DNA of 64,000 nt from an uncultured Psychroserpens sp. (GTDB taxonomy: Bacteria > Bacteroidota > Bacteroidia > Flavobacteriales > Flavobacteriaceae), in NCBI RefSeq assembly GCF_947492715.1, contig NZ_CANLNS010000007.1, positions 1-64,000 on the forward strand. Direction: 5' to 3'. Each line of letters opens with the position of its first letter. Positions within the stretch are counted from its first letter, which is position 1. The notes under the pieces are model-generated. The model searched no databases. It was not told the origin of the DNA and saw only the letters and a list, made by a program, of their open reading frames with translations. Positions 1 through 64,000 of this stretch are shown piece by piece. The position numbers and the translations under genes were made by a program.

Positions 1-83
1 CTCGCGGATTTTCTATTCGGTTTGTATTTGCTAATTTAGTTGCTGAAACACGCAACGAAATCATACACAAACACGTTAGCTAC
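1..83 (+). repeat. attC-like site 0, right part (window edge)
   Basis: Inner-hairpin remnant (GGATTTTC), then GCAACGAAATCATACAC, spacer AAACAC and core GTTAGCTAC (75-83). The left part lies outside the window. The core pairs with the box at 661-669. Confidence 0.75.
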
Positions 84-103
84 AAGCCGAACAAACAACA
101 ATA

Positions 104-664
104 ATGAATATGACAAAAAGCATTTTTATAAATATTTGGCTATTCATTCTGATTCTGATTCTTGTTTCATTATCAGTTTGGGGTATTTTTTACATCGACG
201 ATTTAGAATTAAAGATATCTGTTCTTGGAATAGTGGCATTGATAGTTGCTGCATTTACATCAGTAATGACAGTAAACATAAATAATAAGAAAACACGAGA
301 AAGAGAATATGAATTGCATATACTAAAAGAAAAACAAAAAGTTTGTGAACACTTTTACAATGCAATTTTCGAAATATTCAAGAATGTAAAAAACAATCGT
401 GATGGTCTTTCTAAGAAAACTATTGAAGAAATGTCTCTTTTCAAAAAAGGACTTATGAACTGGGGAAGTGAGGAATTAATTGAGAAATATATTGAGTATG
501 AAGACAACCTCGAAATTTACAAGGGTAACACCAGTGGAATTTTAAATAATGCAGATGATTTTCTTAGAGAAATGCGGAAAGAACTTGGTTTCAAAGATTC
601 TAAGAGTTTAAAACTAATGACTTTAATATTATCCGCAGAAGCTCGAACTGAATTAGGCCAGTAG
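104..664 (+). CDS. Two-helix membrane protein with cytoplasmic helical tail, unknown function (cassette gene)
   Basis: I do not recognise the family. The 186 aa product has two strongly hydrophobic segments (about residues 7-30 and 39-58) followed by a charged, helix-rich region of about 125 residues with many Lys and Glu, so it looks like an inner-membrane anchor with a cytosolic domain. The start is 28 bp after the cassette core at 75; residue 3 is a second possible Met start. The TAG stop lies inside the inverse-core box of the next site (661-669), so the gene fills its cassette edge to edge. No promoter is evident in the short leader; expression may rely on read-through or on the upstream site. 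Confidence 0.75.
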   Translation: MNMTKSIFINIWLFILILILVSLSVWGIFYIDDLELKISVLGIVALIVAAFTSVMTVNINNKKTREREYELHILKEKQKVCEHFYNAIFEIFKNVKNNRDGLSKKTIEEMSLFKKGLMNWGSEELIEKYIEYEDNLEIYKGNTSGILNNADDFLREMRKELGFKDSKSLKLMTLILSAEARTELGQ

Positions 665-797
665 CTAACAACGTGTATAGTTAATTACTGGTTTTGTTTG
701 CACTCGGAAAATCCTGCGGATTTCCCTATTGATTCGTTCTCTTTTATTAACTTTAACCTAGCCTACGTAACTAATCATACACGAACACGTTAGCTAT
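661..797 (+). repeat. attC-like site 1
   Basis: Inverse core GTAGCTAAC (661-669), AAC, left arm GTGTATAG, inner hairpin, right arm CATACAC, spacer, core GTTAGCT (789-795). The inverse core pairs with 75-83 and the core pairs with 1269-1275. Confidence 0.85.
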
Positions 798-816
798 AAT
801 TAGATAAATTGAATAA

Positions 817-1317
817 TTGAAATTGAATAGAGAACCTGTTATAGAACTTATTGACTTATGTATTCCGATTCTGACCGAATATAAGGAGTATTTGAAAATT
901 AAACACCCTTCTTTCAACATTGAGGTTGGAGAAAGTCAAATAGGTAGTTTGACTTCTTATCAAGGGCATCATGTTTACTTGGAATGTTATCGAGACGGTT
1001 ATATTAATGATGAACCAAATTGTATAACTATGGAAGTTTCAATGAAATCTTTAAATACTGACAAACCCATAATGGATTCGCTAGACGTTTGTTGGGGTGG
1101 TGATGGAATACCACCTGAGTTGAATGGATTAGACTTATTATCGGAAGAAATTCCCTGGGGAGAAATAGCAGTAGAGAGGATTAAACAGGGACTTCCTAAA
1201 CTCAGAGACAACATGGATGAATGTCTTAAAGCATGGGAAGACCAATATCCAAAAAAAAATAAAACAACAGCTAACAATGGCTATAATTCATTGTGGTTTT
1301 GTGCCACACCAAAATAA
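817..1317 (+). CDS. Hypothetical cytosolic protein (cassette gene) reading into the following site
   Basis: I do not recognise the family. It encodes a soluble acidic 166 aa protein without signal peptide or membrane segment. The start is TTG at 817, since no ATG lies between the cassette core at 789 and this point. The centre holds a Gly/Trp/Pro-rich stretch (CWGGDGIPPELNG) that looks structured. The last roughly 15 residues are encoded by the attC-like repeat itself, because the inverse core begins at 1269 and the stop falls at 1317. This tail is probably not conserved in homologues. Confidence 0.65.
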   Translation: MKLNREPVIELIDLCIPILTEYKEYLKIKHPSFNIEVGESQIGSLTSYQGHHVYLECYRDGYINDEPNCITMEVSMKSLNTDKPIMDSLDVCWGGDGIPPELNGLDLLSEEIPWGEIAVERIKQGLPKLRDNMDECLKAWEDQYPKKNKTTANNGYNSLWFCATPK

Positions 1318-1401
1318 AAGTATTAATCAACGGCTGATTTCTAAGCGGAATAATCCTGCGGATGATTCCACAACGAAATCATAGCCTAGACCGTTATGTG
1401 C
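1269..1401 (+). repeat. attC-like site 2 (GGC-arm variant)
   Basis: Inverse core AGCTAAC (1269-1275), left arm GGCTATA, right arm CATAGCC, core GTTATGTGC (1393-1401). Both arms changed together relative to the GTGTATA/CATACAC sites. The core pairs with 2124-2132. Confidence 0.8.
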
Positions 1402-1411
1402 AATTCGAAAA

Positions 1412-2131
1412 ATGAAAGAATTGAGAAAAATATTCTGTAGTAGAACAAAAGAAATTCCTTCTTTACAAACAATTAAAGAAGAATTAGAGAAGAATGACAG
1501 AATCAGAATAGATTACAATTCCAAATTCAATTTTCTTTTTATTAGAAACTTAAAAAAGCAAATAACAAACATTGAAGATTCATTGAATGTTGAAATTCAC
1601 AAAGGAGAATTTAAAGACTTGAAGTTTTATAATATTTATAATCTTCTATCTAAACCTGAAGTAGAAAAAATTGCAGGACAGTTGGAAGAGGCAACTAAAA
1701 GCTACAGATTAATTTCAGAAAGATTGATAAGGCAGTTTGAAGAAAAATATGACTTTAGTTTTACTGATACAAATAAGTCTTTTAGAGAAATTAAGGAACA
1801 AATAGAACAAGATAAAAATCAATTATCAGAAAATTGGAGTTATCGATTTCACGGCGGAGATGTTTGTTTCTCTAATTCTAAATCAGGTCAAGTTGTTGAT
1901 ATTAACCTCAAGTATAATGGATTTTATGGAGTATTAGATTTATGGTTTTTTCAGTATTACATGAAAACCACAATTGAATTCAAGTCTATAAGCTCAATTT
2001 ATATTGACAATACTGCTAAATTACTTCAAACGTTAGATTATCTCAAAGAGAAAGGAAAAGTAAAATTAGTGAAATCGGAATTTGATTTCTTGGACTCAGA
2101 TAAGTTAATTTGGAATAAAAACAGCACATAA
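1412..2131 (+). CDS. DUF6896-like hypothetical protein (cassette gene)
   Basis: This is a soluble 239 aa protein starting with ATG 11 bp past the core. Residues 1-140 are charged and probably helical or coiled (Lys/Glu rich). Residues about 145-200 carry WSYRFHGGDVCF, GQVVDINL and a YGVLDLWFFQYY segment. That pattern of His-Gly, Phe-x-Asn, Gly-Gln-Val-Val-Asp and Leu-Asp-x-x-Phe-Phe resembles DUF6896 domains as I remember them, which occur among bacterial immunity-like proteins; this is recall, not a search. The TAA stop lies inside the inverse core at 2124-2132. No signal peptide is present. Confidence 0.6.
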   Translation: MKELRKIFCSRTKEIPSLQTIKEELEKNDRIRIDYNSKFNFLFIRNLKKQITNIEDSLNVEIHKGEFKDLKFYNIYNLLSKPEVEKIAGQLEEATKSYRLISERLIRQFEEKYDFSFTDTNKSFREIKEQIEQDKNQLSENWSYRFHGGDVCFSNSKSGQVVDINLKYNGFYGVLDLWFFQYYMKTTIEFKSISSIYIDNTAKLLQTLDYLKEKGKVKLVKSEFDFLDSDKLIWNKNST

Positions 2132-2260
2132 CAACGTGTATAGTTCATTGCTCGTTCTGTGTGTACTCGGAAAATCCTGCGGATTTTCCTCTGGTTCGTT
2201 TTCTTTTACTAATTTAGTTGCTAGCCAACGCAACTAACCATACACAAACACGTTGTGCGT
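2124..2260 (+). repeat. attC-like site 3
   Basis: Inverse core GCACATAAC (2124-2132), left arm GTGTATAGTT, inner hairpin GAAAATCC/GGATTTTC, right arm AACCATACAC, core GTTGTGCGT (2252-2260). This is a typical full-length example. The core pairs with 3186-3194. Confidence 0.88.
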
Positions 2261-2303
2261 CATTTAAGAAACTGATATAGAACTAACCAAAATATAAAAC
2301 TAT

Positions 2304-3179
2304 ATGAAATTAAAAAGACTAATATTTACTATTCTCTGCATATTCACAATATCATTTGGATTTTCGCAGAAACAGAAGAATTTCAAAGAAAAGCAATATC
2401 TAATTCTTAAAAACGGAAAATATCTAACTCAAGAAAATGACCCAACTGTATTCTTAAAAGTAAAAATCAAAAATGGAAAAAAGCTCGAAAAGACTGAAGT
2501 TCTAATTTCTAAAAATGATACCATTTATAAGTATAAAGAAGTAGACGATTACATCGTAAAACCTTTTTTACAATCAGATTTCACAGGACTTACAACCTCT
2601 AAATTTAAAGGGGATTTTAAAATTGAAAAGAAAAAACTAGTTTTCTATCCGTGGAAGTTCTCCGCAGAAAAAGATTCTACTTTAAATCAGGAATTAAGTG
2701 AAAACTCGTATTATTTAGATATTCCTGATAGGACGGTTTTAAAAGTAAAGTTTCGCTCTTGTCAATTTGGAGCATTGACTTTACCTGTGAAGATATATTT
2801 ATCATCTAAAGCGGACAGCTTAGTTAATAACATTCAAACTGATGTAAATTTAAATTTTATGATTGGTCATAAATGGGGACACAAGAAGTATTCTCAACTA
2901 CCAAATGAAAAAGAAGGCACATCATATGAGAATGCTTGGAGCATTAACTTTCTTGTTGGAATGAGTAAAATAGATTTAAAAAAGAATAATACGACACCCG
3001 ATTTGACTGAAGATATATCAGTACCAGCAATTTCAACCGGATTTGCCTTTGGATATCAATATAGAAAAATCGGTGTCTATATTGCAAGTGGAATTGACAA
3101 CCCGTTGAGTAAGTATGGTAAGGATTGGGATTTTAAAAATCAACTTTGGCTTGGTTTTGGACTTGGACTTGGACTATAA
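2304..3179 (+). CDS. Secreted hypothetical protein with signal peptide (cassette gene)
   Basis: The 291 aa product starts with a clear Sec signal peptide (hydrophobic residues about 6-20, cleavage after FSQ-like residues near 21-22). The N-terminal half is Lys-rich and probably beta-stranded. The C-terminal part has alternating hydrophobic residues, FAFGYQYRKIGVYIASGID and a Gly/Leu-rich end (GLGLGL), which resemble outer-membrane beta-strands of flavobacterial surface proteins. Family not recognised. It is the sole gene between cores at 2252 and 3186; the stop precedes the inverse core by 6 bp. Confidence 0.7.
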   Translation: MKLKRLIFTILCIFTISFGFSQKQKNFKEKQYLILKNGKYLTQENDPTVFLKVKIKNGKKLEKTEVLISKNDTIYKYKEVDDYIVKPFLQSDFTGLTTSKFKGDFKIEKKKLVFYPWKFSAEKDSTLNQELSENSYYLDIPDRTVLKVKFRSCQFGALTLPVKIYLSSKADSLVNNIQTDVNLNFMIGHKWGHKKYSQLPNEKEGTSYENAWSINFLVGMSKIDLKKNNTTPDLTEDISVPAISTGFAFGYQYRKIGVYIASGIDNPLSKYGKDWDFKNQLWLGFGLGLGL

Positions 3180-3185
3180 AAACGA

Positions 3186-3320
3186 ACGCACAACAATGGC
3201 TATAAGTAATTGCTTGTTCTCGCCTACTTCTGAAAATCCTCGCGGATTTTCAGCTTGGTGTGTACTTGCAAAGTTGAGTGCTAACACACGCAACTACTCA
3301 TAGCCGAGAACGTTGTGTAC
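3186..3320 (+). repeat. attC-like site 4 (GGC-arm variant)
   Basis: Inverse core ACGCACAAC (3186-3194), left arm GGCTATAA, hairpin GAAAATCC/GGATTTTC, right arm TCATAGCC, core GTTGTGTAC (3312-3320). The core pairs with 3738-3746. Confidence 0.85.
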
Positions 3321-3340
3321 AATATCCACGAAACTCTAAA

Positions 3341-3730
3341 ATGAAAAAAACACTGATTCTAATATTGACTTTTTTACCTCTAACTTTACTCGGACAGCAT
3401 TTGAAATGTTGTGAATCGGAAAAAGAAGTTGAATCGTATTTGAGCGGAAAGTGGAAAGAAAAAAATGACGAATCTAATACTATTTATGAATATTGGTTTG
3501 AAAATGGAAAAGGTCATTTATCGGAAATAGAAATTGCCGAAAATGGTGACGAATTAATTGAACTTGAAGTCCAACCATTTGTGGAAATAATTAAATATGA
3601 CGGTGGATTTAAAATCAAATTCACTTATCCTTACGAAAATTGGGTTTCGGAATTGAAATACTTGAATTCTAACAAACTGATTTTGATAACGGACAAAAAA
3701 GAAATTGAATATTATAAATACAAAAAATAA
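3341..3730 (+). CDS. Small secreted protein with signal peptide (cassette gene)
   Basis: This 129 aa product starts at the ATG at 3341; the reading frame is open upstream into the repeat, but the signal peptide (Lys-Lys, then hydrophobic residues to LLGQ) fixes this start 29 bp from the core. After the signal peptide come CC, then a WKE...NTIYEYWFENGKG pattern and alternating beta-strand character, similar to small lipocalin-like domains of Bacteroidota. Family not firmly recognised. It ends 7 bp before the inverse core of the next site. Confidence 0.7.
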   Translation: MKKTLILILTFLPLTLLGQHLKCCESEKEVESYLSGKWKEKNDESNTIYEYWFENGKGHLSEIEIAENGDELIELEVQPFVEIIKYDGGFKIKFTYPYENWVSELKYLNSNKLILITDKKEIEYYKYKK

Positions 3731-3737
3731 AAATACT

Positions 3738-3874
3738 GTACACAACAACGGCTATAGTTCATTGCGGCGGAATTTCCTCTCGGAAATTCCTGCGTATTTG
3801 CTAACTTTGATTTACGACGGAATAGTTCTACCGAACCATTCCGCAACGAAACCATAGCCAAGACCGTTGGCAAC
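3738..3874 (+). repeat. attC-like site 5 (GGC-arm variant)
   Basis: Inverse core GTACACAAC (3738-3746), left arm GGCTATAGTT, a different inner hairpin (GGAATTTCC/GGAAATTCC type), right arm AACCATAGCC in AAACCATAGCC, core GTTGGCAAC (3866-3874). The core pairs with 4474-4482. Confidence 0.82.
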
Positions 3875-3890
3875 AATATAACCCAAATCA

Positions 3891-4466
3891 ATGGAAGCCC
3901 TTTTTCACTTCATATTTCAGTTATTTAAAATAGCAATTCTTGCGTCTATTTATGCTTCAATTTTAATTGGAATTATATTAATTATTGGAAAATTTAAAAA
4001 GACAGAATTTCTAAAAAGAGTAAAATCGGAAAAGAAAAAATATTGGTTCTCTTTTGGGTTTTTAATCTCAATTGGACTTTTAATTTTCTCTTTTACTTAT
4101 TGGGGAAATCATGGACTTGGAGATAGTGCAAGAATACCTATTGGGAATTTTAAAGAGGTTGGAGAAACTAATGGAATTGATGCCTATATCGAACCTCATA
4201 ATTATCAATATGGAGCGATGAATGTGAATAGTTTTATTAAATCTGACAATTATCTTGTTGGAAAAACAGAAGTGAGTCCAGTTGACAGACCAAAACCCTT
4301 CTTTAGTTGGGATTTATCTAAAGACGAAATCATATTTTATGATTCTGAAAAGGAATACAATGCATTTGCAGATAAAAATAGATTACCAAAAATATCGGAA
4401 TTTAAAACGTTTCGTGAAAGTTATAGAGAATATTGGAGTGGAATTAGATTTCTGCTATTACCATAA
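3891..4466 (+). CDS. Two-helix membrane protein, unknown function (cassette gene)
   Basis: The 191 aa product has hydrophobic helices at about residues 10-33 and 51-70, with a basic loop between them (KKTEFLKRVKSEKKK), then a soluble domain of about 115 residues with YIEPHNYQYGAMN and a Pro/Trp-rich patch (PVDRPKPFFSWDLS). The topology suggests a periplasmic or cytosolic C-terminal domain on a helical hairpin. I do not recognise it. Start ATG is 17 bp after the cassette core; the stop is 8 bp before the inverse core. Confidence 0.7.
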   Translation: MEALFHFIFQLFKIAILASIYASILIGIILIIGKFKKTEFLKRVKSEKKKYWFSFGFLISIGLLIFSFTYWGNHGLGDSARIPIGNFKEVGETNGIDAYIEPHNYQYGAMNVNSFIKSDNYLVGKTEVSPVDRPKPFFSWDLSKDEIIFYDSEKEYNAFADKNRLPKISEFKTFRESYREYWSGIRFLLLP

Positions 4467-4473
4467 AAATACT

Positions 4474-4609
4474 GTTGCCAACAACGTGTATAATCAATTG
4501 CTCAGTCTGTGTGTACTCGGAAAATCCTACGGATTTTCCTCTGGTTCGTTTTCTTTTGCTAACTTAGTTCTAGCCAACGCAACTAACCATACACGAACAC
4601 GTTACCTGC
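4474..4609 (+). repeat. attC-like site 6
   Basis: Inverse core GTTGCCAAC (4474-4482), left arm GTGTATAATC, hairpin GAAAATCC/GGATTTTC, right arm AACCATACAC, core GTTACCTGC (4601-4609). The core pairs with 5315-5323, and the leader after it is nearly identical to that at 21583. Confidence 0.88.
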
Positions 4610-4630
4610 AAGCTGAAAAAACATCACGCA

Positions 4631-5308
4631 ATGAATAAAATATATAAAATTTTAATAGTCGGATTTTTAATTTTTGGATGTAAAAATAAAAATGCGAACA
4701 AGAAAATAACTGAAGAAAAAGTAGTATTCAATCAAGACTTAGCTGATGAACTTAAAAGAATGGCTGAAGTTGACCAAATTGCTGCTTATATACCGCAAGG
4801 AGATTATAAAAAAATGACTGAAGCTCAATGGAATTCATTTAAAGACAGTGTTTTTACAACTCATCAAAAGCGGTTAAAACAAATTTTTGACAAAAACGGA
4901 TTTGTAGGATTCGACTTGGCAGGAAAAGAAGGTTCTCAAAATTTTTGGTTAATGGTTCAACATTCCGACCATAATTCTGACTTTCAAAAGGAAATTTTGG
5001 AAAAAATGAAAATAGAAGTTGAGAATGATAATGCTTCACCTAGTAATTATGCTTTTTTGGTTGACAGAGTAAGTATTAATACAGGAAAAGAACAGGTTTA
5101 TGGAACACAGTTTACTTATAATGAACTTGGACAAGCATATCCTAAAAATATGTCAGACACAATTGGAATCAATAAAAGAAGAAAAATAGTTGGACTTAAG
5201 CCAATCATTGAACGAATGAATGAAATGACAACATCGCATTTTATTATGAATAAAAGTTATTTTAATAAAAAGGGAATATCTGAACCTAAATTATACAAAT
5301 CTGAATAA
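4631..5308 (+). CDS. DUF6624-family lipoprotein, copy 1 (cassette gene)
   Basis: The 225 aa product has a lipoprotein signal peptide with lipobox LIFGC (Cys17), so it is probably outer-membrane or periplasmic. The body carries the pattern DKNGFVG, an MVQHSDHN segment, an FLVDRVSI helix and EQVYGTQF. This matches the DUF6624 architecture: a W/F-P-x-x-G turn, VQHS/D, a long helix, then LxDR and Q-I/V-YGTQ. Function of DUF6624 is unknown. Related proteins sit in two other cassettes here (11492-12181 and 20838-21515), each with its own boundary box, so these are separately acquired cargo and not a tandem duplication. Confidence 0.8.
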   Translation: MNKIYKILIVGFLIFGCKNKNANKKITEEKVVFNQDLADELKRMAEVDQIAAYIPQGDYKKMTEAQWNSFKDSVFTTHQKRLKQIFDKNGFVGFDLAGKEGSQNFWLMVQHSDHNSDFQKEILEKMKIEVENDNASPSNYAFLVDRVSINTGKEQVYGTQFTYNELGQAYPKNMSDTIGINKRRKIVGLKPIIERMNEMTTSHFIMNKSYFNKKGISEPKLYKSE

Positions 5309-5314
5309 AAGCCA

Positions 5315-5450
5315 GCAGGTAACACCGTGTATAATTCATTGCTAGTAATCGCTTACTTACGAAAATCCTCTCGGATTTTCTATTCGGTTTGTATTTGCTA
5401 AATTAGGTGCTTAAACACGCAACGAAATCATACACAAACACGTTGTAGGT
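5315..5450 (+). repeat. attC-like site 7
   Basis: Inverse core GCAGGTAAC (5315-5323), left arm CGTGTATAATTC, hairpin GAAAATCC/GGATTTTC, right arm GAAATCATACAC, core GTTGTAGGT (5442-5450). The core pairs with 6062-6070. Confidence 0.88.
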
Positions 5451-5466
5451 AATAGATTTAAAACTC

Positions 5467-6046
5467 ATGAATAAAAAAATTTCTTTTTTACTTTTTACAT
5501 TTTTAATATTAAATTCTTGTGAGAAATCTAATAGTCAATTCATACATAACAGAAGCTGAAAATAATAAATCTACAATTGAAATTAGTGAAATAAAAATAA
5601 TTGATAAAAAGGTAGTTGGAATAGAATATTTTCAAAATCTACAAATTGAAGACATGGAATTTGTCAATGACAATAGTCAAAAAATGATTGAATTGTTAAA
5701 AGAAAACATTTCCTTAACCAAGGAAAACATTGGAAATTATACTTATTTGTCTCATCAAAATTCAAATGATTCCGAAAAGTATCTTGATAAAATAAAAATT
5801 GCTGAATCAGAAATTAAAGATGCCTTAATCGAAATAGACACTTTGGAAAGACGCATTAATCAATATAAAAGAGATATACTAAATATCAAAGAGGACACCG
5901 ATCCTTCCTTATATGAAATGGATTATATAAAAATAAAGCATATCATAAAAGGAAAAATAGATAATAGAATAGTTAATGATACAGTTCATATCCTTTTTGA
6001 TGAAGACATGCATTATCAAGAACACAATCCATGGATATTTGATTGA
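5467..6046 (+). pseudogene. Frameshifted lipoprotein gene with coiled-coil body (cassette gene)
   Basis: ATG at 5467 opens a clear lipoprotein signal peptide (MNKKISFLLFTFLILNSC, then EKSNSQ), but that frame stops near 5560. The body continues in the next frame from about 5519 to 6046: charged, with heptad-like Lys/Glu/Ile runs (about residues 60-115 of the second frame, coiled coil), ending in HNPWIFD. Signal peptide and body overlap in two frames between about 5519 and 5560. The simplest reading is one lipoprotein gene of about 190 codons broken by a single-base indel, or a base-calling error. A GTG start at 5519 for the body alone is possible but would leave a protein with no leader. Confidence 0.6.
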
Positions 6047-6061
6047 TTAAAAAAAACAACA

Positions 6062-6200
6062 ACCTACAACAACGTGTATAATTAATTGCTATGGCAATTG
6101 CCTACTTGGAAAATTCCTTCGGAATTTTCTCTGGCACGTTTTTGTTTACTAAATTAGTGGCTTAACCACGCAACTAACCATACACAAAACCGTTGTGTAC
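6062..6200 (+). repeat. attC-like site 8
   Basis: Inverse core ACCTACAAC (6062-6070), left arm GTGTATAATT, hairpin with GGAAAATTCC/GGAATTTTC, right arm AACCATACAC, core GTTGTGTAC (6192-6200). The core pairs with 6584-6592. Confidence 0.87.
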
Positions 6201-6203
6201 AAT

Positions 6204-6575
6204 ATGAAACAAACCTATATACTATTTCTTTTTTTTCTTTTATTAAATTCTTGTGGATTTGGCAAAAAAGGTATTGAGGTGAAAGTTGAAAATAAAACAC
6301 AAACCACTCTGCATAATATCATTGTAGTAGCGAGTCCTCAATCCTCTATAATATTTGACAGCATTGCTCCAAACGAAACTATTACTAAATTCTTGGACAT
6401 GAATGAAACTCAAAGAGTCGATGGTTCATATACCGTAAATTTCACTTACTCTGATGGAGAAGAAATCACTCAATCATTCGGATATTATACGAACGGATTT
6501 CCAAACAACTACCTAATTTGCTGTGAAATAAGTGAACATACAGCTTATATAGCATTTGACAGTTATTGTGATTAA
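6204..6575 (+). CDS. Small lipoprotein (cassette gene)
   Basis: The 123 aa product starts at ATG 6204, only 4 bp after the 9-bp core box; a GTG in the core (6195) is in frame but the signal peptide fixes the ATG. Lipobox LLNSC is near residue 17. The mature part is beta-strand rich (VKVENKTQTTLHNIIVVAS, YTVNFTYSDGEEITQSFGY), like an Ig- or transthyretin-type surface domain, and ends with a Cys-containing tail (CCEIS, SYCD). Function unknown. Stop is 8 bp before the inverse core. Confidence 0.72.
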   Translation: MKQTYILFLFFLLLNSCGFGKKGIEVKVENKTQTTLHNIIVVASPQSSIIFDSIAPNETITKFLDMNETQRVDGSYTVNFTYSDGEEITQSFGYYTNGFPNNYLICCEISEHTAYIAFDSYCD

Positions 6576-6583
6576 AACATACA

Positions 6584-6806
6584 GTACACAACAACGTGTA
6601 TAATTAATTACTCGTTGTGTGCGTACTCGGAAAATCCTACGGATTTTCCTCTGGTTCGTTTTCTTTTACTAATTTAGACCTAGCCAACGCGATCAACTAT
6701 TAAAGCTAGTAGATTTTTGCTCGACATTTTGAAAAAATGACGCCAGCAAAAACGAACTAGGGAAAATAATCACCGAAGGTAAACCATACACGAACACGTT
6801 GTGCTT
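6584..6806 (+). repeat. attC-like site 9 (long variant)
   Basis: Inverse core GTACACAAC (6584-6592), core GTTGTGCTT (6798-6806). About 90 bp longer than typical. The insert carries a second hairpin (TTTTTGCTCG against CAAAAACGA-type arm), and CGAACTAGGGAAAA complements the upstream TTTTCCTCTGGTTCG. The core pairs with 7990-7998. Confidence 0.85.
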
Positions 6807-6841
6807 AATTAGAAAGAACCGAATGAACGACATCAAATAAT

Positions 6842-7987
6842 ATGTATGAAGAAGATGATTTCCTAGTTTGTCCTGAATCTGAAAATTTTCTCAGCATTCG
6901 GGAATTACAAAAAATGTATACTTACGAACCTTCAAAGGAAGAGTGTATTTATAATTTCAAATCTGGACAATGTGGTGGTTCTTGTAATCAAGATTTCCTA
7001 AAAGATATAGCGCTTTATATAGTAATTGAAAATCTTGACCGATTAGGCTTGCAAGAATATAAAACAGAAAGTTCTGAAGAAAAAGATGGAGAAATAATTA
7101 AAACATCAAAATCTATCAAAGGCTTTTTCTACGATGAAAATAAAGCTATCGGAATAATTCATACATCAACGAATTACAAACTTCTACCTAAAAATTTTGT
7201 TGACAAAATATCAAATCTAATTCAGGTTACGGATTTATATGAAGGAGACAGATATTTGTTAGCAAAAACTGCAAAAAAAACATTCGCCTTTGACATAAGG
7301 AATTATAGAAAAATCGAAAATATAATTCAGACAATTGATTATGAATATGATTTAAATGTTGAAGAACAATTAATATCCGAAGATGGAACTGTCCTTGTGT
7401 TAATTGGAACTGATGGAACAAAATTTGTTCTTATGGGCTTATTAGGAGACGATTATGACAAAGAAGAAAGAGTAACTTTAAGTAGAAAGGTCGAAAGTTC
7501 AATACCATTTTTTGAGTTTGAGCCTTTTACCAAAGTAGAATGGAATCTTTTAAAAGATATTAAAGGAACAACATTTGAAAACCTATGTGAAGTTCTTCTT
7601 CAAAATAACAATGGAATAAATGATGTTCAAGCAATTGGAAAACCAAATGCAGCAGACAGAGGCAGAGATTTTATTATAACTCGAGAAGTTTACGACCTTA
7701 AAGGAAAGAAAAAAGAGAAATGGTTAGTTCAATGTAAATTTTCAAAGCATAGTATTTCACCTGCAACAATAAGTGGATGGACAGACAGAGTTGTAGAACA
7801 CAATGTAGATGGTTTTTGGCTTATGACAAACAGCGATATAACACCAAGTCTATACGACCAACTAAACGACTCTTCAAAGAATGATAAATTTAATGTAAAA
7901 ACCGAAATTTGGTCAAGAAACAAATTTGACATTCAATTCAATTTACAAAAGGAATTGTTTTCGACTGAATTTTTTAATGACAAATAA
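6842..7987 (+). CDS. Mrr-type PD-(D/E)XK restriction endonuclease-like protein (cassette gene)
   Basis: The 381 aa protein has a C-terminal nuclease-like domain (about residues 240-345). It shows GTTFENLCEVLL (Glu246), a strand with ADRGRDF (Asp272/Asp276) and a VQCKF strand (Gln297, Lys299). That is the E...D...QxK pattern of the Mrr_cat branch of PD-(D/E)XK enzymes, which cut foreign or modified DNA. Residues 1-235 are a separate region with several Cys near 10-48 (CGGSC among them); I do not recognise it, and it may be a sensor. It is the only gene in its cassette, without a methyltransferase partner, so a modification-dependent (type IV-like) or other defence role is inferred. Start ATG is 36 bp from the core. 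Confidence 0.75.
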   Translation: MYEEDDFLVCPESENFLSIRELQKMYTYEPSKEECIYNFKSGQCGGSCNQDFLKDIALYIVIENLDRLGLQEYKTESSEEKDGEIIKTSKSIKGFFYDENKAIGIIHTSTNYKLLPKNFVDKISNLIQVTDLYEGDRYLLAKTAKKTFAFDIRNYRKIENIIQTIDYEYDLNVEEQLISEDGTVLVLIGTDGTKFVLMGLLGDDYDKEERVTLSRKVESSIPFFEFEPFTKVEWNLLKDIKGTTFENLCEVLLQNNNGINDVQAIGKPNAADRGRDFIITREVYDLKGKKKEKWLVQCKFSKHSISPATISGWTDRVVEHNVDGFWLMTNSDITPSLYDQLNDSSKNDKFNVKTEIWSRNKFDIQFNLQKELFSTEFFNDK

Positions 7988-7989
7988 CT

Positions 7990-8030
7990 AAGCACAACAA
8001 CGTGTATAATTCATTGCTACTGCTGGCTAA
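7990..8030 (+). repeat. attC-like site 10, left half only
   Basis: Inverse core AAGCACAAC (7990-7998, pairs with 6798-6806), then AACGTGTATAATTCATTGC. The right half is missing. The sequence after it (about 8025-8110) includes a short remnant resembling the 5' part of the gene at 33512. Confidence 0.75.
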
Positions 8031-8092
8031 GCGAAGGATCTTTTCTTACAATTCACTATATTGTAGTTCAGAATGAAAATCTGAATTAATTA
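8022..8092 (+). pseudogene. Remnant of the small gene family found intact near 33512
   Basis: From the CTGGCTAAG motif the stretch parallels 33490-33555: both share GGCTAAG, a GATCTTT/GGATCTTTT run and ACTATATTGT. In one frame it reads HYIVVQNENLN then stop, against YYIVTTKNES of the 33512 gene. It sits directly behind a left half-site, so it is probably a deletion scar that joined a truncated gene to site 10. Confidence 0.4.
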
Positions 8093-8110
8093 AAAACTGA
8101 ATAAAAACGT

Positions 8111-8274
8111 ATGCTAACAACACGTATAACCAATTGCTAGTTCTGTACGTACTCGGACACGAGCGAAGCGAACTGGCGCAAGCAAAATCCTACGGATTTT
8201 CCTCTAGTTCGTATTTGTTTACTAAATTAGTTGCTCAAACACGCAACTAACCTTATACAAAACCGTTGCCACAC
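8111..8274 (+). repeat. attC-like site 11
   Basis: Inverse core ATGCTAAC (8111-8118, no partner start found), left arm CGTATAACC, the CGAGCGAAGCGAACTGGCG module, hairpin AAAATCC/GGATTTT, right arm CCTTATAC, core GTTGCCACAC (8265-8274). The core matches the inverse core far downstream at 12872-12881. Confidence 0.8.
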
Positions 8275-8276
8275 AT

Positions 8277-8555
8277 TTGAAAAAACCAATGATTGAACAA
8301 TTAATCGAGAAAACTAATACAACCGAATTCGATCAAAATGGGCATTTTCATTTGACTGAATTAAAAGGTCTAATCGGACGTTTTAAAACAATGGAATTCA
8401 ACTTTATTGTAGAAGAACGAGACGATTACGGAAAGATTAGCGAAGTTGACCATTGGAGATTAATTGCTCATAATTTTAAAGGTTTTCCTTACCGTTCTTG
8501 TCTTTTCTTTTATTTCCTATTTTATTATTGGTCTTGTAGATTTATTAGGAATTAG
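8277..8555 (+). CDS. Possible small hypothetical protein, overlapping or frameshifted with the next frame
   Basis: A TTG start 3 bp after the cassette core opens a 92 aa frame; residues 1-65 look like a normal soluble protein (IEQLIEKTNT, MEFNFIVEERDDYGKISEVDHW), while the last 20 residues are low-complexity aromatic and coincide with the start of a better-looking membrane frame at 8464. The coding signal therefore seems to jump from this frame to the +1 frame near 8465-8480. It may be one broken gene, or the 5' end of one gene joined to the 3' end of another by a past deletion. Function unknown. Confidence 0.4.
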   Translation: MKKPMIEQLIEKTNTTEFDQNGHFHLTELKGLIGRFKTMEFNFIVEERDDYGKISEVDHWRLIAHNFKGFPYRSCLFFYFLFYYWSCRFIRN

Positions 8556-8673
8556 AAACTATTTTGATTCTGATTTTACTGATGTTTTGGTTCTAATAGT
8601 ATCAATTATTTCAACTTATTTCTTTGTAAAGTTTTGTAAGCCTTATTTTGATAGATTTTATAATAAAAACTAG
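8464..8673 (+). CDS. Small membrane protein or 3' part of a frameshifted gene
   Basis: The 69 aa frame (TTG at 8464) encodes two hydrophobic helices (about residues 4-24 and 38-57) with a short basic end (YFDRFYNKN). It overlaps the preceding frame by about 90 bp. With no credible ribosome site of its own visible, it is either translationally coupled or the continuation of the upstream frame after an indel. It is followed by a degenerate attC-like remnant (about 8689-8766). Confidence 0.4.
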   Translation: MLIILKVFLTVLVFSFISYFIIGLVDLLGIRNYFDSDFTDVLVLIVSIISTYFFVKFCKPYFDRFYNKN

Positions 8674-8688
8674 TCTTTATCCCTTATT

Positions 8689-8766
8689 GTATATAGATGC
8701 CCATATATTAATTTTTAGTAATTTGCTTAAATATTAAAAAGTACTTTTATACAGGAGTTGTAAGTA
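8689..8766 (+). repeat. attC-like site 12, strongly degenerate
   Basis: Left arm reduced to TGTATATAG (8689-8697) without a recognisable inverse core; right end TTATACAGGA followed by core GTTGTAAGTA (8757-8766). The core still pairs perfectly over 10 bp with 12186-12195. Confidence 0.55.
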
Positions 8767-8789
8767 ATTCAAAAATATACACAAAACTA

Positions 8790-9881
8790 TTGGAAAACAA
8801 ATTAGAAATCATTGGTACTATAGGAAAGATTGCTGTATTTATCATGCTACTTCTTTCTGTTTTTCTTTTTACAGTTACAACCAAAAACAAATTATCAAAT
8901 AGACTGTTTGGTATTTACCTATTAGTCATCGCATTTGACTTAATCGGCTTGTTTACAAACAAAATTTCAGAATTTCCTGACCTTCAAATTTTAAAAACTT
9001 CGTCAAGTTTACTGCAACTTCCTTTGTTTTACCTCTACGTATTATCAGCTTGCTATTCAAATTTTAAGATTATTAAAAAACACTTTTATCATTTTGTTTT
9101 ATTTATAATATTCCTTGTCATTTTTAAAATAACAAACTTGTCTGAGCAAGTTTCTATTCTTTATGAAATAGTAGGAGAAGTCCAATACTTAGTATATATA
9201 ATAGCGGTTTTTGTAGTACTTAAAAAATACAAAACGGTCTATCTTGAAAATTATTCAAATGCTAATTATGCTATCTATAAATGGTTATTTCAGATAACCG
9301 TATTCTCTTGTATAGCACATTCATTTGTTTTTATAAGATGGTATTTATCTAGTTCTGGCTATAAAGAGTATATTCTAAATATTAATTTATTAATAAGTCT
9401 ATCTGTTTTAGCCATAATTATATTTTTTGTTCTCAAGGCATTGTATCAACCAGAATTATTTACTGGCATCAATATGAATTTAAAGCCTATGAAACTCATC
9501 CTTGAAAAGGACAATACTGCGATTATTCAAAAAGACACTTCTGACAATCAAAATCTAAAAAAGCTCACTTCTATTATGGAAGAGGAAAAACCATATTTAA
9601 ATTTTGAATTAACATTACAAAAACTAGCCATTCAAACGGATATTCCAGAAAGAGATTTGTCTTTATTAATTAATCATGATTTAAACAAGCATTTTTTTGA
9701 TTTCATAAATGAGTATCGAATAAATGACGCAAAAGCACTTTTAAATGACCCAACTAAAAAAGAGCTAACTGTACTAGAAATATTATATGAGGTTGGCTTT
9801 AATTCAAAATCTTCATTTTATACTGCTTTTAAGAAAGTAACAAACCAAACACCCTCAGCATACCGAAAATCAATTAGTTAA
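8790..9881 (+). CDS. AraC-family transcriptional regulator with N-terminal membrane sensor domain
   Basis: The 363 aa protein has six to seven hydrophobic helices over about residues 8-220, then a linker and a C-terminal AraC/XylS double helix-turn-helix (about 265-363: LALQ-type first helix, FFDFINEYRINDAKALL, then VLEILYEVGFNSKSSFYTAFKKVTNQTPSAYRK split over the second HTH). This is the Bacteroidota type of membrane-anchored AraC regulator; the usual role is to sense a signal at the membrane and control adjacent genes. Start TTG at 8790 follows the degenerate core. The likely targets by position are the serine hydrolase and lipoprotein genes downstream. A sister regulator lies at 31118-32248. 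Confidence 0.85.
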   Translation: MENKLEIIGTIGKIAVFIMLLLSVFLFTVTTKNKLSNRLFGIYLLVIAFDLIGLFTNKISEFPDLQILKTSSSLLQLPLFYLYVLSACYSNFKIIKKHFYHFVLFIIFLVIFKITNLSEQVSILYEIVGEVQYLVYIIAVFVVLKKYKTVYLENYSNANYAIYKWLFQITVFSCIAHSFVFIRWYLSSSGYKEYILNINLLISLSVLAIIIFFVLKALYQPELFTGINMNLKPMKLILEKDNTAIIQKDTSDNQNLKKLTSIMEEEKPYLNFELTLQKLAIQTDIPERDLSLLINHDLNKHFFDFINEYRINDAKALLNDPTKKELTVLEILYEVGFNSKSSFYTAFKKVTNQTPSAYRKSIS

Positions 9882-10001
9882 TAGTAGTCCGATTTTTATT
9901 CGAACACATTATTTAGCCAAAAATCAGTTCGACTTTATTTAATCGGACTTTTAAACATCTATAATTATTCATTTTTGTTGAAAATTAATGAAACATCAAA
10001 A

Positions 10002-11483
10002 ATGAAACTTACTTACACACTCGTATTCGCTTTTTTAATACAATGCTGTTTTAGTCAAGAAATACCAAAAGAATTAAAAGACCTAGACAAAAAAATAGAA
10101 TCTTTAATCAAAGAATACCATACTGTTGGCTTGGCTGTTGCTATTGTTAAGGATGATAAAGTTATATACTCTAAAGGATTTGGTTATCGAAACTTAGATA
10201 AAAAATTACCCGTAAATGAAAACACCATTTTTCATATCGCCTCAATGACAAAAGCTTTTACGGGTTCTTTATTAGGGATTCTAGAACGAGAGAATAAACT
10301 GTCTTTAAAAGATAAACCTGCAGAACATGTTCCTAACTTTGAGTTTTACAATGATAAAATGAATAATCTAATTACTATAGAAGATCTATTAAGTCATAGA
10401 AGTGGAATAGGTAGTCACGGAAGCTCTATTACAATGTTTCCAGAAAAAGACAAACTAAAAACAGTTCAACGCCTAAAATATTTAAAACCTCAAGCAGAAA
10501 TAAAAAACAGTTGGGTATATAGTAATATAGGATATACACTCGCTGGTAGTATTGTAGAACAAGTAACAGATAATAGTTGGGAACATAATGTTAAAGAAAA
10601 ATTATTTACGCCATTAGATATGAATTCTTCTGTTACCTCAATTGAAGCAATGAAAAAGACTAATAATTTTTCATTAGGCTATGCACGATATAAAGGCACT
10701 AATGAGCAAACTATTTTTGAAAATTATTATTCAATTTCACCAGCGGGAGCCATTAAGAGTTCAGTTAACGACCTATCAAATTGGATGCGTGTATGGCTAA
10801 ACAAAGGAATTTATAAAGGAAAACAAGTTGTTCCTCAAAACTACATTAGAGCCGCTTCTAGGCTTCAAAATATAAAACATGAAGAAAAATACGAAGAAGG
10901 TTCATTTTTGTGGGGAGAAGGTTTTGGTTGGCGTTTGCGTTCTTGGGAAGGTCATTATAGAATGAGACATGGAGGTAATACAAACGGCTTTTCAACAGTA
11001 ATGGATTTATTTCCTATAGACAATATTGGAATCGTTGTGCTTACAAATCAAAAGAATTCTTATTTACCATATGCTATATCTGATTACATCTCAAGAAAAT
11101 TATTTGGACTATCTGAAATTGAACTTCCAATTATAGTTAATGACAAGTTTAAGCCAAATTTAGAAGACAAACCTATTAACAAGGAAAAACCTCCAACACA
11201 CGCTCTTCAATTCTTTACAGGAAAATATAACGCAAACGGTTATGGAAAAGTTGAAGTAGTTTTAGAAGGTGGAAAATTATATGCTATTTTACCAAATTTT
11301 AAATTCAAATTAGAACATCTAAATTATAATACGTTTTACTTTAAACCATTGAAAGGGTTTGAAGAAGATTTCAACCCAGGATATCCAGTGAAATTTGCAG
11401 ATGATACTTATGGGAAAATAATAAAATTTGAATTTCACGCTTTAAAAGAACCAATTATATTTTTAAAAGAAAAAACTAAATAG
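10002..11483 (+). CDS. Secreted serine hydrolase, class C beta-lactamase/penicillin-binding-protein fold
   Basis: The 493 aa product starts at ATG 10002 with a signal peptide (to about residue 18, QCCFSQ); an upstream in-frame TTG at 9975 is less likely. Catalytic motifs of the beta-lactamase (Pfam PF00144) family are present: SMTK at 81-84 (nucleophile Ser81, Lys84), YSN at 174-176, and RHGGNTNGF as the third motif. A C-terminal domain of about 90 residues (FFTGKYNANGYGKVEVVLEG) resembles DUF3471. Enzymes of this group include peptidases and esterases; antibiotic resistance cannot be assumed. It sits 9 bp before the lipoprotein gene, so the two are probably co-transcribed. Confidence 0.88.
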   Translation: MKLTYTLVFAFLIQCCFSQEIPKELKDLDKKIESLIKEYHTVGLAVAIVKDDKVIYSKGFGYRNLDKKLPVNENTIFHIASMTKAFTGSLLGILERENKLSLKDKPAEHVPNFEFYNDKMNNLITIEDLLSHRSGIGSHGSSITMFPEKDKLKTVQRLKYLKPQAEIKNSWVYSNIGYTLAGSIVEQVTDNSWEHNVKEKLFTPLDMNSSVTSIEAMKKTNNFSLGYARYKGTNEQTIFENYYSISPAGAIKSSVNDLSNWMRVWLNKGIYKGKQVVPQNYIRAASRLQNIKHEEKYEEGSFLWGEGFGWRLRSWEGHYRMRHGGNTNGFSTVMDLFPIDNIGIVVLTNQKNSYLPYAISDYISRKLFGLSEIELPIIVNDKFKPNLEDKPINKEKPPTHALQFFTGKYNANGYGKVEVVLEGGKLYAILPNFKFKLEHLNYNTFYFKPLKGFEEDFNPGYPVKFADDTYGKIIKFEFHALKEPIIFLKEKTK

Positions 11484-11491
11484 AAAAACAT

Positions 11492-12181
11492 ATGAAAAGA
11501 ATTTTAGCATTGATAATACTTTTAGTTTTCATTTCTTGTAAACAAGAAAAAAGTACTAAAGAAAGCCTTGAAACTGATAAAATAGATATTGAACTCAAAG
11601 AAAAACTAGAAAACATCCTTTTAAGAGATCAAGGAATTAGAGAAATTGTTAATGGAAATTTGTCTGATAAAAGAAAAGTTGAATTACTTTCTAAATTGAA
11701 ACTTAATAAAACAGATATTGAAGTAGATAAGAAGTTTAATTTAATGCGTGAGATTGATAGCTTAAACTTAATTGAAATAGAAAATATTATAAAAAATTAT
11801 GGGTATCCTAGTAAATCTCTCGTTGGAGAACCAGCGAATAAAGCTGTTTTTTATGTAATCCAACATTCTAATAAAATTGATAAATATCTTCCTCTAATTA
11901 GAAAAGCAGCAAAAAGTGGAGATATAACGAAAACGTCATTAGCTCTAATGGAAGACAGAAATTTAATGTATAATGGTCGTGAACAAATCTATGGAACCCA
12001 AATAAAAGGAAAAGCGAATAAAAAAGGAGAATGGATTTACTTTTTATGGCCAATTAAAGATATAGATTCAGTAGATATCTGGAGAAAAGAAGCTGGATTT
12101 AAACAAAATCTTAAAGAATATTTAAAAAAGATGGATGTCGAATTTAAATTATATAATATCTCTGAATTAAACGATTTATAA
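11492..12181 (+). CDS. DUF6624-family lipoprotein, copy 2
   Basis: The 229 aa product has lipobox FISC (Cys about residue 16). The body shows the DUF6624 pattern: NYGYPSKSLVGE, VIQHSN, YLPLIRKAAKSGD, ALMEDRN and EQIYGTQ. It shares these blocks with 4631-5308 and 20838-21515. It is the last gene of the three-gene cassette, and its stop lies 5 bp before the inverse core at 12186. Function unknown; a periplasmic or surface role is inferred from the lipobox only. Confidence 0.82.
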   Translation: MKRILALIILLVFISCKQEKSTKESLETDKIDIELKEKLENILLRDQGIREIVNGNLSDKRKVELLSKLKLNKTDIEVDKKFNLMREIDSLNLIEIENIIKNYGYPSKSLVGEPANKAVFYVIQHSNKIDKYLPLIRKAAKSGDITKTSLALMEDRNLMYNGREQIYGTQIKGKANKKGEWIYFLWPIKDIDSVDIWRKEAGFKQNLKEYLKKMDVEFKLYNISELNDL

Positions 12182-12185
12182 AAAC

Positions 12186-12320
12186 TACTTACAACACCGT
12201 ATAAAATTAATTGCTAATTTCTAGTTTACTTACGAAAATCTTTTCAGATTTTCATTCGTTTTTTATTTGCTAAATTCAATGTTTAAACCACACAACTAAT
12301 CTTATACAATAATGTTAACC
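12186..12320 (+). repeat. attC-like site 13 (diverged)
   Basis: Inverse core TACTTACAAC (12186-12195), left arm CGTATAAAATT, hairpin GAAAATC/GATTTTC, right arm ATCTTATAC, core GTTAACC (12314-12320). Left and right arms have changed together (GTATAA with TTATAC). No partner for the core was found nearby. Confidence 0.7.
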
Positions 12321-12334
12321 ATAATTAAAGAAAA

Positions 12335-12814
12335 GTGAATAAAGATATTTTAAACATAATAGCTGAAGAATTGTTCCATGATAATGTAGACGCAGAATTA
12401 AAAGACGATTGTATATGTTGGAAAGATAATTTTGGTGCGGAAAATGAAATCCGTATTAACCAAATCGCATTTAATGGACATCTTATTGCTTGGTGGCAAG
12501 AAAATGAAGTAGGAAAAGAGTTAGTGCGCATTAAAGTCAAAGATGAAATTATTGTTAATTGGAGACCACCAATTAACACAATGGGTTTAGGCTCTTCGGG
12601 TTGTGATTGTATTAAATTTTTCTACCATTTTCTCGTGGTAAAATATAGAGACAAGCATAGGGATAGAATTTTTATAATTGACACTAATTATGTTCAAGTA
12701 GAGGAAATAGAAAAAGATGGATATACAAAAAATGTGAAATTGAATGGAAATAAATTGCTAGTAAGAGATATGGGATATGATATAACGATATCAACAAGTC
12801 AAACTGAAACATAA
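12335..12814 (+). CDS. Hypothetical cytosolic protein (cassette gene)
   Basis: The product is a soluble 159 aa protein with GTG start at 12335, 15 bp after the degenerate core. It contains an ICWKDNFGAENEIRINQIAF segment, IAWWQENEVGKELVRI, a central GLGSSGCDC turn with three nearby Cys counting Cys in the first strand, and a beta-rich end. I do not recognise the family. The inverse core that follows (12872) matches the start box at 8265 and not the one at 12314, so this gene may be the 3' part of an older, split cassette. Confidence 0.65.
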   Translation: MNKDILNIIAEELFHDNVDAELKDDCICWKDNFGAENEIRINQIAFNGHLIAWWQENEVGKELVRIKVKDEIIVNWRPPINTMGLGSSGCDCIKFFYHFLVVKYRDKHRDRIFIIDTNYVQVEEIEKDGYTKNVKLNGNKLLVRDMGYDITISTSQTET

Positions 12815-12871
12815 TTACGAGTTTATTGATGATAACTAGCGATCAATCTAGAAATTTTGATTTATAAAAAC

Positions 12872-13008
12872 GTGTGGCAACACCGTGTATAATTCATTGC
12901 TAGTAAAGGCTTACTTACGAAAATCCTCGCGGATTTTCCATTTGGTTTGTATTTGCTAATTTAGTTGCTGAAACACGCAACGAAATCATACACAAGACCG
13001 TTGTGTGT
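12872..13008 (+). repeat. attC-like site 14
   Basis: Inverse core GTGTGGCAAC (12872-12881), left arm CGTGTATAATTC, hairpin GAAAATCC/GGATTTTC, right arm GAAATCATACAC, core GTTGTGTGT (13000-13008). The core pairs with 13600-13608. Confidence 0.88.
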
Positions 13009-13036
13009 CATAGAAAATAATGCTAACTAAATTAGA

Positions 13037-13582
13037 ATGAAGAAAGTCGCAGTTTATTGTGGTTCTAACTTTGGAGCCGACAAAATATTTAAAATACAAG
13101 CTAATCTACTTGGAAAAGCATTAGCAAAAGAAAAAATAGAACTCATTTATGGAGGAGCTGAAATAGGTCTTATGGGTGCACTTGCAAATGGAGCTTTAGA
13201 AGAAAATGGTAAAGTTATCGGAATTTTACCGAAATTTCTAAAATCAAAAGAGAGTGCTCATGAAATGTTGTCCGAATTAATTTTAGTTGACACAATGCAT
13301 GAAAGAAAAAGCATGATGAATGAGTTATGCGATGGAATAATTGCACTTCCAGGTGGTATTGGAACATTGGAAGAATTAATTGAAATGCTAACTTGGAGAC
13401 AAATAGGACTTCATCAAAAGCCAATAGGGATTCTAAATATTAATGGTTTTTATGAATCTCTGATTTCACTCTTTCAAACAATGGTTGATAATGGTTTTAT
13501 GAAAAAAGAAAACTTAAATAAGATTATAATAAGTGATGATATTGACGATTTATTACATCTAATGGAGAACTACAATGAGTGA
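13037..13582 (+). CDS. LOG-family protein (TIGR00730, cytokinin-type nucleoside 5'-monophosphate phosphoribohydrolase)
   Basis: The 181 aa protein is of normal length for the LOG family. It has the N-terminal Rossmann strand VAVYCGS, a YGG at 38-40 and the signature PGGIGTLEE (105-113), with an Arg at 90 (MHERKSMM) as in the active site. Known family members cleave the N-glycosidic bond of AMP-type nucleotides, releasing base and ribose 5-phosphate; the true bacterial role is often unknown. No signal peptide, so cytosolic. It is the sole gene of a perfectly bounded cassette (13000/13608), unusual for an otherwise core-metabolism family. Confidence 0.9.
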   Translation: MKKVAVYCGSNFGADKIFKIQANLLGKALAKEKIELIYGGAEIGLMGALANGALEENGKVIGILPKFLKSKESAHEMLSELILVDTMHERKSMMNELCDGIIALPGGIGTLEELIEMLTWRQIGLHQKPIGILNINGFYESLISLFQTMVDNGFMKKENLNKIIISDDIDDLLHLMENYNE

Positions 13583-13599
13583 TAATTGAAATACTACGA

Positions 13600-13733
13600 A
13601 CACACAACAACGTGTATAGCTCATTGCGGCTGAATTCCTACTCGGAATTTCCTACGCTGCTGAACAATAAGTTTCTGTTAATTTGCTAACTTAGTGCTAA
13701 CGCAACGAAATCATACACAAGACCGTAATGCTT
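13600..13733 (+). repeat. attC-like site 15
   Basis: Inverse core ACACACAAC (13600-13608), left arm CGTGTATAGCTC, diverged inner hairpin, right arm GAAATCATACAC, spacer AAGACC, degenerate core GTAATGC (13725-13731; second T lost). No partner box found. Confidence 0.75.
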
Positions 13734-13787
13734 CATTATGATCCACCCTGAATAGAAGCTAAGTAATTTCATTTTAACGGTTTTTTG

Positions 13788-14543
13788 TTAATTCAGACTT
13801 TTAGATATTATTCCTTTATATTTTCTACTAGAAATAATTACATCGTCATTAGCCATTGTAATCATAAAGGTATTGTTATTTAAATACTTATAATCCTTTA
13901 TAAAGTTAGTGTTAATTATAAATGACCTATGCACTCTAATGAAATTATTTGGTAATTGTTCTGCTAATAAATTTAACGCAACTCTATAAAGTAGTTTCTT
14001 ATCCTTTATGTGCAATACCGCATAGATTGTACTCGATTCAATATAAAGAACATCTTCCACATGTATTTTATGCACAAATCCTTTTTCTTTTATATTGAAT
14101 TCTGTTAAATGTGGTGATATGTTGTTATTATATTCGTGATATAATGACGTAAATTTTTGACTAAATTCTGCTTGCTGCCTTATTTCAACTTCGCCTTTAG
14201 CCCGCTTTAAAACTTCTAAAAAACGATCGTCTTCATAAGGTTTTAATAAATAATCAAAAGCTTCTAACTCAAATGCCTTGAGTGCATACTCATCATACGC
14301 TGTAGAAAATATGATAAGCGAATTTGCTGTTTTTAATTGAGCAGCTAACTCTACGCCACTAATTCCAGGCATATTAATATCTAAAAAAATGACACTTGGT
14401 GTTTGATGCTTTAAAAATTCAAGAACTTCCTTTCCATTTTTGCATTCATAAATCACCTCCACATCTGGATCTCTTGCAACTAAGCTTTTTATATGTCTTC
14501 TTGCATGTGGTTCATCATCTACAACCAAAATAGATAAACGCAT
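13788..14543 (-). CDS. LytTR-family response regulator
   Basis: The 251 aa protein has an N-terminal receiver domain (residues 1-120: acidic pocket Asp9-Asp10-Glu11, phosphoacceptor Asp55 in FLDINMPG, Lys in YLLKPYED) and a C-terminal LytTR DNA-binding domain (about 150-251, with VHRSFIINTNFI). It is encoded 2 bp downstream of its sensor kinase, forming a LytS/LytR-type two-component pair. Such pairs in Bacteroidota often control an adjacent divergent gene; here that is the secreted protein and CPBP protease starting at 15767. It is one of the few minus-strand genes within the array. Confidence 0.92.
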   Translation of the reverse strand: MRLSILVVDDEPHARRHIKSLVARDPDVEVIYECKNGKEVLEFLKHQTPSVIFLDINMPGISGVELAAQLKTANSLIIFSTAYDEYALKAFELEAFDYLLKPYEDDRFLEVLKRAKGEVEIRQQAEFSQKFTSLYHEYNNNISPHLTEFNIKEKGFVHKIHVEDVLYIESSTIYAVLHIKDKKLLYRVALNLLAEQLPNNFIRVHRSFIINTNFIKDYKYLNNNTFMITMANDDVIISSRKYKGIISKSLN

Positions 14544-14545
14544 AA

Positions 14546-15625
14546 TTAATTTATATTTTTAATAGTTATGATAGCTATATAATCCTCAATTCCTTCTTTA
14601 GTATCTAAAATATAATTATCTCCATAAACCTGCTGCAATCGCATATCTAAATTTTTAAGTCCAAATTTTGTAGATATTGAAACGTTTGACTTATTATTAA
14701 TAGTATTAGATAAGCTAATAATAAAGTTATTATCTTTTCTAAAAGCTTTTAGCTTAATGGTTCCTTTACCTTCTAACTGTCCAATGCCATGCTTAAACGC
14801 ATTTTCTATTAAAGGCTGAAGAATTAGGGTGGGCACCATTATTTCTCTTGTTACATCTTCAACATTTATTTGAATTTCTAATCTATCATGAAAGCGTTCT
14901 TCTTCAATTTCTAAATAATTTTTAAAATAATCTATTTCTTCATCAAATGTGATAAGTTGTCTATCTCTTTTGTCTAAAATTTTACGCAATAAATTAGTAA
15001 TCTTAATAACCATAGATCTTGCCTTTTTATCATCGTAACCAATGAGCGTATTAAGCGTATGTAGGGTGTTAAATAAAAAATGAGGATCTAACTGATTTCT
15101 CAAAGTTTCTAATTGAGAAATATGTAATTGATTTTCAAGTGAAACAACTTGTAATTTTTGTTTTTGTAACGACTGATATCCATATACAACCTTAAGGATA
15201 AAACCAATAATAATAACATCAATGCAACGTATAATTATTGATTTTAAGATATAAGGCTGAAAGTCAAGATAAACATCAGTTACAGTCATGCTTTTAAAAA
15301 TTAAAGGAACGACGTAATAAATAACATTAGTGATTACTAAATTAAATAGAACAAGTAAAACTAGTGATACTAAACGCTCAATAACTTGTATTAATACAGA
15401 CCTTTCTTTTTCAAAAGACTTTACTAATGCATTTATGTAGTCAAGCAATAACGCCCATAAAAAATAAATAGAACTAAATAAAACTATGCGACGTATAAAA
15501 AAACCTGTATTAGTAATTTGTTCGGTACTATTTATTTGCATTATAACAGTTACCATAAAAAGTAACGCAATTATGTAGATATATTTTTTAGGAATATCTG
15601 TTTTATTTCTTCTTAAAATTTTCAT
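14546..15625 (-). CDS. LytS-type sensor histidine kinase
   Basis: The 359 aa membrane kinase has about four hydrophobic helices (residues 15-30, 44-62, 84-108, 128-146), a short coiled linker, the His_kinase (PF06580) box NQLDPHFLFNTLHTLN with phosphoacceptor His182, and a C-terminal ATPase domain (LQPLIENAFKHGIG as N box, and a GLKNL turn near the end). It has no large periplasmic sensor, so it probably senses through the membrane segment. It is co-transcribed with the response regulator (2 bp gap) and divergent from 15767, with about 140 bp of shared control region between them. Confidence 0.9.
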   Translation of the reverse strand: MKILRRNKTDIPKKYIYIIALLFMVTVIMQINSTEQITNTGFFIRRIVLFSSIYFLWALLLDYINALVKSFEKERSVLIQVIERLVSLVLLVLFNLVITNVIYYVVPLIFKSMTVTDVYLDFQPYILKSIIIRCIDVIIIGFILKVVYGYQSLQKQKLQVVSLENQLHISQLETLRNQLDPHFLFNTLHTLNTLIGYDDKKARSMVIKITNLLRKILDKRDRQLITFDEEIDYFKNYLEIEEERFHDRLEIQINVEDVTREIMVPTLILQPLIENAFKHGIGQLEGKGTIKLKAFRKDNNFIISLSNTINNKSNVSISTKFGLKNLDMRLQQVYGDNYILDTKEGIEDYIAIITIKNIN

Positions 15626-15766
15626 AAGATAAAAGTAGCCAAATAAAATGTGGTTAACCTAATTCTAAATTGTCATTAAAATCTTTAAATGTCACTCACA
15701 ACAAAAGCCTTTTATTCGACAAAATTGAGCTATAAATTTGGTTCATAATCAAAAATAATAAAAGAA
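15626..15766. promoter_or_regulatory. Divergent intergenic control region
   Basis: This 141 bp AT-rich gap separates the kinase gene from the secreted-protein gene, so promoters for both directions must lie here. I see no confident operator. The LytTR regulator is the obvious candidate to bind here (inference). Confidence 0.4.
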
Positions 15767-16603
15767 ATGAAAACATTAATTTTATCGCTAGTATTTGGTT
15801 TTTTAGTTATTGGAAATAGCTTTAGCCAAGAAAAGTATGCTTCAAGTGAAACAAAAGAAGTAATTGAAAAAATGATCAAAGCTCATGGTGGTTATGATCA
15901 ATGGAAAAGTCTTAAAACCTTAAGTTTTACTAACTCTATGTACAGCGAATCTTTAGGATTTGTTAGATTTTGGGTTTCGGATCAAACAGTTGATATGCAA
16001 ACGAGACGCTCTTATCAATACTGGCCTCTATTTGGTTCAGAAATGACCTATGATGGTAATGAAGTATGGACAAAAAATTGGCAATCAGGAAATCCCCCAA
16101 ATCACCAGCACTCAGTTTACTACTATTATGTTAACTTGCCCTGGCTAACACAAGATAAAAATGTAGTCTTAGGTGAAGTTTCCAAATTAAAGCATCCTGC
16201 TTTTAAAAATGAGGTTTTTAAAATTAAAATGAGCTTTACAAAATCTCCAACTTTAGGAAAATCTGCTAAAGACACCTTCACCCTCTATATAGACAAAGAA
16301 ACTTATATTCTTAGTGGTTATGAATATACTGTAAGCTATGGCCCTTTATTAGATGTATTAAATGTACCTGAAACACAAGAGTCTTTTGGGCCAATGCTAA
16401 GAATAAACACGTATACTGGAGATATTAACGGTTTGAAATTTCCAATGTTAATGACTACAAAAAGTCTAGATTTAAAACAACAATATGGTGATCATGCAAT
16501 TTATGACTATAAAATAAACGGAACGTTTGATGAGCAAAAAATGATAAAACCAGAAAATGCTGTTGTAGATACTTCAGTTGATAAAAGAAAATCATCAAAT
16601 TAA
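15767..16603 (+). CDS. Secreted protein, LolA/DUF6503-like
   Basis: The 278 aa product has a signal peptide (MKTLILSLVFGFLVIGNSFSQ, about 21 residues). It continues with the helix IEKMIKAHGGYDQWKSLKTL and beta-strand repeats such as GFVRFWVSDQ, YIDKETYILSGYEY and LKFPMLMTT. This is the layout of outer-membrane lipoprotein-carrier-like half-barrels, seen in DUF6503 proteins of Bacteroidota (recall, not a search). It is probably periplasmic. It is followed by a hairpin terminator at 16620, so it may be a single-gene transcript under the LytTR system. Confidence 0.7.
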   Translation: MKTLILSLVFGFLVIGNSFSQEKYASSETKEVIEKMIKAHGGYDQWKSLKTLSFTNSMYSESLGFVRFWVSDQTVDMQTRRSYQYWPLFGSEMTYDGNEVWTKNWQSGNPPNHQHSVYYYYVNLPWLTQDKNVVLGEVSKLKHPAFKNEVFKIKMSFTKSPTLGKSAKDTFTLYIDKETYILSGYEYTVSYGPLLDVLNVPETQESFGPMLRINTYTGDINGLKFPMLMTTKSLDLKQQYGDHAIYDYKINGTFDEQKMIKPENAVVDTSVDKRKSSN

Positions 16604-16619
16604 AACACTTTGAAATATC

Positions 16620-16649
16620 GAGGCTATAATTCTTACATTTTATAGCCTC
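16620..16649 (+). terminator. Hairpin terminator candidate
   Basis: Perfect 10-bp stem GAGGCTATAA (16620-16629) with TTATAGCCTC (16640-16649) and a 10-nt loop, 16 bp after the secreted-protein stop. The following ATTTATAA is a weak U-tract. Confidence 0.75.
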
Positions 16650-16675
16650 ATTTATAATTGATAAAACTAATTTTT

Positions 16676-17314
16676 ATGAAACAAGAAATTATTTACGATG
16701 CTCTAATATTTGCAATAGTTATTGCATTATTACTTTTAGTAAAAGTTCCTTATGTAAAAGTTTTATTACCATTTGCTTTAATTCTTACATACTCATACAA
16801 AACACAAGATCTTAAAATTTCCCTTGGTTTTTCAAAACCTAGAAACCTATTAAAATTAGTAGGAACAGCGTTTGGATTGGCTATATTTATTTCTATCTTA
16901 AGCACCTTTTTACTTCTTCCTTTTATAGAAAAATTAACTGAAACTCCATTGAAACTTGGAGTGTTTCAACAATTAAAAAACAATTCAACATTATTTTTCA
17001 CAAGTATTATCATTAGTTGGGTTGTAGGTGGAATTATTGAAGAAACCATTTTTCGTGGATTTATGATTTCTAAATTCATGAAACATATTAATCCGAATTT
17101 TGGAGCAATTATTGGTGTTATATTATCTTCTTGTTTGTTTGGATATTTACATTCTTATCAAGGCATTTCTGGGCAAATATTAGTAGGAATTGTTGGTCTA
17201 ATCCTTGCTGTTATTTATGTAGTTAGTAAAAGAAATTTATGGTTAAATATTCTTACCCATGGGTTTGTAGATACAATTAGTATGCTTATCTTATACTTTG
17301 GTTTAATTAATTAA
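16676..17314 (+). CDS. CPBP-family intramembrane metalloprotease
   Basis: The 212 aa membrane protein is counted from ATG 16676; an in-frame start at 16658 would add six residues. It has about six hydrophobic helices. The CPBP (PF02517) motifs are present: GGIIEETIFRGF with Glu122-Glu123 and Arg127, a LHSYQG His near residue 160, and NILTHGFVD near 198, which together form the zinc site. Family members cleave within the membrane (CAAX processing or bacteriocin self-immunity); the substrate here is unknown. It lies between the secreted-protein gene and a SMI1/KNR4 gene. Confidence 0.88.
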   Translation: MKQEIIYDALIFAIVIALLLLVKVPYVKVLLPFALILTYSYKTQDLKISLGFSKPRNLLKLVGTAFGLAIFISILSTFLLLPFIEKLTETPLKLGVFQQLKNNSTLFFTSIIISWVVGGIIEETIFRGFMISKFMKHINPNFGAIIGVILSSCLFGYLHSYQGISGQILVGIVGLILAVIYVVSKRNLWLNILTHGFVDTISMLILYFGLIN

Positions 17315-17392
17315 AAAATAGTGTTTTAGAACTATTGAATCCTCCCAAAGTGCTTAAAAGATAAGCATATAAAAATGTATAATTGTTTTTAA

Positions 17393-17905
17393 ATGAACAG
17401 TCTACTAAAACAAATATCAGAGAAAGCAATTGCATTAGGTGATTTTGAGTTTACTCAAGAACAGACTGAAAACAAATGGCTAGGAACCAAACCAGCTTCG
17501 GAAGCTGAAATAAAACTGACCGAAAAAAGACTCGGAATTGAATTCCCAACCGATTTTAGACAGTTTTTATCAATAACAAATGGATTTTCCGCACCAAACG
17601 ATATTGAACCTACTCTAGAATCGATTAATAAAATTGACTTCCTGAAAAATATTGACAGTTATATTATAGAAGCATACAGTGTTGACGGAATTGAAAATAT
17701 TGGAAAACAACTTGAACAAAGCATTATTGTTGGCGGAATAAATCAAGAACAACAATTTCTTCTAATTCCACCGAACTCAACAAATGAAAAATGGAAATAC
17801 TGGAAATTCGCAAATTGGCATCCAGGAGAAGAAGAACATAAAAACTTGGAAAGTTATTTTAAAGAAGTTTTGAGCTTTATGAAAGAACAAATTGAATCGG
17901 AATAA
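17393..17905 (+). CDS. SMI1/KNR4-family protein
   Basis: The 170 aa cytosolic protein has the SMI1/KNR4 signature: PASEAEIKLTEKRLGIEFPTDFRQFL, split here as PASEAEI, LGIEFP and FRQFLSITNGF (about residues 35-70), then a WKYWKFANW strand. In bacteria this superfamily contains many immunity proteins of contact-dependent or polymorphic toxin systems, usually encoded beside the toxin; no toxin is adjacent, so an orphan immunity gene is inferred. The stop lies 5 bp before the inverse core at 17911. Confidence 0.88.
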   Translation: MNSLLKQISEKAIALGDFEFTQEQTENKWLGTKPASEAEIKLTEKRLGIEFPTDFRQFLSITNGFSAPNDIEPTLESINKIDFLKNIDSYIIEAYSVDGIENIGKQLEQSIIVGGINQEQQFLLIPPNSTNEKWKYWKFANWHPGEEEHKNLESYFKEVLSFMKEQIESE

Positions 17906-17910
17906 AAACT

Positions 17911-18133
17911 AACCACAACAACGTGTATAGCCAATTATTCGTTCATCCTACACTCGGAAAACCCTACGGATTTTCCTCTGGTTCGTTTTCTTTTACTAAT
18001 TTAGACCTAGCCAACGCAATCAACTATTAAAGCTAGTAGATTTTTGTTCGGCATTTTAGGAAAATGACGTTTACAAAAACGAACTAGGGAAAATAATCAC
18101 CGAAGGTAAACCATACACGAACACGTTGTGTGT
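17911..18133 (+). repeat. attC-like site 16 (long variant)
   Basis: Inverse core AACCACAAC (17911-17919; no convincing partner), left arm CGTGTATAGCC, the same extra second-hairpin insert as sites 9 and 20, right arm AAACCATACAC, core GTTGTGTGT (18125-18133), which pairs 8/9 with 18548-18556. Confidence 0.83.
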
Positions 18134-18149
18134 CATTTAAACCAAAATT

Positions 18150-18542
18150 ATGGGAAGATGGATGGAATCAATTAATGATAATGGAAATGTAATTGATGAA
18201 ATTGCACCTCAGTCCATAATTCATTGTTCAAGACATTTGCCGAAAAAAATACGGTATGATTTTCCAATAATAACTGGACTTGACTTGCATTCTGAAAAAT
18301 GGATAGACGAAGTTCAGTATTTTAAAAATGATGAGATATCTCAATTATACTCTGAACTTATCAGAATAAGAAGATTGTCAAAAATGGAGGAATTCATTTC
18401 TGGATTCGATAACAAAAAGTTCTTGGAATACTGGAAAGGAAACGAAATGAAAGAATCTGAATTCCAAGTGGAACTTGACTTTTTGGAAAAGTTTATTCTA
18501 AATGCGATGGAACAACAACTTGAAATAAAAATAAGTTTATAA
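18150..18542 (+). CDS. Hypothetical cytosolic protein (cassette gene)
   Basis: I do not recognise this soluble 130 aa protein. It starts at ATG 18150, 16 bp past the core box. Its N-terminal third contains IHCSRHLPKKIRYDF and an ITGLDLHSEKW segment; the rest is predicted helical (FLEYWKGNEMKE, LDFLEKFILNAMEQQ). The stop is 5 bp before the inverse core of a collapsed site, which joins this cassette almost directly to the next one. Confidence 0.6.
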   Translation: MGRWMESINDNGNVIDEIAPQSIIHCSRHLPKKIRYDFPIITGLDLHSEKWIDEVQYFKNDEISQLYSELIRIRRLSKMEEFISGFDNKKFLEYWKGNEMKESEFQVELDFLEKFILNAMEQQLEIKISL

Positions 18543-18547
18543 AAACG

Positions 18548-18568
18548 CCACACAACAACGTTGTACAC
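18548..18568 (+). repeat. attC-like site 17, collapsed to 21 bp
   Basis: Inverse core CCACACAAC, AAC, core GTTGTACAC (18560-18568) with the whole inner region missing. Both arms of a normal site contain ACGT (AACGTG left, CACGTT right), so an ACGT microhomology deletion would give exactly this sequence. Confidence 0.75.
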
Positions 18569-18569
18569 A

Positions 18570-18923
18570 ATGAAAAAAAACTTAATAACAGTTCTGATCA
18601 TTTTTTTCATTCTCTTTTCTTGCAAATCAGATAAAAGTGATAATGAAAACTTAGAAATTGACACTTCGCTGCTTTATGGAGTTTGGGCGTTTAACAAATC
18701 TGATCCTCATGCAGTTTTCATGATTAATAAGGATGAGTATTATCTAGTTGATTATGATGGCGATGGTTCTATAAATTACACTCTAGAAGGAAAAGAGTTA
18801 AAGATATTTTATGATGGTTCTATGCAATGGGGAAAAATAACTTCTGTAACTCAGGATTCATTAAAAATAAAATGGAGAGATACGGATATTGAAACCAAAT
18901 ACGTCAGATTTCCCGAAGATTAG
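18570..18923 (+). CDS. Small lipoprotein, lipocalin-like (cassette gene)
   Basis: The 117 aa product starts at ATG 18570, one base after the core box; an in-frame TTG inside the core is less likely. Lipobox LFSC gives Cys at about residue 18. The mature part has a GVWAF strand, a DYDGDGSINYTLEGKEL calcium-loop-like and strand segment, and a C-terminal SLKIKWRD strand, matching the small beta-barrel (lipocalin-like) lipoproteins common in Bacteroidota. Ligand unknown. Its cassette is perfectly bounded (18560/18945). Confidence 0.72.
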   Translation: MKKNLITVLIIFFILFSCKSDKSDNENLEIDTSLLYGVWAFNKSDPHAVFMINKDEYYLVDYDGDGSINYTLEGKELKIFYDGSMQWGKITSVTQDSLKIKWRDTDIETKYVRFPED

Positions 18924-18936
18924 TTCAATATACACA

Positions 18937-19072
18937 GTGTACAACAATGTGTATAATCAATACTAACCTCCTACTTCAATTTAAAATCTTATATTTAAAC
19001 AACTAATTTGCATCACCTGAAAATCCTTCGGATTCTCAGCCGCACAAACCATACACGAACACGTTGGTATTC
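18937..19072 (+). repeat. attC-like site 18
   Basis: Inverse core GTGTACAAC (18937-18945), left arm TGTGTATAATC, diverged middle with GAAAATCC/GGATTCTC, right arm AAACCATACAC, core GTTGGTATTC (19063-19072). The core has no matching end box. Confidence 0.8.
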
Positions 19073-19104
19073 ATTCCAGAGCACACTCAAAACGAAAAAA
19101 ATAA

Positions 19105-19314
19105 ATGAAAAATAACATCGTTCTAAAAATAATTTTTGGAATAATAGCCTTTATTATTGCTGGAATAATTACAGGGTTGGTTTTTATACCAATTCTAAAT
19201 TCGTTTATAACATCAGAAACTGTACTCGATATTTTACAAATCGCTATGAATATTTTAATGGCTGTTCTAATTTACCGATTGGCACTTCGATATCTATTAA
19301 ATAAGAGTGAATAA
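19105..19314 (+). CDS. Small two-helix membrane protein
   Basis: The 69 aa protein has two hydrophobic helices (about residues 5-28 and 38-60) joined by a short polar turn and a short basic end. ATG at 19105 lies 32 bp after the core box and follows an A-rich leader. No family recognised. The expected inverse core for this cassette (GAATACCAAC) is absent; instead the tail of another gene follows, so the cassette end has been lost. Confidence 0.5.
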   Translation: MKNNIVLKIIFGIIAFIIAGIITGLVFIPILNSFITSETVLDILQIAMNILMAVLIYRLALRYLLNKSE

Positions 19315-19323
19315 ATTAAAACG

Positions 19324-19405
19324 CTGAATTAGATTACTCTAATGGAGGAAAGAAAATAACCGATTTTTGGGAAAGTGAATCTGAGTATAATTATGAACTA
19401 AAATA
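19324..19405 (+). pseudogene. C-terminal remnant of a lost gene
   Basis: After an in-frame stop, the frame AELDYSNGGKKITDFW continues to SEYNYELK and a TAA near 19405, just before an inverse core. It has no start codon and no body, and looks like the last 24 or so codons of a cassette gene whose 5' part was deleted together with the site that preceded it. Confidence 0.45.
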
Positions 19406-19414
19406 AAACCTGTA

Positions 19415-19439
19415 GCTTACAACACCTTATATGTAAGCC
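19415..19439 (+). repeat. attC-like site 19, collapsed
   Basis: Inverse core GCTTACAAC (19415-19423), ACCTTATAT, then GTAAGCC (19433-19439). The two outer boxes complement each other across a 9-12 nt loop, unlike normal sites where adjacent boxes differ. Confidence 0.55.
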
Positions 19440-19456
19440 AAAAGAAACATCCTGCT

Positions 19457-20566
19457 ATGAAATGTTACATCTGTACAAATGAAATCAATGACAAAAATGA
19501 AACAGATGAGCATATAATAATTAATGCAATTGGCGGTAGATTAAAATCAAAAAAACTACTCTGTTCTGAATGCAATAGTGATTTTGGAGAAAACGCTGAT
19601 AGTGCTTTGGCAAAACAACTGAATTCACTTTCAAATATGTTAATGGTAAGTAGACACAGAGGAGCTGCTCAACCAATTATAGGTGATGACCCAAAGACTG
19701 GAAAAAAATATTATTTAGAGGTTGGTGGAGAACCAAAGCTTTTTAAACCAGAAATAACTAAAAAGAAAAATGGAGATAATGAAGAAATATCTGTAACAGC
19801 TAGAACAGAAAAAGAATTAAGACAAATACTTTCTGGTTTAGCTAAAAAGCAACCAAAATTTGATTTGGATGAAGCAATGAAAAGTGCTGAGTGGCAAAAT
19901 AAAAAACTCACAGAACCACTTCATTTTCAAAACACTATTGGCGGAAAAGATGTTTTTAGAGCAGTTACTAAAACCGCAATGAATTATTATATGTATTGTG
20001 GCGGAAATAGAAGTCAAATAGAGTATTTAATATCCTACATAAAGGGCGAAACCGAACAAGACATTGTTTGGATGCACTATGTTGACAGCTTATACCCACT
20101 TGCAGAAGATAAATGCTATCATATTTTATATTTAATTGGCAATCCAAAAGAAAGAATCTTATACTGCTACGTTGAGTTTTTCAGTACTCATAAATATCTA
20201 GTTCTATTAAATAAAGAGTATGACGGAAGAGATTTAAAACAGGAGTATTATTTTGATATAACTGATGTAAAGGAAGAGTCGTTGAAAATAGAAATGAATT
20301 ATGATAGAAAAACCTTGTTAGGCTTTTTTAAAGATAAAGACGACAAACTTTTTAGTAGAGTTAAGGAAGCATTTGACCATTCCATACAACTAGGATTAAA
20401 ACGGCAGGATGATAATCGTAGAGGAAATATTTTAGAACGTGCTATTCAAAATAGTTTAGGAAAGTATCCTGAGGGAATTCCAATAACGGAAAAAATGAGG
20501 AAAGAATGTGTTGATGAAATTGTTAAAGACATACTACCGTACTTAATTGACAGAATGGAAAAATAG
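19457..20566 (+). CDS. HNH endonuclease-domain protein (cassette gene)
   Basis: The 369 aa protein carries an N-terminal HNH_5-like zinc-bound nuclease motif: Cys3-x2-Cys6, DEHII (17-21, His19), GGRL, then Cys36-x2-Cys39-Asn40. The remaining 320 residues are a mixed alpha/beta region with an RHRGAAQP loop and several acidic blocks that I do not recognise. Proteins of this layout are found in defence neighbourhoods, but that role here is inferred. ATG 19457 is 18 bp after a collapsed site; the stop is 4 bp before the inverse core at 20570. Confidence 0.75.
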   Translation: MKCYICTNEINDKNETDEHIIINAIGGRLKSKKLLCSECNSDFGENADSALAKQLNSLSNMLMVSRHRGAAQPIIGDDPKTGKKYYLEVGGEPKLFKPEITKKKNGDNEEISVTARTEKELRQILSGLAKKQPKFDLDEAMKSAEWQNKKLTEPLHFQNTIGGKDVFRAVTKTAMNYYMYCGGNRSQIEYLISYIKGETEQDIVWMHYVDSLYPLAEDKCYHILYLIGNPKERILYCYVEFFSTHKYLVLLNKEYDGRDLKQEYYFDITDVKEESLKIEMNYDRKTLLGFFKDKDDKLFSRVKEAFDHSIQLGLKRQDDNRRGNILERAIQNSLGKYPEGIPITEKMRKECVDEIVKDILPYLIDRMEK

Positions 20567-20569
20567 ACT

Positions 20570-20802
20570 ACACATAACAACGTGTATAGTTCATTGCTGG
20601 ATGGGGCTTATAGATTATCTTTGAAATTCTGCCGAATTTTCCTCTGGTTCGTTTTCTTTTACTAATTTAGTTGCTAGCCAACAAGATCAACTATTAAAGC
20701 CAGTTATATTTTTGCTCGACATTTTGAAAAAATGACGTAAGCAAAAACGAACTAGGGAAAATAGTCACATAAGATAAACCATACACGAACACGTTGACAT
20801 TC
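20570..20802 (+). repeat. attC-like site 20 (long variant)
   Basis: Inverse core ACACATAAC (20570-20578, no partner), left arm CGTGTATAGTTC, extra second-hairpin insert shared with sites 9 and 16, right arm AAACCATACAC, core GTTGACATT (20793-20801), pairing 8/9 with 21519-21527. Confidence 0.83.
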
Positions 20803-20837
20803 ATTAAAGCAACAATATGAAAGAATATAAATAACGA

Positions 20838-21515
20838 ATGAAATATATTTTATTGATCAGTCTGCTATTAGCAATGAGTTGCTCTAGTAAAACCAAGTCA
20901 GAAGGAATCTCGACATCATCGGAGAATCAAGGAAATTTAATTGCAATTCTAGACACTATCTGGAAAACTGAACAGCGACCAATTACATTAAGAGATTCAC
21001 TTATGAAAATATATGGTGCTGAATCAGAATTAGTTAAGACACAACAAGCTATCTATAAGAAGAACCATATCATAAATGAAAGAAAAGTAAAGGATATTCT
21101 AGATAAATATGGATGGCCTTCTAAAGAAACGGCAGGTGAACAAGGAAATTGGACTATATGCAATGTTATACAACATTCAGATAATTCAGTTCGAATACAA
21201 TATCTTCCAATGATGAGACAAGCTGTAAAAGAGAAAAAGTTAGAGCCTCGATTTTTAGTAAGAGCAGAAGACAGAATAGCAACTGAAAGAGGAGAATTAC
21301 AAATCTATGGTGGACAAATGAAATACTATCCAGAAACCAAGAGTTTTAACCTTTGGCCTGTTTTTGAACCAGAAAATATAGATAAACGAAGAACTGAAAT
21401 CGGACTTGATTCAATCGCTATATTTCTAAAGAATAGATTTGATTTCGAATGGAATCTTGAAGAGCAAATTAAGCGAACAGAAGTGTTTGAAAGAGAACGT
21501 AAAAAACAAAACTAA
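20838..21515 (+). CDS. DUF6624-family lipoprotein, copy 3 (cassette gene)
   Basis: The 225 aa product has lipobox AMSC (Cys about 15). The DUF6624 blocks are present: ILDKYGWPSKETAGEQ, VIQHSDN, YLPMMRQAVKEKKL, a VRAEDRIATERGE helix and LQIYGGQM, where the third copy has GGQ in place of GTQ. It is the sole gene of its cassette (20793/21527). The copies at 4631 and 11492 share the same blocks at moderate identity. Confidence 0.82.
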   Translation: MKYILLISLLLAMSCSSKTKSEGISTSSENQGNLIAILDTIWKTEQRPITLRDSLMKIYGAESELVKTQQAIYKKNHIINERKVKDILDKYGWPSKETAGEQGNWTICNVIQHSDNSVRIQYLPMMRQAVKEKKLEPRFLVRAEDRIATERGELQIYGGQMKYYPETKSFNLWPVFEPENIDKRRTEIGLDSIAIFLKNRFDFEWNLEEQIKRTEVFERERKKQN

Positions 21516-21518
21516 CGA

Positions 21519-21591
21519 AATGCCAACAATGTATATGAAATTATAGCCGCCTATCGGTAGACTACCCTTCATACACGAACACGTTACCTGC
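21519..21591 (+). repeat. attC-like site 21 (short, 73 bp)
   Basis: Inverse core AATGCCAAC (21519-21527), left arm TGTATATG, a compact inner hairpin (TAGCCGCCTATCGGTAGACTA), right arm TTCATACAC, core GTTACCTGC (21583-21591). It is the shortest site with both arms and close in size to classical short attC sites. Confidence 0.75.
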
Positions 21592-21660
21592 AAGCTAAAA
21601 AAAGACCTGTAACAATCATCAAACTATTGCATCTTTAATATGAACACTAATTCAAAGACA

Positions 21661-23190
21661 ATGCGATTAACCATATTAATAGCAGGTATCATTCTATCCA
21701 CAATATCTTATGGACAGACTTCATTAAAAGAAATAAGCCTAAATAGCGGAAAACATAAAGTAGGTTTCAAACACTATACAATTATTGATAGCACAAGAAC
21801 CTATCAAATTAAAAATAATTTCGACAATCAATTCATAAATAGACCAATTCCTATTAGTATTTGGTATCCTGCAACACTTAAAAACAATAATTCTAAACAG
21901 TTAACAGTTTTAAATTATTTAGAGATTTTAAAAGAAGAAGAAGAATGGAAAAACTTACCAAATTATTTTTTATTGGATTGGTTCCCTTACTTGTGGAACA
22001 CGCCTCAAAATAAGGCTCATCTTTCTGAAAAAGTAAATGCCTTTTCTAATCCGACTTTTTTAAATGGAAATTTCCCAGTAATAGTCTATGCACCAAGTTA
22101 TCAAGCATCTTCAATTGAAAATTTTGCATTATTCGAGTATTTAGCTAGCAATGGTTTTGTAGTAATTTCAAGTCCCTCAAGAGGAACAGACACAAGGTGG
22201 TTGGAAGGAGGAACTACAAAAGATATGGAAACACAATCTAGAGATGTAGAATTTCTTTTGAAAGAAATTCATAAATACGAAAATATAGACCTTGATAGGG
22301 TCGCACTTATGGGATTTAGTTTTGGCGGACTATCCAACGCAATAACGGCTATGAAAAATAAAAACATAAGCGCTATCGTGAGTTTAGATGGAACGGAAAG
22401 ATACAACTATGGAGTATTGGAAAAATCACCTTATTTTAACTTAAATAAAGTTACTATTCCATATATCCATTTTGCTCAAAAAGAAATTCCAGAAGACGTC
22501 TTGACCAGCGATAAAATTCCTGCCGAATTGAATTATAAATTCCAATTATATGATTCTTTGCAATATAGTAATGCTTACAGTTATAGATTTCACGACCTAA
22601 CGCATTCCTATTTTAGTTCATTCGGTGTTTTATTTGCCAACAGAGATAAGAGACAAGATAAAAGTGATGCTAAAATAATGGCTTCTTATAATTTGCTTTG
22701 TGAACACACCTTGCAATTTTTGAATGCTACACTAAAAAATGAGAAAAAGGCAGGTGATTTCATTGAAAATAAACCTAATGACAATGGTTTTTCCGAAGCT
22801 TTGATTTCTAAAAAAATGAAACAAGCAAATAGGAAGGAATTCGATTATAAAGATTTTAATGACTTAGCATTCAGTCAAGATTACCAAGATTTAATTCCAT
22901 TGCATAAAAGAACAATTGCCAAACATCCAGAGCTTGAGCTTCAAGAAAGTATGCTGAATACATTAGGTTTGCAATTATCATTTAATCCTAAAAAAATAGA
23001 ACAAGGAGTTAATGTGCTTTTATTGGCTTTGCATCTATATCCGAAATCTGCAAATCTATATGATAGTTTAGCTGAAGTGTATTTATACAATAAGGATTTC
23101 AAAAACGCTATTTTGAATTACAAAAGGTCGTTGGAATTAAATCCTGAAAACCAAAACGCAATTGACAGATTAAAACAACTTAAGAAATAG
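21661..23190 (+). CDS. Secreted alpha/beta hydrolase with C-terminal TPR repeats (cassette gene)
   Basis: The 509 aa product is counted from ATG 21661, where a signal peptide begins (MRLTILIAGIILSTISYGQ); ATG 21640 is in frame seven codons upstream. The hydrolase domain (about residues 35-370) has an IVYAPSYQ strand, nucleophile elbow MGFSFGGLS (Gly-x-Ser-x-Gly-Gly), an acid after IVSLDGTE and a His in RFHDLTHSYF. The layout resembles platelet-activating-factor acetylhydrolase or dienelactone-hydrolase-like esterases. Residues about 410-509 form TPR-like helices (LYPKSANLYDSLAEVYL, FKNAILNYKRSLELNPEN). Substrate unknown. Confidence 0.8.
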   Translation: MRLTILIAGIILSTISYGQTSLKEISLNSGKHKVGFKHYTIIDSTRTYQIKNNFDNQFINRPIPISIWYPATLKNNNSKQLTVLNYLEILKEEEEWKNLPNYFLLDWFPYLWNTPQNKAHLSEKVNAFSNPTFLNGNFPVIVYAPSYQASSIENFALFEYLASNGFVVISSPSRGTDTRWLEGGTTKDMETQSRDVEFLLKEIHKYENIDLDRVALMGFSFGGLSNAITAMKNKNISAIVSLDGTERYNYGVLEKSPYFNLNKVTIPYIHFAQKEIPEDVLTSDKIPAELNYKFQLYDSLQYSNAYSYRFHDLTHSYFSSFGVLFANRDKRQDKSDAKIMASYNLLCEHTLQFLNATLKNEKKAGDFIENKPNDNGFSEALISKKMKQANRKEFDYKDFNDLAFSQDYQDLIPLHKRTIAKHPELELQESMLNTLGLQLSFNPKKIEQGVNVLLLALHLYPKSANLYDSLAEVYLYNKDFKNAILNYKRSLELNPENQNAIDRLKQLKK

Positions 23191-23195
23191 AGTCA

Positions 23196-23361
23196 ACAAC
23201 CAACAACATGTATAACTAATTACTTGTTCTGCTTGTTCTCATAAAATCCTACAGATTTTCCTCTGGTTCGTTTTCTTTTGCTAATTTAGTTCCAGCCAAC
23301 GCAACACACGAGCCTAACGAACTGGCGAAGCTAAACCATATACGAACACGTTACCCAAAAT
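23196..23361 (+). repeat. attC-like site 22
   Basis: Inverse core ACAACCAAC (23196-23204, no partner), left arm ATGTATAACT, hairpin AAAATCC/AGATTTTC, the CTAACGAACTGGCGAAGC module, right arm AAACCATATAC, core GTTACCCAAA (23350-23359), which pairs 9/10 with 24534-24543. Confidence 0.8.
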
Positions 23362-23389
23362 TCAACAACTATTTAGGTAACATTAAAAC

Positions 23390-24457
23390 TCAAATATTCA
23401 CTAGAACCCATAGTTCTACTTCTTCTGAAGAACGCCAATGCTGATCTCGCTTGGTTTTATTAGAAGCTGATTTTACTGTTTTTTTCAAACATCTTTCCAA
23501 CTGAAACCTATTGCCTTGGGCTAATTCTGTTTCTATAGGATGCTCTGTTGTAACATTAGTTATTTGAGCTAAATTCGAGAAAATTAATACAAGTTTTCCA
23601 TCTGGCAAAAGTCTTTTTTTTGCCTCAATAAAAAAGTCTGCAAACAACGTCTTATTATAATAAATAGCCTCATCAATATTACTTAAATCATAACTTTCTG
23701 GTAACCAAGGCGGATTAAAAACAATCAATTCTGTCTGTTTTTCCCACTTGCCAAAAAGATATCCAAAGTCCAATTCAATTTTTCGAGATAGCTTAGTTGA
23801 TCCCATAAATTCTATCAATCCAACAATTGCATTCGGATTAATATCAGTCGCATAAACCTTTTGGAAATTATGTTGTATTAATTGCATTGTTAATACTCCA
23901 CAGCCAATTCCTATTTCTATTGCTGTTTTTTTTGATCCTTTATAACGCTTCAACCAATTATCAAAAAGCACTAAATGTTCAAAACGTGTTGGGAAATATA
24001 TTCCGTAATAAGGATGCATTTTGTTACGAAGTACTGGTATGGAAATTCCTTTTTGATACCATTGCCAAGAACTATTCAATCCTTGTACTTGAGGAAAAGT
24101 TAGACAAAAATGATCATTATCTGGATAAAATTTTTCTAACCAACCTATACTAGGTGATTTCTTTACACTTAGTTTTTGATTGACAATTTCTAATAAAATT
24201 AAATTTGAAAGTTTATAATATTCTGATCGATACTTTTGCTGCTCCTTAAAGGATTTATTAGGTAATTTAATCTTCAGATATTTATGTAAATCTTGAAGAA
24301 GAGATATTCCATCATTATAAAAATCTTTGATTATTATCGATTCACCTTTATTTAGGGCCTTTATCGTATGTGCAACCACAGTACTACGATTATATGATTT
24401 TAGCTTTTCGTTAATTGCAATAGGCTCTGGTTTGTTTACTTGTATCTCAGTAATCAT
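23390..24457 (-). CDS. Class I SAM-dependent methyltransferase, PrmC/small-domain type (reverse-oriented cassette gene)
   Basis: The 355 aa protein has a C-terminal methyltransferase domain (about residues 165-320): motif I IEIGIGCGVLTMQLI, ATDINPNA as the acidic loop, and catalytic-type NPPW motif (VFNPPWLPE). The NPPY/NPPW motif is known in enzymes methylating amide or ring nitrogens of proteins, DNA or RNA; the target here is unknown. Residues 1-160 are an unrecognised helical region. The gene lies antisense to the array inside a cassette whose edges still pair (23350/24543). Confidence 0.8.
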   Translation of the reverse strand: MITEIQVNKPEPIAINEKLKSYNRSTVVAHTIKALNKGESIIIKDFYNDGISLLQDLHKYLKIKLPNKSFKEQQKYRSEYYKLSNLILLEIVNQKLSVKKSPSIGWLEKFYPDNDHFCLTFPQVQGLNSSWQWYQKGISIPVLRNKMHPYYGIYFPTRFEHLVLFDNWLKRYKGSKKTAIEIGIGCGVLTMQLIQHNFQKVYATDINPNAIVGLIEFMGSTKLSRKIELDFGYLFGKWEKQTELIVFNPPWLPESYDLSNIDEAIYYNKTLFADFFIEAKKRLLPDGKLVLIFSNLAQITNVTTEHPIETELAQGNRFQLERCLKKTVKSASNKTKRDQHWRSSEEVELWVLVNI

Positions 24458-24533
24458 TGATTGGTTTCCTTTTTGATAAGGTAGGCAATCCTTTCTGCAT
24501 ATTACTGTTATCTATAGAAAACATTCAAATAAC

Positions 24534-24608
24534 TTTGGGTTACAATGTGTATAACGAATGGCTACTCCTAGCCTACTCGGACACGAGCGAAGCGAACTGG
24601 CGCAAGCA
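24534..24608 (+). repeat. attC-like site 23, left half only
   Basis: Inverse core TTTGGGTTAC (24534-24543), left arm ATGTGTATAACG, then the CGAGCGAAGCGAACTGGCG module. Right arm and core are missing; the next minus-strand gene's 3' end directly abuts. Confidence 0.7.
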
Positions 24609-24609
24609 A

Positions 24610-25662
24610 CTATTTCACAAAAATTGCATAAGCCCTAACATAGTTAAAATCATCACTTGGTAATATTACCATCGCATCATTTTTCCAATAGGTGGCTTTA
24701 GAACTTAAACTTATACCTGTAAATCCTGCATAATAAATATCATCACCATGTTTCACTATAGAAGATATTTCTCCTACAATAGTATCGGATATGATTTCTC
24801 CATTTAACCAAAATCGCAAAATAAGACTATCTCCTACTGCTTGACTTGAACCAGAAACATACAGATTATCATTATCAGCAAGAATTCCAAACGCTCCTGC
24901 AAAAGATGTATTGTTTTCAAGAACAGTAATTTGATTATTGTTCCAATAACTGGCAACTTGAATGTCATCATTATTAATTTCTCTATTTTCCCTTAATGCA
25001 ATATAAACCTCGCCTTGATCTATACTGATATCATTTGCAAAAGCCGAATCTGTACCATCAGTTAAGCTAATTGAAGTACCGTTTACCCAATACTTTGCAA
25101 TCGAACCTTCCTTTCCTACAATATGAATTTCGCCCTCATAGAGTGCTAACGCTCTTGCAGCAGCGAACTCAGTGCCATCTGTTAATAATGTTGGCATTCC
25201 ATTTACCCAATAGGTAGCTATATTTCTACCTCCAGGTATCTCTGAATCTTCTTCACCAACAACATAAACATCTTCACCATCAACTAAAATATCATATGCA
25301 ATAGCATCTCTAGTACCATCCGACAGGTTAACCGACACTCCATTTTTCCAGTATTTTGCTATCGATATTCCATTTCCTAATTCTTCATAGCCCGCAACAT
25401 ACACGTCATCACCAGACACAAAGACTGAAAATGCTTCGGCATTTGTTTGACCATTTGTTAAGACGGTAAGTTCCTCATCAACCCATAATAAGGCTCTATC
25501 TAATTCGGAATCTCCTGTATCCGATTCATTAGCATTAGATCCAACTACATAAACTGTTGAATCTTCTGGATTGTTCATTTCAGCATCATCTGAATTATCA
25601 CTAGAACAAGAAGCTAAAAGCAAGGTTAAACATACCATATTCCATGCAATTGTTTTTTTCAT
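24610..25662 (-). CDS. Lipoprotein with beta-propeller-like repeats
   Basis: The 350 aa product has lipobox LASC (Cys about 19) followed by an Asp/Ser-rich linker (SSDNSDDAEMNNPED). The rest is about seven repeats of roughly 42-45 residues with the pattern (V/I)YVAG...A.YW.NG....LTDGT..A.A..I.(V/D).. , consistent with a beta-propeller of the kind found on Bacteroidota surfaces. Function unknown, probably ligand or polymer binding. It is on the minus strand; the 3' end abuts half-site 23, and the 5' side runs to site 24. Confidence 0.78.
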   Translation of the reverse strand: MKKTIAWNMVCLTLLLASCSSDNSDDAEMNNPEDSTVYVVGSNANESDTGDSELDRALLWVDEELTVLTNGQTNAEAFSVFVSGDDVYVAGYEELGNGISIAKYWKNGVSVNLSDGTRDAIAYDILVDGEDVYVVGEEDSEIPGGRNIATYWVNGMPTLLTDGTEFAAARALALYEGEIHIVGKEGSIAKYWVNGTSISLTDGTDSAFANDISIDQGEVYIALRENREINNDDIQVASYWNNNQITVLENNTSFAGAFGILADNDNLYVSGSSQAVGDSLILRFWLNGEIISDTIVGEISSIVKHGDDIYYAGFTGISLSSKATYWKNDAMVILPSDDFNYVRAYAIFVK

Positions 25663-25754
25663 AATTATTACGTTTATTTAGTTATCTATGCTAGCATCGC
25701 ACTAATTACATTTTGTCATCATAATTTTTAATTTAAAATAATTGAAGACAATAC

Positions 25755-25855
25755 TTTTGCTAACAACGCGCATAGTAAATTACTAGTTAAGCTTGCGCTC
25801 GGACACGAGCATAGCGAACTGGTTAAGCAATTCATACACAAACACATTTGTACCA
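25755..25855 (+). repeat. attC-like site 24
   Basis: Inverse core TTTTGCTAAC (25755-25764, no partner), left arm CGCATAG, the CGAGCATAGCGAACTGG module, right arm TTCATACAC, degenerate core TTTGTACCA (25847-25855; GTT to TTT), pairing 8/9 with 26876-26884. Confidence 0.72.
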
Positions 25856-25877
25856 CATTATCAAATCGAATTAATTA

Positions 25878-26873
25878 ATGGGAATATTTAACAGAAAAAA
25901 GAAATGGGAAAATTTTAATGGAAACATTAATATATACTCAGACCTCAAAAAACCTGATATTCCCAAAATTATAGCCGAAGAGAACATTTATTCTTTACAA
26001 TTATTCGAATTTAAAAGTCCCAATAACCAAACTTGGGAAACGATGAATGAGCTTTTTAAAAAGTATCCAGAGATTGGACTACGAATAGTTTGGTATCATA
26101 CACAAGACTTATCCTTTTACAGTCAAATTCCGAATATTAGAAATTTTACAATCTCTTCTTTCAACACAAAAGATTATTCCAAACTGCAGTCTAACACTAA
26201 ACTCAAACATTTTGGAATTGAGGAAACAAAATCCAAAGCTGTAGATTTATCCTTTATCAAGGAATTTAAGGGTTTAGAATCGTTGTACGTTAACGGAATG
26301 AAGAAAGGATTGGAGAACGCAAAACATTTACCGAATTTAAAAACTCTAACGTTTCGAGGTGTAAAATTGGATGACTTGAACTTTTTAACCGAATTAAATA
26401 AACTTCAAGAATTAAACTTGCTTTTTGGCAGTTACAAAAACCTTGATTCAATATCCAAACTAAAGGGATTAAAATCAATAGAATTTAGTCGCGTTCGTCA
26501 AATCCCAAACTTCGACTTCTTGAATTCATTAGAAAACCTTGAAAAGATGGAATTTGAGGGAATGTCAAAAATGGAGTCCATTCCTGATTTATCCAAATTG
26601 GAAAAACTAAAAAGAATTCATATTCATAATAATTTAAGACTCAAAAACATTAAACCTGTTGGAGAAATACCGAATTTAAAACTATTACAACTTTCATTTG
26701 CAGAAAATTCAAAATCAAGTGAAAGAAAAAGTCTGATATCACAATCTGTAGAGATATTGATGAAATCAAAGTCAATTGAATACACTAACATCTTACATTG
26801 GACTGATGAGAAAACGACTAAAGAACTGATTGAAAAAGGTATTAAAATGTGGAGTTGGGATATAAAAATATAA
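25878..26873 (+). CDS. Leucine-rich-repeat protein (cassette gene)
   Basis: The 331 aa protein lacks a signal peptide. From about residue 75 onward it has irregular leucine-rich repeats of about 22-23 residues (IPNIRNFTISSF, LPNLKTLTFRGVKLDDLNFL, LNKLQELNLLFGSYKNLDSI, LKGLKSIEFSRVRQ, LEKLKRIHIHNN, IPNLKLLQLSF). The N-terminal 75 residues are basic. Such cytosolic LRR proteins usually bind proteins; the partner is unknown. It sits alone between a degenerate core (25847) and its matching inverse core (26876), with the stop 2 bp before that box. Confidence 0.8.
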   Translation: MGIFNRKKKWENFNGNINIYSDLKKPDIPKIIAEENIYSLQLFEFKSPNNQTWETMNELFKKYPEIGLRIVWYHTQDLSFYSQIPNIRNFTISSFNTKDYSKLQSNTKLKHFGIEETKSKAVDLSFIKEFKGLESLYVNGMKKGLENAKHLPNLKTLTFRGVKLDDLNFLTELNKLQELNLLFGSYKNLDSISKLKGLKSIEFSRVRQIPNFDFLNSLENLEKMEFEGMSKMESIPDLSKLEKLKRIHIHNNLRLKNIKPVGEIPNLKLLQLSFAENSKSSERKSLISQSVEILMKSKSIEYTNILHWTDEKTTKELIEKGIKMWSWDIKI

Positions 26874-26875
26874 CA

Positions 26876-27038
26876 TGGTACAACAACGCATATAACCAAT
26901 CGTTAGTTCTCTATGTACTCGAAAACCTTAAGGATTTTCCTCTGGTTCGTTTTCTTTTGCTAATTTAGTTCCAGCCAAAGCAACACACGCGCCTAACGAA
27001 CTGGCGAAGCTAAACCATATACGAACACGTTGTAAATA
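26876..27038 (+). repeat. attC-like site 25
   Basis: Inverse core TGGTACAAC (26876-26884), left arm CGCATATAACC, hairpin GAAAACC/GGATTTTC, CTAACGAACTGGCGAAGC module, right arm AAACCATATAC, core GTTGTAAATA (27029-27038). Right part is nearly identical to site 22. Confidence 0.82.
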
Positions 27039-27058
27039 ATTATAATCAACCATTGCTA

Positions 27059-27769
27059 ATGAAAGAAATTTACGAAGCAAAATTTGTAGAAAAGCTATTT
27101 GATAAAATGTCAAGCTCTTATACAAGAGTGAATTACATAACATCATTTGGATTTAGCGAAAGATGGAGAAGACAATGTGTAGAGGAGATTGGAATAGAAA
27201 ATGGAAAAGTTGTTGTCGATTTAATGACCGGAATGGGTGAATGTTGGAAACATATCTTAAAGAAATCGGATAATAACTCTATACTAATTGGACTTGATTT
27301 TTCTTCTGGAATGATTGAACGCGCTAAAAAAAGAAAAGCAAAATTCAGTAAATCGAGAATAGAGTTGTTAAAAGAAAATGTATTTGATAATTCAATCGAA
27401 AACGAATATGCTGATTATATAATATCTGGATTTGGATTAAAGACATTTAATGATGAGCAACTTGTAAATCTTGCCAATGAAATTGAAAGAATTCTGAAAC
27501 GAAATGGAAAATTTTCATTAATAGATGTCTCAGTACCAAAAATTGGAATTTTAAAACCGTTCTATATGTTTTATTTAAAGAGCGTAATTCCGATTTTAGG
27601 AAAAGTATTTTTAGGAAGTCCAGAAACATATAAAATGTTAGGTATTTACACACAAGAATTCGGGAATTCTAAAAACGTCCTTGAGATTTTTAAGAAAGCA
27701 AATTTTGATGTGGAGTATGTTGAATATTTTTTCGGTTGTGCCAGTGGAATTAAAGGCGTGAAAAAATAA
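27059..27769 (+). CDS. Class I SAM methyltransferase, UbiE/MenG-like (cassette gene)
   Basis: The 236 aa protein is counted from ATG 27059; a TTG two codons upstream is in frame. It shows YTRVNYITSFGFSERWRR, motif I VVDLMTGMGE, the acidic LIGLDFSSGMIERAKKR loop, a YIISGFGLKTF strand, and a C-terminal FFGCASGIKG. The overall plan matches the UbiE/COQ5 family, which C-methylates quinones or small molecules. A complete UbiE for menaquinone would be expected elsewhere in the genome, so this is probably a paralogue with another substrate (inference). The expected inverse core after it is missing. Confidence 0.8.
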   Translation: MKEIYEAKFVEKLFDKMSSSYTRVNYITSFGFSERWRRQCVEEIGIENGKVVVDLMTGMGECWKHILKKSDNNSILIGLDFSSGMIERAKKRKAKFSKSRIELLKENVFDNSIENEYADYIISGFGLKTFNDEQLVNLANEIERILKRNGKFSLIDVSVPKIGILKPFYMFYLKSVIPILGKVFLGSPETYKMLGIYTQEFGNSKNVLEIFKKANFDVEYVEYFFGCASGIKGVKK

Positions 27770-27774
27770 CACCA

Positions 27775-27835
27775 TCAAAAACGAACTAAGGAAAATAATC
27801 ACCGAAAATAAACCATATACAAGGATGTTAACATC
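27775..27835 (+). repeat. attC-like site 26, right half only
   Basis: Begins inside the long-variant insert (CAAAAACGAACTAAGG), then AAACCATATAC and core GTTAACATC (27827-27835). The left half is missing, directly after the methyltransferase stop. Confidence 0.7.
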
Positions 27836-27868
27836 AAAAAAAACAGCCCTTTCAATTAAAATAATAAA

Positions 27869-28966
27869 ATGAATAAATTAGTTCTAACAATAGCATTCAC
27901 AATTATCATTTTCTTAACTGTAAATGCCCAATCTAATAAACTACAAGATTTTTATAATTATGACCCTATTATAGAGCATAAAGTAGATGAAATTTTTCGC
28001 ACACTAAACGACACCACTCGTGTCGCACAGATGATCGTAACTTCTGCAGGAGAATTAGGCAAACCCGAAAGTGTTATTTTGAAATTAGTATCCGAAAATA
28101 AAATTGGAGGTATTGTATATCTAAAAGGTACAAAGACAAATCATAAGCGAATGATTGATACCATAAATATGATTAGCAATTCTCAAAACCAATTACCAAT
28201 ACTGTTTTCAATCGATGCAGAGCCTAGTCTTTTTAATGGTAGACTACAAGGAACAAGTCCCATTATGAATACAATTGATATCAAATCAACTAAACAATCT
28301 GATTCTATTGCAAGAATTATTAACGCTAATTTGCTAGATATAGGTTTTCGTCAAAATTTTGCGCCTGTAGTTGATATTAGTCCTCAGAATGAAGCTATAA
28401 AGAATAGAAGTTTTGGAAACGACAAAGGAAAAGTCATTGAATTGAGTAAACAGTTTATTCAAACAACGCAAGAGCAAGGAATTATTGCGACAGCCAAACA
28501 TTTTCCTGGTCACGGATTAGTTAAAGGAGACACTCATAAAAAATCAGTTTATATAGATGGAGAATTGAAAGAGTTAAGTGTTTACCCTCCGCTAATAGAG
28601 GCTGGTGTTCTCTCAATAATGATGGCTCATATTACCATAACCAATAATGAAAAATACAGCACTAATGGTTTACCTGCCAGTTGTTCGAGAAATATCGTAA
28701 CAGATTTACTAAAAAATGAATTAGGTTTCAAAGGACTTATAATAACAGATGCTTTAAATATAATGAAAGCGGTTACCATAATCGATAATGCTCCTTTACT
28801 AGCCTCAAAAGCTGGAAATGATATGTTGTTGATGCCAATTGATGAAATCAACACGATCAATTCTATTCTTGACGAAATGAGAACTAATCCGACTTATAAA
28901 GAACAGGTTTATCAATCTGTAAAAAAGATTATTCGATTAAAACTATTTTTAGGATTAATACAGTAA
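27869..28966 (+). CDS. Glycoside hydrolase family 3, NagZ-like beta-N-acetylhexosaminidase domain (secreted)
   Basis: The 365 aa product has a signal peptide (to about residue 21, VNAQ). It is a single GH3 N-terminal barrel of usual NagZ length. Signature elements are KIGGIVYLKG, LPILFSIDAEPS, FAPVVDIS, the TAKHFPGHG...DTHKK catalytic Asp/His loop typical of NagZ-type enzymes, and LIITDALNI with the nucleophile Asp. The GH3 C-terminal sandwich is absent. It probably releases N-acetylhexosamines from peptidoglycan or glycans outside the cytoplasm. It is cargo of a unit whose right boundary box (GTGCCCAAC) does not match its left one. Confidence 0.85.
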   Translation: MNKLVLTIAFTIIIFLTVNAQSNKLQDFYNYDPIIEHKVDEIFRTLNDTTRVAQMIVTSAGELGKPESVILKLVSENKIGGIVYLKGTKTNHKRMIDTINMISNSQNQLPILFSIDAEPSLFNGRLQGTSPIMNTIDIKSTKQSDSIARIINANLLDIGFRQNFAPVVDISPQNEAIKNRSFGNDKGKVIELSKQFIQTTQEQGIIATAKHFPGHGLVKGDTHKKSVYIDGELKELSVYPPLIEAGVLSIMMAHITITNNEKYSTNGLPASCSRNIVTDLLKNELGFKGLIITDALNIMKAVTIIDNAPLLASKAGNDMLLMPIDEINTINSILDEMRTNPTYKEQVYQSVKKIIRLKLFLGLIQ

Positions 28967-28977
28967 TATAAAATAAC

Positions 28978-29111
28978 TGTGCCCAACAACATGTATAGTT
29001 AATAATGCTTAAAAGATGGTTCTAGAAATTCTGCCCAATTTCCGTTCTCTTCGTTCTTTTTTGCTAACTTACTTCCTAACACTAAAAATCATAAACAAAT
29101 CCGTTGATAGC
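28978..29111 (+). repeat. attC-like site 27 (diverged)
   Basis: Inverse core GTGCCCAAC (28978-28986 region), left arm ATGTATAGTT, diverged middle, right side AATCATAAACAAATCC, core GTTGATAGC (29103-29111). Neither box has a partner. Confidence 0.65.
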
Positions 29112-29117
29112 AATATT

Positions 29118-29849
29118 ATGAAATACATCATTTTTACAATTTTATGTTTTCTTTCTTTAAACTCAGTAAAAGCTCAAATGGATAAGATTACTGGTACGCC
29201 ATTAACTGATTTATCAAATATATTCAACCAAAACGAATTTACTGTTGACATAATGGATGATATTGGCGTGGATCCCCTCTTTAATGTATATGTAGAAAAA
29301 CTGAAAAGTTCCATTCAGAAAAACTATGAGTGGTTTTTAGAATATTCGAAAAAAATTAAACCAGGAAAATCTCTAGAATACCATCCAAATTTTGGGCTTT
29401 CAGAAAGTGAATACAAAGAATTTTTAGGAATGACTGGAGGTGTCGAATTACTATCTTCTGGCAAAGAAAAATTAAAAATAGTAAAGAATGATTCTATTAT
29501 TCAATTGACTGGAATCAATAAGTTAAAAGCGCTCAGTAATATCAAAATTGATTTAAAAAACAATCAAGTTTTCTACAAAAGTTATACGCTTCCATTTAAA
29601 CAAAACATACATGTAGATGATGCAGACAATGGATTTAAAAGTGAGTGGAAAGGTTATAGCTGGAGTTTTGAAGACCCAAATGCACCTGAAGAATTTGATT
29701 TAACTAACATAGAAAGTCTCAATATTAAAGTTGTAAAATTGACCATCGGGCAACTTAACAAAAATGGAAAGGTTTATATGAAACTTGAGGAAAGAATAAT
29801 GGAAAATGGAGTTAAAACCGTTGATATTCAAGTTCCTGTTATTTTTTAA
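29118..29849 (+). CDS. Secreted hypothetical protein
   Basis: The 243 aa product starts at ATG 29118, 6 bp after the core box, with a signal peptide (FTILCFLSLNSVKAQ, cleavage near residue 20). The frame is open upstream through the repeat, but the signal peptide sets the start. The mature part shows an IFNQNEFTVDIMDDIGVDP segment, a helical WFLEYSKKIKPGKS region and a WKGYSWSFEDPNAP motif; no family recognised. The cassette's expected right box is missing and only a right half-site follows. Confidence 0.65.
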   Translation: MKYIIFTILCFLSLNSVKAQMDKITGTPLTDLSNIFNQNEFTVDIMDDIGVDPLFNVYVEKLKSSIQKNYEWFLEYSKKIKPGKSLEYHPNFGLSESEYKEFLGMTGGVELLSSGKEKLKIVKNDSIIQLTGINKLKALSNIKIDLKNNQVFYKSYTLPFKQNIHVDDADNGFKSEWKGYSWSFEDPNAPEEFDLTNIESLNIKVVKLTIGQLNKNGKVYMKLEERIMENGVKTVDIQVPVIF

Positions 29850-29860
29850 TTAATATAACT

Positions 29861-29897
29861 GCCAGCATAACTAACCATAAGCAAACACGTTAAATGC
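29861..29897 (+). repeat. attC-like site 28, right half only
   Basis: GCCAGCATAACTAACCATA followed by spacer and core GTTAAATGC (29889-29897). Left half deleted. The core pairs 8/9 with 30928-30936. Confidence 0.7.
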
Positions 29898-29905
29898 AAT
29901 AAAAC

Positions 29906-30925
29906 ATGAAACAAATTATTATTTTCATCCTAGTTTTAGCATCCTTAAATTGTTTCTCTCAAAATTCGCTAAGAGATACAATAAGTGTTGTTAACGATTT
30001 TAATAATGATAATATTTCTGATTCATTAACGATTCATACTTTTAGAAAAACAGCAGAGTCAATAGACGTTTATAATAGTCTAACCAAACAATCCTTTAAC
30101 ATTGGTGGTAGAGGTAGCTATAATTGGTCTAAAGCAAACTTCCTTGAAATCATACCACTGCCAGAAGAGCTTGTAATTCCTGCAAATAAACTTTTACTAG
30201 ATACTATTATTCAATACCTATTGCCTGATTTCAAAGAACCCGACCCTTCATTAGATTGGTTAATTGCTGGATACAAAACTAAAGTTATTGATACCACAGA
30301 TACGCTTTTTTCTATGACTTTAACCTCTCCCATTTCTAGACATGATACTTTTATTTATCCAGAGGCATCATTCAAGATAATTTCTAAAGATACCTTACCT
30401 ATTTTTTGGGATAGAGTTTGTAGTGAAGACTACTTGGAGTATAAACACGGAATTCTTGTCTATTATGGGCATAATCATCGCTCAAGAGACTTTGAATTTC
30501 AAACTGACACAATATCAAATAATTATGAAATATTTTCCACTTCTCATGGAGTATTTGCTAGAAAAGAGGGGAAATATTCTTGGCTATTTATTACCAACAG
30601 TACCTTGACAGGAGGTCCAGAAAAATTGAGATGGAAATCAATAATTAAAACCAAGTATTTTAATAATCATATAATAGTACATCAGGTTGGTGGCATAGGA
30701 AATTATAATAAAATTTTTATCATTAATCTTGAAAACGGAAAAATTGGACTGCTTAGAATTGAAGATGAATACTTTTGCTTTAACTCACCTAAATGCTTTG
30801 ACTTTGAAGTTAAAGCATCTGAACTTATAATTAATTCAAGAAGAACTGAAGCGTGTTACTATGATAAAGGAGCTATTGAAACCTTATCATTTGATATGGA
30901 ACTCATAATAGAGAAATTAAAATAA
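29906..30925 (+). CDS. Secreted hypothetical protein with dockerin-like Asp/Asn loop (cassette gene)
   Basis: The 339 aa product has a signal peptide (MKQIIIFILVLASLNCFSQ) 9 bp after the core box. Right after it comes DFNNDNISDSL, which resembles the calcium loop of FG-GAP/dockerin-type repeats. The remainder is beta-rich with aromatic residues (YGHNHRSRDFEF, GKYSWLFITNSTLTGG) and one pair of Cys near 300-315. Family unknown; probably a surface or periplasmic protein. The stop is 3 bp before the inverse core. Confidence 0.68.
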   Translation: MKQIIIFILVLASLNCFSQNSLRDTISVVNDFNNDNISDSLTIHTFRKTAESIDVYNSLTKQSFNIGGRGSYNWSKANFLEIIPLPEELVIPANKLLLDTIIQYLLPDFKEPDPSLDWLIAGYKTKVIDTTDTLFSMTLTSPISRHDTFIYPEASFKIISKDTLPIFWDRVCSEDYLEYKHGILVYYGHNHRSRDFEFQTDTISNNYEIFSTSHGVFARKEGKYSWLFITNSTLTGGPEKLRWKSIIKTKYFNNHIIVHQVGGIGNYNKIFIINLENGKIGLLRIEDEYFCFNSPKCFDFEVKASELIINSRRTEACYYDKGAIETLSFDMELIIEKLK

Positions 30926-30927
30926 CA

Positions 30928-31090
30928 GCACTTAACAACGTGTATAACTCATTGCTAGATAACCTACTCGTAAACGAGCAAAGCGAACTAACGCAAGCTA
31001 AATTCGGCACATTTTCCTAATGACTCACTCCCTTTTACTATCTTAGACCTGCCAACATCATAAGTAACCATATATCTACACGCTAGCTGC
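30928..31090 (+). repeat. attC-like site 29
   Basis: Inverse core GCACTTAAC (30928-30936), left arm CGTGTATAACTC, CGAGCAAAGCGAACTAACG module, right arm AACCATATATC, degenerate core GCTAGCTGC (31082-31090; GTT to GCT). No partner for the core. Confidence 0.75.
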
Positions 31091-31117
31091 AAACTAAAAA
31101 AGAAGACGCAATTAAAA

Positions 31118-32248
31118 ATGATTTTTAAAATACTGGACTTTTTAATAATAATCAACGCAATTCAAGGTGTAATATTTGCTTTAACCATATTGTTTTCTAA
31201 ATATTTTAAAAATACTACAAACATTTATTTAGGCATTAGTATGTTGATTGGTGTATTAATTAATGCTCAATACTTTATGATGAAGTATGATTGGTATTCT
31301 CACTTTCCAAAACTTGCAATTTTCGAAGACATTGAGTTCGTATTACTTTTCCCTGTTACGCTTTTGTTTTATTACTTAAAATTTCTAAATCCATCTTTTA
31401 AATTAAAAGCAAAACACAAACTACTATATCTTCCCTTTTGCATATCAGTTATACTCAATCTATTTGTGGGAGGACATGCGCATTTTAAAATATATACTAT
31501 CGACAACTTAACTTGGGTGCCAACATTTTATGCCATAGAATATTACGCTTCTATTTTATTAAATATAGTCATTCTAATTGTGGTTTATATGCTTTTATTT
31601 AGAAACAAAAGCGCTATAAAAATATTAGTACACCACAATTTAAAATGGATCAAATTGTTTTATTATTTTCATATTGTCTTAATATTTACATGGATTTCTC
31701 TGGAAATTTTGGGAAAACTATACCCTTACGAATTTACCTTTATCCTGTGGTTAGTTTTAACTACTTTTTTCTATTGGGTGGGCTATATAGGTATTTTTAA
31801 ATTTAGGTTAGCTCAAAACAGATATGAAATAAGAAGAGTTATTGATAAAGAAATTAAAACCGAATATAAAAAACCATCCAAAAGCAAAAGCAGTATAAGT
31901 GATGAAGACAATAAATACCTTCAAGAAGTCAAAAATATTTTAGAACATGAAAAAATATATAGAAACCCTAAATTAAGTCGGCAAGATATAGCCGAAAAAC
32001 TAGGAATAAGTGTTGGCTATCTATCACAAGTAATCAATAATAATTCGGAAAAGAGTTTCTCGGAGTACATTAATTATTATCGTGTTGAAGATGTAAAGAA
32101 AATGATAACAAATAAGGCTTTTGATAAATACAGTATACTTTCAATTGGCTTGGAAGCTGGATACAACTCAAAATCAGCATTTTATACTGGCTTCAAAAAA
32201 GAAACAGGACTAACACCATCCGAATATAAAAAAAGACATCTATCTTAA
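31118..32248 (+). CDS. AraC-family transcriptional regulator with N-terminal membrane sensor domain
   Basis: The 376 aa protein has about seven hydrophobic helices (residues 3-225), a basic linker (KKPSKSKSS) and a C-terminal AraC double HTH (about 275-376: LSRQDIAEKLGISVGYLSQV, then ILSIGLEAGYNSKSAFYTGF and the Thr-Pro-Ser-Glu-Tyr end). It has the same architecture as the regulator at 8790-9881. By position it may control the small lipoprotein gene that starts about 100 bp downstream. It follows a degenerate core, and no matching end box is seen. Confidence 0.87.
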   Translation: MIFKILDFLIIINAIQGVIFALTILFSKYFKNTTNIYLGISMLIGVLINAQYFMMKYDWYSHFPKLAIFEDIEFVLLFPVTLLFYYLKFLNPSFKLKAKHKLLYLPFCISVILNLFVGGHAHFKIYTIDNLTWVPTFYAIEYYASILLNIVILIVVYMLLFRNKSAIKILVHHNLKWIKLFYYFHIVLIFTWISLEILGKLYPYEFTFILWLVLTTFFYWVGYIGIFKFRLAQNRYEIRRVIDKEIKTEYKKPSKSKSSISDEDNKYLQEVKNILEHEKIYRNPKLSRQDIAEKLGISVGYLSQVINNNSEKSFSEYINYYRVEDVKKMITNKAFDKYSILSIGLEAGYNSKSAFYTGFKKETGLTPSEYKKRHLS

Positions 32249-32349
32249 AATTCTAAAAAAAGTGTCCAATATTGTTCAATTATAACTTTTCAGAACTCCA
32301 AAACCTTAGTGTGATACTAATATTGCAGAAAATTTATAATAATAAAACA

Positions 32350-32766
32350 ATGAACAAAACAATTAAATTCGTGCTTATCGCACTAATCGCTATTATGAAT
32401 CAATCATGTAGTAGTGATGATTCTACTATTGAAAACATTAATGAAACATTCATCAATGGCAAATGGATACTTGTAAAAACTACAGAAAACGGGTTAGATG
32501 TCGCATTAAATGTCTGTGACAAAATGAACACTATCGAGTTCATTGATAGTAGTAACGAAGTCATCCAAAAAACACATGTCTTAAATAGTGCAAATATTTG
32601 TGAAATTGATACCAATAGTACTGATACATATGTAATTAACGGAAACAACCTTGAAACTACAAGTACTAGTGCTTTTGTAATAGAGCTAGGCAATACTAAT
32701 GGTGTTCTAGTTTTAAAACACACTCAAAATGAGACAGCTATTGTAAATACATATAATAGGTTGTAG
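32350..32766 (+). CDS. Small lipoprotein, lipocalin-like
   Basis: The 138 aa product begins at ATG 32350 (upstream in-frame codons lack a signal). Lipobox NQSC gives Cys about 20, followed by SSDDS, a typical Bacteroidota export linker. The body has FINGKWILVKTTENG and a late GVLVLKHTQNETAIVNTY strand, fitting the lipocalin-like lipoprotein group, with two Cys (in NVCDKMN and ANICEID) that could form a disulfide. It lies downstream of an AraC regulator and is followed by an inverse core at 32762, overlapping the stop. Confidence 0.72.
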   Translation: MNKTIKFVLIALIAIMNQSCSSDDSTIENINETFINGKWILVKTTENGLDVALNVCDKMNTIEFIDSSNEVIQKTHVLNSANICEIDTNSTDTYVINGNNLETTSTSAFVIELGNTNGVLVLKHTQNETAIVNTYNRL

Positions 32767-32980
32767 CAACACGGTGTTAAAAATCAACAAAGTATCACTA
32801 TAATCCCGAATGGATTTGACTACAACATCATCCGTTTGGGATTATTATTGTCTGCCTAAACCTAAAATCCTAGCAGATTTCCCTCTGGTTCGTTTTCTTT
32901 TGCTAACTTAGTTTTGACCAACATAACACGCGAGCGTAGCGAACTTGCCTAAACAAACCATACACAAACACGTTGTAACC
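32762..32980 (+). repeat. attC-like site 30 (with embedded terminator hairpin)
   Basis: Inverse core TGTAGCAAC (32762-32770), a left arm reduced to ACGGTG, a foreign hairpin at 32801-32844, the usual GATTTCC...TCTGGTTCG middle, CGAGCGTAGCGAACTTG module, right arm AAACCATACAC, core GTTGTAACC (32972-32980). Boxes have no partners. Confidence 0.7.
32801..32846 (+). terminator. Hairpin terminator candidate inside site 30
   Basis: AATCCCGAATGGAT and ATCCGTTTGGGATT form a 14-bp stem with two wobble or mismatched positions and a loop of about 13 nt, followed by ATTATTGTCT. It is 40 bp downstream of the lipoprotein stop. Confidence 0.65.
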
Positions 32981-32995
32981 AATTCGAGAAATTCA

Positions 32996-33454
32996 ATGCG
33001 AAAGAAAAAAAATCTGATTTTAATTATAACTTTAATAATTGGGGTTTTATGTTTCTATAGCTTCAAAAACTACGCTGAAAAAGTAAAAGACAAGCATTGT
33101 CTTGCTACTCAAGTTTCATCCAAACTATTTGACTTCAACACTTTTGAATTAAAAGTTGACTCAACTCTTAATTTATCCAACTTTAAAGTCGTGAACCAAA
33201 ATAGCGGAAAAACAATCTTTAAGAATGGAAAAAGCCGAAAAGGAATTAAAAATGAATATGGTCATTGCATTTTTGAATTGTTTTGGAAAGGAAAACTGGT
33301 TTATGAATTTGGACATTTTAAAATGAACAATTGGAAGACGAATAATTACGAATTGAACATCGGAATGGAAAATAATGAAATTAAACCGAGTTTGGAAATA
33401 TATGGACCAGACAGCATAAAAGCCGATTTATATTTTAAAAAAATAACGGAATAA
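32996..33454 (+). CDS. Membrane-anchored or secreted hypothetical protein
   Basis: The 152 aa product starts at ATG 32996 (frame open upstream into the repeat). A basic start (RKKKN) and one hydrophobic helix (about residues 7-24) give a signal anchor. The outside domain contains two Cys, LNLSNFKVVNQNSGK and WKGKLVYEFGHFKMNNW, looks beta-rich, and ends IKADLYFKKITE. Not recognised. Start is 15 bp after the core; the following site has only its left half, with a non-matching box (AGCTGAAAC). Confidence 0.65.
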   Translation: MRKKKNLILIITLIIGVLCFYSFKNYAEKVKDKHCLATQVSSKLFDFNTFELKVDSTLNLSNFKVVNQNSGKTIFKNGKSRKGIKNEYGHCIFELFWKGKLVYEFGHFKMNNWKTNNYELNIGMENNEIKPSLEIYGPDSIKADLYFKKITE

Positions 33455-33459
33455 GAACT

Positions 33460-33500
33460 AGCTGAAACAACGTGTCTAGCAAATTGCATTAACTGGCTAA
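33460..33500 (+). repeat. attC-like site 31, left half only
   Basis: Inverse core AGCTGAAAC (33460-33468), then AACGTGTCTAGCAAATTGC; no right half. The sequence beyond it resembles that after half-site 10. Confidence 0.65.
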
Positions 33501-33511
33501 GAGGACGATCT

Positions 33512-33697
33512 TTGCACGCTTTTTACTATATTGTTACTACCAAAAATGAATCGTGCACTTTCACACAACTAATCATGCATGAATGCATTGCGAGTAATAT
33601 ACATGGAACAGAAGAAATAGCTAGAGATTATCTGAAGCGGTTGTCGGAGGAAATGAAAAAGCAATACACAATAACACTAAATCAAAACAATGGATAA
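33512..33697 (+). CDS. Small hypothetical protein, possibly 5'-truncated
   Basis: The 61 aa frame opens with TTG at 33512 inside a half-site and reads FYYIVTTKNESCTF, LIMHECIASN, then a helix EEIARDYLKRLSEEMKKQ. Its TAA overlaps the ATG of the next gene (ATGGATAA at 33690-33697), which argues it is translated and coupled to that gene. The true start may have been lost when the left half-site was joined to it. A remnant of a related sequence lies at 8022-8092. No family recognised. Confidence 0.5.
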   Translation: MHAFYYIVTTKNESCTFTQLIMHECIASNIHGTEEIARDYLKRLSEEMKKQYTITLNQNNG

Positions 33698-33875
33698 AAA
33701 AATACTTGGGAATTTTATTATATACTTTCCAACCATCGCATATATAGCATATACTATAGTGATTAAAGAAAAGGGCTCTGGAATTGACTGGACTGCCATT
33801 GTAATTGCTGGATTTATTAGTATGATAAGCTATGCCATTGGAAACCGTATAAAAAACAAAGGTGAAATTGAATAA
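33690..33875 (+). CDS. Small two-helix membrane protein
   Basis: The 61 aa protein has hydrophobic helices at about residues 7-23 and 34-51 and a basic C-terminus (NRIKNKGEIE). It overlaps the stop of the upstream gene by eight bases (ATGGATAA), typical of translational coupling. The next gene begins just downstream, so three genes (33512-34347) form a compact run without a recombination site between them. Function unknown. Confidence 0.55.
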   Translation: MDKKILGNFIIYFPTIAYIAYTIVIKEKGSGIDWTAIVIAGFISMISYAIGNRIKNKGEIE

Positions 33876-33888
33876 AGAAAAAAGAGTA

Positions 33889-34347
33889 ATGAATAGAGAG
33901 AAAAAGCCTTTATACCGAAAAGTAAATACAAAAGCACGAGGAGTTCGGCATAATTTCGGAGGAGATTATAAAAATAATAGAAATAAAAAAAGGGAATCAA
34001 TAGAAGTTGTAAAGGGCTCAATGCATGGCAAGAAAAATAGAGGGTTAGATTATACACCACTTTTTAAATTTCTCTTGTCCAAAGTTGGATATGAATGGAA
34101 TCAAGTTTTTTCGGAGGCTAAATCTAGACTTGATACAACTGAACCAATATTCTGGTTGGTTGCAAACGATGAAAGCGATAAAAAAGACTATGTAAGATTG
34201 GGTGAATCAACCTATTTCTCTGGTTTATTTATTGATGTTGATGGCATTCTCCAACTCACAAATCCGAATCTTAAACCAAAGGATCTCACTCCGTTCTGTA
34301 ACTGCTGTACGCATACGCTCAACGGAAAACTATTTGGAAGTGAATAG
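33889..34347 (+). CDS. Conserved hypothetical protein of Bacteroidota
   Basis: The 152 aa product is counted from ATG 33889; an in-frame GTG at 33862 would overlap the preceding gene. The N-terminus is strongly basic (REKKPLYRKVNTKARGVRHN), followed by MHGKKNRGLDYTPLFKFLLS, WNQVFSEAKSRLD, EPIFWLVA, RLGESTYFSGLFID and a Cys pair motif CNCCTHTLNG. I recall proteins with this layout as widespread hypothetical proteins of the phylum; the Cys/His cluster could bind metal. Function unknown. Confidence 0.7.
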   Translation: MNREKKPLYRKVNTKARGVRHNFGGDYKNNRNKKRESIEVVKGSMHGKKNRGLDYTPLFKFLLSKVGYEWNQVFSEAKSRLDTTEPIFWLVANDESDKKDYVRLGESTYFSGLFIDVDGILQLTNPNLKPKDLTPFCNCCTHTLNGKLFGSE

Positions 34348-34348
34348 A

Positions 34349-34380
34349 ACACCGCAACAAACAAAATGTATAACCAATTA
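34349..34380 (+). repeat. attC-like site 32, degenerate left half (end of array)
   Basis: CACCGCAAC then AAATGTATAACCAATT, matching the AACGTGTATAACCAATT left arm of other sites. No right half. It is the last trace of the repeat family toward the right. Confidence 0.5.
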
Positions 34381-34390
34381 AAGAAAAACC

Positions 34391-34897
34391 ATGAATAGAA
34401 AAATAATTTTGCTCGGCCTTATTTTAATTTCATTCATTTCTTGTAAAGAGAATGAAAATGCTGAATTAACAGAACTCATTACTGTTGTTAATCAACTAAA
34501 AACTGATGATAACAATGAGTTTCTATCTACTTTAAAACCTTCTGAAAAGGGTTTAAGACTCATTTTTAAGGATGGAAAATCGGTTAATAAGGTAATCGCA
34601 TATTCCAAAATGAGATGGGCCGATATTAGTAAGATTCCACAAAATAGCATGAAACCATTAACAGAAAACGCAGAATTAAAAATACTGACTGTCTCAAAAA
34701 GCGAACTCAAATCTGGAATCACAAATGGATTTCCAAAGGAATATTTAACTATTGCTAACCATTTACAAGATGGAACAAAATTGTACGCTATGCAATATTT
34801 AAATGAGGACGGATCGGAACAGAAAATGCGATCAGTTTTTTTTAAAACTTCTGACAATTGGATGATTGTTCCTCTCGCTTATAAAGCATTTGAATAA
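34391..34897 (+). CDS. Lipoprotein, unknown function
   Basis: The 168 aa product has lipobox FISC (Cys about 18). The body has helical LITVVNQLKTDDNNEFLS, a RLIFKDGKSVNKVIAYSKMRW segment and a beta-rich end (KLYAMQYLNEDGSEQKMRSV). It resembles no family I can name. It is 17 bp upstream of the DUF695 gene, so the two may be co-transcribed. It begins just after the last degenerate half-site, where the array ends. Confidence 0.7.
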   Translation: MNRKIILLGLILISFISCKENENAELTELITVVNQLKTDDNNEFLSTLKPSEKGLRLIFKDGKSVNKVIAYSKMRWADISKIPQNSMKPLTENAELKILTVSKSELKSGITNGFPKEYLTIANHLQDGTKLYAMQYLNEDGSEQKMRSVFFKTSDNWMIVPLAYKAFE

Positions 34898-34913
34898 ATA
34901 AACTATAAAAGAA

Positions 34914-35336
34914 ATGGAATGGTTAACAACCAAAACTGAATACGATGGTCTTCCTCTCTACCTGAGACTGCCCAATTATAAAAATGTTTGGGAGTTCAGA
35001 GTAAAATACCCACAACTCGTATGTATAACGCACATGTTTGACAGCGTGAAAGATAATGGATTACCAGCGGATGAATACAATAAATCGTTGATGGACTTTG
35101 ACCGAGAAATTGTTAATCTTTTTGACCCAAACAAAAACGGAATTGTATTTTTAGTAGAAACTTATGGTGGAGCAAGAAATTATTGGTTTTATATAACCGA
35201 TTCTAAATTCTTCTTTAATGTTTTTGAGGAATTAAAGATTAAGCACTCAGACAAAAAGTTAGAATTGGATTATCAGAATGATTCTCATTGGAATTTCATA
35301 AAAGATTATCCTATTAAATTATATAAACCTGAATAA
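34914..35336 (+). CDS. DUF695-like protein
   Basis: The 140 aa cytosolic protein has the DUF695 pattern: GLPLYLRLPN, FRVKYPQLVCITHMF, an acidic DREIVNLF helix and a VETYGGARNYWFYI strand. DUF695 function is unknown; members are often small and beside other uncharacterised genes. It follows the lipoprotein gene by 17 bp. Immediately downstream, without any start codon, the tail of a broken gene begins. Confidence 0.75.
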   Translation: MEWLTTKTEYDGLPLYLRLPNYKNVWEFRVKYPQLVCITHMFDSVKDNGLPADEYNKSLMDFDREIVNLFDPNKNGIVFLVETYGGARNYWFYITDSKFFFNVFEELKIKHSDKKLELDYQNDSHWNFIKDYPIKLYKPE

Positions 35337-35339
35337 AAT

Positions 35340-36035
35340 CACATAGATAAACTTACTGCACAAACTAAAGATAGCCTTATTAAAGCTCGTATTGAGCAAA
35401 TGCAAAGTGATGTTAATTCTGTTGCTACTGAGCAAGGAAGTGAATTTAGAAAATTAGAAAATGGTCCACCAAATTACTCTGAATACGTTGTGCCTAGTTT
35501 TAATACCGATTTTGAATGGACAGATTTCCCATTAGCGGTTCCTAACTCTGAAGTAAGAGTCCACTTGCATCATAATGGTACGAATAATGAAGGAGGAAAA
35601 TTAGCTACTGTTTTTAGCATGGAAGATATTGTAAAGACGGTTGGCTTTTATAAAGAAAAAAGTGTAGCTAATTTAGGAAACCTTATGAAAGCGGGAGGAA
35701 ACATTTCTAATATTTTAGTCTCTCGAAGAGGGTTGTATGCATTGAGAGTAAATGACACTCAAAAGGCACTAGATTTTTACGATGCTATGACTGACCCATC
35801 TCTAAAAAATTCTGAAGGTCAAACTTTTCAAGAATTTGTCCTCAAGTCATTTGAAAGAGAAGTCATTAAAAAAACTCAACTCCAATGTGGGAGCTGTACT
35901 GAGGAACAAGAAGAAGCTCTTTTTGAATTAAACTTTACTAATTTCTTTAAAACACTTGACTCAGGTTTAAGTCTCTTTGTATCTTTAAGTACAGATTTCA
36001 ACGGGGATTTTATTTGGGTCTTTTTAACTAATTAA
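35340..36035 (+). pseudogene. C-terminal fragment of a larger protein
   Basis: The frame is open from the stop of the previous gene: HIDKLTAQTKDSLIKARIEQ leads straight into the first Met at 35400, so coding character starts before any usable start codon. The 3' part shows FEWTDFPLAVPNSEVRVHLH, a TVFSMEDIVKTVGFY helix, VSRRGLYALRV and a CGSC motif, like the C-terminal end of a secreted flavobacterial protein. I infer that the N-terminal portion was lost at a rearrangement. An intact 211 aa gene starting at 35400 is the alternative. It is followed 9 bp later by the DUF6705-like gene. Confidence 0.6.
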
Positions 36036-36044
36036 AATACACTA

Positions 36045-36656
36045 ATGATGAACATAAAAATATTGATTATAGCATTTCTTATTTCATGTGGAGCATATTC
36101 CCAAGAAACCATAGTGCCACTTGAAAACTTACTTGGCTACGAAAGTGAGCAAAATGAGGTAGTCTATTTTAAAGACGTAAATAATCTTTTAAATAAATAT
36201 ACTGGTAATTGGATATATGATGACGGTACTCATTATCTTAAAATTACTGTCACAAAAAAAGAACATCTGCCACAAGATTTTTTTGGTAAGTTATTAAACC
36301 CGAACTATGAAGATAATTTATCCATTAAGATGATATATAAATTGAATGGAGTTGAGCAATATAACACGACATCATTTGGGGCAACTACAGCTTTAATCAA
36401 TGGAAACGTAATTGAATCAACAAATAAAATTTCATTAGAATATTACGAGCCGACTTCTAGCTGTAGAAGACAAAAACATGCGAACTTGACGCTTGAGTTC
36501 AATCCAAGTAATACCTTAGGAGGGAATGGTACATTAGGATGGACTAGGACTAGTAGAATAAGTTATGTTTCACCTAATACAGAATGTCCAGATGGTACAC
36601 TTGTGGATTCTTCAGATTTTATAATTCCTGCAAATTTAGTTCTTAGTAGAGAATAA
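36045..36656 (+). CDS. Secreted protein, DUF6705-like
   Basis: The 203 aa product has a signal peptide (ILIIAFLISCGAYSQ, about 20 residues). Features are LNKYTGNWIYDDGTHYLKITV, YKLNGVEQYNT, a Cys in SSCRRQKHANLTLEF and a second in NTECPDGTL; this is what I remember of DUF6705 proteins, which often follow large secreted proteins in Bacteroidota. That fits its position directly behind a C-terminal gene fragment. Convergent with yifB. Confidence 0.65.
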   Translation: MMNIKILIIAFLISCGAYSQETIVPLENLLGYESEQNEVVYFKDVNNLLNKYTGNWIYDDGTHYLKITVTKKEHLPQDFFGKLLNPNYEDNLSIKMIYKLNGVEQYNTTSFGATTALINGNVIESTNKISLEYYEPTSSCRRQKHANLTLEFNPSNTLGGNGTLGWTRTSRISYVSPNTECPDGTLVDSSDFIIPANLVLSRE

Positions 36657-36672
36657 TAACATAATTTAACCC

Positions 36673-38211
36673 TTAACCCAACCAACCTTCTCTATCCATG
36701 CTTCGATACTGAATGGCTTCGGAAATGTGAGCTCCTGTAATAGTTTCCGATGCTTCCAAATCGGCAATAGTTCTCGACACCTTTAAAATGCGATCATAGG
36801 CTCTAGCTGATAAATTTAACTGCTCCATAGCGTGTTTTAAAAGACTAAGCGAAGCATCGTCCAGTTTGCAGTAAGTTCTAATCTGCTTGGTGTTCATTTG
36901 CGCATTATAATGAACTGTATTAGAGGTTGCAAAGCGCATGGTCTGAACAACTCGAGCTTGAGTAACACGCTTTCTTATCTCTACCGAAGATTCTCCTTTT
37001 CGGTCATCAGATAGTTTATCAAAAGGAACAGGTGTTACCTCAATATGAATATCTATACGATCCAATAATGGTCCAGATATCTTGCTCAAGTAGCGTTGCA
37101 TTTCAGCAGGAGAAGATGTGACTGGCGCATTCGGATCGTTAAAATAACCACCCGGACTTGGGTTCATACTAGCCACTAACATAAATGACGATGGATAAGT
37201 AACGGTAAATTTTGCTCTAGAAATAGTCACTTCTCTATCTTCCAAAGGTTGTCGCATCACTTCTAAAACCTCTCTTTTAAACTCTGGGAGCTCATCTAAA
37301 AATAAAACACCGTTGTGTGATAACGAGATTTCTCCTGGTTGTGGGTAACTCCCTCCTCCTACTAAGGCAACATTAGAAATGGTATGATGCGGACTTCTAA
37401 ATGGCCGTTGCGCCATTAATCCTGTATGGGCTTTAACGCGACCAACAACCGAATGAATTTTAGTCGTCTCTAAGGCCTCATGCAATGTCATTGGAGGCAG
37501 TATTGAAGGTAGTCGTTTGGCTAACATTGTTTTTCCCGCGCCTGGAGGACCAATTAAAATAATATTGTGTCCTCCTGCAGCCGCTATTTCCATACATCGT
37601 TTAATACTCTCTTGGCCTTTTACATCACTAAAATCGAATTCTGGAAAATCTAAGTTTTTATAAAACTCTTGACGTGTATTGATAATGGTTTGTTCTAGGT
37701 CAATATTTTTATCAAAATAATCAATGACTTGTTTTATTGTATTTACTCCATAAACTTCTAAGCCATCAACAATAGCTGCTTCTTTTGCATTTTGTTTAGG
37801 GAGAATAAACCCCTTAAATCCTTCTTCTTTAGCCTTTACAGCAATTGGTAAAGCCCCCTTAATAGGCTGAAGATTTCCATCAAGGGATAATTCACCCATA
37901 ATGAGATAACGACCTAGATGCTCAGCTTTAATTTGTTTGGATGCTACAAGAATACCAATGGCCAAAGTAAGATCATATGCCGATCCTTCCTTTCGTAAAT
38001 CGGCAGGTGACATATTGATAATTATTTTCTTTCCTGGAATTTTATAACCGTTATTTTGAAGTGCAGCGGCAATTCTAAAGTTACTTTCCTTTATTGCATT
38101 ATCAGGCAAACCTACCAGATGATAACCAATACCTGAATCGACATTAACTTCAACGGTTATTGTTGTGGCTTCAACACCAAAAACAGCACTACCAAAAACT
38201 TTTTTGAGCAT
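36673..38211 (-). CDS. yifB: YifB-family Mg chelatase-like AAA ATPase (ComM-like)
   Basis: The 512 aa protein has usual YifB/ComM length. The N-terminal ChlI/Lon-like domain (1-170; GYHLVGLPDNAIKES, PADLRKEGSAYDL), Mg-chelatase AAA core with Walker A GPPGAGKT (about 217-224) and Walker B-type FLDELPEF, and a C-terminal domain are all present. ComM is known in other bacteria as a hexameric helicase promoting branch migration during natural transformation, so a role in integrating incoming DNA is plausible. It borders the cassette region. A palindrome sits in its 5' leader. Confidence 0.93.
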   Translation of the reverse strand: MLKKVFGSAVFGVEATTITVEVNVDSGIGYHLVGLPDNAIKESNFRIAAALQNNGYKIPGKKIIINMSPADLRKEGSAYDLTLAIGILVASKQIKAEHLGRYLIMGELSLDGNLQPIKGALPIAVKAKEEGFKGFILPKQNAKEAAIVDGLEVYGVNTIKQVIDYFDKNIDLEQTIINTRQEFYKNLDFPEFDFSDVKGQESIKRCMEIAAAGGHNIILIGPPGAGKTMLAKRLPSILPPMTLHEALETTKIHSVVGRVKAHTGLMAQRPFRSPHHTISNVALVGGGSYPQPGEISLSHNGVLFLDELPEFKREVLEVMRQPLEDREVTISRAKFTVTYPSSFMLVASMNPSPGGYFNDPNAPVTSSPAEMQRYLSKISGPLLDRIDIHIEVTPVPFDKLSDDRKGESSVEIRKRVTQARVVQTMRFATSNTVHYNAQMNTKQIRTYCKLDDASLSLLKHAMEQLNLSARAYDRILKVSRTIADLEASETITGAHISEAIQYRSMDREGWLG

Positions 38212-38215
38212 ACAC

Positions 38216-38246
38216 AGAATATTTTTCTAAATATAGAAAATATTCT
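38216..38246. promoter_or_regulatory. AT-rich palindrome upstream of yifB
   Basis: AGAATATTTTTCTA and TAGAAAATATTCT form an inverted repeat (one bulged T) 5 bp upstream of the yifB start. It could be an operator or a 5' UTR hairpin. It is AT-rich, so chance is a real alternative. Confidence 0.35.
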
Positions 38247-38317
38247 ACACAAAATATCAAAATCAAATCAAAATATAAAAGTCAGTAAACTCAGAGTATT
38301 AATTACAGGTTCATAAC

Positions 38318-39652
38318 TTAGCGTTTCTTCTTTAACGCATCTGAAGGTTCAGGTACAAAATGCCCTTTTCCTCCTGCTCTGTCATCATCAAAACTTACAG
38401 GAATATCATCATTAAGCGTACGCTCATTCCAAGTGATACTCTGTGTACCATCATCTTTCTTAACCATTGTGATACAGTCTTCAACAGGACAAACCAATGA
38501 GCATAAATTGCAACCCACACAGTTCTCTTCAATGATACTAGGAATCCTATTGGTAGGATCATCAGATAGTGCTATAGCCTGATGTGCACCATCATCACAA
38601 GCAATATAACATAGATCACATCCAACACACTTATCGGCATTTATTTCAGCAACTACTTTATGTTTTAAATTCAAGTGTTTCCATTCGGTTACATTAGGCA
38701 ACGCCTTGCCAGCAAAATCATAAATAGTATTGTATCCTTTATCTTCCATAAATTGACGCAAACCTGCTTCCATTTCACGTACTATTCCAAAACCATAATG
38801 CATTACAGCAGTACACACCTGAACAGAAGTTGCCCCGAGTAAAATAAACTCCACAACGTCACGCCAAGTTTCAATACCTCCAATACCTGATAGTGGCACT
38901 TTACTTATTTCAGGATGTTGCGCTAAATCTTTGAGCATGTGCATTGCAATAGGCTTAACCGCTGGTCCGCAGTAACCTCCATTAGTTCCTTTACCATCAA
39001 CAATAGGATATGGAGCATATGAGTCTAAATCAATGCCCACAATACTCTTAATTGTATTTATTAATGAAATAGAATCTGTTCCTCCCTCAACTGCAGCTAG
39101 TCCAGGATCTGTGATATGCGAAATATTTGGTGATAATTTTGTGATTACAGGAATATTAGCAGCCTCCTTGACCCAACCAACAATCGTTTTTAAAACATCT
39201 GGTTCTTGACCAACTGCAGAACCCATTCCGCGTTCACACATTCCATGTGGACAACCAAAATTAAGTTCAATGCCGTCTGCTCCGGCATTTTCAACGTCTT
39301 TTATAATTTGTTCCCATTCGGCTCTGCTTTCTACCATTAAAGACGCAATAACCGCATGGTCAGGGAAATATTTTTTAACCTCCTCAATTTCTCTTAAGTT
39401 GTCGGCCAAAGGTCTATCTGTAATAAGTTCAATATTATTGAAACCCATCATTCTGGTATTTCTATAATTCACAGAACCATAGCGACTTGAAACATTCACA
39501 ACTGGAACGCCCAAAGTTTTCCATACAGCTCCTCCCCAACCCGCTTCAAATGCTTTCATAATTTGATAGCCTGAGTTTGTTGGTGGTGCCGACGCTAACC
39601 AAAAAGGGTTTGGTGCTTTTATTCCTCCGAAATTTATTGATAAATCAATCAT
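38318..39652 (-). CDS. preA: NAD-dependent dihydropyrimidine dehydrogenase subunit PreA
   Basis: The 444 aa protein is a dihydroorotate-dehydrogenase-like FMN barrel (residues 1-330; ELNFGCPHGMCERGMGSAVGQ, split by catalytic Cys, and SGIGGIETW) with a C-terminal ferredoxin domain holding two 4Fe-4S motifs (CVGCDLCYIAC and CVGCNLCSLVC). It reduces uracil and thymine to the 5,6-dihydro forms together with PreT, the first step of reductive pyrimidine catabolism. It is the last gene of an eight-gene minus-strand block containing all subsequent enzymes. Confidence 0.95.
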   Translation of the reverse strand: MIDLSINFGGIKAPNPFWLASAPPTNSGYQIMKAFEAGWGGAVWKTLGVPVVNVSSRYGSVNYRNTRMMGFNNIELITDRPLADNLREIEEVKKYFPDHAVIASLMVESRAEWEQIIKDVENAGADGIELNFGCPHGMCERGMGSAVGQEPDVLKTIVGWVKEAANIPVITKLSPNISHITDPGLAAVEGGTDSISLINTIKSIVGIDLDSYAPYPIVDGKGTNGGYCGPAVKPIAMHMLKDLAQHPEISKVPLSGIGGIETWRDVVEFILLGATSVQVCTAVMHYGFGIVREMEAGLRQFMEDKGYNTIYDFAGKALPNVTEWKHLNLKHKVVAEINADKCVGCDLCYIACDDGAHQAIALSDDPTNRIPSIIEENCVGCNLCSLVCPVEDCITMVKKDDGTQSITWNERTLNDDIPVSFDDDRAGGKGHFVPEPSDALKKKR

Positions 39653-39745
39653 ATTATTTGCTTCTTTTGACTTTCCTGCGAAAGCAGAAATCTATATTAT
39701 TATGTGTGTCTATTCCATATCAAATATCGAATGACAATCCTTATT

Positions 39746-41068
39746 CTATTTGTTTAACCAATTGTGAATGCCTTGAGCAGCCATTTTTCCATCGTACGCA
39801 GCGTTAACAACCTCAGCTCCTCCATTTATAGCATCTCCTCCAGCAAAATACTGGGGATTTGATGTTTGAAACTCATTGTTAATTATAATTCTAGTTTTAT
39901 TATCTATGTCTAGGCCATCTATTAAGCTATACAAGTGGCCTTGTTTTGCCTGTCCAGTAGCCTTAATAACCAGATCACAACGTACAACAAATGTGTTATT
40001 CATATTCGTTTGTAGCTTACCTTCAATGAGTTCTGTTTTAGCAAATTTTACACCTTCAACAGTTCCATTACCTACAATTGCAATTGGTGTCACATTAAAC
40101 AAACTATCAACACCAGCACTAATCGCGAGGTCATATTCAAAACCATAAGCTCCCATGTTTTCTTTAGAATTTCTATAAGCCAGAACTGTTTTACGTGCTC
40201 CCATTCTAGCGGCTTCGGAAGCAGCATCCATAGCCGTATTTCCACCACCAATAACAACAACTTTGGCAGGCACTTTAACCTCGTGATGCTTCATTCTCAA
40301 TTCTTCAATAAACTCAACCGCACCAACAACGCCTTTTTTATCTTCCCCATCCAATCCTAAATGTCGCGTTGCTCCTAAACCAACACCAATAAAAATAGCA
40401 TCATACTTCGTTTCGAGCGCTGCCAATTCATTTTTTGACGTAATGGCATTATTGTATTTTATATGAAACCCCAGTTGATCTTGCAGATATGCAACTTCCT
40501 TCAAGACTTCTTCATTTGTAATCTTATAAGGCGCAATACCATAAACTGTTAATCCAGATGGTTTTTCTTTAGCTTCAAAAATATCTACATCATAACCTAA
40601 AGTGCGGGCTTCACAAGCACATGCAATTCCTGCTGGTCCAGCCCCAATAACTGCGATCTTTTTACCATTAGATTGACCTGCCTTAAATAGCTCTTTTTTG
40701 GAATCTATTGATGTATTTGTAGCATAATTTTGAAGTCTACCTATTTGAATTGGAGGCACATCTTGATGATTATATACGCAAGCACCTTCACACAATACGC
40801 CTGTTGGACATACAACACCACATGCATTACCTAACCAATTAGCATCAAAAATGGTCTTAGATGCTCCAGTAATATTATCTGTATGGATTTGCTTTATAAA
40901 CAATGGAATGTCGATACTTGTAGGACATGCTTGAACGCATGGTGCATCATAGCAAAATAAACAACGTGATGCTTCGTAATACGCCTCAGTATCGTTCATT
41001 AAGGGTTTCTTCTGTTTGAAATTCTTATCGAATTCCGCTTTTGTTGTTGGTCTTTTATATTCTGCCAT
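39746..41068 (-). CDS. preT: NAD-dependent dihydropyrimidine dehydrogenase subunit PreT
   Basis: The 440 aa flavoprotein resembles the glutamate-synthase small-chain group. N-terminal Cys clusters (CLFCYDAPCVQACPTSID and CGVVCPTGVLCEGAC) bind 4Fe-4S centres. A FAD dinucleotide fold follows (VIGAGPAGIACACEARTLG), then an NAD(P)H fold (VVIGGGNTAMDAASEAARMG) and the final FAD motif FAGGDAINGG. It passes electrons from NAD(P)H to PreA. It starts 3 bp from the beta-ureidopropionase stop, so translation in one message is likely. Confidence 0.95.
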   Translation of the reverse strand: MAEYKRPTTKAEFDKNFKQKKPLMNDTEAYYEASRCLFCYDAPCVQACPTSIDIPLFIKQIHTDNITGASKTIFDANWLGNACGVVCPTGVLCEGACVYNHQDVPPIQIGRLQNYATNTSIDSKKELFKAGQSNGKKIAVIGAGPAGIACACEARTLGYDVDIFEAKEKPSGLTVYGIAPYKITNEEVLKEVAYLQDQLGFHIKYNNAITSKNELAALETKYDAIFIGVGLGATRHLGLDGEDKKGVVGAVEFIEELRMKHHEVKVPAKVVVIGGGNTAMDAASEAARMGARKTVLAYRNSKENMGAYGFEYDLAISAGVDSLFNVTPIAIVGNGTVEGVKFAKTELIEGKLQTNMNNTFVVRCDLVIKATGQAKQGHLYSLIDGLDIDNKTRIIINNEFQTSNPQYFAGGDAINGGAEVVNAAYDGKMAAQGIHNWLNK

Positions 41069-41071
41069 ATT

Positions 41072-41938
41072 CTATAAATCTGTTAATCTACCATAAGTTT
41101 CTGGGCGTCTATCTCTAAAAAATTGCCATGTAGATCTTACTTCCTCTATAAGATCTAAATCAAATTCGGCAACGAGCAATTCGTCATCATCGCGTGATGC
41201 CTCAGCAAATATTTGTCCTCTGGGATCCACAAAATAGGATTGTCCGTAAAACTTTCCTAAGTTCCATGGTTTCTCTTCACCAACACGATTTATACATCCC
41301 ATAAAATAACCATTAGCCGCCGCATGAGCAGGTTGTTCCAATTTCCAAAGATATTCGCTCAATCCAGCCACTGTTGCCGACGGATTATAAACGATTTCTG
41401 CTCCATTTAAGCCTAAGGCTCTTGCTCCATCAGGAAAATGCCTATCATAGCAGATATAAACACCAACTTTAGCGTACTTAGTTTGAAACACTGGGTATCC
41501 CATATTTCCAGGTTTAAAGAAGAACTTTTCCCAAAACCCTGTTGTATGTGGAATATGATTTTTTCTATACTTACCTAAATAGGTTCCATCAGCATCAATT
41601 ACTGCTGCTGTATTATACAACACACCAGGTGATTCCTTTTCATAAATTGGTACTACAATTACCATATTATGTTTCTTCGCTAATACTTGCATTTTTTCAG
41701 TTGTTGGACCAGGAACCGGCTCTGCAGATTCATACCATTTTTTATCTTGTCCTGGACAGAAATACGGCGTGTTGAATATTTCTTGCAAGCATAATATTTG
41801 AACCCCTTGTCGTCCTGCTTCTTCAATATATGGAATATGCTTATCATACATCGCATCCATAATTTCTTGAATGGTTCCTTCTCCTTCCGTCATTGGAAGG
41901 CTCATTTGTATCAATCCTGACTTTACTTTTCTTGGCAT
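41072..41938 (-). CDS. Beta-ureidopropionase / carbon-nitrogen hydrolase
   Basis: The 288 aa protein is counted from the ATG at 41938, where family similarity begins (MPRKVKSGLIQ); the frame is open further upstream into the hydA end. The nitrilase-superfamily triad is visible: Glu in LCLQEIFNTPYF, Lys in GKYRKNHIP, and Cys in VGVYICYDRHFP. The neighbourhood gives the substrate: it should hydrolyse N-carbamoyl-beta-alanine or N-carbamoyl-beta-aminoisobutyrate, releasing CO2 and ammonia, third step of the pathway. It lies 11 bp after hydA. Confidence 0.92.
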   Translation of the reverse strand: MPRKVKSGLIQMSLPMTEGEGTIQEIMDAMYDKHIPYIEEAGRQGVQILCLQEIFNTPYFCPGQDKKWYESAEPVPGPTTEKMQVLAKKHNMVIVVPIYEKESPGVLYNTAAVIDADGTYLGKYRKNHIPHTTGFWEKFFFKPGNMGYPVFQTKYAKVGVYICYDRHFPDGARALGLNGAEIVYNPSATVAGLSEYLWKLEQPAHAAANGYFMGCINRVGEEKPWNLGKFYGQSYFVDPRGQIFAEASRDDDELLVAEFDLDLIEEVRSTWQFFRDRRPETYGRLTDL

Positions 41939-41949
41939 AATATATCTTT

Positions 41950-43335
41950 CTAAATTACTGTTTTTGATGTTTTTCCTCGTGGAATAAATTGTCCGTGCCC
42001 TGCACTTAAAAGGCATTCTTCATTTTCAATAGCGACTTGCCCTCTTAAAATTACCGTTTCCGTTTTTCCCCTGACTTTTTGACCTTCATAACTTGAGTAA
42101 TCACAGTTCATATGGTGGGTCTCGACTGAAATAGTATGTTCCTTCTTAGGATCGAATATGACGATATCTGCATCACTGCCAATAGCTATCGTTCCTTTTC
42201 TAGGGTACATACCAAAGATTTTTGCTGCATTCGTAGAACTTACTTCAACATATTTAGTTAGTGAAATTTTTTCTTTGTGTACACCTTCGGAAAACAATAA
42301 TTCCATACGATGCTCAATAGCTGGATGCCCATTAGGTATTTTTGAAAAATCATCTTTACCCATTTTCTTTTGTTCCCACATAAAAGGACAATGATCTGTT
42401 CCTACCACCTGAACCAAACCCTGATTAATTCCTGACCAAAGTGCTTCCTGATCTTTCTTTTCACGTAAAGGTGGGCTCATAACCCATTTTGCACCTTCAA
42501 AGTCATTTTCGTAGAGCGATGCGTCAAGCATTAAATATTGTGTACAAGTTTCTACAAAAACCTTCTGATTACGCTGGGTTGCTTTTCTAACAGCGTTTAA
42601 AGCACCTTCGCATGTCATATGAACAATATAACCAGGACAGCCTGTATAGTTTAACATATCAGCAAAACGTGCGGATGCTTCGGCCTCGGTTACTTCTGGC
42701 TGGGACAAATAATGATACAATGGCGATAAGTTTCCTTGCGCTCTATTTTTAGCGATTAACGAATCTATCATATCACCATTAGTAGCATGCACTGTTACCA
42801 AACCACCATGTTTTTTTACAACCTTCATGAGTTGCACCATTTGACCATCATCAATCATTAATGCACCTTTATAAGCCATAAACGTTTTAAAAGAAGAAAT
42901 CCCTTCATTCTCAATCATGTCTATAACTTCTTTGGCTACATTAGTATTAAAATCGGTCACAGCCATATGGTATGAGTAGTCTCCAATAGCCTTTCCATTT
43001 GATTTTTGCTGCCAAGTCTTTAATGCATTGTGAAGCGTATCACCCTGAGTTTGCAATATAAAATCTATAACCATAGTTGTACCGCCATGCAATGCCGCCC
43101 TTGTACCCGTTTCATAATCATCACTAGAATATGTGCCCATAAATGGCATATCAAGATGTACGTGCGGATCAATCCCACCAGGAAACACCAGTTTGTTGGT
43201 AGCGTCAATCACTTTATCTGCTTTATAATTTAAATCTTTTCCAATAGCAACTATTTTCTCATCTTCGGTATATACATCAGCAATATAAGTTTCTGATGCA
43301 GTAACAACTCGACCATTTTTTATTAAAATTGACAT
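41950..43335 (-). CDS. hydA: Dihydropyrimidinase
   Basis: The 461 aa protein of the cyclic amidohydrolase family has HVHLDMP (metal His pair), SFKTFMAYKGAL with the Lys that is carboxylated in D-hydantoinase-type enzymes, VHATNGD, IVHMTCEGA and VGTDHCPF (Asp). It opens dihydrouracil and dihydrothymine to the N-carbamoyl amino acids. Length is as expected. It is encoded between the SSS transporter and beta-ureidopropionase genes on the same strand. Confidence 0.95.
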   Translation of the reverse strand: MSILIKNGRVVTASETYIADVYTEDEKIVAIGKDLNYKADKVIDATNKLVFPGGIDPHVHLDMPFMGTYSSDDYETGTRAALHGGTTMVIDFILQTQGDTLHNALKTWQQKSNGKAIGDYSYHMAVTDFNTNVAKEVIDMIENEGISSFKTFMAYKGALMIDDGQMVQLMKVVKKHGGLVTVHATNGDMIDSLIAKNRAQGNLSPLYHYLSQPEVTEAEASARFADMLNYTGCPGYIVHMTCEGALNAVRKATQRNQKVFVETCTQYLMLDASLYENDFEGAKWVMSPPLREKKDQEALWSGINQGLVQVVGTDHCPFMWEQKKMGKDDFSKIPNGHPAIEHRMELLFSEGVHKEKISLTKYVEVSSTNAAKIFGMYPRKGTIAIGSDADIVIFDPKKEHTISVETHHMNCDYSSYEGQKVRGKTETVILRGQVAIENEECLLSAGHGQFIPRGKTSKTVI

Positions 43336-43384
43336 TTTCAGTATTGCTTTTATAAATTAATCTTTGTCTTAAATTTACGTGTTT

Positions 43385-44899
43385 TTAATTAGTATTGTCA
43401 CTATTTCCCTGACTTATTGGTTCTTTTTTGGCTGAAATTTTGCTTATAACAATTCCAACGATTATTGCCAAAACAAATGATGGTCCTAATTCCCCAAGTT
43501 TCTCGAAATAGACGCCTATTGTTTCCAAAGAGGTAAATCCGAACTTGAAAAGGGGAACTGATAAAAAGCCAGTTATCATAGAAGCAATTGCACCTTTTTC
43601 ATTGAACTCTTTCCAAAACAACGATAAAATAATAGTCGGGCAAAACGTGGCTGCAATGCCAGACCAACCAAAAATAACAAACCAAAAAATTGTTCTTTCT
43701 GGTGTTGTGACGGCCACAAGCATTGCTATTAATAGAGCGAATATTGCTAATAAAAATGTGATAACTTTTGATGTTCTAGCGAGCTGTTTTTCAGTTTTAT
43801 TGGGTTTAAATATTTGCTGATAAAAATCTCTAGATATCGCACTAGAAGCAACAACCAGCAACGAATCTATAGTAGACATGATTGCCGATAAAACCGCTGC
43901 TATATAGATTCCAATTAAAGTAAGTGGCATTATTCTTTCGACCAAAAGAGGAAGCACATTTTGTGCACCATTACCTAAAACCACTTCTGGATCTGCATCT
44001 ACAGATGTTAGAAGATACCGTCCAAAAATCCCAATAAGTACTGCACAAGAATCTGTTAGTATCGTAAAAACTACAGCCACCCATCTTCCTTTTTTTATTT
44101 CGGCAGTGCTCTTTATAGACATAAATCTCACGAACAACTGAGGAGATCCCATAAAACCTAAGCCAATGCATAAAAATCCTAATATCGTAAAGAAATTTAT
44201 AAGGTTAAAGCCACCTTCACCCCAAATATTTAAAAACGAAGGGTCTAAGGCTAGTAATCCCTGGGTGATTGAAACATCGGAGGATATTGAATAATAAGCA
44301 ACCAATGGTAATCCAACCAACCCTAAAAGCATGATAAGTCCTTGAAATAAATCAGACCAAGCAACAGCCACAAAACCGCCCGAAAAAATATAGGTTAAAA
44401 CAATAAAAAAGCCTACGATTGCTCCTGTAAAATAATTCCAACCTAGAAATGATTCAAAAGCAGAACCTGTAGCATCAATTTGGGCACTTACATAAATGAT
44501 GACAAATAATGACAAAGCTGTTGCTGCAACAATTCGCAGTGTATTCGTTTTAGATTTAAATCGACTTACTAGATAATCTGGGATTGTTATTGAATTGTAA
44601 CCATCGGAGAGTTTTTTGAATTTTTCGGCCATAAAAAACCAGGAGACTGTTACTCCAATTACTTCTCCAAGCACAACCCAAAAAGCCGAAACACCAACCA
44701 TGGCTCCTAAACCGGTAAGTCCTAATAGCAACCAAGCCGATTCTCCTGTAGCTCTTGCCGAAAAAGCAACAACCCAAAAGTTTAATTTTTTTCCACCTAC
44801 ATAATAATCCTTGGTCGTTTTAATTTTTTTAGAGGCAACGTATCCAATTAAAAAAAGAATTGAAAAATAAAGGAATAATATGATGTATTTCGTAATCAT
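43385..44899 (-). CDS. Sodium:solute symporter (SSS family, PutP-like)
   Basis: The 504 aa integral membrane protein has about 13 hydrophobic helices. SSS marks are the YVGGKKLNFWVVAFSARATGES start, GGFVAVAWSDLFQG and a STIDSLLVVASSAISRD loop. It couples Na+ entry to solute uptake. The position in the pyrimidine operon, 1 bp from the NCS1 gene, suggests a substrate such as a pyrimidine, beta-alanine or ureido compound; the substrate cannot be read from sequence. C-terminal tail is short and polar. Confidence 0.88.
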   Translation of the reverse strand: MITKYIILFLYFSILFLIGYVASKKIKTTKDYYVGGKKLNFWVVAFSARATGESAWLLLGLTGLGAMVGVSAFWVVLGEVIGVTVSWFFMAEKFKKLSDGYNSITIPDYLVSRFKSKTNTLRIVAATALSLFVIIYVSAQIDATGSAFESFLGWNYFTGAIVGFFIVLTYIFSGGFVAVAWSDLFQGLIMLLGLVGLPLVAYYSISSDVSITQGLLALDPSFLNIWGEGGFNLINFFTILGFLCIGLGFMGSPQLFVRFMSIKSTAEIKKGRWVAVVFTILTDSCAVLIGIFGRYLLTSVDADPEVVLGNGAQNVLPLLVERIMPLTLIGIYIAAVLSAIMSTIDSLLVVASSAISRDFYQQIFKPNKTEKQLARTSKVITFLLAIFALLIAMLVAVTTPERTIFWFVIFGWSGIAATFCPTIILSLFWKEFNEKGAIASMITGFLSVPLFKFGFTSLETIGVYFEKLGELGPSFVLAIIVGIVISKISAKKEPISQGNSDNTN

Positions 44900-44900
44900 C

Positions 44901-46586
44901 CTAACGCTTTTTTTTCATTAATAGATAGTACAATACAAATGAAATTATAAACCCTGAAAACCATGAAATGGCATAAAGGGAACTCATTGCAGGAATCCAT
45001 TTTCCGCCTATTGCAACAAATGCTCCTATAATTAATGAGAAAATTGCAGCTTTATTTATTCCGCTTCCTCCATATGCATAAACTCCGTCTTCCTTATAGA
45101 GGTCTACAATTTGAATTTGTTTCTTTCTAATGAGGTAATAATCACAAACTAAAATTGCCAAAACAGGTCCCAAAACAGCACTAACATCAATTAGCAAACC
45201 TTGAATCTCATTTAGCAATAACCACGGAAAAATTAAAATTCCTATGATTCCAGTAATAAAACCTCCACCTCTAAAACTTATTTTTTTAGGAAATATATTA
45301 GAAAACGCATTTGCTGGTGCAATTACATTTGCTGCAATATTTGTACTTAATGTAGCTATGATCATAAAAACTTGAGCAATTACCACAACCCAAACACTAT
45401 CAAACTTTGCAAGTAAAGCAATGGGGTCCCAAGGCGCATCGTTGGCTATTAGAATATCATCAAAATTTATTACTGCCGCGCAGGTTACAAAAATGCCAAC
45501 AAATGAGTATAACATCATTGTACCGGGCAAGCCTATAAATTGACCTTGTACTTGAGCTTTTTGTGATGACGAATATCTTGTAATATCGGCAATACTTAAA
45601 GACATAGTTGCCCAAAATCCAAGCATTGCGGTCAACCAAATAAGATATTTCCAAATTTTACTTCCAAAAGAAGCCTTATCTACTCTTGTTGATACACTTG
45701 CAATTGAAGATGTTGTTACATCATTTCTTAATTGAATCTCATAGGTATCGCTTGTCTTAACCTCTCCAATTGCCACATCTGTTTCAGAAAGCCTGTTCCA
45801 ACCTAACCCATTTCCATTTAATATCAGTTGGTATTCCTTTGCTTTGGCAACACCTTGTTTATCTTTAATTGGATTAATATGTATGAAGTTATTTTTGGCG
45901 CTTTGTTCATTATGATAAATTTCAGCAACCGGAACTTCTAATTGTTTTCCTTGCTCTAATACAATTCCAAATCCACCAGCGTTCGAATATCCCCATCCAA
46001 TTAATATTAAGCCCATTATAATGAGAATTGGAGCAGAATATTCTTCCAGCCACTTGATGCTCTCTGTTCCCTTCCAAATGAAAAACATATTAAAAAGCCA
46101 AAAGATTCCAAAACACACGAACTGACCGACAGAAAGCCCGATTGCCGCTTCAGTCCCTGAAATAGCAATAAATATTGAATACATCGCCATTCCACCCAAC
46201 CAAGTATTGACACCAAACCATCCACAGGCAACCAAACCTCTAATTACAGAAGGAATATGAATGCCTTTAATTCCAAATGACGATCTCCCAATTACAGGAA
46301 AGGGCACACCATACTTTACACCAGCATGTCCATTAAGTACCATTGGAATGGTAATAATTAAATTTGCTACACCAATGATTAAGAGTGCTTCAATCCAATT
46401 TAAACCCGTTTTAATCATATATGAAGCCAAGAGATATGTAGGAATACAAACAGCCATACCAACCCAAATAGCGGCCAAATGCCATTTACTCCAGGTTCTT
46501 TGATTTAGTGGTACAGGTGCAAGATCTTTACTATATAAAGGCGAACTAGAAACGTCTTCTTGTAATTCTACTATATCTTTACTCAT
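44901..46586 (-). CDS. NCS1-family nucleobase:cation symporter with unusual soluble insert
   Basis: The 561 aa protein is an NCS1 transporter: LNQRTWSKWHLAAIWVGMAV, a YGVPFPVIGRSSFGIKG block, and IADITRYSSSQKAQVQGQFIGLPG in the second half. About 12 hydrophobic helices are visible. Family members import uracil, cytosine, allantoin or hydantoins, so uracil/thymine uptake fits the operon. Residues about 212-308 form a hydrophilic insert (QLEVPVAEIYHNEQSAKN, LNGNGLGWNRLSETD) between helices that normally follow closely; typical NCS1 proteins are about 70-100 residues shorter. The insert may be extracytoplasmic (inference). Confidence 0.88.
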   Translation of the reverse strand: MSKDIVELQEDVSSSPLYSKDLAPVPLNQRTWSKWHLAAIWVGMAVCIPTYLLASYMIKTGLNWIEALLIIGVANLIITIPMVLNGHAGVKYGVPFPVIGRSSFGIKGIHIPSVIRGLVACGWFGVNTWLGGMAMYSIFIAISGTEAAIGLSVGQFVCFGIFWLFNMFFIWKGTESIKWLEEYSAPILIIMGLILIGWGYSNAGGFGIVLEQGKQLEVPVAEIYHNEQSAKNNFIHINPIKDKQGVAKAKEYQLILNGNGLGWNRLSETDVAIGEVKTSDTYEIQLRNDVTTSSIASVSTRVDKASFGSKIWKYLIWLTAMLGFWATMSLSIADITRYSSSQKAQVQGQFIGLPGTMMLYSFVGIFVTCAAVINFDDILIANDAPWDPIALLAKFDSVWVVVIAQVFMIIATLSTNIAANVIAPANAFSNIFPKKISFRGGGFITGIIGILIFPWLLLNEIQGLLIDVSAVLGPVLAILVCDYYLIRKKQIQIVDLYKEDGVYAYGGSGINKAAIFSLIIGAFVAIGGKWIPAMSSLYAISWFSGFIISFVLYYLLMKKKR

Positions 46587-46589
46587 AAA

Positions 46590-47924
46590 TTAATTACAGT
46601 ATTCGTCAGCAATAGCAATAGCTTGAGAAATAATTTTTAAACCTTCATCTACTTCCTCTTTGGTTACATTTAAAGGAGGAGCAATAAAAATCCAATTCCA
46701 TCTTACGAATGTGAACATTCCTAATTCTCTAATTTTTGAAGCCATCCTAAGTGTTGGTTCCATTTCACTTGGCTTAGCATTCCAAGGTGTTGTGGGTTCC
46801 TTAGTATTTCGGTTTTTAACGAGTTCCATGCAACCTAATAATCCTGTATTTCTAAAGTCACCAATTGACGGATGTTTCATTTTTAATTTTTCCACTTCCG
46901 TTTCAATGTATTGTCCCATTTCAGCGGCACGATTAACTAAGTCTTCTTCTTCTATAATTCGTATATTTTCTAGAGCGGCCGCACATAGTGTTGGATGCGC
47001 TGAATATGTTAGTCCAATTGTCATAGGAACCTCATTAAAATATTCTGCAATTTCATCGGTTACTACAAGTCCGCCTAACGGTAAATATCCTGAAGTCAAT
47101 CCTTTAGCAAGACACATAAAATCTGGTGTCACACCATGATGATCAATTCCAAACATTTTACCAGTACGTCCAAAACCACTCATGACCTCATCATCAATCA
47201 TCATAATACCATAGGTATCACAAAGTTCACGAACACGTTTTAAGTACATAGGAGGATATTTTAAACATCCTGAAGAACCAGATTCGCCTTCAAATAGTAT
47301 AGCCGCAACGTTATCGGGGTTTTCAAATTGAATGACCCTTTCTAAATGCGCTAATGCCCTTTCTCCACATTCTTGCATTGAAGAAGAATTCCATGGACAA
47401 CGGTAAGCATAAGGGTTTTCTACATGCACTACATTAGGCATGGCCTGACTATCAACAGGAAATCGTCTAGGATCTCCTCCTGCAGTAATTGCACCATAAG
47501 TTGCGCCATGATATGCTCTATAGTGCGTAATAATTTTATGCCGCCCTGTATACATTCTAGCCAATTTAATTGCATTCTCAATGGCTTCTGCTCCTCCAAG
47601 AGTGAAGAATGTTTTTGTTAAGTTTCCAGGTGTAATCTCTGCAATTTTTTTTCCAAGTTTTCCTCTCACATCTGTAGCCATTCCAGGATAAACATAACTT
47701 ACCTCTTTCATTTGTCTAGCCACAGCTTCTGTAATTCGTTGATCACCATGTCCAATATTGACATTCATTAGTTGAGATGTGAAGTCTAAGTATTTTTTAC
47801 CATCTCTATCATACACATATGAGCCCTTTGCATGAGATGCATTTATTGGATTTAGCCCACCTTGTTTTCCCCAAGAAAATAAAGTGTAATCTAAATTATC
47901 TTTTATAATTTGATTATTATTCAT
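46590..47924 (-). CDS. Class III aminotransferase (beta-alanine/beta-aminoisobutyrate type)
   Basis: The 444 aa PLP enzyme has the class III signature MMIDDEVMSGFGRTGKMF with the PLP-binding Asp, and LAKGLTSGYLPLGG with the Schiff-base Lys. ITHYRAYHGATYGA and TLGGAEAIENAIK also fit. In this operon it should convert beta-alanine or beta-aminoisobutyrate to malonate or methylmalonate semialdehyde, the substrate of the adjacent dehydrogenase. The amino acceptor (pyruvate or 2-oxoglutarate) is not evident. It is 3 bp upstream of the NCS1 gene. Confidence 0.92.
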   Translation of the reverse strand: MNNNQIIKDNLDYTLFSWGKQGGLNPINASHAKGSYVYDRDGKKYLDFTSQLMNVNIGHGDQRITEAVARQMKEVSYVYPGMATDVRGKLGKKIAEITPGNLTKTFFTLGGAEAIENAIKLARMYTGRHKIITHYRAYHGATYGAITAGGDPRRFPVDSQAMPNVVHVENPYAYRCPWNSSSMQECGERALAHLERVIQFENPDNVAAILFEGESGSSGCLKYPPMYLKRVRELCDTYGIMMIDDEVMSGFGRTGKMFGIDHHGVTPDFMCLAKGLTSGYLPLGGLVVTDEIAEYFNEVPMTIGLTYSAHPTLCAAALENIRIIEEEDLVNRAAEMGQYIETEVEKLKMKHPSIGDFRNTGLLGCMELVKNRNTKEPTTPWNAKPSEMEPTLRMASKIRELGMFTFVRWNWIFIAPPLNVTKEEVDEGLKIISQAIAIADEYCN

Positions 47925-47979
47925 TAAATATAAAATATTGATTAATAATGAGTTAAAATAATTTACTTTAACAATTTAA

Positions 47980-49449
47980 TTAACTCATCCAATTGGTTTG
48001 TGCTTCAGGGTTCCACTTCGTTGTGGTCTTTTTATTTTGTGTCCAAAATTCGATTGAACTACGACCAGTAATGTCACCTACACCAAATTTAGATTCGTTC
48101 CAACCACCAAAAGAAAAAGGTTCACGAGGCACTGGAACTCCAATATTAACACCAATCATTCCAGCGCTTGCGCGCTCCATTACTTGTTTAGCCAAGCCTC
48201 CACTTTGGGTAAAGACGGCAGCGGCATTTCCATAATTAGAACCGTTTTCAATTTTAATCGCTTCATCTAAATCTTTAGCGCGAATAATTGAAATGACTGG
48301 ACCAAAAATTTCTTCCCGAGCTACAGACATATCTGTTGTCACATAATCTATAATTGTAGGTCCAACATAAAAACCGCCCTCCTTACCAGGCACTGTGGCA
48401 TGGCGTCCATCTACTAATATTTTAGCCCCGTTTCTTTCAGCTTCATCAATATAACCTTCGATACGTTCTTTAGCTTCTGCCGTTATAACAGAACCCAGAT
48501 TATCACCAGGAACAATGGTTTTAGCCTCATCAACCATACGATCAATAATGTGCTGCACTTTATCTACGCCAACCATTACAGAGGCAGCCATACAACGTTG
48601 TCCTGCACAACCAGACATAGAAGCCACTACATTAGATGCAGTCATTTCTGGATTTGCATCAGGCAATACTAAAAGATGGTTTTTAGCGCCACCAAGAGCC
48701 ACACAGCGTTTCAAATTAGACGTTGCTCTTTTGTATACAATTTTAGCAACCTTTGTAGATCCTACAAATGAAACTGCTTCAATTTTTGGATGATCACAAA
48801 TAGCTTCAACGACATCTTTGCCTCCATTTACAATGTTAAAAACACCATCAGGAAGCCCAGCTTCTTTAAGAAGTTCTGCCATTCGAACGGTACTTAATGG
48901 TACCAATTCTGATGGTTTCATAACCATGGTGTTTCCTAAAACCAAGGCATTAGGAATCGTCCAGTGCGGCACCATATTAGGGAAGTTAAAGGGTGTAATA
49001 GACGCCACAACTCCTAAAGGTTTGCGTTCTATTCGGCATTCTACACCTTTACTCACTTCTTGTACTTCATTAACAACAATTTGAGGCATAGACACGGCAA
49101 ATTCACATAACTCCATGCTTTTCTCAACTTCTGCTTTAGCTTCACCGTAGGTTTTACCGTTTTCGAGTTGTACTAAATTTGTAAGTTCGTCAATGTGTTG
49201 CTCTAATAGATTTCTATATCTAAAGAATATTTGAACACGTTCTTTAAAGGTCATTCCTGACCATTTGGGAAATGCGTTCTGTGCCGCTTTCACTGCAGCA
49301 TCAACATCTTGAGTTGTAGACATTGGTATTGAAGAAATTTTACTACCATCTAACGGACTTAAAACATCCATTGAATTTTGTCCATTTCTTTCAAATTTAC
49401 CGTTAATATAATTTTTTACTTCGGAAAGTGTATCACTCACATTCATCAT
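47980..49449 (-). CDS. mmsA: CoA-acylating (methyl)malonate-semialdehyde dehydrogenase
   Basis: The 489 aa aldehyde dehydrogenase of the MmsA type has ITPFNFPNMVPHWTIPNALV, FVGSTKVAKIVYKRA (cofactor fold), LGGAKNHLLVLPDA and the catalytic Cys in GCAGQRCMAASV, with REEIFGPV near the end. MmsA oxidises malonate or methylmalonate semialdehyde with CoA and NAD+ to acetyl- or propionyl-CoA and CO2. It is the first gene of the pyrimidine block, preceded by about 230 bp with no gene where the promoter should lie. Confidence 0.94.
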   Translation of the reverse strand: MMNVSDTLSEVKNYINGKFERNGQNSMDVLSPLDGSKISSIPMSTTQDVDAAVKAAQNAFPKWSGMTFKERVQIFFRYRNLLEQHIDELTNLVQLENGKTYGEAKAEVEKSMELCEFAVSMPQIVVNEVQEVSKGVECRIERKPLGVVASITPFNFPNMVPHWTIPNALVLGNTMVMKPSELVPLSTVRMAELLKEAGLPDGVFNIVNGGKDVVEAICDHPKIEAVSFVGSTKVAKIVYKRATSNLKRCVALGGAKNHLLVLPDANPEMTASNVVASMSGCAGQRCMAASVMVGVDKVQHIIDRMVDEAKTIVPGDNLGSVITAEAKERIEGYIDEAERNGAKILVDGRHATVPGKEGGFYVGPTIIDYVTTDMSVAREEIFGPVISIIRAKDLDEAIKIENGSNYGNAAAVFTQSGGLAKQVMERASAGMIGVNIGVPVPREPFSFGGWNESKFGVGDITGRSSIEFWTQNKKTTTKWNPEAQTNWMS

Positions 49450-49678
49450 CAGCTTATCAGATTAATTTTATTAATATTTAAACAAAAAATAAGAATGCCA
49501 TAAAAATCACAATATAACATTGCGGATTTTTAATCACACTCTAATCAAATATATGAAATATATATTAAAACAAAGGTTTTGCTGAGGTATCATTAATTAT
49601 TTAAAACCTACATTGAATAATTATCAAAAAACCTAAATCAGTTATTAATTTCCAAAGCACACATAAACCAAGTAATTA
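49450..49678. promoter_or_regulatory. Upstream region of the pyrimidine-catabolism block
   Basis: 229 bp AT-rich gap before mmsA; the operon promoter is expected here, reading leftward. I see no riboswitch or strong palindrome, and no regulator gene is adjacent. Confidence 0.35.
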
Positions 49679-50500
49679 CTAGCCAATTACACCATCAATA
49701 ATCGTTTCTAAATTGTGATTCTCTGTAATTCCATTAAGCCAACTCGACGTGTCTTCATGCATTAAAAAGGAGTTTAAAGCTTGGCTTACGGCATGTTTAC
49801 TCGTTACTGGTAAGCCCTCAACTACAGTTTCTAAATTATCCAGCAACTGTAAAGGTGTAACTTTATCTTCACTAAGTTTAAACGCAATCTTACCAGTAAG
49901 GTCTAAAAATTTCAAGTAGTTTACTTTCGTTGTGATAGGTGTGCTAATATTTAATCTCTCAAACACTTCTCTAGTTGCGGCTCTGGTTTGAGGTCCTGAG
50001 ACACCATCTATAATAATTGATTTTCCGTAGATATATCTAAGCACCATTTGTAAGTATAATGTTTCAGATTGGGAAGACTCATGATAATCAACGATAACAC
50101 TTGTATCAAAATGCCAGTGATCGGCATGGTTTGGATACAAATGATTAAGTACAATACCAAAGTGTTTTCGTAAAAACGATTCCATGCCTAAGTACAGTTC
50201 TTTATGATGAATAAAATTATTGGTAATTAAAGTGAAATCATCCCAAAAAACAGCGTCTAAATCAAAGGCTTTTCCTAAACCATGCTGTCCTGGTTTGTTA
50301 ACCAATATCCCTGCACTTGTAATAACATTAGGCTTTCCTAAAGGACAATGTGCAAATACTTCATCGAAAGCAGTTTTGAGTTTTTCAAGAAAGTCATTTT
50401 CAACTTTAAAGTCCTGCTGTTTTCCTATAGTTCCGTATGGATGTTGCGGTAATCTTGCATAATGCAAAGCAATACCATTAATAGTATTAATTGTTTTCAT
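49679..50500 (-). CDS. Extensin-like / M15-type peptidase domain protein
   Basis: The 273 aa protein lacks a signal peptide. Residues about 20-135 carry the metallopeptidase-like pattern GQHGLGKAFDLDAVFW (His...Asp) and HADHWHFDT (Asp-x-x-His-x-His), as in extensin-like C-terminal and D-Ala-D-Ala carboxypeptidase (M15/VanY-like) domains that bind zinc and cut peptidoglycan peptides. The rest (140-273) is helical with a SGPQTRAATREVF peptidoglycan-binding-like stretch. Absence of an export signal is odd for a wall enzyme. Confidence 0.7.
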   Translation of the reverse strand: MKTINTINGIALHYARLPQHPYGTIGKQQDFKVENDFLEKLKTAFDEVFAHCPLGKPNVITSAGILVNKPGQHGLGKAFDLDAVFWDDFTLITNNFIHHKELYLGMESFLRKHFGIVLNHLYPNHADHWHFDTSVIVDYHESSQSETLYLQMVLRYIYGKSIIIDGVSGPQTRAATREVFERLNISTPITTKVNYLKFLDLTGKIAFKLSEDKVTPLQLLDNLETVVEGLPVTSKHAVSQALNSFLMHEDTSSWLNGITENHNLETIIDGVIG

Positions 50501-50578
50501 AAGTAATGATTTAAAAGATTAATAATCTATTAATTAGTATTATAAGGGAGAACTTAAATTTACAAAAACTTTTTAAGT

Positions 50579-51562
50579 TTAAAGGCTCTGAGTGCTGGTT
50601 AAGTTTATTTTTTTTATGAAGTCAAAAGCACGTTTTTCATTGTAATATATGTTCCCTTTTTGAATAAAACCTACATGCCCTCCATGCTCTGGCATTTCTA
50701 GATAAATATTTTCATTTTCTTTCGCTTCTTTAATTGGAAAACATTCTGGTGTTAAGAAAGAATCATTAAGTGCATTAATAAGCAATGTAGGTGTATTTAT
50801 GTGCTTTAAAAATTGTAGACTGCTACATTGCTCATAATAGTCTTGTGCATTTTTAAATCCATGTGCCTTAGACGTATAGACTTCATCAAAATCACGTAAG
50901 GTTTTAATGGATTTTAAGGACTCATGAGTTATTTTGTCTGGAAATCTTTCTGCTTTTTTCTTGAGCTTATCAAGAAGGTGTCTTAAGAAGCGATTAGCAA
51001 AAGCCTTGTTCTTCAACTTATGCAATTCTACCGAAGAACTTATGAGATGAACAGGAACAGAAACGGCAATTGCAGCTTTCACCTGACTTGGAATATCTCT
51101 TTTCTCACCTAAGTATTTGAGTGTGATATTTCCGCCTAAACTAATGCCTTTAATATAAATTTTAGAATACCCTTTTTGTTTAATACAATGTTGTACAACA
51201 TCATCAAGATCATTTATTGCTCCAGAATGATAACTATTATAAAATCTATTATCCTCTCCACTACACCCTCTAAAATTTACTGCTACTGCATCTATACTAT
51301 TTTGATTAAAGAGTTTTGCTGGGCCTGTAATATAAGGTCGCTGCCCATGTCCTTCTAACCCATGAAGTAGAATAATGACGGCATTAGAATTATCATTGGC
51401 ATAACTCCAATCCAAATCTAAAAAATCGTTATCGCGAGTGTCTATGCGTTCGCGCTCTTGTGTAAGTCCCTTAACCTTTCGGAATAAACCAGAATACACT
51501 GTAGCAAGAAACCCGTTTTTAAACAAAAACGGAGACTTAAAAGTTGACTCTACTATTGGCAT
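50579..51562 (-). CDS. YheT-family alpha/beta hydrolase
   Basis: The 327 aa protein shows the YheT/AB-hydrolase plan: LHGLEGHGQRPYITGPAKLF, VAVNFRGCSGEDNRF, nucleophile elbow IKGISLGGNI (Ser), a LINALNDSFL acid region and EHGGHVGF with the catalytic His. Members are esterases of unknown physiological substrate. The frame starts at 51562, 10 bp from the CocE-type gene, and both may be one transcript. Confidence 0.9.
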   Translation of the reverse strand: MPIVESTFKSPFLFKNGFLATVYSGLFRKVKGLTQERERIDTRDNDFLDLDWSYANDNSNAVIILLHGLEGHGQRPYITGPAKLFNQNSIDAVAVNFRGCSGEDNRFYNSYHSGAINDLDDVVQHCIKQKGYSKIYIKGISLGGNITLKYLGEKRDIPSQVKAAIAVSVPVHLISSSVELHKLKNKAFANRFLRHLLDKLKKKAERFPDKITHESLKSIKTLRDFDEVYTSKAHGFKNAQDYYEQCSSLQFLKHINTPTLLINALNDSFLTPECFPIKEAKENENIYLEMPEHGGHVGFIQKGNIYYNEKRAFDFIKKINLTSTQSL

Positions 51563-51572
51563 TAAGCGTTAG

Positions 51573-53462
51573 TTATTTTAAAACCGTGAACTCGATTGAA
51601 GAATCGTTATAAACCTTATGAGTTTGCGCCTTAAAATCTTCTTCTTTTGCCTCAAAGATATTGTCTACATAAGTTTGTGGATTTGCATCTATATAAGGGA
51701 AAAACGTACTTTGAATTTGCACCTGAATTTTATGTCCTTTTTTGAACGTATGAAACACATCCTGAAGTTCTAAATTTACAGCTGTTTTCTTATTAGGAAC
51801 GAAAGGCTCAGGGCTACTCATACTATTTCTAAAACGACCTCTAATAGTTTCACTTCTAACGAGCATATGATAATTGCTAAGTTTTAAATGATCTTGCACA
51901 TCTTCATTGTCTTCAGGTGTTTCGATATCAGGTGGAAACACATCAATCACTTTTACAATCCAGTCTGCTGCAGTTCCTGTTGTAGACACATTAAGTTTCG
52001 CTAAAATATCTCCAGCAAGGGTAATATCATCCTCTAATATTTCGGTCTCAAACACTAAAACATCTGGGCGTCTAGCAGCAAAACGCTGGTCGTCTGTCAT
52101 AAACTTACGTGGTGTAAACACCACTTTGATATCTTCAGAATACGGAACTGGCTTTTTAGGATCACTAACAAAATCGGATGTTGCTATCATGCGATTAGCG
52201 CGTTTGGTCAAACGTTCATAGGGCTGCATAAAATAGCTTTCTTTACTTGTATTTGCAGGAGGCCAAGTTTCAAAACTCACCCATTCCATCTTACCTGTAT
52301 CAAACATATGAGCTTCTGGCAAATCTACTTTTCCGTTGGCATCACCTTTAAGGAAATGGTTAAAGAAAGGAGTTTCGATATCTTTCTGAAAGTAATCTGA
52401 AATGTTATCTCCAAAATAAATATTACCAATCACTTGTCGTTCTTTTGTTCTTGCCCAATCACCATGACTCCAAGGCCCGAACACTACGGCATTAAAGTTA
52501 TCGCTATTCTTTTCAATACTCGAATAAGTATTGAATGGCCCATACAAATCTTCGGCGTCAAACAAACCACCAACAATAAGCGTTGCGGGTTTAATATCTT
52601 TTAAATGTTGTATGATTCCTCTGCTCTGCCAGAATTCATCATAATTTGGATGCGCTTTTATCTGCTCATAAAATACATTGTCTTCGTCATAATATTTATC
52701 AAGATTGCTTAATGGTCCTGCATCTAAAAAGAACTGATACTGATCTTCTGTACCTATATCTGGGAATTCATACCAAGCCTCTGTTGTAGGTGTTTCTTTC
52801 ATATAACCAAAAACCGAAGTAGCTCTCCAATAGCTCAATAAAAAAGCCCCATTATGAATAAAATCATCAAAATAGAAATCACCTATACAAGCCTGTGGCG
52901 AAGCAGCTTTTAACGCAGGATGACCAGATAGCACAGAGTATGTGGCATAAAATCCTGGATAAGAAATACCATATGTGCCCACATTTCCGTTATTGTTATC
53001 AACATTATTAATGAGCCATTCTATCGTGTCATATGTATCACTTGCCTCATCTGTTTGAGTGCCTGTTTTATTTGGAATAAAAGCCCTCATGTTATCATAA
53101 ACGCCTTCACTATTCCAACGGCCTCTCACATCTTGATACACCATGATATTACCTTCTTCCATAAGGTACTTATTTGGTCCAATTTTTTCGCTGAATTCAT
53201 TTTCGCCATAAGGCTTACAACTGTAAGGCGTGCGTTTTAATAATATGGGATATGCTTTAGAAGCGTTCTTTGGTGTATAAATGGTTGTGTGAAGCTTTAT
53301 GCCATCACGCATTTCTATCATCACCTCTTTTTTATCGTAGTTATCTTTTACATAAGTATTTTCTACTTTTTCCTTTTCAATGTCTTTTACTTCAGACGTT
53401 TCGGAATGCTTACAATTTATAAGTGTACTTGCTATAAATACAAGAAAAATTAATCGTTTCAT
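51573..53462 (-). CDS. CocE/NonD-family hydrolase lipoprotein (X-Pro dipeptidyl-peptidase-like)
   Basis: The 629 aa product has a lipobox LINC (Cys17), so it is probably anchored outside the cytoplasm. The S15/CocE catalytic domain shows MRDGIKLHTTIYTPKNA, VYQDVRGRWNSEG, nucleophile YGISYPGFYA (Gly-x-Ser-Tyr), Asp in VGGLFDAED and His in GPWSHGDW. The C-terminal beta-sandwich domain (about 430-629; ETEILEDDITLAGDI, LQDVFHTFKKGHKIQVQIQS) is complete. Related enzymes hydrolyse alpha-amino acid esters, acylated beta-lactams or X-Pro peptides. Divergent from the 53594 gene. Confidence 0.92.
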   Translation of the reverse strand: MKRLIFLVFIASTLINCKHSETSEVKDIEKEKVENTYVKDNYDKKEVMIEMRDGIKLHTTIYTPKNASKAYPILLKRTPYSCKPYGENEFSEKIGPNKYLMEEGNIMVYQDVRGRWNSEGVYDNMRAFIPNKTGTQTDEASDTYDTIEWLINNVDNNNGNVGTYGISYPGFYATYSVLSGHPALKAASPQACIGDFYFDDFIHNGAFLLSYWRATSVFGYMKETPTTEAWYEFPDIGTEDQYQFFLDAGPLSNLDKYYDEDNVFYEQIKAHPNYDEFWQSRGIIQHLKDIKPATLIVGGLFDAEDLYGPFNTYSSIEKNSDNFNAVVFGPWSHGDWARTKERQVIGNIYFGDNISDYFQKDIETPFFNHFLKGDANGKVDLPEAHMFDTGKMEWVSFETWPPANTSKESYFMQPYERLTKRANRMIATSDFVSDPKKPVPYSEDIKVVFTPRKFMTDDQRFAARRPDVLVFETEILEDDITLAGDILAKLNVSTTGTAADWIVKVIDVFPPDIETPEDNEDVQDHLKLSNYHMLVRSETIRGRFRNSMSSPEPFVPNKKTAVNLELQDVFHTFKKGHKIQVQIQSTFFPYIDANPQTYVDNIFEAKEEDFKAQTHKVYNDSSIEFTVLK

Positions 53463-53593
53463 ACTGGCTGGTGATTTTTAATGTTTAAAGATAATCTATT
53501 CTAAATTTATTGAAAGCCTAATTTAAGATTAGATGAATTAAAATAAAAGTTAATCTCATTTATTAGTTTAAATTTGCCAAACAATTTTAATCT

Positions 53594-54733
53594 ATGGCAA
53601 TGCTCTCTTCTCTTGGTTTAATTCTTATAACTTGTGTTGTTATTTGGCGCGCTTGTGATGGTTTTGAAATGGCTTCTAACTATTTAGGTCGACATATGAA
53701 AGAAGGGATTAAAGGCGCGACTATTAATGCAATAGGAAGTAGTTTACCTGAACTTTTCACGACATTGTTTTTTCTATTTGTACTAAAAGATAAGGATGGA
53801 TTCTCTGGAGGTATTGGAACAACTGCTGGAAGTGCTGTTTTTAATGCAATGATCATTCCAGCTGTTGTTATTTTGGTGGTCATAGGAAAAGGGATTTCGT
53901 CAAAAATTGAAATTTCTCAAAAAGTAATCTTACGCGATGGTATTGCATTAATACTAGCCGAATTAGCTTTAATATTTGTTATTACTGGGACCTCTTTAAA
54001 TTGGGGTCATGGATTAACTTTGATGCTTCTATACATTGTATATGTGAGTTACATGCTATTAAGTCAGGGGTCTGGAGATGTAGAAAATGAGTACGAAGAA
54101 GAAGCCGATGGTGGCAATAGAACCATAGCACTTTTTAAGGGCGATTTAGCCACAACCATTCTTGGCGATTCTAAAATTAATACAACTAAAGCTATTTTAT
54201 TATTAGTTATCTCAGTGTTTTTTATTGGAATAGCATGTTTTTGGCTAGTTGAAGCCTGCGAGCAATTTGGTACTGCTATTGGTATGCCAATATATTTTGT
54301 ATCTGTAGTATTAGCCTCTGCAGCAACGAGTGTACCAGATACTATAATTTCGTATAAAGATGCCATGAAAGGGAATTATGATGATGCCGTTGCAAATGCC
54401 TTAGGAAGTAACATTTTTGATGTATGCTTTGCGTTAGGGTTCCCTCTTTTTCTATTTACACTAATTTATGGTCCTATAGAAATGAGTGCCGAAACTATAG
54501 AAAACGTAGGACAGCTTAGGGTATTATTACTTCTCCTAACCATAGTGGTGTTTTTAATTTTTGTGTTTGCAAAAAAAGGAATAAAGCGATCACATGCCAA
54601 ATTACTTATTACACTTTATATCGTTTTTGTTGCGTATTCAATTGGTAAAGGCATCAATTATGATCTTCCAGTTATTAGAGAAATCTCGGCCTTCTTATCG
54701 GCAATATCACATTGGTTTACATCATTATTTTGA
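53594..54733 (+). CDS. Ca2+/Na+ exchanger-type cation antiporter (CaCA superfamily, YrbG-like)
   Basis: The 379 aa membrane protein has about ten hydrophobic helices and the paired alpha-repeats of CaCA exchangers: GATINAIGSSLPELFTTL in the first half and VVLASAATSVPDTIISYKDA with NALGSNIFDVCFALG in the second. These acidic-Pro motifs form the ion site. It exports Ca2+ (or another cation) in exchange for Na+ or H+. Convergent, 5 bp apart, with the channel-like gene at 54739. Confidence 0.9.
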   Translation: MAMLSSLGLILITCVVIWRACDGFEMASNYLGRHMKEGIKGATINAIGSSLPELFTTLFFLFVLKDKDGFSGGIGTTAGSAVFNAMIIPAVVILVVIGKGISSKIEISQKVILRDGIALILAELALIFVITGTSLNWGHGLTLMLLYIVYVSYMLLSQGSGDVENEYEEEADGGNRTIALFKGDLATTILGDSKINTTKAILLLVISVFFIGIACFWLVEACEQFGTAIGMPIYFVSVVLASAATSVPDTIISYKDAMKGNYDDAVANALGSNIFDVCFALGFPLFLFTLIYGPIEMSAETIENVGQLRVLLLLLTIVVFLIFVFAKKGIKRSHAKLLITLYIVFVAYSIGKGINYDLPVIREISAFLSAISHWFTSLF

Positions 54734-54738
54734 TGATT

Positions 54739-56676
54739 CTATAATTCGTCCTCGCTTAACACGATTAGGAAATCATTTTCGTTGAATTCAATATCCATAT
54801 TTTTATCTGGATTTAAAACAATGCCAAAATTATCTTCGAGTGATTTACACTGTGCTCCTTTTCTAATACCTAAGCATATTTCATCTCTTTGCTGTGCACA
54901 AAATATGGCATCTGCAAATTTGATGTTCTGTGGAAATGTGTCAAAATACAAACTGACAGGCTTGACATAAATCTCACTGCCATCTTCAGAAAAGATATCG
55001 TCATAAAAAGTCTTCATTAAAGATTCTTCACTCAATTGTGCCAGAATCATCGTGATTAACTTGTTACTAATAATAAAATCATCCACATTAGTTTGCGTTA
55101 TTATTTCTTGATTCTCAGAATTTAAAACCTGCGTAATAATATGCAAACCATCGTCTTCACTTACTACTTTTCGTAACAACAATAAGATAATCAAGGTGTC
55201 TGAATCAATTTTATCGGCAGATTGTTCTTCCATACTTTGAGAAAGAATAACTATTGTATTATAACTTCCAGGATTCATAGCCTCTACACTCTTTAAATCC
55301 AATGGATTTGCATCATGCAGTTTAATATTAAAATCTGAAAATTCTGAAGAAATCTCTGTTATGGTATCTTTTAATTCATCGGTTGGCCCATTAAACATAA
55401 TATCAAAATCAGAATCTTCTAACAAGTAATCTGTTGCTTCTTCAATAAATACTTCGGCCACTTTGTGCCAGCCTAAAATAAGAATACGTTTTTTCTCTTG
55501 TTCTAAACGTTTATCTATAATTCTCTTGTCTTTATTTGGAAAATAATATTGTTTATTTTCATAAGCTATTGTAGAGTCGTCTTCAGCTAAAATAACGACA
55601 CTATCGCCATCTTTGACAACGGTTTCTTTTGGAGGTCTCAAAACTAACCCGTCTTCATCAGAGTAAATCCCTAGAGGAATCCCATCCTTTAAATAATAGC
55701 TCAAATCACTAAATAAGACATTATTCCAGTGATCCTCGTAGAAATAGACCTCGCAACCATCAAAAGACAAAATCTCTTTATAAACAGTGTCTAACCCACT
55801 AGTTAAAGATGTCTGAATAAGTAGTTTACCCATGATATTCCAGCTATCAATAGCAATAATATTATCGTCCTCGAAGAAACTTATGATATCTCTTTTTTCT
55901 TTCGTAAATATTTCAGCAATTATAGGTAATTCATTCGTTCCATTTTGACATGCAGTAATGGCTAAAATCGACTTAACAGATTGCACATCACTAGCTACTT
56001 TTTTGTCAATTGTAGCACTTTCTGAGCAATTAGCTAAAATAATGACAGATCTCGCCTGCTCTAGGTTTATACGCTTTAACTCGTTTATATTTGCGTAATC
56101 ACCTTGAGTTGTAATGACCTCAGTAGTCATCATATCAGGAAGACGCTTTGTGATTAGATTATCCATGGTTTCTTTATCCTCTCCAGATAAAATAACCACT
56201 GAAGCCTTAGATTCACTTTCGTTTGCTAAAATAAGTTCTCGTATAACATCAACAACGCGTTCATTCCAACCTAAAATTATGGTATGATTGTTTTCTATGA
56301 CTTTGCCTCTTCCTTTTCTGAAATCATATAGCATGGTATCTAAAGCCGTAGTTATGAAACCAATTAGCATAGACAGTAAAATGACACCAGTTAAACCCGA
56401 AAGTACTGTTAGCACCTTAAGATATGTAGGAGCTTCGTTATCTTGATTCATATTTCCTGGATCTGTCATTTCCAGAAAAGTGACCCATATATCTCTAAAA
56501 ACATTACCTGTGTAATTGAGGCTTGGAAAAATATGTATGAGTAATAAACGTAATCCAACGAGGACTATAAAAACGACAATAAATATAATGAGAAGGCTTT
56601 TAAATATAGACGAACCGCCTTTACTTAAAAAACGTTCAGCCTTATAGTTTAAACGTTCTCTAAACGAATTTTTCAT
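54739..56676 (-). CDS. CASTOR/POLLUX-like ion channel with RCK-type domains
   Basis: The 645 aa protein has two N-terminal helices (about 24-50 and 87-110) flanking a pore-like loop (RDIWVTFLEMTDPGNM), then the characteristic LYDFRKGRGKVIENNHTIILGWN join into Rossmann-like regulatory domains (about 125-645, with VVILSGEDKETM, ILILGWHKVAEVF). This plan matches CASTOR/POLLUX-type channels, which gate cations in response to ligand binding at the RCK ring. Filter residues differ from potassium-channel GYG, as is normal for that group. Confidence 0.87.
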   Translation of the reverse strand: MKNSFRERLNYKAERFLSKGGSSIFKSLLIIFIVVFIVLVGLRLLLIHIFPSLNYTGNVFRDIWVTFLEMTDPGNMNQDNEAPTYLKVLTVLSGLTGVILLSMLIGFITTALDTMLYDFRKGRGKVIENNHTIILGWNERVVDVIRELILANESESKASVVILSGEDKETMDNLITKRLPDMMTTEVITTQGDYANINELKRINLEQARSVIILANCSESATIDKKVASDVQSVKSILAITACQNGTNELPIIAEIFTKEKRDIISFFEDDNIIAIDSWNIMGKLLIQTSLTSGLDTVYKEILSFDGCEVYFYEDHWNNVLFSDLSYYLKDGIPLGIYSDEDGLVLRPPKETVVKDGDSVVILAEDDSTIAYENKQYYFPNKDKRIIDKRLEQEKKRILILGWHKVAEVFIEEATDYLLEDSDFDIMFNGPTDELKDTITEISSEFSDFNIKLHDANPLDLKSVEAMNPGSYNTIVILSQSMEEQSADKIDSDTLIILLLLRKVVSEDDGLHIITQVLNSENQEIITQTNVDDFIISNKLITMILAQLSEESLMKTFYDDIFSEDGSEIYVKPVSLYFDTFPQNIKFADAIFCAQQRDEICLGIRKGAQCKSLEDNFGIVLNPDKNMDIEFNENDFLIVLSEDEL

Positions 56677-56711
56677 AAATGATTGGTTGATGGTTGATTT
56701 TTAATAAAGAC

Positions 56712-57338
56712 TTAGTTGAGTTGTTCAACAAACTCGGCCATAATACCTTTAATATGAGCCGAAGACATCTCCATTATAGTTCCCATATCAAGAATCATTT
56801 TTCTTTCAGATTCGTCAAAATGACCATCAGAATAAGCCACATCTAAAGCACATTTAATTAAAAGTTCTTTACCATGCTCATTTAAAGCAGGACCAACGTG
56901 TTTCAAGTAAGTAGAAATATCACTACGATCTGCCTGCACTTCTTTAATATAGTCATCTAATTGAAATGACGACATATCATTATGTCCATACTTATTGATA
57001 ATGGCTAGAACAGCCACTTTCTCATTATTATCAATAACACCATCTGCAAGCATAATTTTAACCATAACATGTCTAATGGCCTGTTCATACATTGCCATAA
57101 ATGCCTCTTTATCGGTAGATTTAGAAGAATCTAAAACACGTGTAATGAATGTTCCTTTACAATGATTACATTCCACATATTCGCCCTTATTTCCTAATGG
57201 GATTAACGGAATAAAATAAAGCGTAAAAAACTGAGTCACTTTTCTATGTCTATAGCCGCGATCTGCCTCGCATTGTGGGCAATCAAAATTTCCAGTAGCT
57301 TTTGTAGAACGAACTCCACGTGTTCCAAATATGATCAT
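56712..57338 (-). CDS. Zinc-ribbon protein with TerB-like C-terminal domain
   Basis: The 208 aa protein begins with a zinc ribbon: CPQCEADRGYRHR and VECNHCKGTF, spaced about 35 residues, with FTLYFIPLIPLG between (zinc-ribbon_15 style). From about 85 on it is all-helical with EAFMAMYEQAIRHVMVKIML, LADGVIDNNEK and VAYSDGHFDESE motifs, the latter two matching the acidic repeats of TerB/tellurite-resistance-type domains. Function unknown. It precedes the channel gene in the transcription order by 35 bp. Confidence 0.82.
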   Translation of the reverse strand: MIIFGTRGVRSTKATGNFDCPQCEADRGYRHRKVTQFFTLYFIPLIPLGNKGEYVECNHCKGTFITRVLDSSKSTDKEAFMAMYEQAIRHVMVKIMLADGVIDNNEKVAVLAIINKYGHNDMSSFQLDDYIKEVQADRSDISTYLKHVGPALNEHGKELLIKCALDVAYSDGHFDESERKMILDMGTIMEMSSAHIKGIMAEFVEQLN

Positions 57339-57395
57339 AAGTTAGGTTTTTAATAATAGTTTAGATTCTAAATATAATAATCTTAATTAAATTAT

Positions 57396-59018
57396 CTAAA
57401 CTTCTAAACTTACAAACTTAAAGTCCTTGCCATTGAAAAGCCCCTTATCACTAAGTTTTAACGCAGGAATAACCAACAAAGCCATAAACGACAATGTCAT
57501 GTATGGTGCATTTAAAGTACTTCCTAACGTTTTTGCTTTACAATCTAAGATAGCATAGTCCTTTCCAATGGTCTCCCCATCTTGATCACTCATGATTCCT
57601 GCTATTGGAAGCGGCACGATATTGGATTCAGAATCAGAAACAGCACAAATTCCTCCTTTATTTTCTATAATAAGATTAACAGCTTTGCATATCATTTCAT
57701 CTGAAACACCTACTGCAATTATATTATGAGAATCATGGCCTACAGAAGATGCTATAGCGCCTTCTTTTAATCCGAAATTTTTAATAAACGCCAAAGCAGG
57801 CTTATCATTATTATAGCGGTTAACAACAGTCATTTTAAGGATATCTTTTTCTACATTAGATATCAAATTACCTGCTTCAACCTTGGCACTTTCTATTAAT
57901 TCATTAGTAACTAACTGCCCTTCTAAAGCCTCAATCACTCTAATCTGTTTTGCGTTTGAAGCCACCCGAAAATCCAAAACTTCTTTTTTCTGAGTGTTGA
58001 AATTATTAAGCACTTCAAAGTCTATAGGTTTTATATTTGATTGACCGTTTTCACTTACCAATTGGCCATCTATATACGTTTGAAGCACCTTAAACTCTGT
58101 TAGGTTTTCAACAACAATGCAATCGGCTTCATCTCCAACCTCAAGTAATCCAACATCAAGATTATAGTGTTTAACAGGGTTAATACAAGCTGCTTGTAAT
58201 ACTTTAAAAACATCAATCCCCTTAGAGACAGCTCTTGCGCAAAGTTTATTAATATGATTAATAATTAAATCATCTGGATGTTTATCATCACTACAAAACA
58301 TGATATGATCATAATACTCGGGAAGTAAATCAATTAGTGCTTCAAAATTTTTAGCAGCACTTCCTTCTCTAATTAGGATTTTCATTCCTTTTTGAAGCTT
58401 CTCTAAGCCTTCTTCGTAAGTAAAACATTCATGATCGGTAGAAATACCAGCAGCAATATATTTTGTAATATCGTCACCAAGCACACCAGGCGCATGACCA
58501 TCTATTGGTTTTTTATAGTGTTTGGCCCAAGCTAATTTTTTAAGCACCTCATCGTCATCATATATGACTCCAGGGTAATTCATCATTTCGGCTAAATATT
58601 TAATATCGGGATTAGCCAAAAGTTGTTTAATCCCATCAGAATCTATAACAGCTCCTGCCGATTCAAACGTAGTTGCAGGCACGCAAGAAGGTGCTCCAAA
58701 ATTGAATTTAAAAGGCGTTTTTTTTCCATTCTCAATCATAAAATTAACACCATCAATTCCTAAAACATTTGCGATTTCATGAGGATCAGATACCGTTGCA
58801 ACGGTTCCATGATTCACAGCTATACGCGCAAATTCACTAGGCACCAACATAGAACTCTCAATATGAATATGAGCATCAACAAACCCAGGCAATATATAAT
58901 GTTCTACATCATGTTCTTTCTCTTCTATAGCAACAATTTTTCCTTCTGAAATAGAAATTTCACCTTTAAAAATGTGCTTGTTTTTTATATCAACTATTTG
59001 ACCTTGTATGCTTCTCAT
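57396..59018 (-). CDS. ade: Adenine deaminase
   Basis: The 540 aa amidohydrolase has [15 protein letters not shown] (metal His pair), [32 protein letters not shown] and [12 protein letters not shown], the pattern of bacterial Ade. It converts adenine to hypoxanthine and ammonia. Its start codon overlaps the tilS stop by four bases, so the two are translationally coupled. Together with the pyrimidine block it adds a second nucleobase catabolic function in the region. Confidence 0.95.
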
Positions 59019-60328
59019 AGTACTAATTTAATGTGTACAATATTGGTAGTTTTATCTCTAACTTTAAATCTCTCATCTCCGCGTTTTCCAATAACCCAAA
59101 CAATGGCACCTTTAGAGCAAAGTAGCCAAATATTTTCTTTATCTACGAGAGATAGTTTTTCATCTTTAAAGTACTTACTAAGTTTCTTTTTACCATCCAT
59201 TCCTGAAGGATAAAAAACATCACCTTCTTGCCATTGTCTTAAATTCAAAGGAAATGTCAAGGTATCTTTATCCACAAAAATAGAAGTGCTGTCTGTTTTT
59301 ATAGGAGTATCAGCTTTTTCAAATACCAACTGACCCAACGGCATATTAAAGTGTAAGTCGTTTTCACGAATCTCGAATGAATTTAAACTTTCAGAAGGTA
59401 TTTCGGTTAAAATAAGATGATTTCTATCCTTTAAAAGTCGGTGTGTTTTTGAAAATAATTGTTTACCCGATTGCGCATCCAGTAAATTAGTCACATCATT
59501 CCATTCTGAAAACCCATAACCATTAAACAGTTCGTACAAATATGCTTTAGGATTACTCAGTTCTTTAAATTCTGAAATTTTAAATTGTATATTATTATCG
59601 GTCTCACCTTCAACTGCGTTTTCAGTGAAAGCCTTGACTCTATCGTCAACGATATCGACAGTATCCTTTAAATTGCTGATGGTTTGTCTGAAATTTGACA
59701 ATAATTCCGGATTGGTTTCTTTTAAAACAGGAATGACATGATGACGCAATTTATTCCGTAGATATTTATCGGATGTATTACTACTATCTTCTCGCCACTC
59801 AATTCTGTTGTCGCTGGCATACATTTCTAATTCTTCTCTTGAAAAAGGAAGCAATGGCCTTACAATATTACCATTAACTTCAGGAATGCCAATCAACCCA
59901 TTTAAACCTGTTCCTCGTGTTAGATTAATTAAAACAGTTTCAAGATTATCGTCGGCATGATGTGCTGTAAGTATATAATCAAATTTTAAATCTTCGGCTA
60001 AATCAGAAAACCAGTTGTAACGCAGTTCCCTTGCTGCCATTTGAATAGATAGTTTTTGCTGCTTAGCATGATTTTCGGTATCAAAATGCTGTGTAAAGAT
60101 TTCCAAATCCAGTTGATTGGCTAAAGCTATTACAAAGGTTTCATCTGTATCGCTCTCGGCACCACGTAAATTAAAATTACAATGCGCTAGTGTTATATTT
60201 AACTTAAGTTCATGACATAAATGCACTAACATCACACTATCCAACCCACCAGAAATAGCAATGAGGATTTTGGCTTCATGTAGAAACGGCATTGTCTTTT
60301 TTATATGTAGGTTGAAACGATCTAACAT
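59015..60328 (-). CDS. tilS: tRNA(Ile)-lysidine synthase
   Basis: The 437 aa protein is counted from ATG 60328; a GTG three codons upstream (60337) is possible. The PP-loop ATP motif [13 protein letters not shown] is at the N-terminus, with THAD-type [20 protein letters not shown] and HHVIPVLKE typical of TilS, followed by substrate-binding C-terminal domains (about 350-437). It adds lysine to C34 of tRNA-Ile(CAU), an essential decoding step. First gene of the tilS-ade pair. Confidence 0.95.
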
Positions 60329-60484
60329 CAAATTCACGACTATTAATTGAATTTATAATAAAAATAAAAATAAAAGCACCAAACCAATTAAACTAAAGCA
60401 CCATACAAATAGTCAATCATATTTTATAATTATATTCAAATATACCAACAGATTTTTTGTCCCCGAAGGTTAGCAAAGCTAAAC

Positions 60485-61786
60485 TTAATTTTCCAAGACC
60501 TCACGCATGGCTTTTGCCTTGACTAAACACTCCTCATACTCCTTTAAAGGATCACTCTTTGCTGTAATTGCTCCTCCAACTGAATATGATACATACTTAT
60601 TGGTTGCATTATACAAAATACTGCGAATAACCACGTTAAAATCGAAATCATCATTAGGAGAAAAATAACCCACTGCTCCAGAGTAAAGCCCTCTTTTTGT
60701 TGCTTCTAAATCTTCGATTATTTTCATTGCTGAAATTTTAGGTGCTCCAGTCATGCTTCCCATTGGAAAGGTTGTCTTAATCACATCTACAGGATGTGTA
60801 CTTTCATTTACTTTTGAAGTCACTGTCGAAATCATTTGATGTACCTGATCAAATGTATACACCTTGCATAGTTCTTCTACCTTAACACTTCCTTTGGTTG
60901 CTGTTTTTGATAGATCATTTCGTACTAAATCAACAATCATTACATTCTCGCTACGCTCCTTTTCATCTTCAGAAAGCTGTTGCCTCAACTTTGCATCTTC
61001 TTCTTTATTTTTCGAGCGTTTTGCTGTCCCTTTTATAGGCTGAGAAGTAATCTTTAAACCTTCTTTTTTTATATATCGTTCTGGTGAAGCCGACAACAAA
61101 TACTTGTCATATACTCTAAAAAACGTTGCAAATGGAGGTTTTGAAATTGCATTAAGTTTGTCATAGGTTTCAAGGGGATTAAGCGTTGTATTTTCAGCGT
61201 AAAACTCCTGACAAAAGTTGGCTTCATAAATATCTCCTCTGTGTATATGTGTCAACATCGTATTCACTTTTTCAAAATACTCATCTTTATGTATTCTTAG
61301 CTTAATTTTTATCTGCTCTCCTTTGAGGGAAGCTGTGTTGTTATTAAACAAAGTTTCAGCACTTATTGATTTTAAATCATTATCTATGTCATCAGCAACT
61401 ACGTTTAAATAGTGTACTTCAAGAAGATCACCTTTTAAAAAAAAGAGTTTCTTAGGCTGAAAAAAGAACAACTCAGGAAATTGTAAACCATCAAAATTTT
61501 GAGAAGACAAGTGTTCAACATCATTTTTTAAGTCATAAGAAAAATAACCAAAAATCCAATCATCTACTGAAGACTGATACTCTTTAAACTGATTAAAGGC
61601 GTCATAATAATCTGTTTGAAACACTGTAAATGCATCTACGGCCAAAACCGCGTCATAACTAGCATACTTTTGATCATAATCATTACTATCTAACCAAACA
61701 ACTTCATCAAATTGCTGACTCCATATAAGGAGTTGCTGCTTAAAAACTTTAGGGTTAGGGATGTGATGTGTAGTGTGTGTTCTCAA
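60485..61786 (-). CDS. pabB: Aminodeoxychorismate/anthranilate synthase component I (PabB-like)
   Basis: The 433 aa protein is counted from a TTG at 61786 giving MRTHTTHH, the usual flavobacterial length; the frame stays open for 16 more codons upstream with no other strong start. The chorismate-binding domain shows FFRVYDKYLLSASPERYI, TSQPIKGTAKR, ENVMIVDLVRNDL, GSMTGAPKISAM and YSGAVGYFSP. The PIKGT motif favours PabB over TrpE. It makes 4-amino-4-deoxychorismate for folate with a glutaminase subunit encoded elsewhere. Divergent from the helicase gene. Confidence 0.9.
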   Translation of the reverse strand: MRTHTTHHIPNPKVFKQQLLIWSQQFDEVVWLDSNDYDQKYASYDAVLAVDAFTVFQTDYYDAFNQFKEYQSSVDDWIFGYFSYDLKNDVEHLSSQNFDGLQFPELFFFQPKKLFFLKGDLLEVHYLNVVADDIDNDLKSISAETLFNNNTASLKGEQIKIKLRIHKDEYFEKVNTMLTHIHRGDIYEANFCQEFYAENTTLNPLETYDKLNAISKPPFATFFRVYDKYLLSASPERYIKKEGLKITSQPIKGTAKRSKNKEEDAKLRQQLSEDEKERSENVMIVDLVRNDLSKTATKGSVKVEELCKVYTFDQVHQMISTVTSKVNESTHPVDVIKTTFPMGSMTGAPKISAMKIIEDLEATKRGLYSGAVGYFSPNDDFDFNVVIRSILYNATNKYVSYSVGGAITAKSDPLKEYEECLVKAKAMREVLEN

Positions 61787-61871
61787 TGCAATACTAATGT
61801 ATGCAAATAACCGAATTAAACCTGTCAATAACAAGTCTGTTTTTCCGAAGTAAAAAAATTACCTTTGCACC

Positions 61872-63239
61872 ATGGAACAGCAAATCTCTTTTACAGATTT
61901 AAATCTAAACACACCACTTTATAATGCATTGGGTGATTTAGGTTTTGAATACCCAACTCCAATTCAGGCACAAGCATTTAATGTTGTGGCATCTGGAAAA
62001 GATGTTGTAGGTATTGCACAAACTGGTACAGGTAAAACATTTGCTTACATGCTACCAATTTTAAGACACCTTAAATATTCGACTCAAGATAATCCTAGAA
62101 TTTTAGTTTTGGTACCTACTCGAGAGTTGGTCGTACAAGTGGTTGATGAAATTGAAAAGTTGGCAGCTTATATCAATTTAAGGGTTTTAGGCGTATATGG
62201 TGGGACAAACATAAACACTCAAAAGCAAGCTGTTGCACATGGGCAAGATGTTATTGTAGCGACACCAGGGCGTTTATTTGATTTGGCTGTAAGTCGTGTT
62301 TTACAACTAAAGTCTATCCAAAAATTAGTGATAGACGAGGTTGATGTGATGCTAGATTTAGGCTTTAGACACCAACTTCTCAATATTTTTGATGTACTGC
62401 CCGAGCGTCGTCAAAATATTATGTTTTCGGCAACAATGACTGAAGATGTTGACGATTTAATAAGTGATTTCTTCATTAAACCCCAACGTGTTATTATTGC
62501 CGTATCTGGAACGCCACTTCATAATATTAAACAGCAACGTTATGACGTTACTAACTTTTATACAAAAGTTAATCTCTTAGAATACTTACTTCACGATCCT
62601 GGCACCTATAATAAAGTGCTCGTATTTGTGGCTTATAAAAAATTAGCCGATATGCTTTTTGCCGAGCTTGAGGAACGCATTCCTGATCAATCTTGCGTGA
62701 TTCATTCTAACAAAACGCAGAACTACAGGTTGAGAAGTATAGAACAGTTTAGATCTGGTGAACATCGTATTTTAATTGCTACAGATGTTATGGCTCGTGG
62801 ATTAGATATAGAACACATTAGCCATGTTATTAATTTTGACACTCCAAAATATCCCGAAAATTATATGCATCGTATTGGTAGAACTGGTCGTGCAGAACAT
62901 GAAGGACATGCCCTTACGTTTTCTACGGAAAAAGAACAGGAAGATCTCCAAACTATTGAAGATTATATGGGTATAAAAATTGAGCAACTTAATTTTCCTG
63001 ACGGTGTTGAAATTTCTAAACAATTAATTGAAGAAGAGCGTCCTCAAATTAGAGAACGTAACAATCCTACTAAACAGCGACAAGATGAAGATGCTCCAGG
63101 ACCAGCATTTCATGACAAAAAAGATAAAAATAAAAAAGAGAATCTCGGCGGTTCTTATAAGTTTAAAATTGCGGCTAAATATAAGAAGCCTAAAACTAGA
63201 GGTGATAAAAATTATAACAAGAGAAACAAACGTAAATAG
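61872..63239 (+). CDS. DEAD-box RNA helicase (DEVD variant)
   Basis: The 455 aa protein carries the Q motif GFEYPTPIQAQA, motif I AQTGTGKT, Ia PTRELV, Ib TPGRL, motif II DEVD in VIDEVDVMLDLGF, motif III SATM, V RGLDIEHISHVI and VI HRIGRTGR, with a basic tail (KKDKNKKE, KNYNKRNKRK). Motif II reads DEVD in place of DEAD, a conservative change that keeps the Mg/ATP acidic residues. It probably remodels RNA in ribosome assembly or decay. ATG 61872 is fixed by the Q-motif spacing. Confidence 0.93.
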   Translation: MEQQISFTDLNLNTPLYNALGDLGFEYPTPIQAQAFNVVASGKDVVGIAQTGTGKTFAYMLPILRHLKYSTQDNPRILVLVPTRELVVQVVDEIEKLAAYINLRVLGVYGGTNINTQKQAVAHGQDVIVATPGRLFDLAVSRVLQLKSIQKLVIDEVDVMLDLGFRHQLLNIFDVLPERRQNIMFSATMTEDVDDLISDFFIKPQRVIIAVSGTPLHNIKQQRYDVTNFYTKVNLLEYLLHDPGTYNKVLVFVAYKKLADMLFAELEERIPDQSCVIHSNKTQNYRLRSIEQFRSGEHRILIATDVMARGLDIEHISHVINFDTPKYPENYMHRIGRTGRAEHEGHALTFSTEKEQEDLQTIEDYMGIKIEQLNFPDGVEISKQLIEEERPQIRERNNPTKQRQDEDAPGPAFHDKKDKNKKENLGGSYKFKIAAKYKKPKTRGDKNYNKRNKRK

Positions 63240-63366
63240 TTTAATCTTTCAATAGAACCAGCTGTTTCTAATCACAATCGTCACATTTACATACACTTAA
63301 ACATTCTCTAGTATTTCTTATAAAAATTCGATTATTTTTACACGGCATTAAGGTAATGTGGTAAAA

Positions 63367-63397
63367 AAATCCCTTTCCAAATACATGGAAAGGGACT
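63367..63397. terminator. Hairpin terminator after the helicase gene
   Basis: TCCCTTTCC and GGAAAGGGA form a 9-bp GC-containing stem with an 8-nt loop (AAATACAT), about 130 bp after the helicase stop and preceded by an A-run, so it can serve either direction. Confidence 0.7.
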
Positions 63398-63409
63398 ATA
63401 GAAAACCCA

Positions 63410-63466
63410 GTAGACTAGATCGTGTAATTGACATAATTAATCTATAACCCTAGATATCTAGTCTAC
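63410..63466. repeat. 11-bp inverted repeat overlapping the 3' end of the next gene
   Basis: GTAGACTAGAT (63410-63420) and ATCTAGTCTAC (63456-63466) are perfect inverted copies 35 nt apart; the right copy contains the stop codon (CTA on +) of the minus-strand gene. Possibly part of a convergent terminator. Confidence 0.6.
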
Positions 63467-63976
63467 AACCTTAATGTGGTTTTCTACGATATCTTTAACA
63501 GGTACAACAAGTTTACCTTCTTCATTTTTTAACACTACTGAAATATTTTCGATAGCATCAATTTCATAAATTTTATTTTGAAATTCTATCTTCTTTCCTA
63601 CTTCAAACGTCTTTCTGGTATAAAATGTTTTCAACAAACTGCTCATAACTTCCTTTGCTCCTAACCCAAAGGCTATGGCGAAAGCTAACAAGAAAGCAGC
63701 CAAAATCATTGTAAAATTACTTGTGATTATATCGGTATCTACGCCTGCTTGATTTAGAGCTGTAATGGAAATAAAAACAAGCAATAGAAAAAAGACAATC
63801 TGGCTTATAATTTTTGCACCAGATAAATCCATGGATTCAAAAAAGGACCTCAATCCCTTTTTAACAAAGTTTGCAAACAACAAACCTCCAGTAAAAATGA
63901 CAAGAGCAACAAACAATTGCGGTAAATAACTTAAGAAGTTACTAATTTGTTCTGAAATGACTTTTAAATCAAGCAT
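63458..63976 (-). CDS. Small membrane protein with MscS-type conserved helices
   Basis: The 172 aa frame is counted from ATG 63976; the frame stays open to the window edge (another ATG at 64000), so the true start may lie upstream. It has three to four hydrophobic helices: one at about 20-40 (LFVALVIFTGGLLFANFVKK), one at 60-80, one at 92-115 rich in Ala/Gly (FAIAFGLGAKEVMSSLLKTFY), then a beta-like segment (FEVGKKIEFQNKIYEIDAIE) ending KVVD. The FGLGAKE helix and following strand resemble the pore helix and start of the beta-domain of MscS-family channels. Function as a channel is inferred. Confidence 0.75.
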   Translation of the reverse strand: MLDLKVISEQISNFLSYLPQLFVALVIFTGGLLFANFVKKGLRSFFESMDLSGAKIISQIVFFLLLVFISITALNQAGVDTDIITSNFTMILAAFLLAFAIAFGLGAKEVMSSLLKTFYTRKTFEVGKKIEFQNKIYEIDAIENISVVLKNEEGKLVVPVKDIVENHIKVVD

Positions 63977-64000
63977 ATCAGAAACTATAATAAGTAACAT

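Follow-up and report, generated by a model that had tools for sequence, protein, structure and literature searches.

Background

Integrons are the best-known machine for the stockpiling and shuffling of genes, and surveys define them by models of IntI and attC. The core of the canonical attC site has the consensus GTTRRRY, and complementary cassette ends are the mark of an integron cassette closing into a circle. In the sedentary chromosomal integrons of Vibrio, or superintegrons, large arrays with palindromic sites run in one direction, most of the cassettes carry a single gene, and the recombinase gene and attI are found at one end. The chromosomal integrons of Treponema are described as having intI transcribed towards the cassettes (PMC3607928).

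The window, which is the whole 64,000 nucleotide stretch analysed here from contig C7, shares with canonical integrons its tandem cassettes and palindromic sites in one orientation, and with the Vibrio superintegrons a one-way array of mostly single-gene cassettes, some of the cassettes being gene-less. The window very probably holds one fragment of a chromosomal integron-like array, the cassettes of which are predicted from sequence to be moved by a tyrosine recombinase that lacks the IntI insert. No description of this system was found in the literature searched.

The cassette array

The array noted in the sequence-only reading is confirmed. It occupies positions 1..34380 (+), starting at the contig edge (C7:1), with a mostly intact proximal part and a decayed distal part. 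Within it there are about 26 to 28 related palindromic sites in a single orientation; merging the halves of three long sites gives 26, and two sites present as left arms only bring this to 28. That the sites are related, palindromic and in one direction was as first described, while the original figure of about 33 is reached only if further truncated remnants are counted. With up to 7 mismatches, the left arm AACAACGTGTATAATTAATTGCT is found 24 times on the + strand of 1-34,400, never on the + strand of 34,401-64,000, and twice on the minus strand of the entire window. A covariance model (R1) built from 15 sites, to which the window contributed 12, recovers 22 window sites at E≤0.01, each in the same orientation. 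A profile of 150 sites, including those of the window, finds 29 pieces at E≤1, again in one orientation, and has no match in the reversed window used as a control.

All of the sites are on the + strand. The first (1..83, R1 67.8 bits) is cut by the contig edge so that only its right part is present, and its first 71 bp recur unchanged in a site on contig C11, another contig of this genome. An attC-like recombination site at 661..797 (R1 110.6 bits) is followed by sites at 1267..1401 (84.2 bits), 2124..2260 (132.2 bits), 3186..3320 (120.9 bits), 3738..3874 (93.8 bits), 4474..4609 (117.4 bits), 5315..5450 (133 bits) and 6062..6200 (125 bits). The site at 6584..6806 is a long form with approximately 86 bp extra inside (67.8 bits for 6584-6717; right end 6798). 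The left arm of a truncated site at 7990..8030, found by the left-arm search and the 150-site profile, precedes sites at 8110..8273 (72.3 bits), 12187..12322 (97.6 bits), 12873..13008 (131.8 bits) and 13600..13733 (97.1 bits), the last having the core GTA rather than GTT. Two further long forms, at 17911..18133 (53.6 bits for 17911-18048; right end 18125) and 20570..20801 (59.9 bits for 20570-20711; right end 20793), lie on either side of a divergent site at 18937..19071 (43 bits).

Beyond these, the sites at 23196..23358 (R1 55.9 bits for 23196-23322; profile E 7e-22), 26876..27037 (41.3 bits; profile E 3e-19), 28979..29111 (94.3 bits) and 32818..32977 (46.8 bits for 32818-32944; profile E 1e-12) are interspersed with remnants. 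These are parts of two truncated sites, a left arm at 24542..24581 and a right part at 29838..29892, both from the 150-site profile, a degenerate short site with the core ATT at 25756..25854 from the left-arm search, and degenerate sites at 30928..31090 (core GCT, R1 27.5 bits) and 33460..33595 (left arm). The last left arm of the array, at 34354..34380, was found by the left-arm search.

Ten of 20 window proteins had no match in a Pfam scan. The cassette genes with matches include those for an Mrr-type restriction endonuclease domain (6842..7987, +; PF04471, E 2.2e-10) and an HNH endonuclease domain (19457..20566, +; PF14279, E 1.3e-16); the several defence-like genes of the sequence-only reading are weakly supported. 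The body of cassette 1 (75..669, +; GTTAGCTAC...GTAGCTAAC) has a 186-aa ORF (104-664) with no Pfam match, and this cassette is also present in a second species beside different neighbours. Cassette body 5 (3312..3746, +) has an 84% homologue in a third species, again beside different neighbours, and the occurrence of both cassettes in other species speaks for exchange between species. The start of cassette 5 also recurs at the edge of contig C11, where 76 bp (3311-3386) are identical behind a different site.

Site structure

Most of the sites measure about 125–135 nt. Their ends read AAC...GTT, the L''/L' stem is imperfect and the tip varies. The description of the core as GTT plus free sequence is borne out, as only 22 of 181 cassette starts fit GTTRRRY; a purine follows GTT in all 181. 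Covariation supports the folding of the bottom strand into a helix: compensatory cells number 17 for the set of 15 sites and 113 for that of 150, with 0 of 500 shuffles reaching such a level. In 256 of 277 sites the fold of the bottom strand is more stable than that of the top strand (control, 126 versus 148), and in its folded form the bottom strand is the likely cassette-side substrate.

In canonical integrons the substrate is the folded bottom strand with its extrahelical bases. Fixed extrahelical bases are not the pattern in the present sites. In their place are two near-invariant G.T wobbles in the bottom-strand stem (148/150 and 146/150 sites), which are A.C mismatches on the top strand. 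It is likely that these wobbles, rather than flipped-out bases, would set the choice of strand, and this asymmetry through G.T wobbles is a difference from the Vibrio superintegrons.

Cassette ends and boundaries

Intact cassettes open with GTTNNNNNN, and the reverse complement of this 9-mer closes them. With a threshold of at least 5 of the 6 variable bases, all of the first ten window cassettes tested have complementary ends of their own. For the whole window this is so for 11 of 23 cassettes, compared to a mean of 1.4 and a maximum of 6 in 2000 shuffles; the other 12 have lost their matching ends. The feature is also seen in 144 of 181 cassettes (shuffled maximum 22) and, in G007, a relative assembled as a single contig, in 264 of 276 cassettes (shuffled maximum 40). 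Such R''/R' complementarity within the cassette is shared with canonical integrons, and complementarity of 9 or more nt with the Vibrio superintegrons; PMC2727003 gives its length as 9–11 nt. Own-end complementarity was absent from the sequence-only reading.

The repeated cassettes of G007 provide 532 same-cassette pairs from which the boundaries can be read. On the left, identity of the flanks is at background (0.46 and 0.43 at −3 and −2) and is 1.00 from −1. On the right, identity is high to +2 and at background from +3, with lowered values at −2 and −3 (0.59 and 0.78 for all pairs, 0.85 and 0.86 when balanced). This picture is unchanged when families are weighted equally. The stretch that repeated cassettes have in common has both of its ends within the 4-bp CGTT, these four conserved bases being the limit of resolution. 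In canonical integrons the crossover is at G|TT. The proposed bounding of the units at G/TT is seen to within 4 bp, both within one chromosome and between species.

Two other explanations can be weighed here. The sites could be dispersed repeats through which RecA gains and loses cassettes by homologous recombination with no dedicated recombinase, and they are similar enough for this, with many of the listed matches more than 85% identical. Homologous recombination would, however, be expected to leave breakpoints across the site rather than background identity up to CGTT followed by complete identity, and it gives no reason for the complementary ends of each cassette or for a recombinase and attI-like site at the head of the array. 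It is considered very unlikely. Alternatively, the sites may be MITE-like or other transposed repeats inserted between genes, being inverted-repeat elements of about 125 bp between genes, of which some long forms recur many times. A target-site duplication is a direct repeat around one element, whereas the matching 9-mers seen here are in inverted orientation and form part of the unit that two elements enclose; around any single element the flanks agree at background only (2.3/6). The uniform orientation of the sites within each locus also argues against transposition, which has hardly any probability as the explanation. Under the preferred reading as an integron-like array, a cassette would be excised as a circle by recombination between its two flanking sites.

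The recombinase and its attI-like site

The window itself has no integrase, as the sequence-only reading held, and taken alone it resembles a CALIN, a cluster of attC sites lacking an integrase. The same genome nevertheless encodes a 313-aa tyrosine recombinase on contig C11, with an attI-like site just past the stop codon, followed by sites and cassettes of the same type. This agrees with the idea of a Bacteroidota-type, integron-like system with its recombinase outside the window, as does the side-by-side presence of recombinase and array in relatives, and it is a difference from a CALIN. The C11 locus sits at a contig edge and its join to C7 is not assembled. A second array in this genome (C2:518 kb on) has no recombinase ORF in the preceding 4 kb.

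At the head of the arrays the attI-like site, the predicted attI, follows the recombinase gene within about 25–90 nt. A cassette-type GTT start lies within 115 nt of the stop codon, at distances of 14–86 nt, at 42 of 46 loci, compared to 129 of 1000 random stretches. This location is shared with canonical integrons and, at one end of the array, with the Vibrio superintegrons. Cassettes would enter at this site.

The C11 enzyme is not IntI in the strict sense. It scores 203.3 bits against TIGR02249, for which the cut-off is 265, with model positions 176-238 unmatched, and has 26 residues where IntI4 has 69, the IntI-specific insert being missing. The distance between motifs is 58–59 residues in the 42 of 55 new-type rows that show both motifs and 100 residues in 25 of 28 IntI rows, and the new recombinase branches apart from IntI. 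The lack of the additional domain and the position outside the IntI clade are differences from the Vibrio superintegrons. The Treponema integrons share the gene direction, yet their enzyme is intI. Integron surveys select on the additional domain of IntI (PMC2426708; PMC9668308), and the insert is described as necessary (PMC9668308).

Nor is the C11 enzyme the housekeeping dif recombinase XerC or XerD. It scores 178 bits to both models, and separate XerC-like (298 bits, cut-off 335) and XerD-like (325 bits, cut-off 330) genes are present in the genome, with 0 sites in 31 kb at their loci. Its best NCBIfam model is NF040815 (216.5 bits, just below the cut-off of 220), the title of which, site-specific tyrosine recombinase/integron integrase, is generic and is also passed by the XerD-like protein of this genome (227 bits). 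The best PDB match is XerA (5hxy, 140.6 bits). In 21 of 26 homologues of the genus there is an additional domain at the N-terminus, similar to the HARP/XPB damage-recognition fold, which could have a part in holding the folded hairpin; the 313-aa enzyme itself is without it.

Distribution in the family and phylum

In a sample of one genome per species, the R1 scan of relatives found sites in all 23 genomes of the genus and in 207 of the 236 sampled genera of the family, which is likely to be the Flavobacteriaceae. In G007 there are 285 sites over 266 kb (1,838,279-2,104,527), all 285 in one orientation, the array beginning 0.8 kb downstream of the recombinase. Sites share one orientation at every one of the 30 site-bearing loci, and 26 of these loci hold at least 2 sites. 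At E≤1e-30 such a recombinase is missing from one of the 23 genus genomes, the assembly of which is 88% complete.

Twenty recombinase loci, drawn from 20 genera, were compared: sites lie within 10 kb at 19 of them, and in 18 these are downstream and in the same direction; the choice of loci was not blind, as sites of some of the genomes had already been listed. The exceptions are one locus without a site and one with an upstream, divergent array. Of the sites at these loci, 123 of 129 are downstream and in the direction of the gene (78 of 82 in a profile check). Canonical integrons, with Treponema as an exception, have an integrase divergent from the cassettes, and the orientation of the gene towards the array is likewise a difference from the Vibrio superintegrons, as is the rarity of GTTRRRY.

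The recombinase is present in 20 of 21 R1-positive and 10 of 20 R1-negative genomes inside the family (p 0.001), sites being undetected in the latter 10, and in 18 of 37 R1-positive and 69 of 317 R1-negative genomes outside it (p 0.0009). These data bear on whether this is a canonical integron or CALIN, with ordinary attC sites that are or were moved by a true IntI elsewhere and a nearby recombinase that is merely a Xer-type housekeeping or phage enzyme. The sites do match attC in length, R''/R' complementarity and the conserved base next to AAC. Canonical IntI is above the cut-off in 105 of 395 phylum genomes, and outside the family it is enriched in those with sites (19/37 R1-positive versus 88/317 R1-negative, p 0.004), 8 of the 37 having IntI and not the new recombinase. 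Over all 395 genomes, however, R1 sites are associated with the new recombinase (p 9e-10) and not with IntI (p 0.34). No gene of the genome containing the window reaches the IntI cut-off, and an IntI match at E≤1e-60, seen in 107 genomes, occurs in none of the 41 family genomes of that draw. The separate Xer-like genes without sites nearby and the scarcity of GTTRRRY cores add to this, and the canonical explanation is improbable. Outside the family of the window, the canonical enzyme may move such sites.

Implications

As judged from its sequence, the system is integron-like but not canonical, with an enzyme that lacks the IntI insert and stands apart from IntI, and sites that rarely read GTTRRRY. 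Movement of the cassettes by this enzyme, as predicted, would make it a likely overlooked second kind of integron. The fuller proposal, somewhat better than evenly balanced, is of a second integron lineage in most sampled genera of one family and in other classes of the phylum, with an integrase clade distinct from IntI. In this lineage a HARP/XPB-type junction-recognition domain, present in many members, would do the work of the IntI insert, keeping hold of the folded site, and the G.T wobbles would choose the strand. The enzyme, which lacks an insert described as necessary, would allow a test of which IntI features are needed for folded single-strand recombination. With sites in 252 of 299 family genomes and up to 285 in one chromosome, this would, if true, mean a large additional store of mobile genes, one that surveys based on IntI and attC may fail to count.

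Site array and a candidate recombinase

The array of palindromic sites in one direction, claimed up to 34,380 in the sequence-only reading, is borne out. It spans positions 1 to about 34,380 of the window, which is the first 64,000 bases of contig C7 in a draft genome of 4.2 Mb and 41 contigs; all its sites are on the + strand. The sites are mostly 125–135 nt, with left arms of AACAACGTGTATAATTAATTGCT and right arms of ATACACRAACACGTT, and the intervening genes are mostly single. A covariance model (R1), trained on the bottom strand of 15 sites (12 from the window and 3 from contig C11 of the same genome), finds 22 sites in the window and 80 matches genome-wide at E≤0.001 (150 candidates scored). 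Further site clusters lie on contigs C5, C2, C3 and C6, several at contig edges. Three sites, at 6584–6806, 17911–18133 and 20570–20801, are of a long form that holds about 86 additional bp, and close copies of this form occur many times on C5. Two array cassettes (4631–5308 and 20838–21515) encode DUF6624 proteins of unknown function, and the decayed part of the array has opposite-strand ORFs of 251–359 aa (13788–15625 and 23390–25662, minus strand).

A recombinase was claimed to lie outside the window, and a candidate is found on C11. In this genome, the tyrosine recombinase family PF00589 has three matches. Two have their best scores as XerD and XerC, and these two loci have no sites in 31 kb. 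The third is a 313 aa tyrosine recombinase on the minus strand (C11:2553–3494). CGTGTATATTTATCCTCATATAACACGTTAGCC comes no more than 45 nt after its stop codon, and three sites with their cassettes then run to the contig edge. This edge and the start of window cassette 5 have 76 bp in common behind different sites, identity beginning at the C of CGTT, the conserved stretch at the cassette boundary. The identity may reflect an assembly overlap where a cassette is duplicated; in either case, two different sites are followed by the same cassette start.

Cassette ends and the exchange boundary

Intact cassettes open with GTTNNNNNN, and at the other end each carries its own start in reverse complement. 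The search of 40 loci gave 181 cassettes that were used, with both ends found and a length of 100–4000, the rest of the 253 sites being dropped. Own ends match in at least 5 of the 6 variable bases in 144 of these, compared with a mean of 11.6 and a maximum of 22 in shuffled pairings, and the two flanks of one site match at background (2.3 of 6). Complementary own ends are the trace that would be expected from a unit closing into a circle. In the window, the first ten cassettes tested all pass and most of the distal ones do not (11 of 23 pass overall), as expected for an older, decayed array end. The start at 8265 (GTTGCCACA) pairs with the end at 12879, skipping the nearer end at 12193 (site 12187–12322), apparently because a cassette was split or fused.

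G007, a relative in one contig of 4.03 Mb, has a recombinase match at 1,836,588–1,837,484 (+) and 285 sites in one direction from 1,838,279 to 2,104,527 (R1, E≤0.01), with a median spacing of 657 bp. Own ends match in 264 of the 276 cassettes used; the longest ORF (at least 50 aa) is on the array strand in 199, on the opposite strand in 8 and absent from 69. Boundaries were compared in 543 cassette pairs with 90% or more identity across 90% of the body, drawn from 90 cassettes of 22 families with bodies of at least 120 bp. For each side, the 11 pairs whose neighbours there (preceding or following) belong to one family were excluded, and 532 remained. Left-side identity stays at background through −2 (0.43; random pairs, 0.47) and is 1.00 from −1; right-side identity is high through +2 and at background from +3. 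Most pairs come from one 30-copy family, and equal family weighting gives the same boundary picture. These steps on both sides place the start and end of the exchanged unit inside CGTT. As CGTT is conserved throughout, the canonical crossover, G/TT, is indistinguishable from adjacent positions. On the right, identity dips at −2 and −3 (0.59 and 0.78; balanced, 0.85 and 0.86).

Cassettes are also common to different species. The relative G002 has window cassette 1 (83%) between different neighbours; the ends are unchanged, but the body holds an additional gene. Cassette 5 is found in G020 (84%) with other neighbours, a CTT core and a decayed right end. A third match, between the window and G007, is weaker (74%).

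Association of recombinase and sites

Of 120 family genomes, 83 have recombinase matches, 96 in all. From these, 20 loci of 20 genera, each flanked by several kb, were chosen, and up to 10 kb was taken in each direction (two stretches are shorter and end at contig ends); the choice was not blind, as sites in some of these genomes were already listed. R1 sites are found at 19 of the 20 loci, and at 18 all are downstream of the recombinase and in its direction. At L193 the sites are upstream and divergent, and L178 has no R1 sites within the stretch fetched. The downstream, same-direction prediction fits 123 of 129 sites, and 78 of 82 by profile search, the other four all being in L193. Shorter or more distant recombinases (about 280–355 aa) are divergent from R1-type arrays at L193 (G023), L098/L099 (G019), G354:C33 and G362:C44, which is the layout of the classical integron. 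In the account of PMC3607928, Treponema intI is transcribed towards the cassettes.

The new recombinase type (counted at E≤1e-60) and canonical IntI were compared in the same 395 phylum genomes. The former is present in 38 of 58 R1-positive and 79 of 337 R1-negative genomes (p 9e-10); for IntI, the counts are 19 of 58 and 88 of 337 (p 0.34). Here and below, p-values overstate independence because the genomes are related. Among the 41 genomes from the window's family, 20 of 21 R1-positive and 10 of 20 R1-negative ones have the recombinase (p 0.001), and IntI has no match at E≤1e-60. Of the two, the new recombinase is therefore the sole candidate there, and we infer that it moves the cassettes. 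Outside the family, 18 of 37 R1-positive and 69 of 317 R1-negative genomes have it (p 0.0009); the corresponding counts for IntI are 19 of 37 and 88 of 317 (p 0.004). The 37 R1-positive genomes comprise 11 genomes with both enzymes, 7 with the recombinase only, 8 with IntI only and 11 with neither. IntI may also handle R1-type sites outside the family.

A cassette-type start, GTT[AG]N5[ACT]A, is within 115 nt of the stop codon at 42 of 46 recombinase loci; it occurs in 129 of 1000 random stretches of equal size, so a few of these attI-like starts may be chance. At most loci of the main clade, it is at 30 or 39 nt and comes after variants of TATATTT-N6-ATATAAC-NN; at others, palindromes such as GGATATA-N10-TATATCC lie immediately before its GTT. 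Of the 46 attI-like regions, 14 (among them L074, L076, L079 and L083) have TATATTTG no further than 90 nt from the stop of the recombinase gene. It fits TAnnTTTG, which is the −7 promoter element of Bacteroidota. The attI-like region may contain a promoter for the cassettes. In G007, non-coding cassettes are repeated up to 30 and 12 times (e.g. C1, 1850771 and 1885742). Starts like theirs, GTTNNNNACAATAG, are also the first to follow the attI-like site in G010, G001 and, one base off, G006 (loci L077, L083 and L086). These repeated cassettes might carry promoters or other signals.

Relation to known integrons

On folding with DNA parameters, the bottom strand is more stable than the top in 256 of 277 G007 sites (20 reverse, 1 tie), compared with 126 versus 148 in random stretches. 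At two positions of the stem, the bottom strand has G.T in 148 and 146 of 150 sites; the top strand would have A.C mismatches there. In known attC, by contrast, extrahelical bases set strand choice, as described in PMC2727003. That source also gives attC lengths of 57–142 nt, R''/R' pairing of 9–11 nt for most cassettes and a conserved G beside AAC; the present sites are alike in all three, but the long-form sites exceed 142 nt.

The proposed covariance-model scan finds R1 sites in all 23 genus genomes, 252 of 299 family genomes and 207 of 236 genera (E≤1e-4, only 11 candidates scored per genome), and 58 of 395 phylum genomes (E≤1e-6, 8 candidates per genome). The family sampled is likely Flavobacteriaceae, as the closest named proteins are from Psychroserpens, Pontimicrobium, Hanstruepera, Winogradskyella, Olleya and Polaribacter. 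Within the family, most genomes of genus g127 are R1-negative (3 of 23 positive in the phylum-wide scan, E≤1e-6), with the recombinase still present in 10 of the 20 negative genomes.

Integron surveys, as set out in PMC2426708 and PMC9668308, require the IntI additional domain. This domain, one defining integron feature, was looked for and is missing here. A search of titles and abstract starts found none about Flavobacteriaceae integrons or cassette arrays; preprints and most subscription journals were outside it, so an earlier description is possible. R1-type sites are present on five viral contigs (L256–L260), and a Tenacibaculum finnmarkense plasmid (CP116296.1:98374–98498) has a 74% match. 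Cassettes may travel on phages and plasmids. The system is integron-like in working and anatomy, with the IntI domain missing. We call it an integron-like platform with its own recombinase type.
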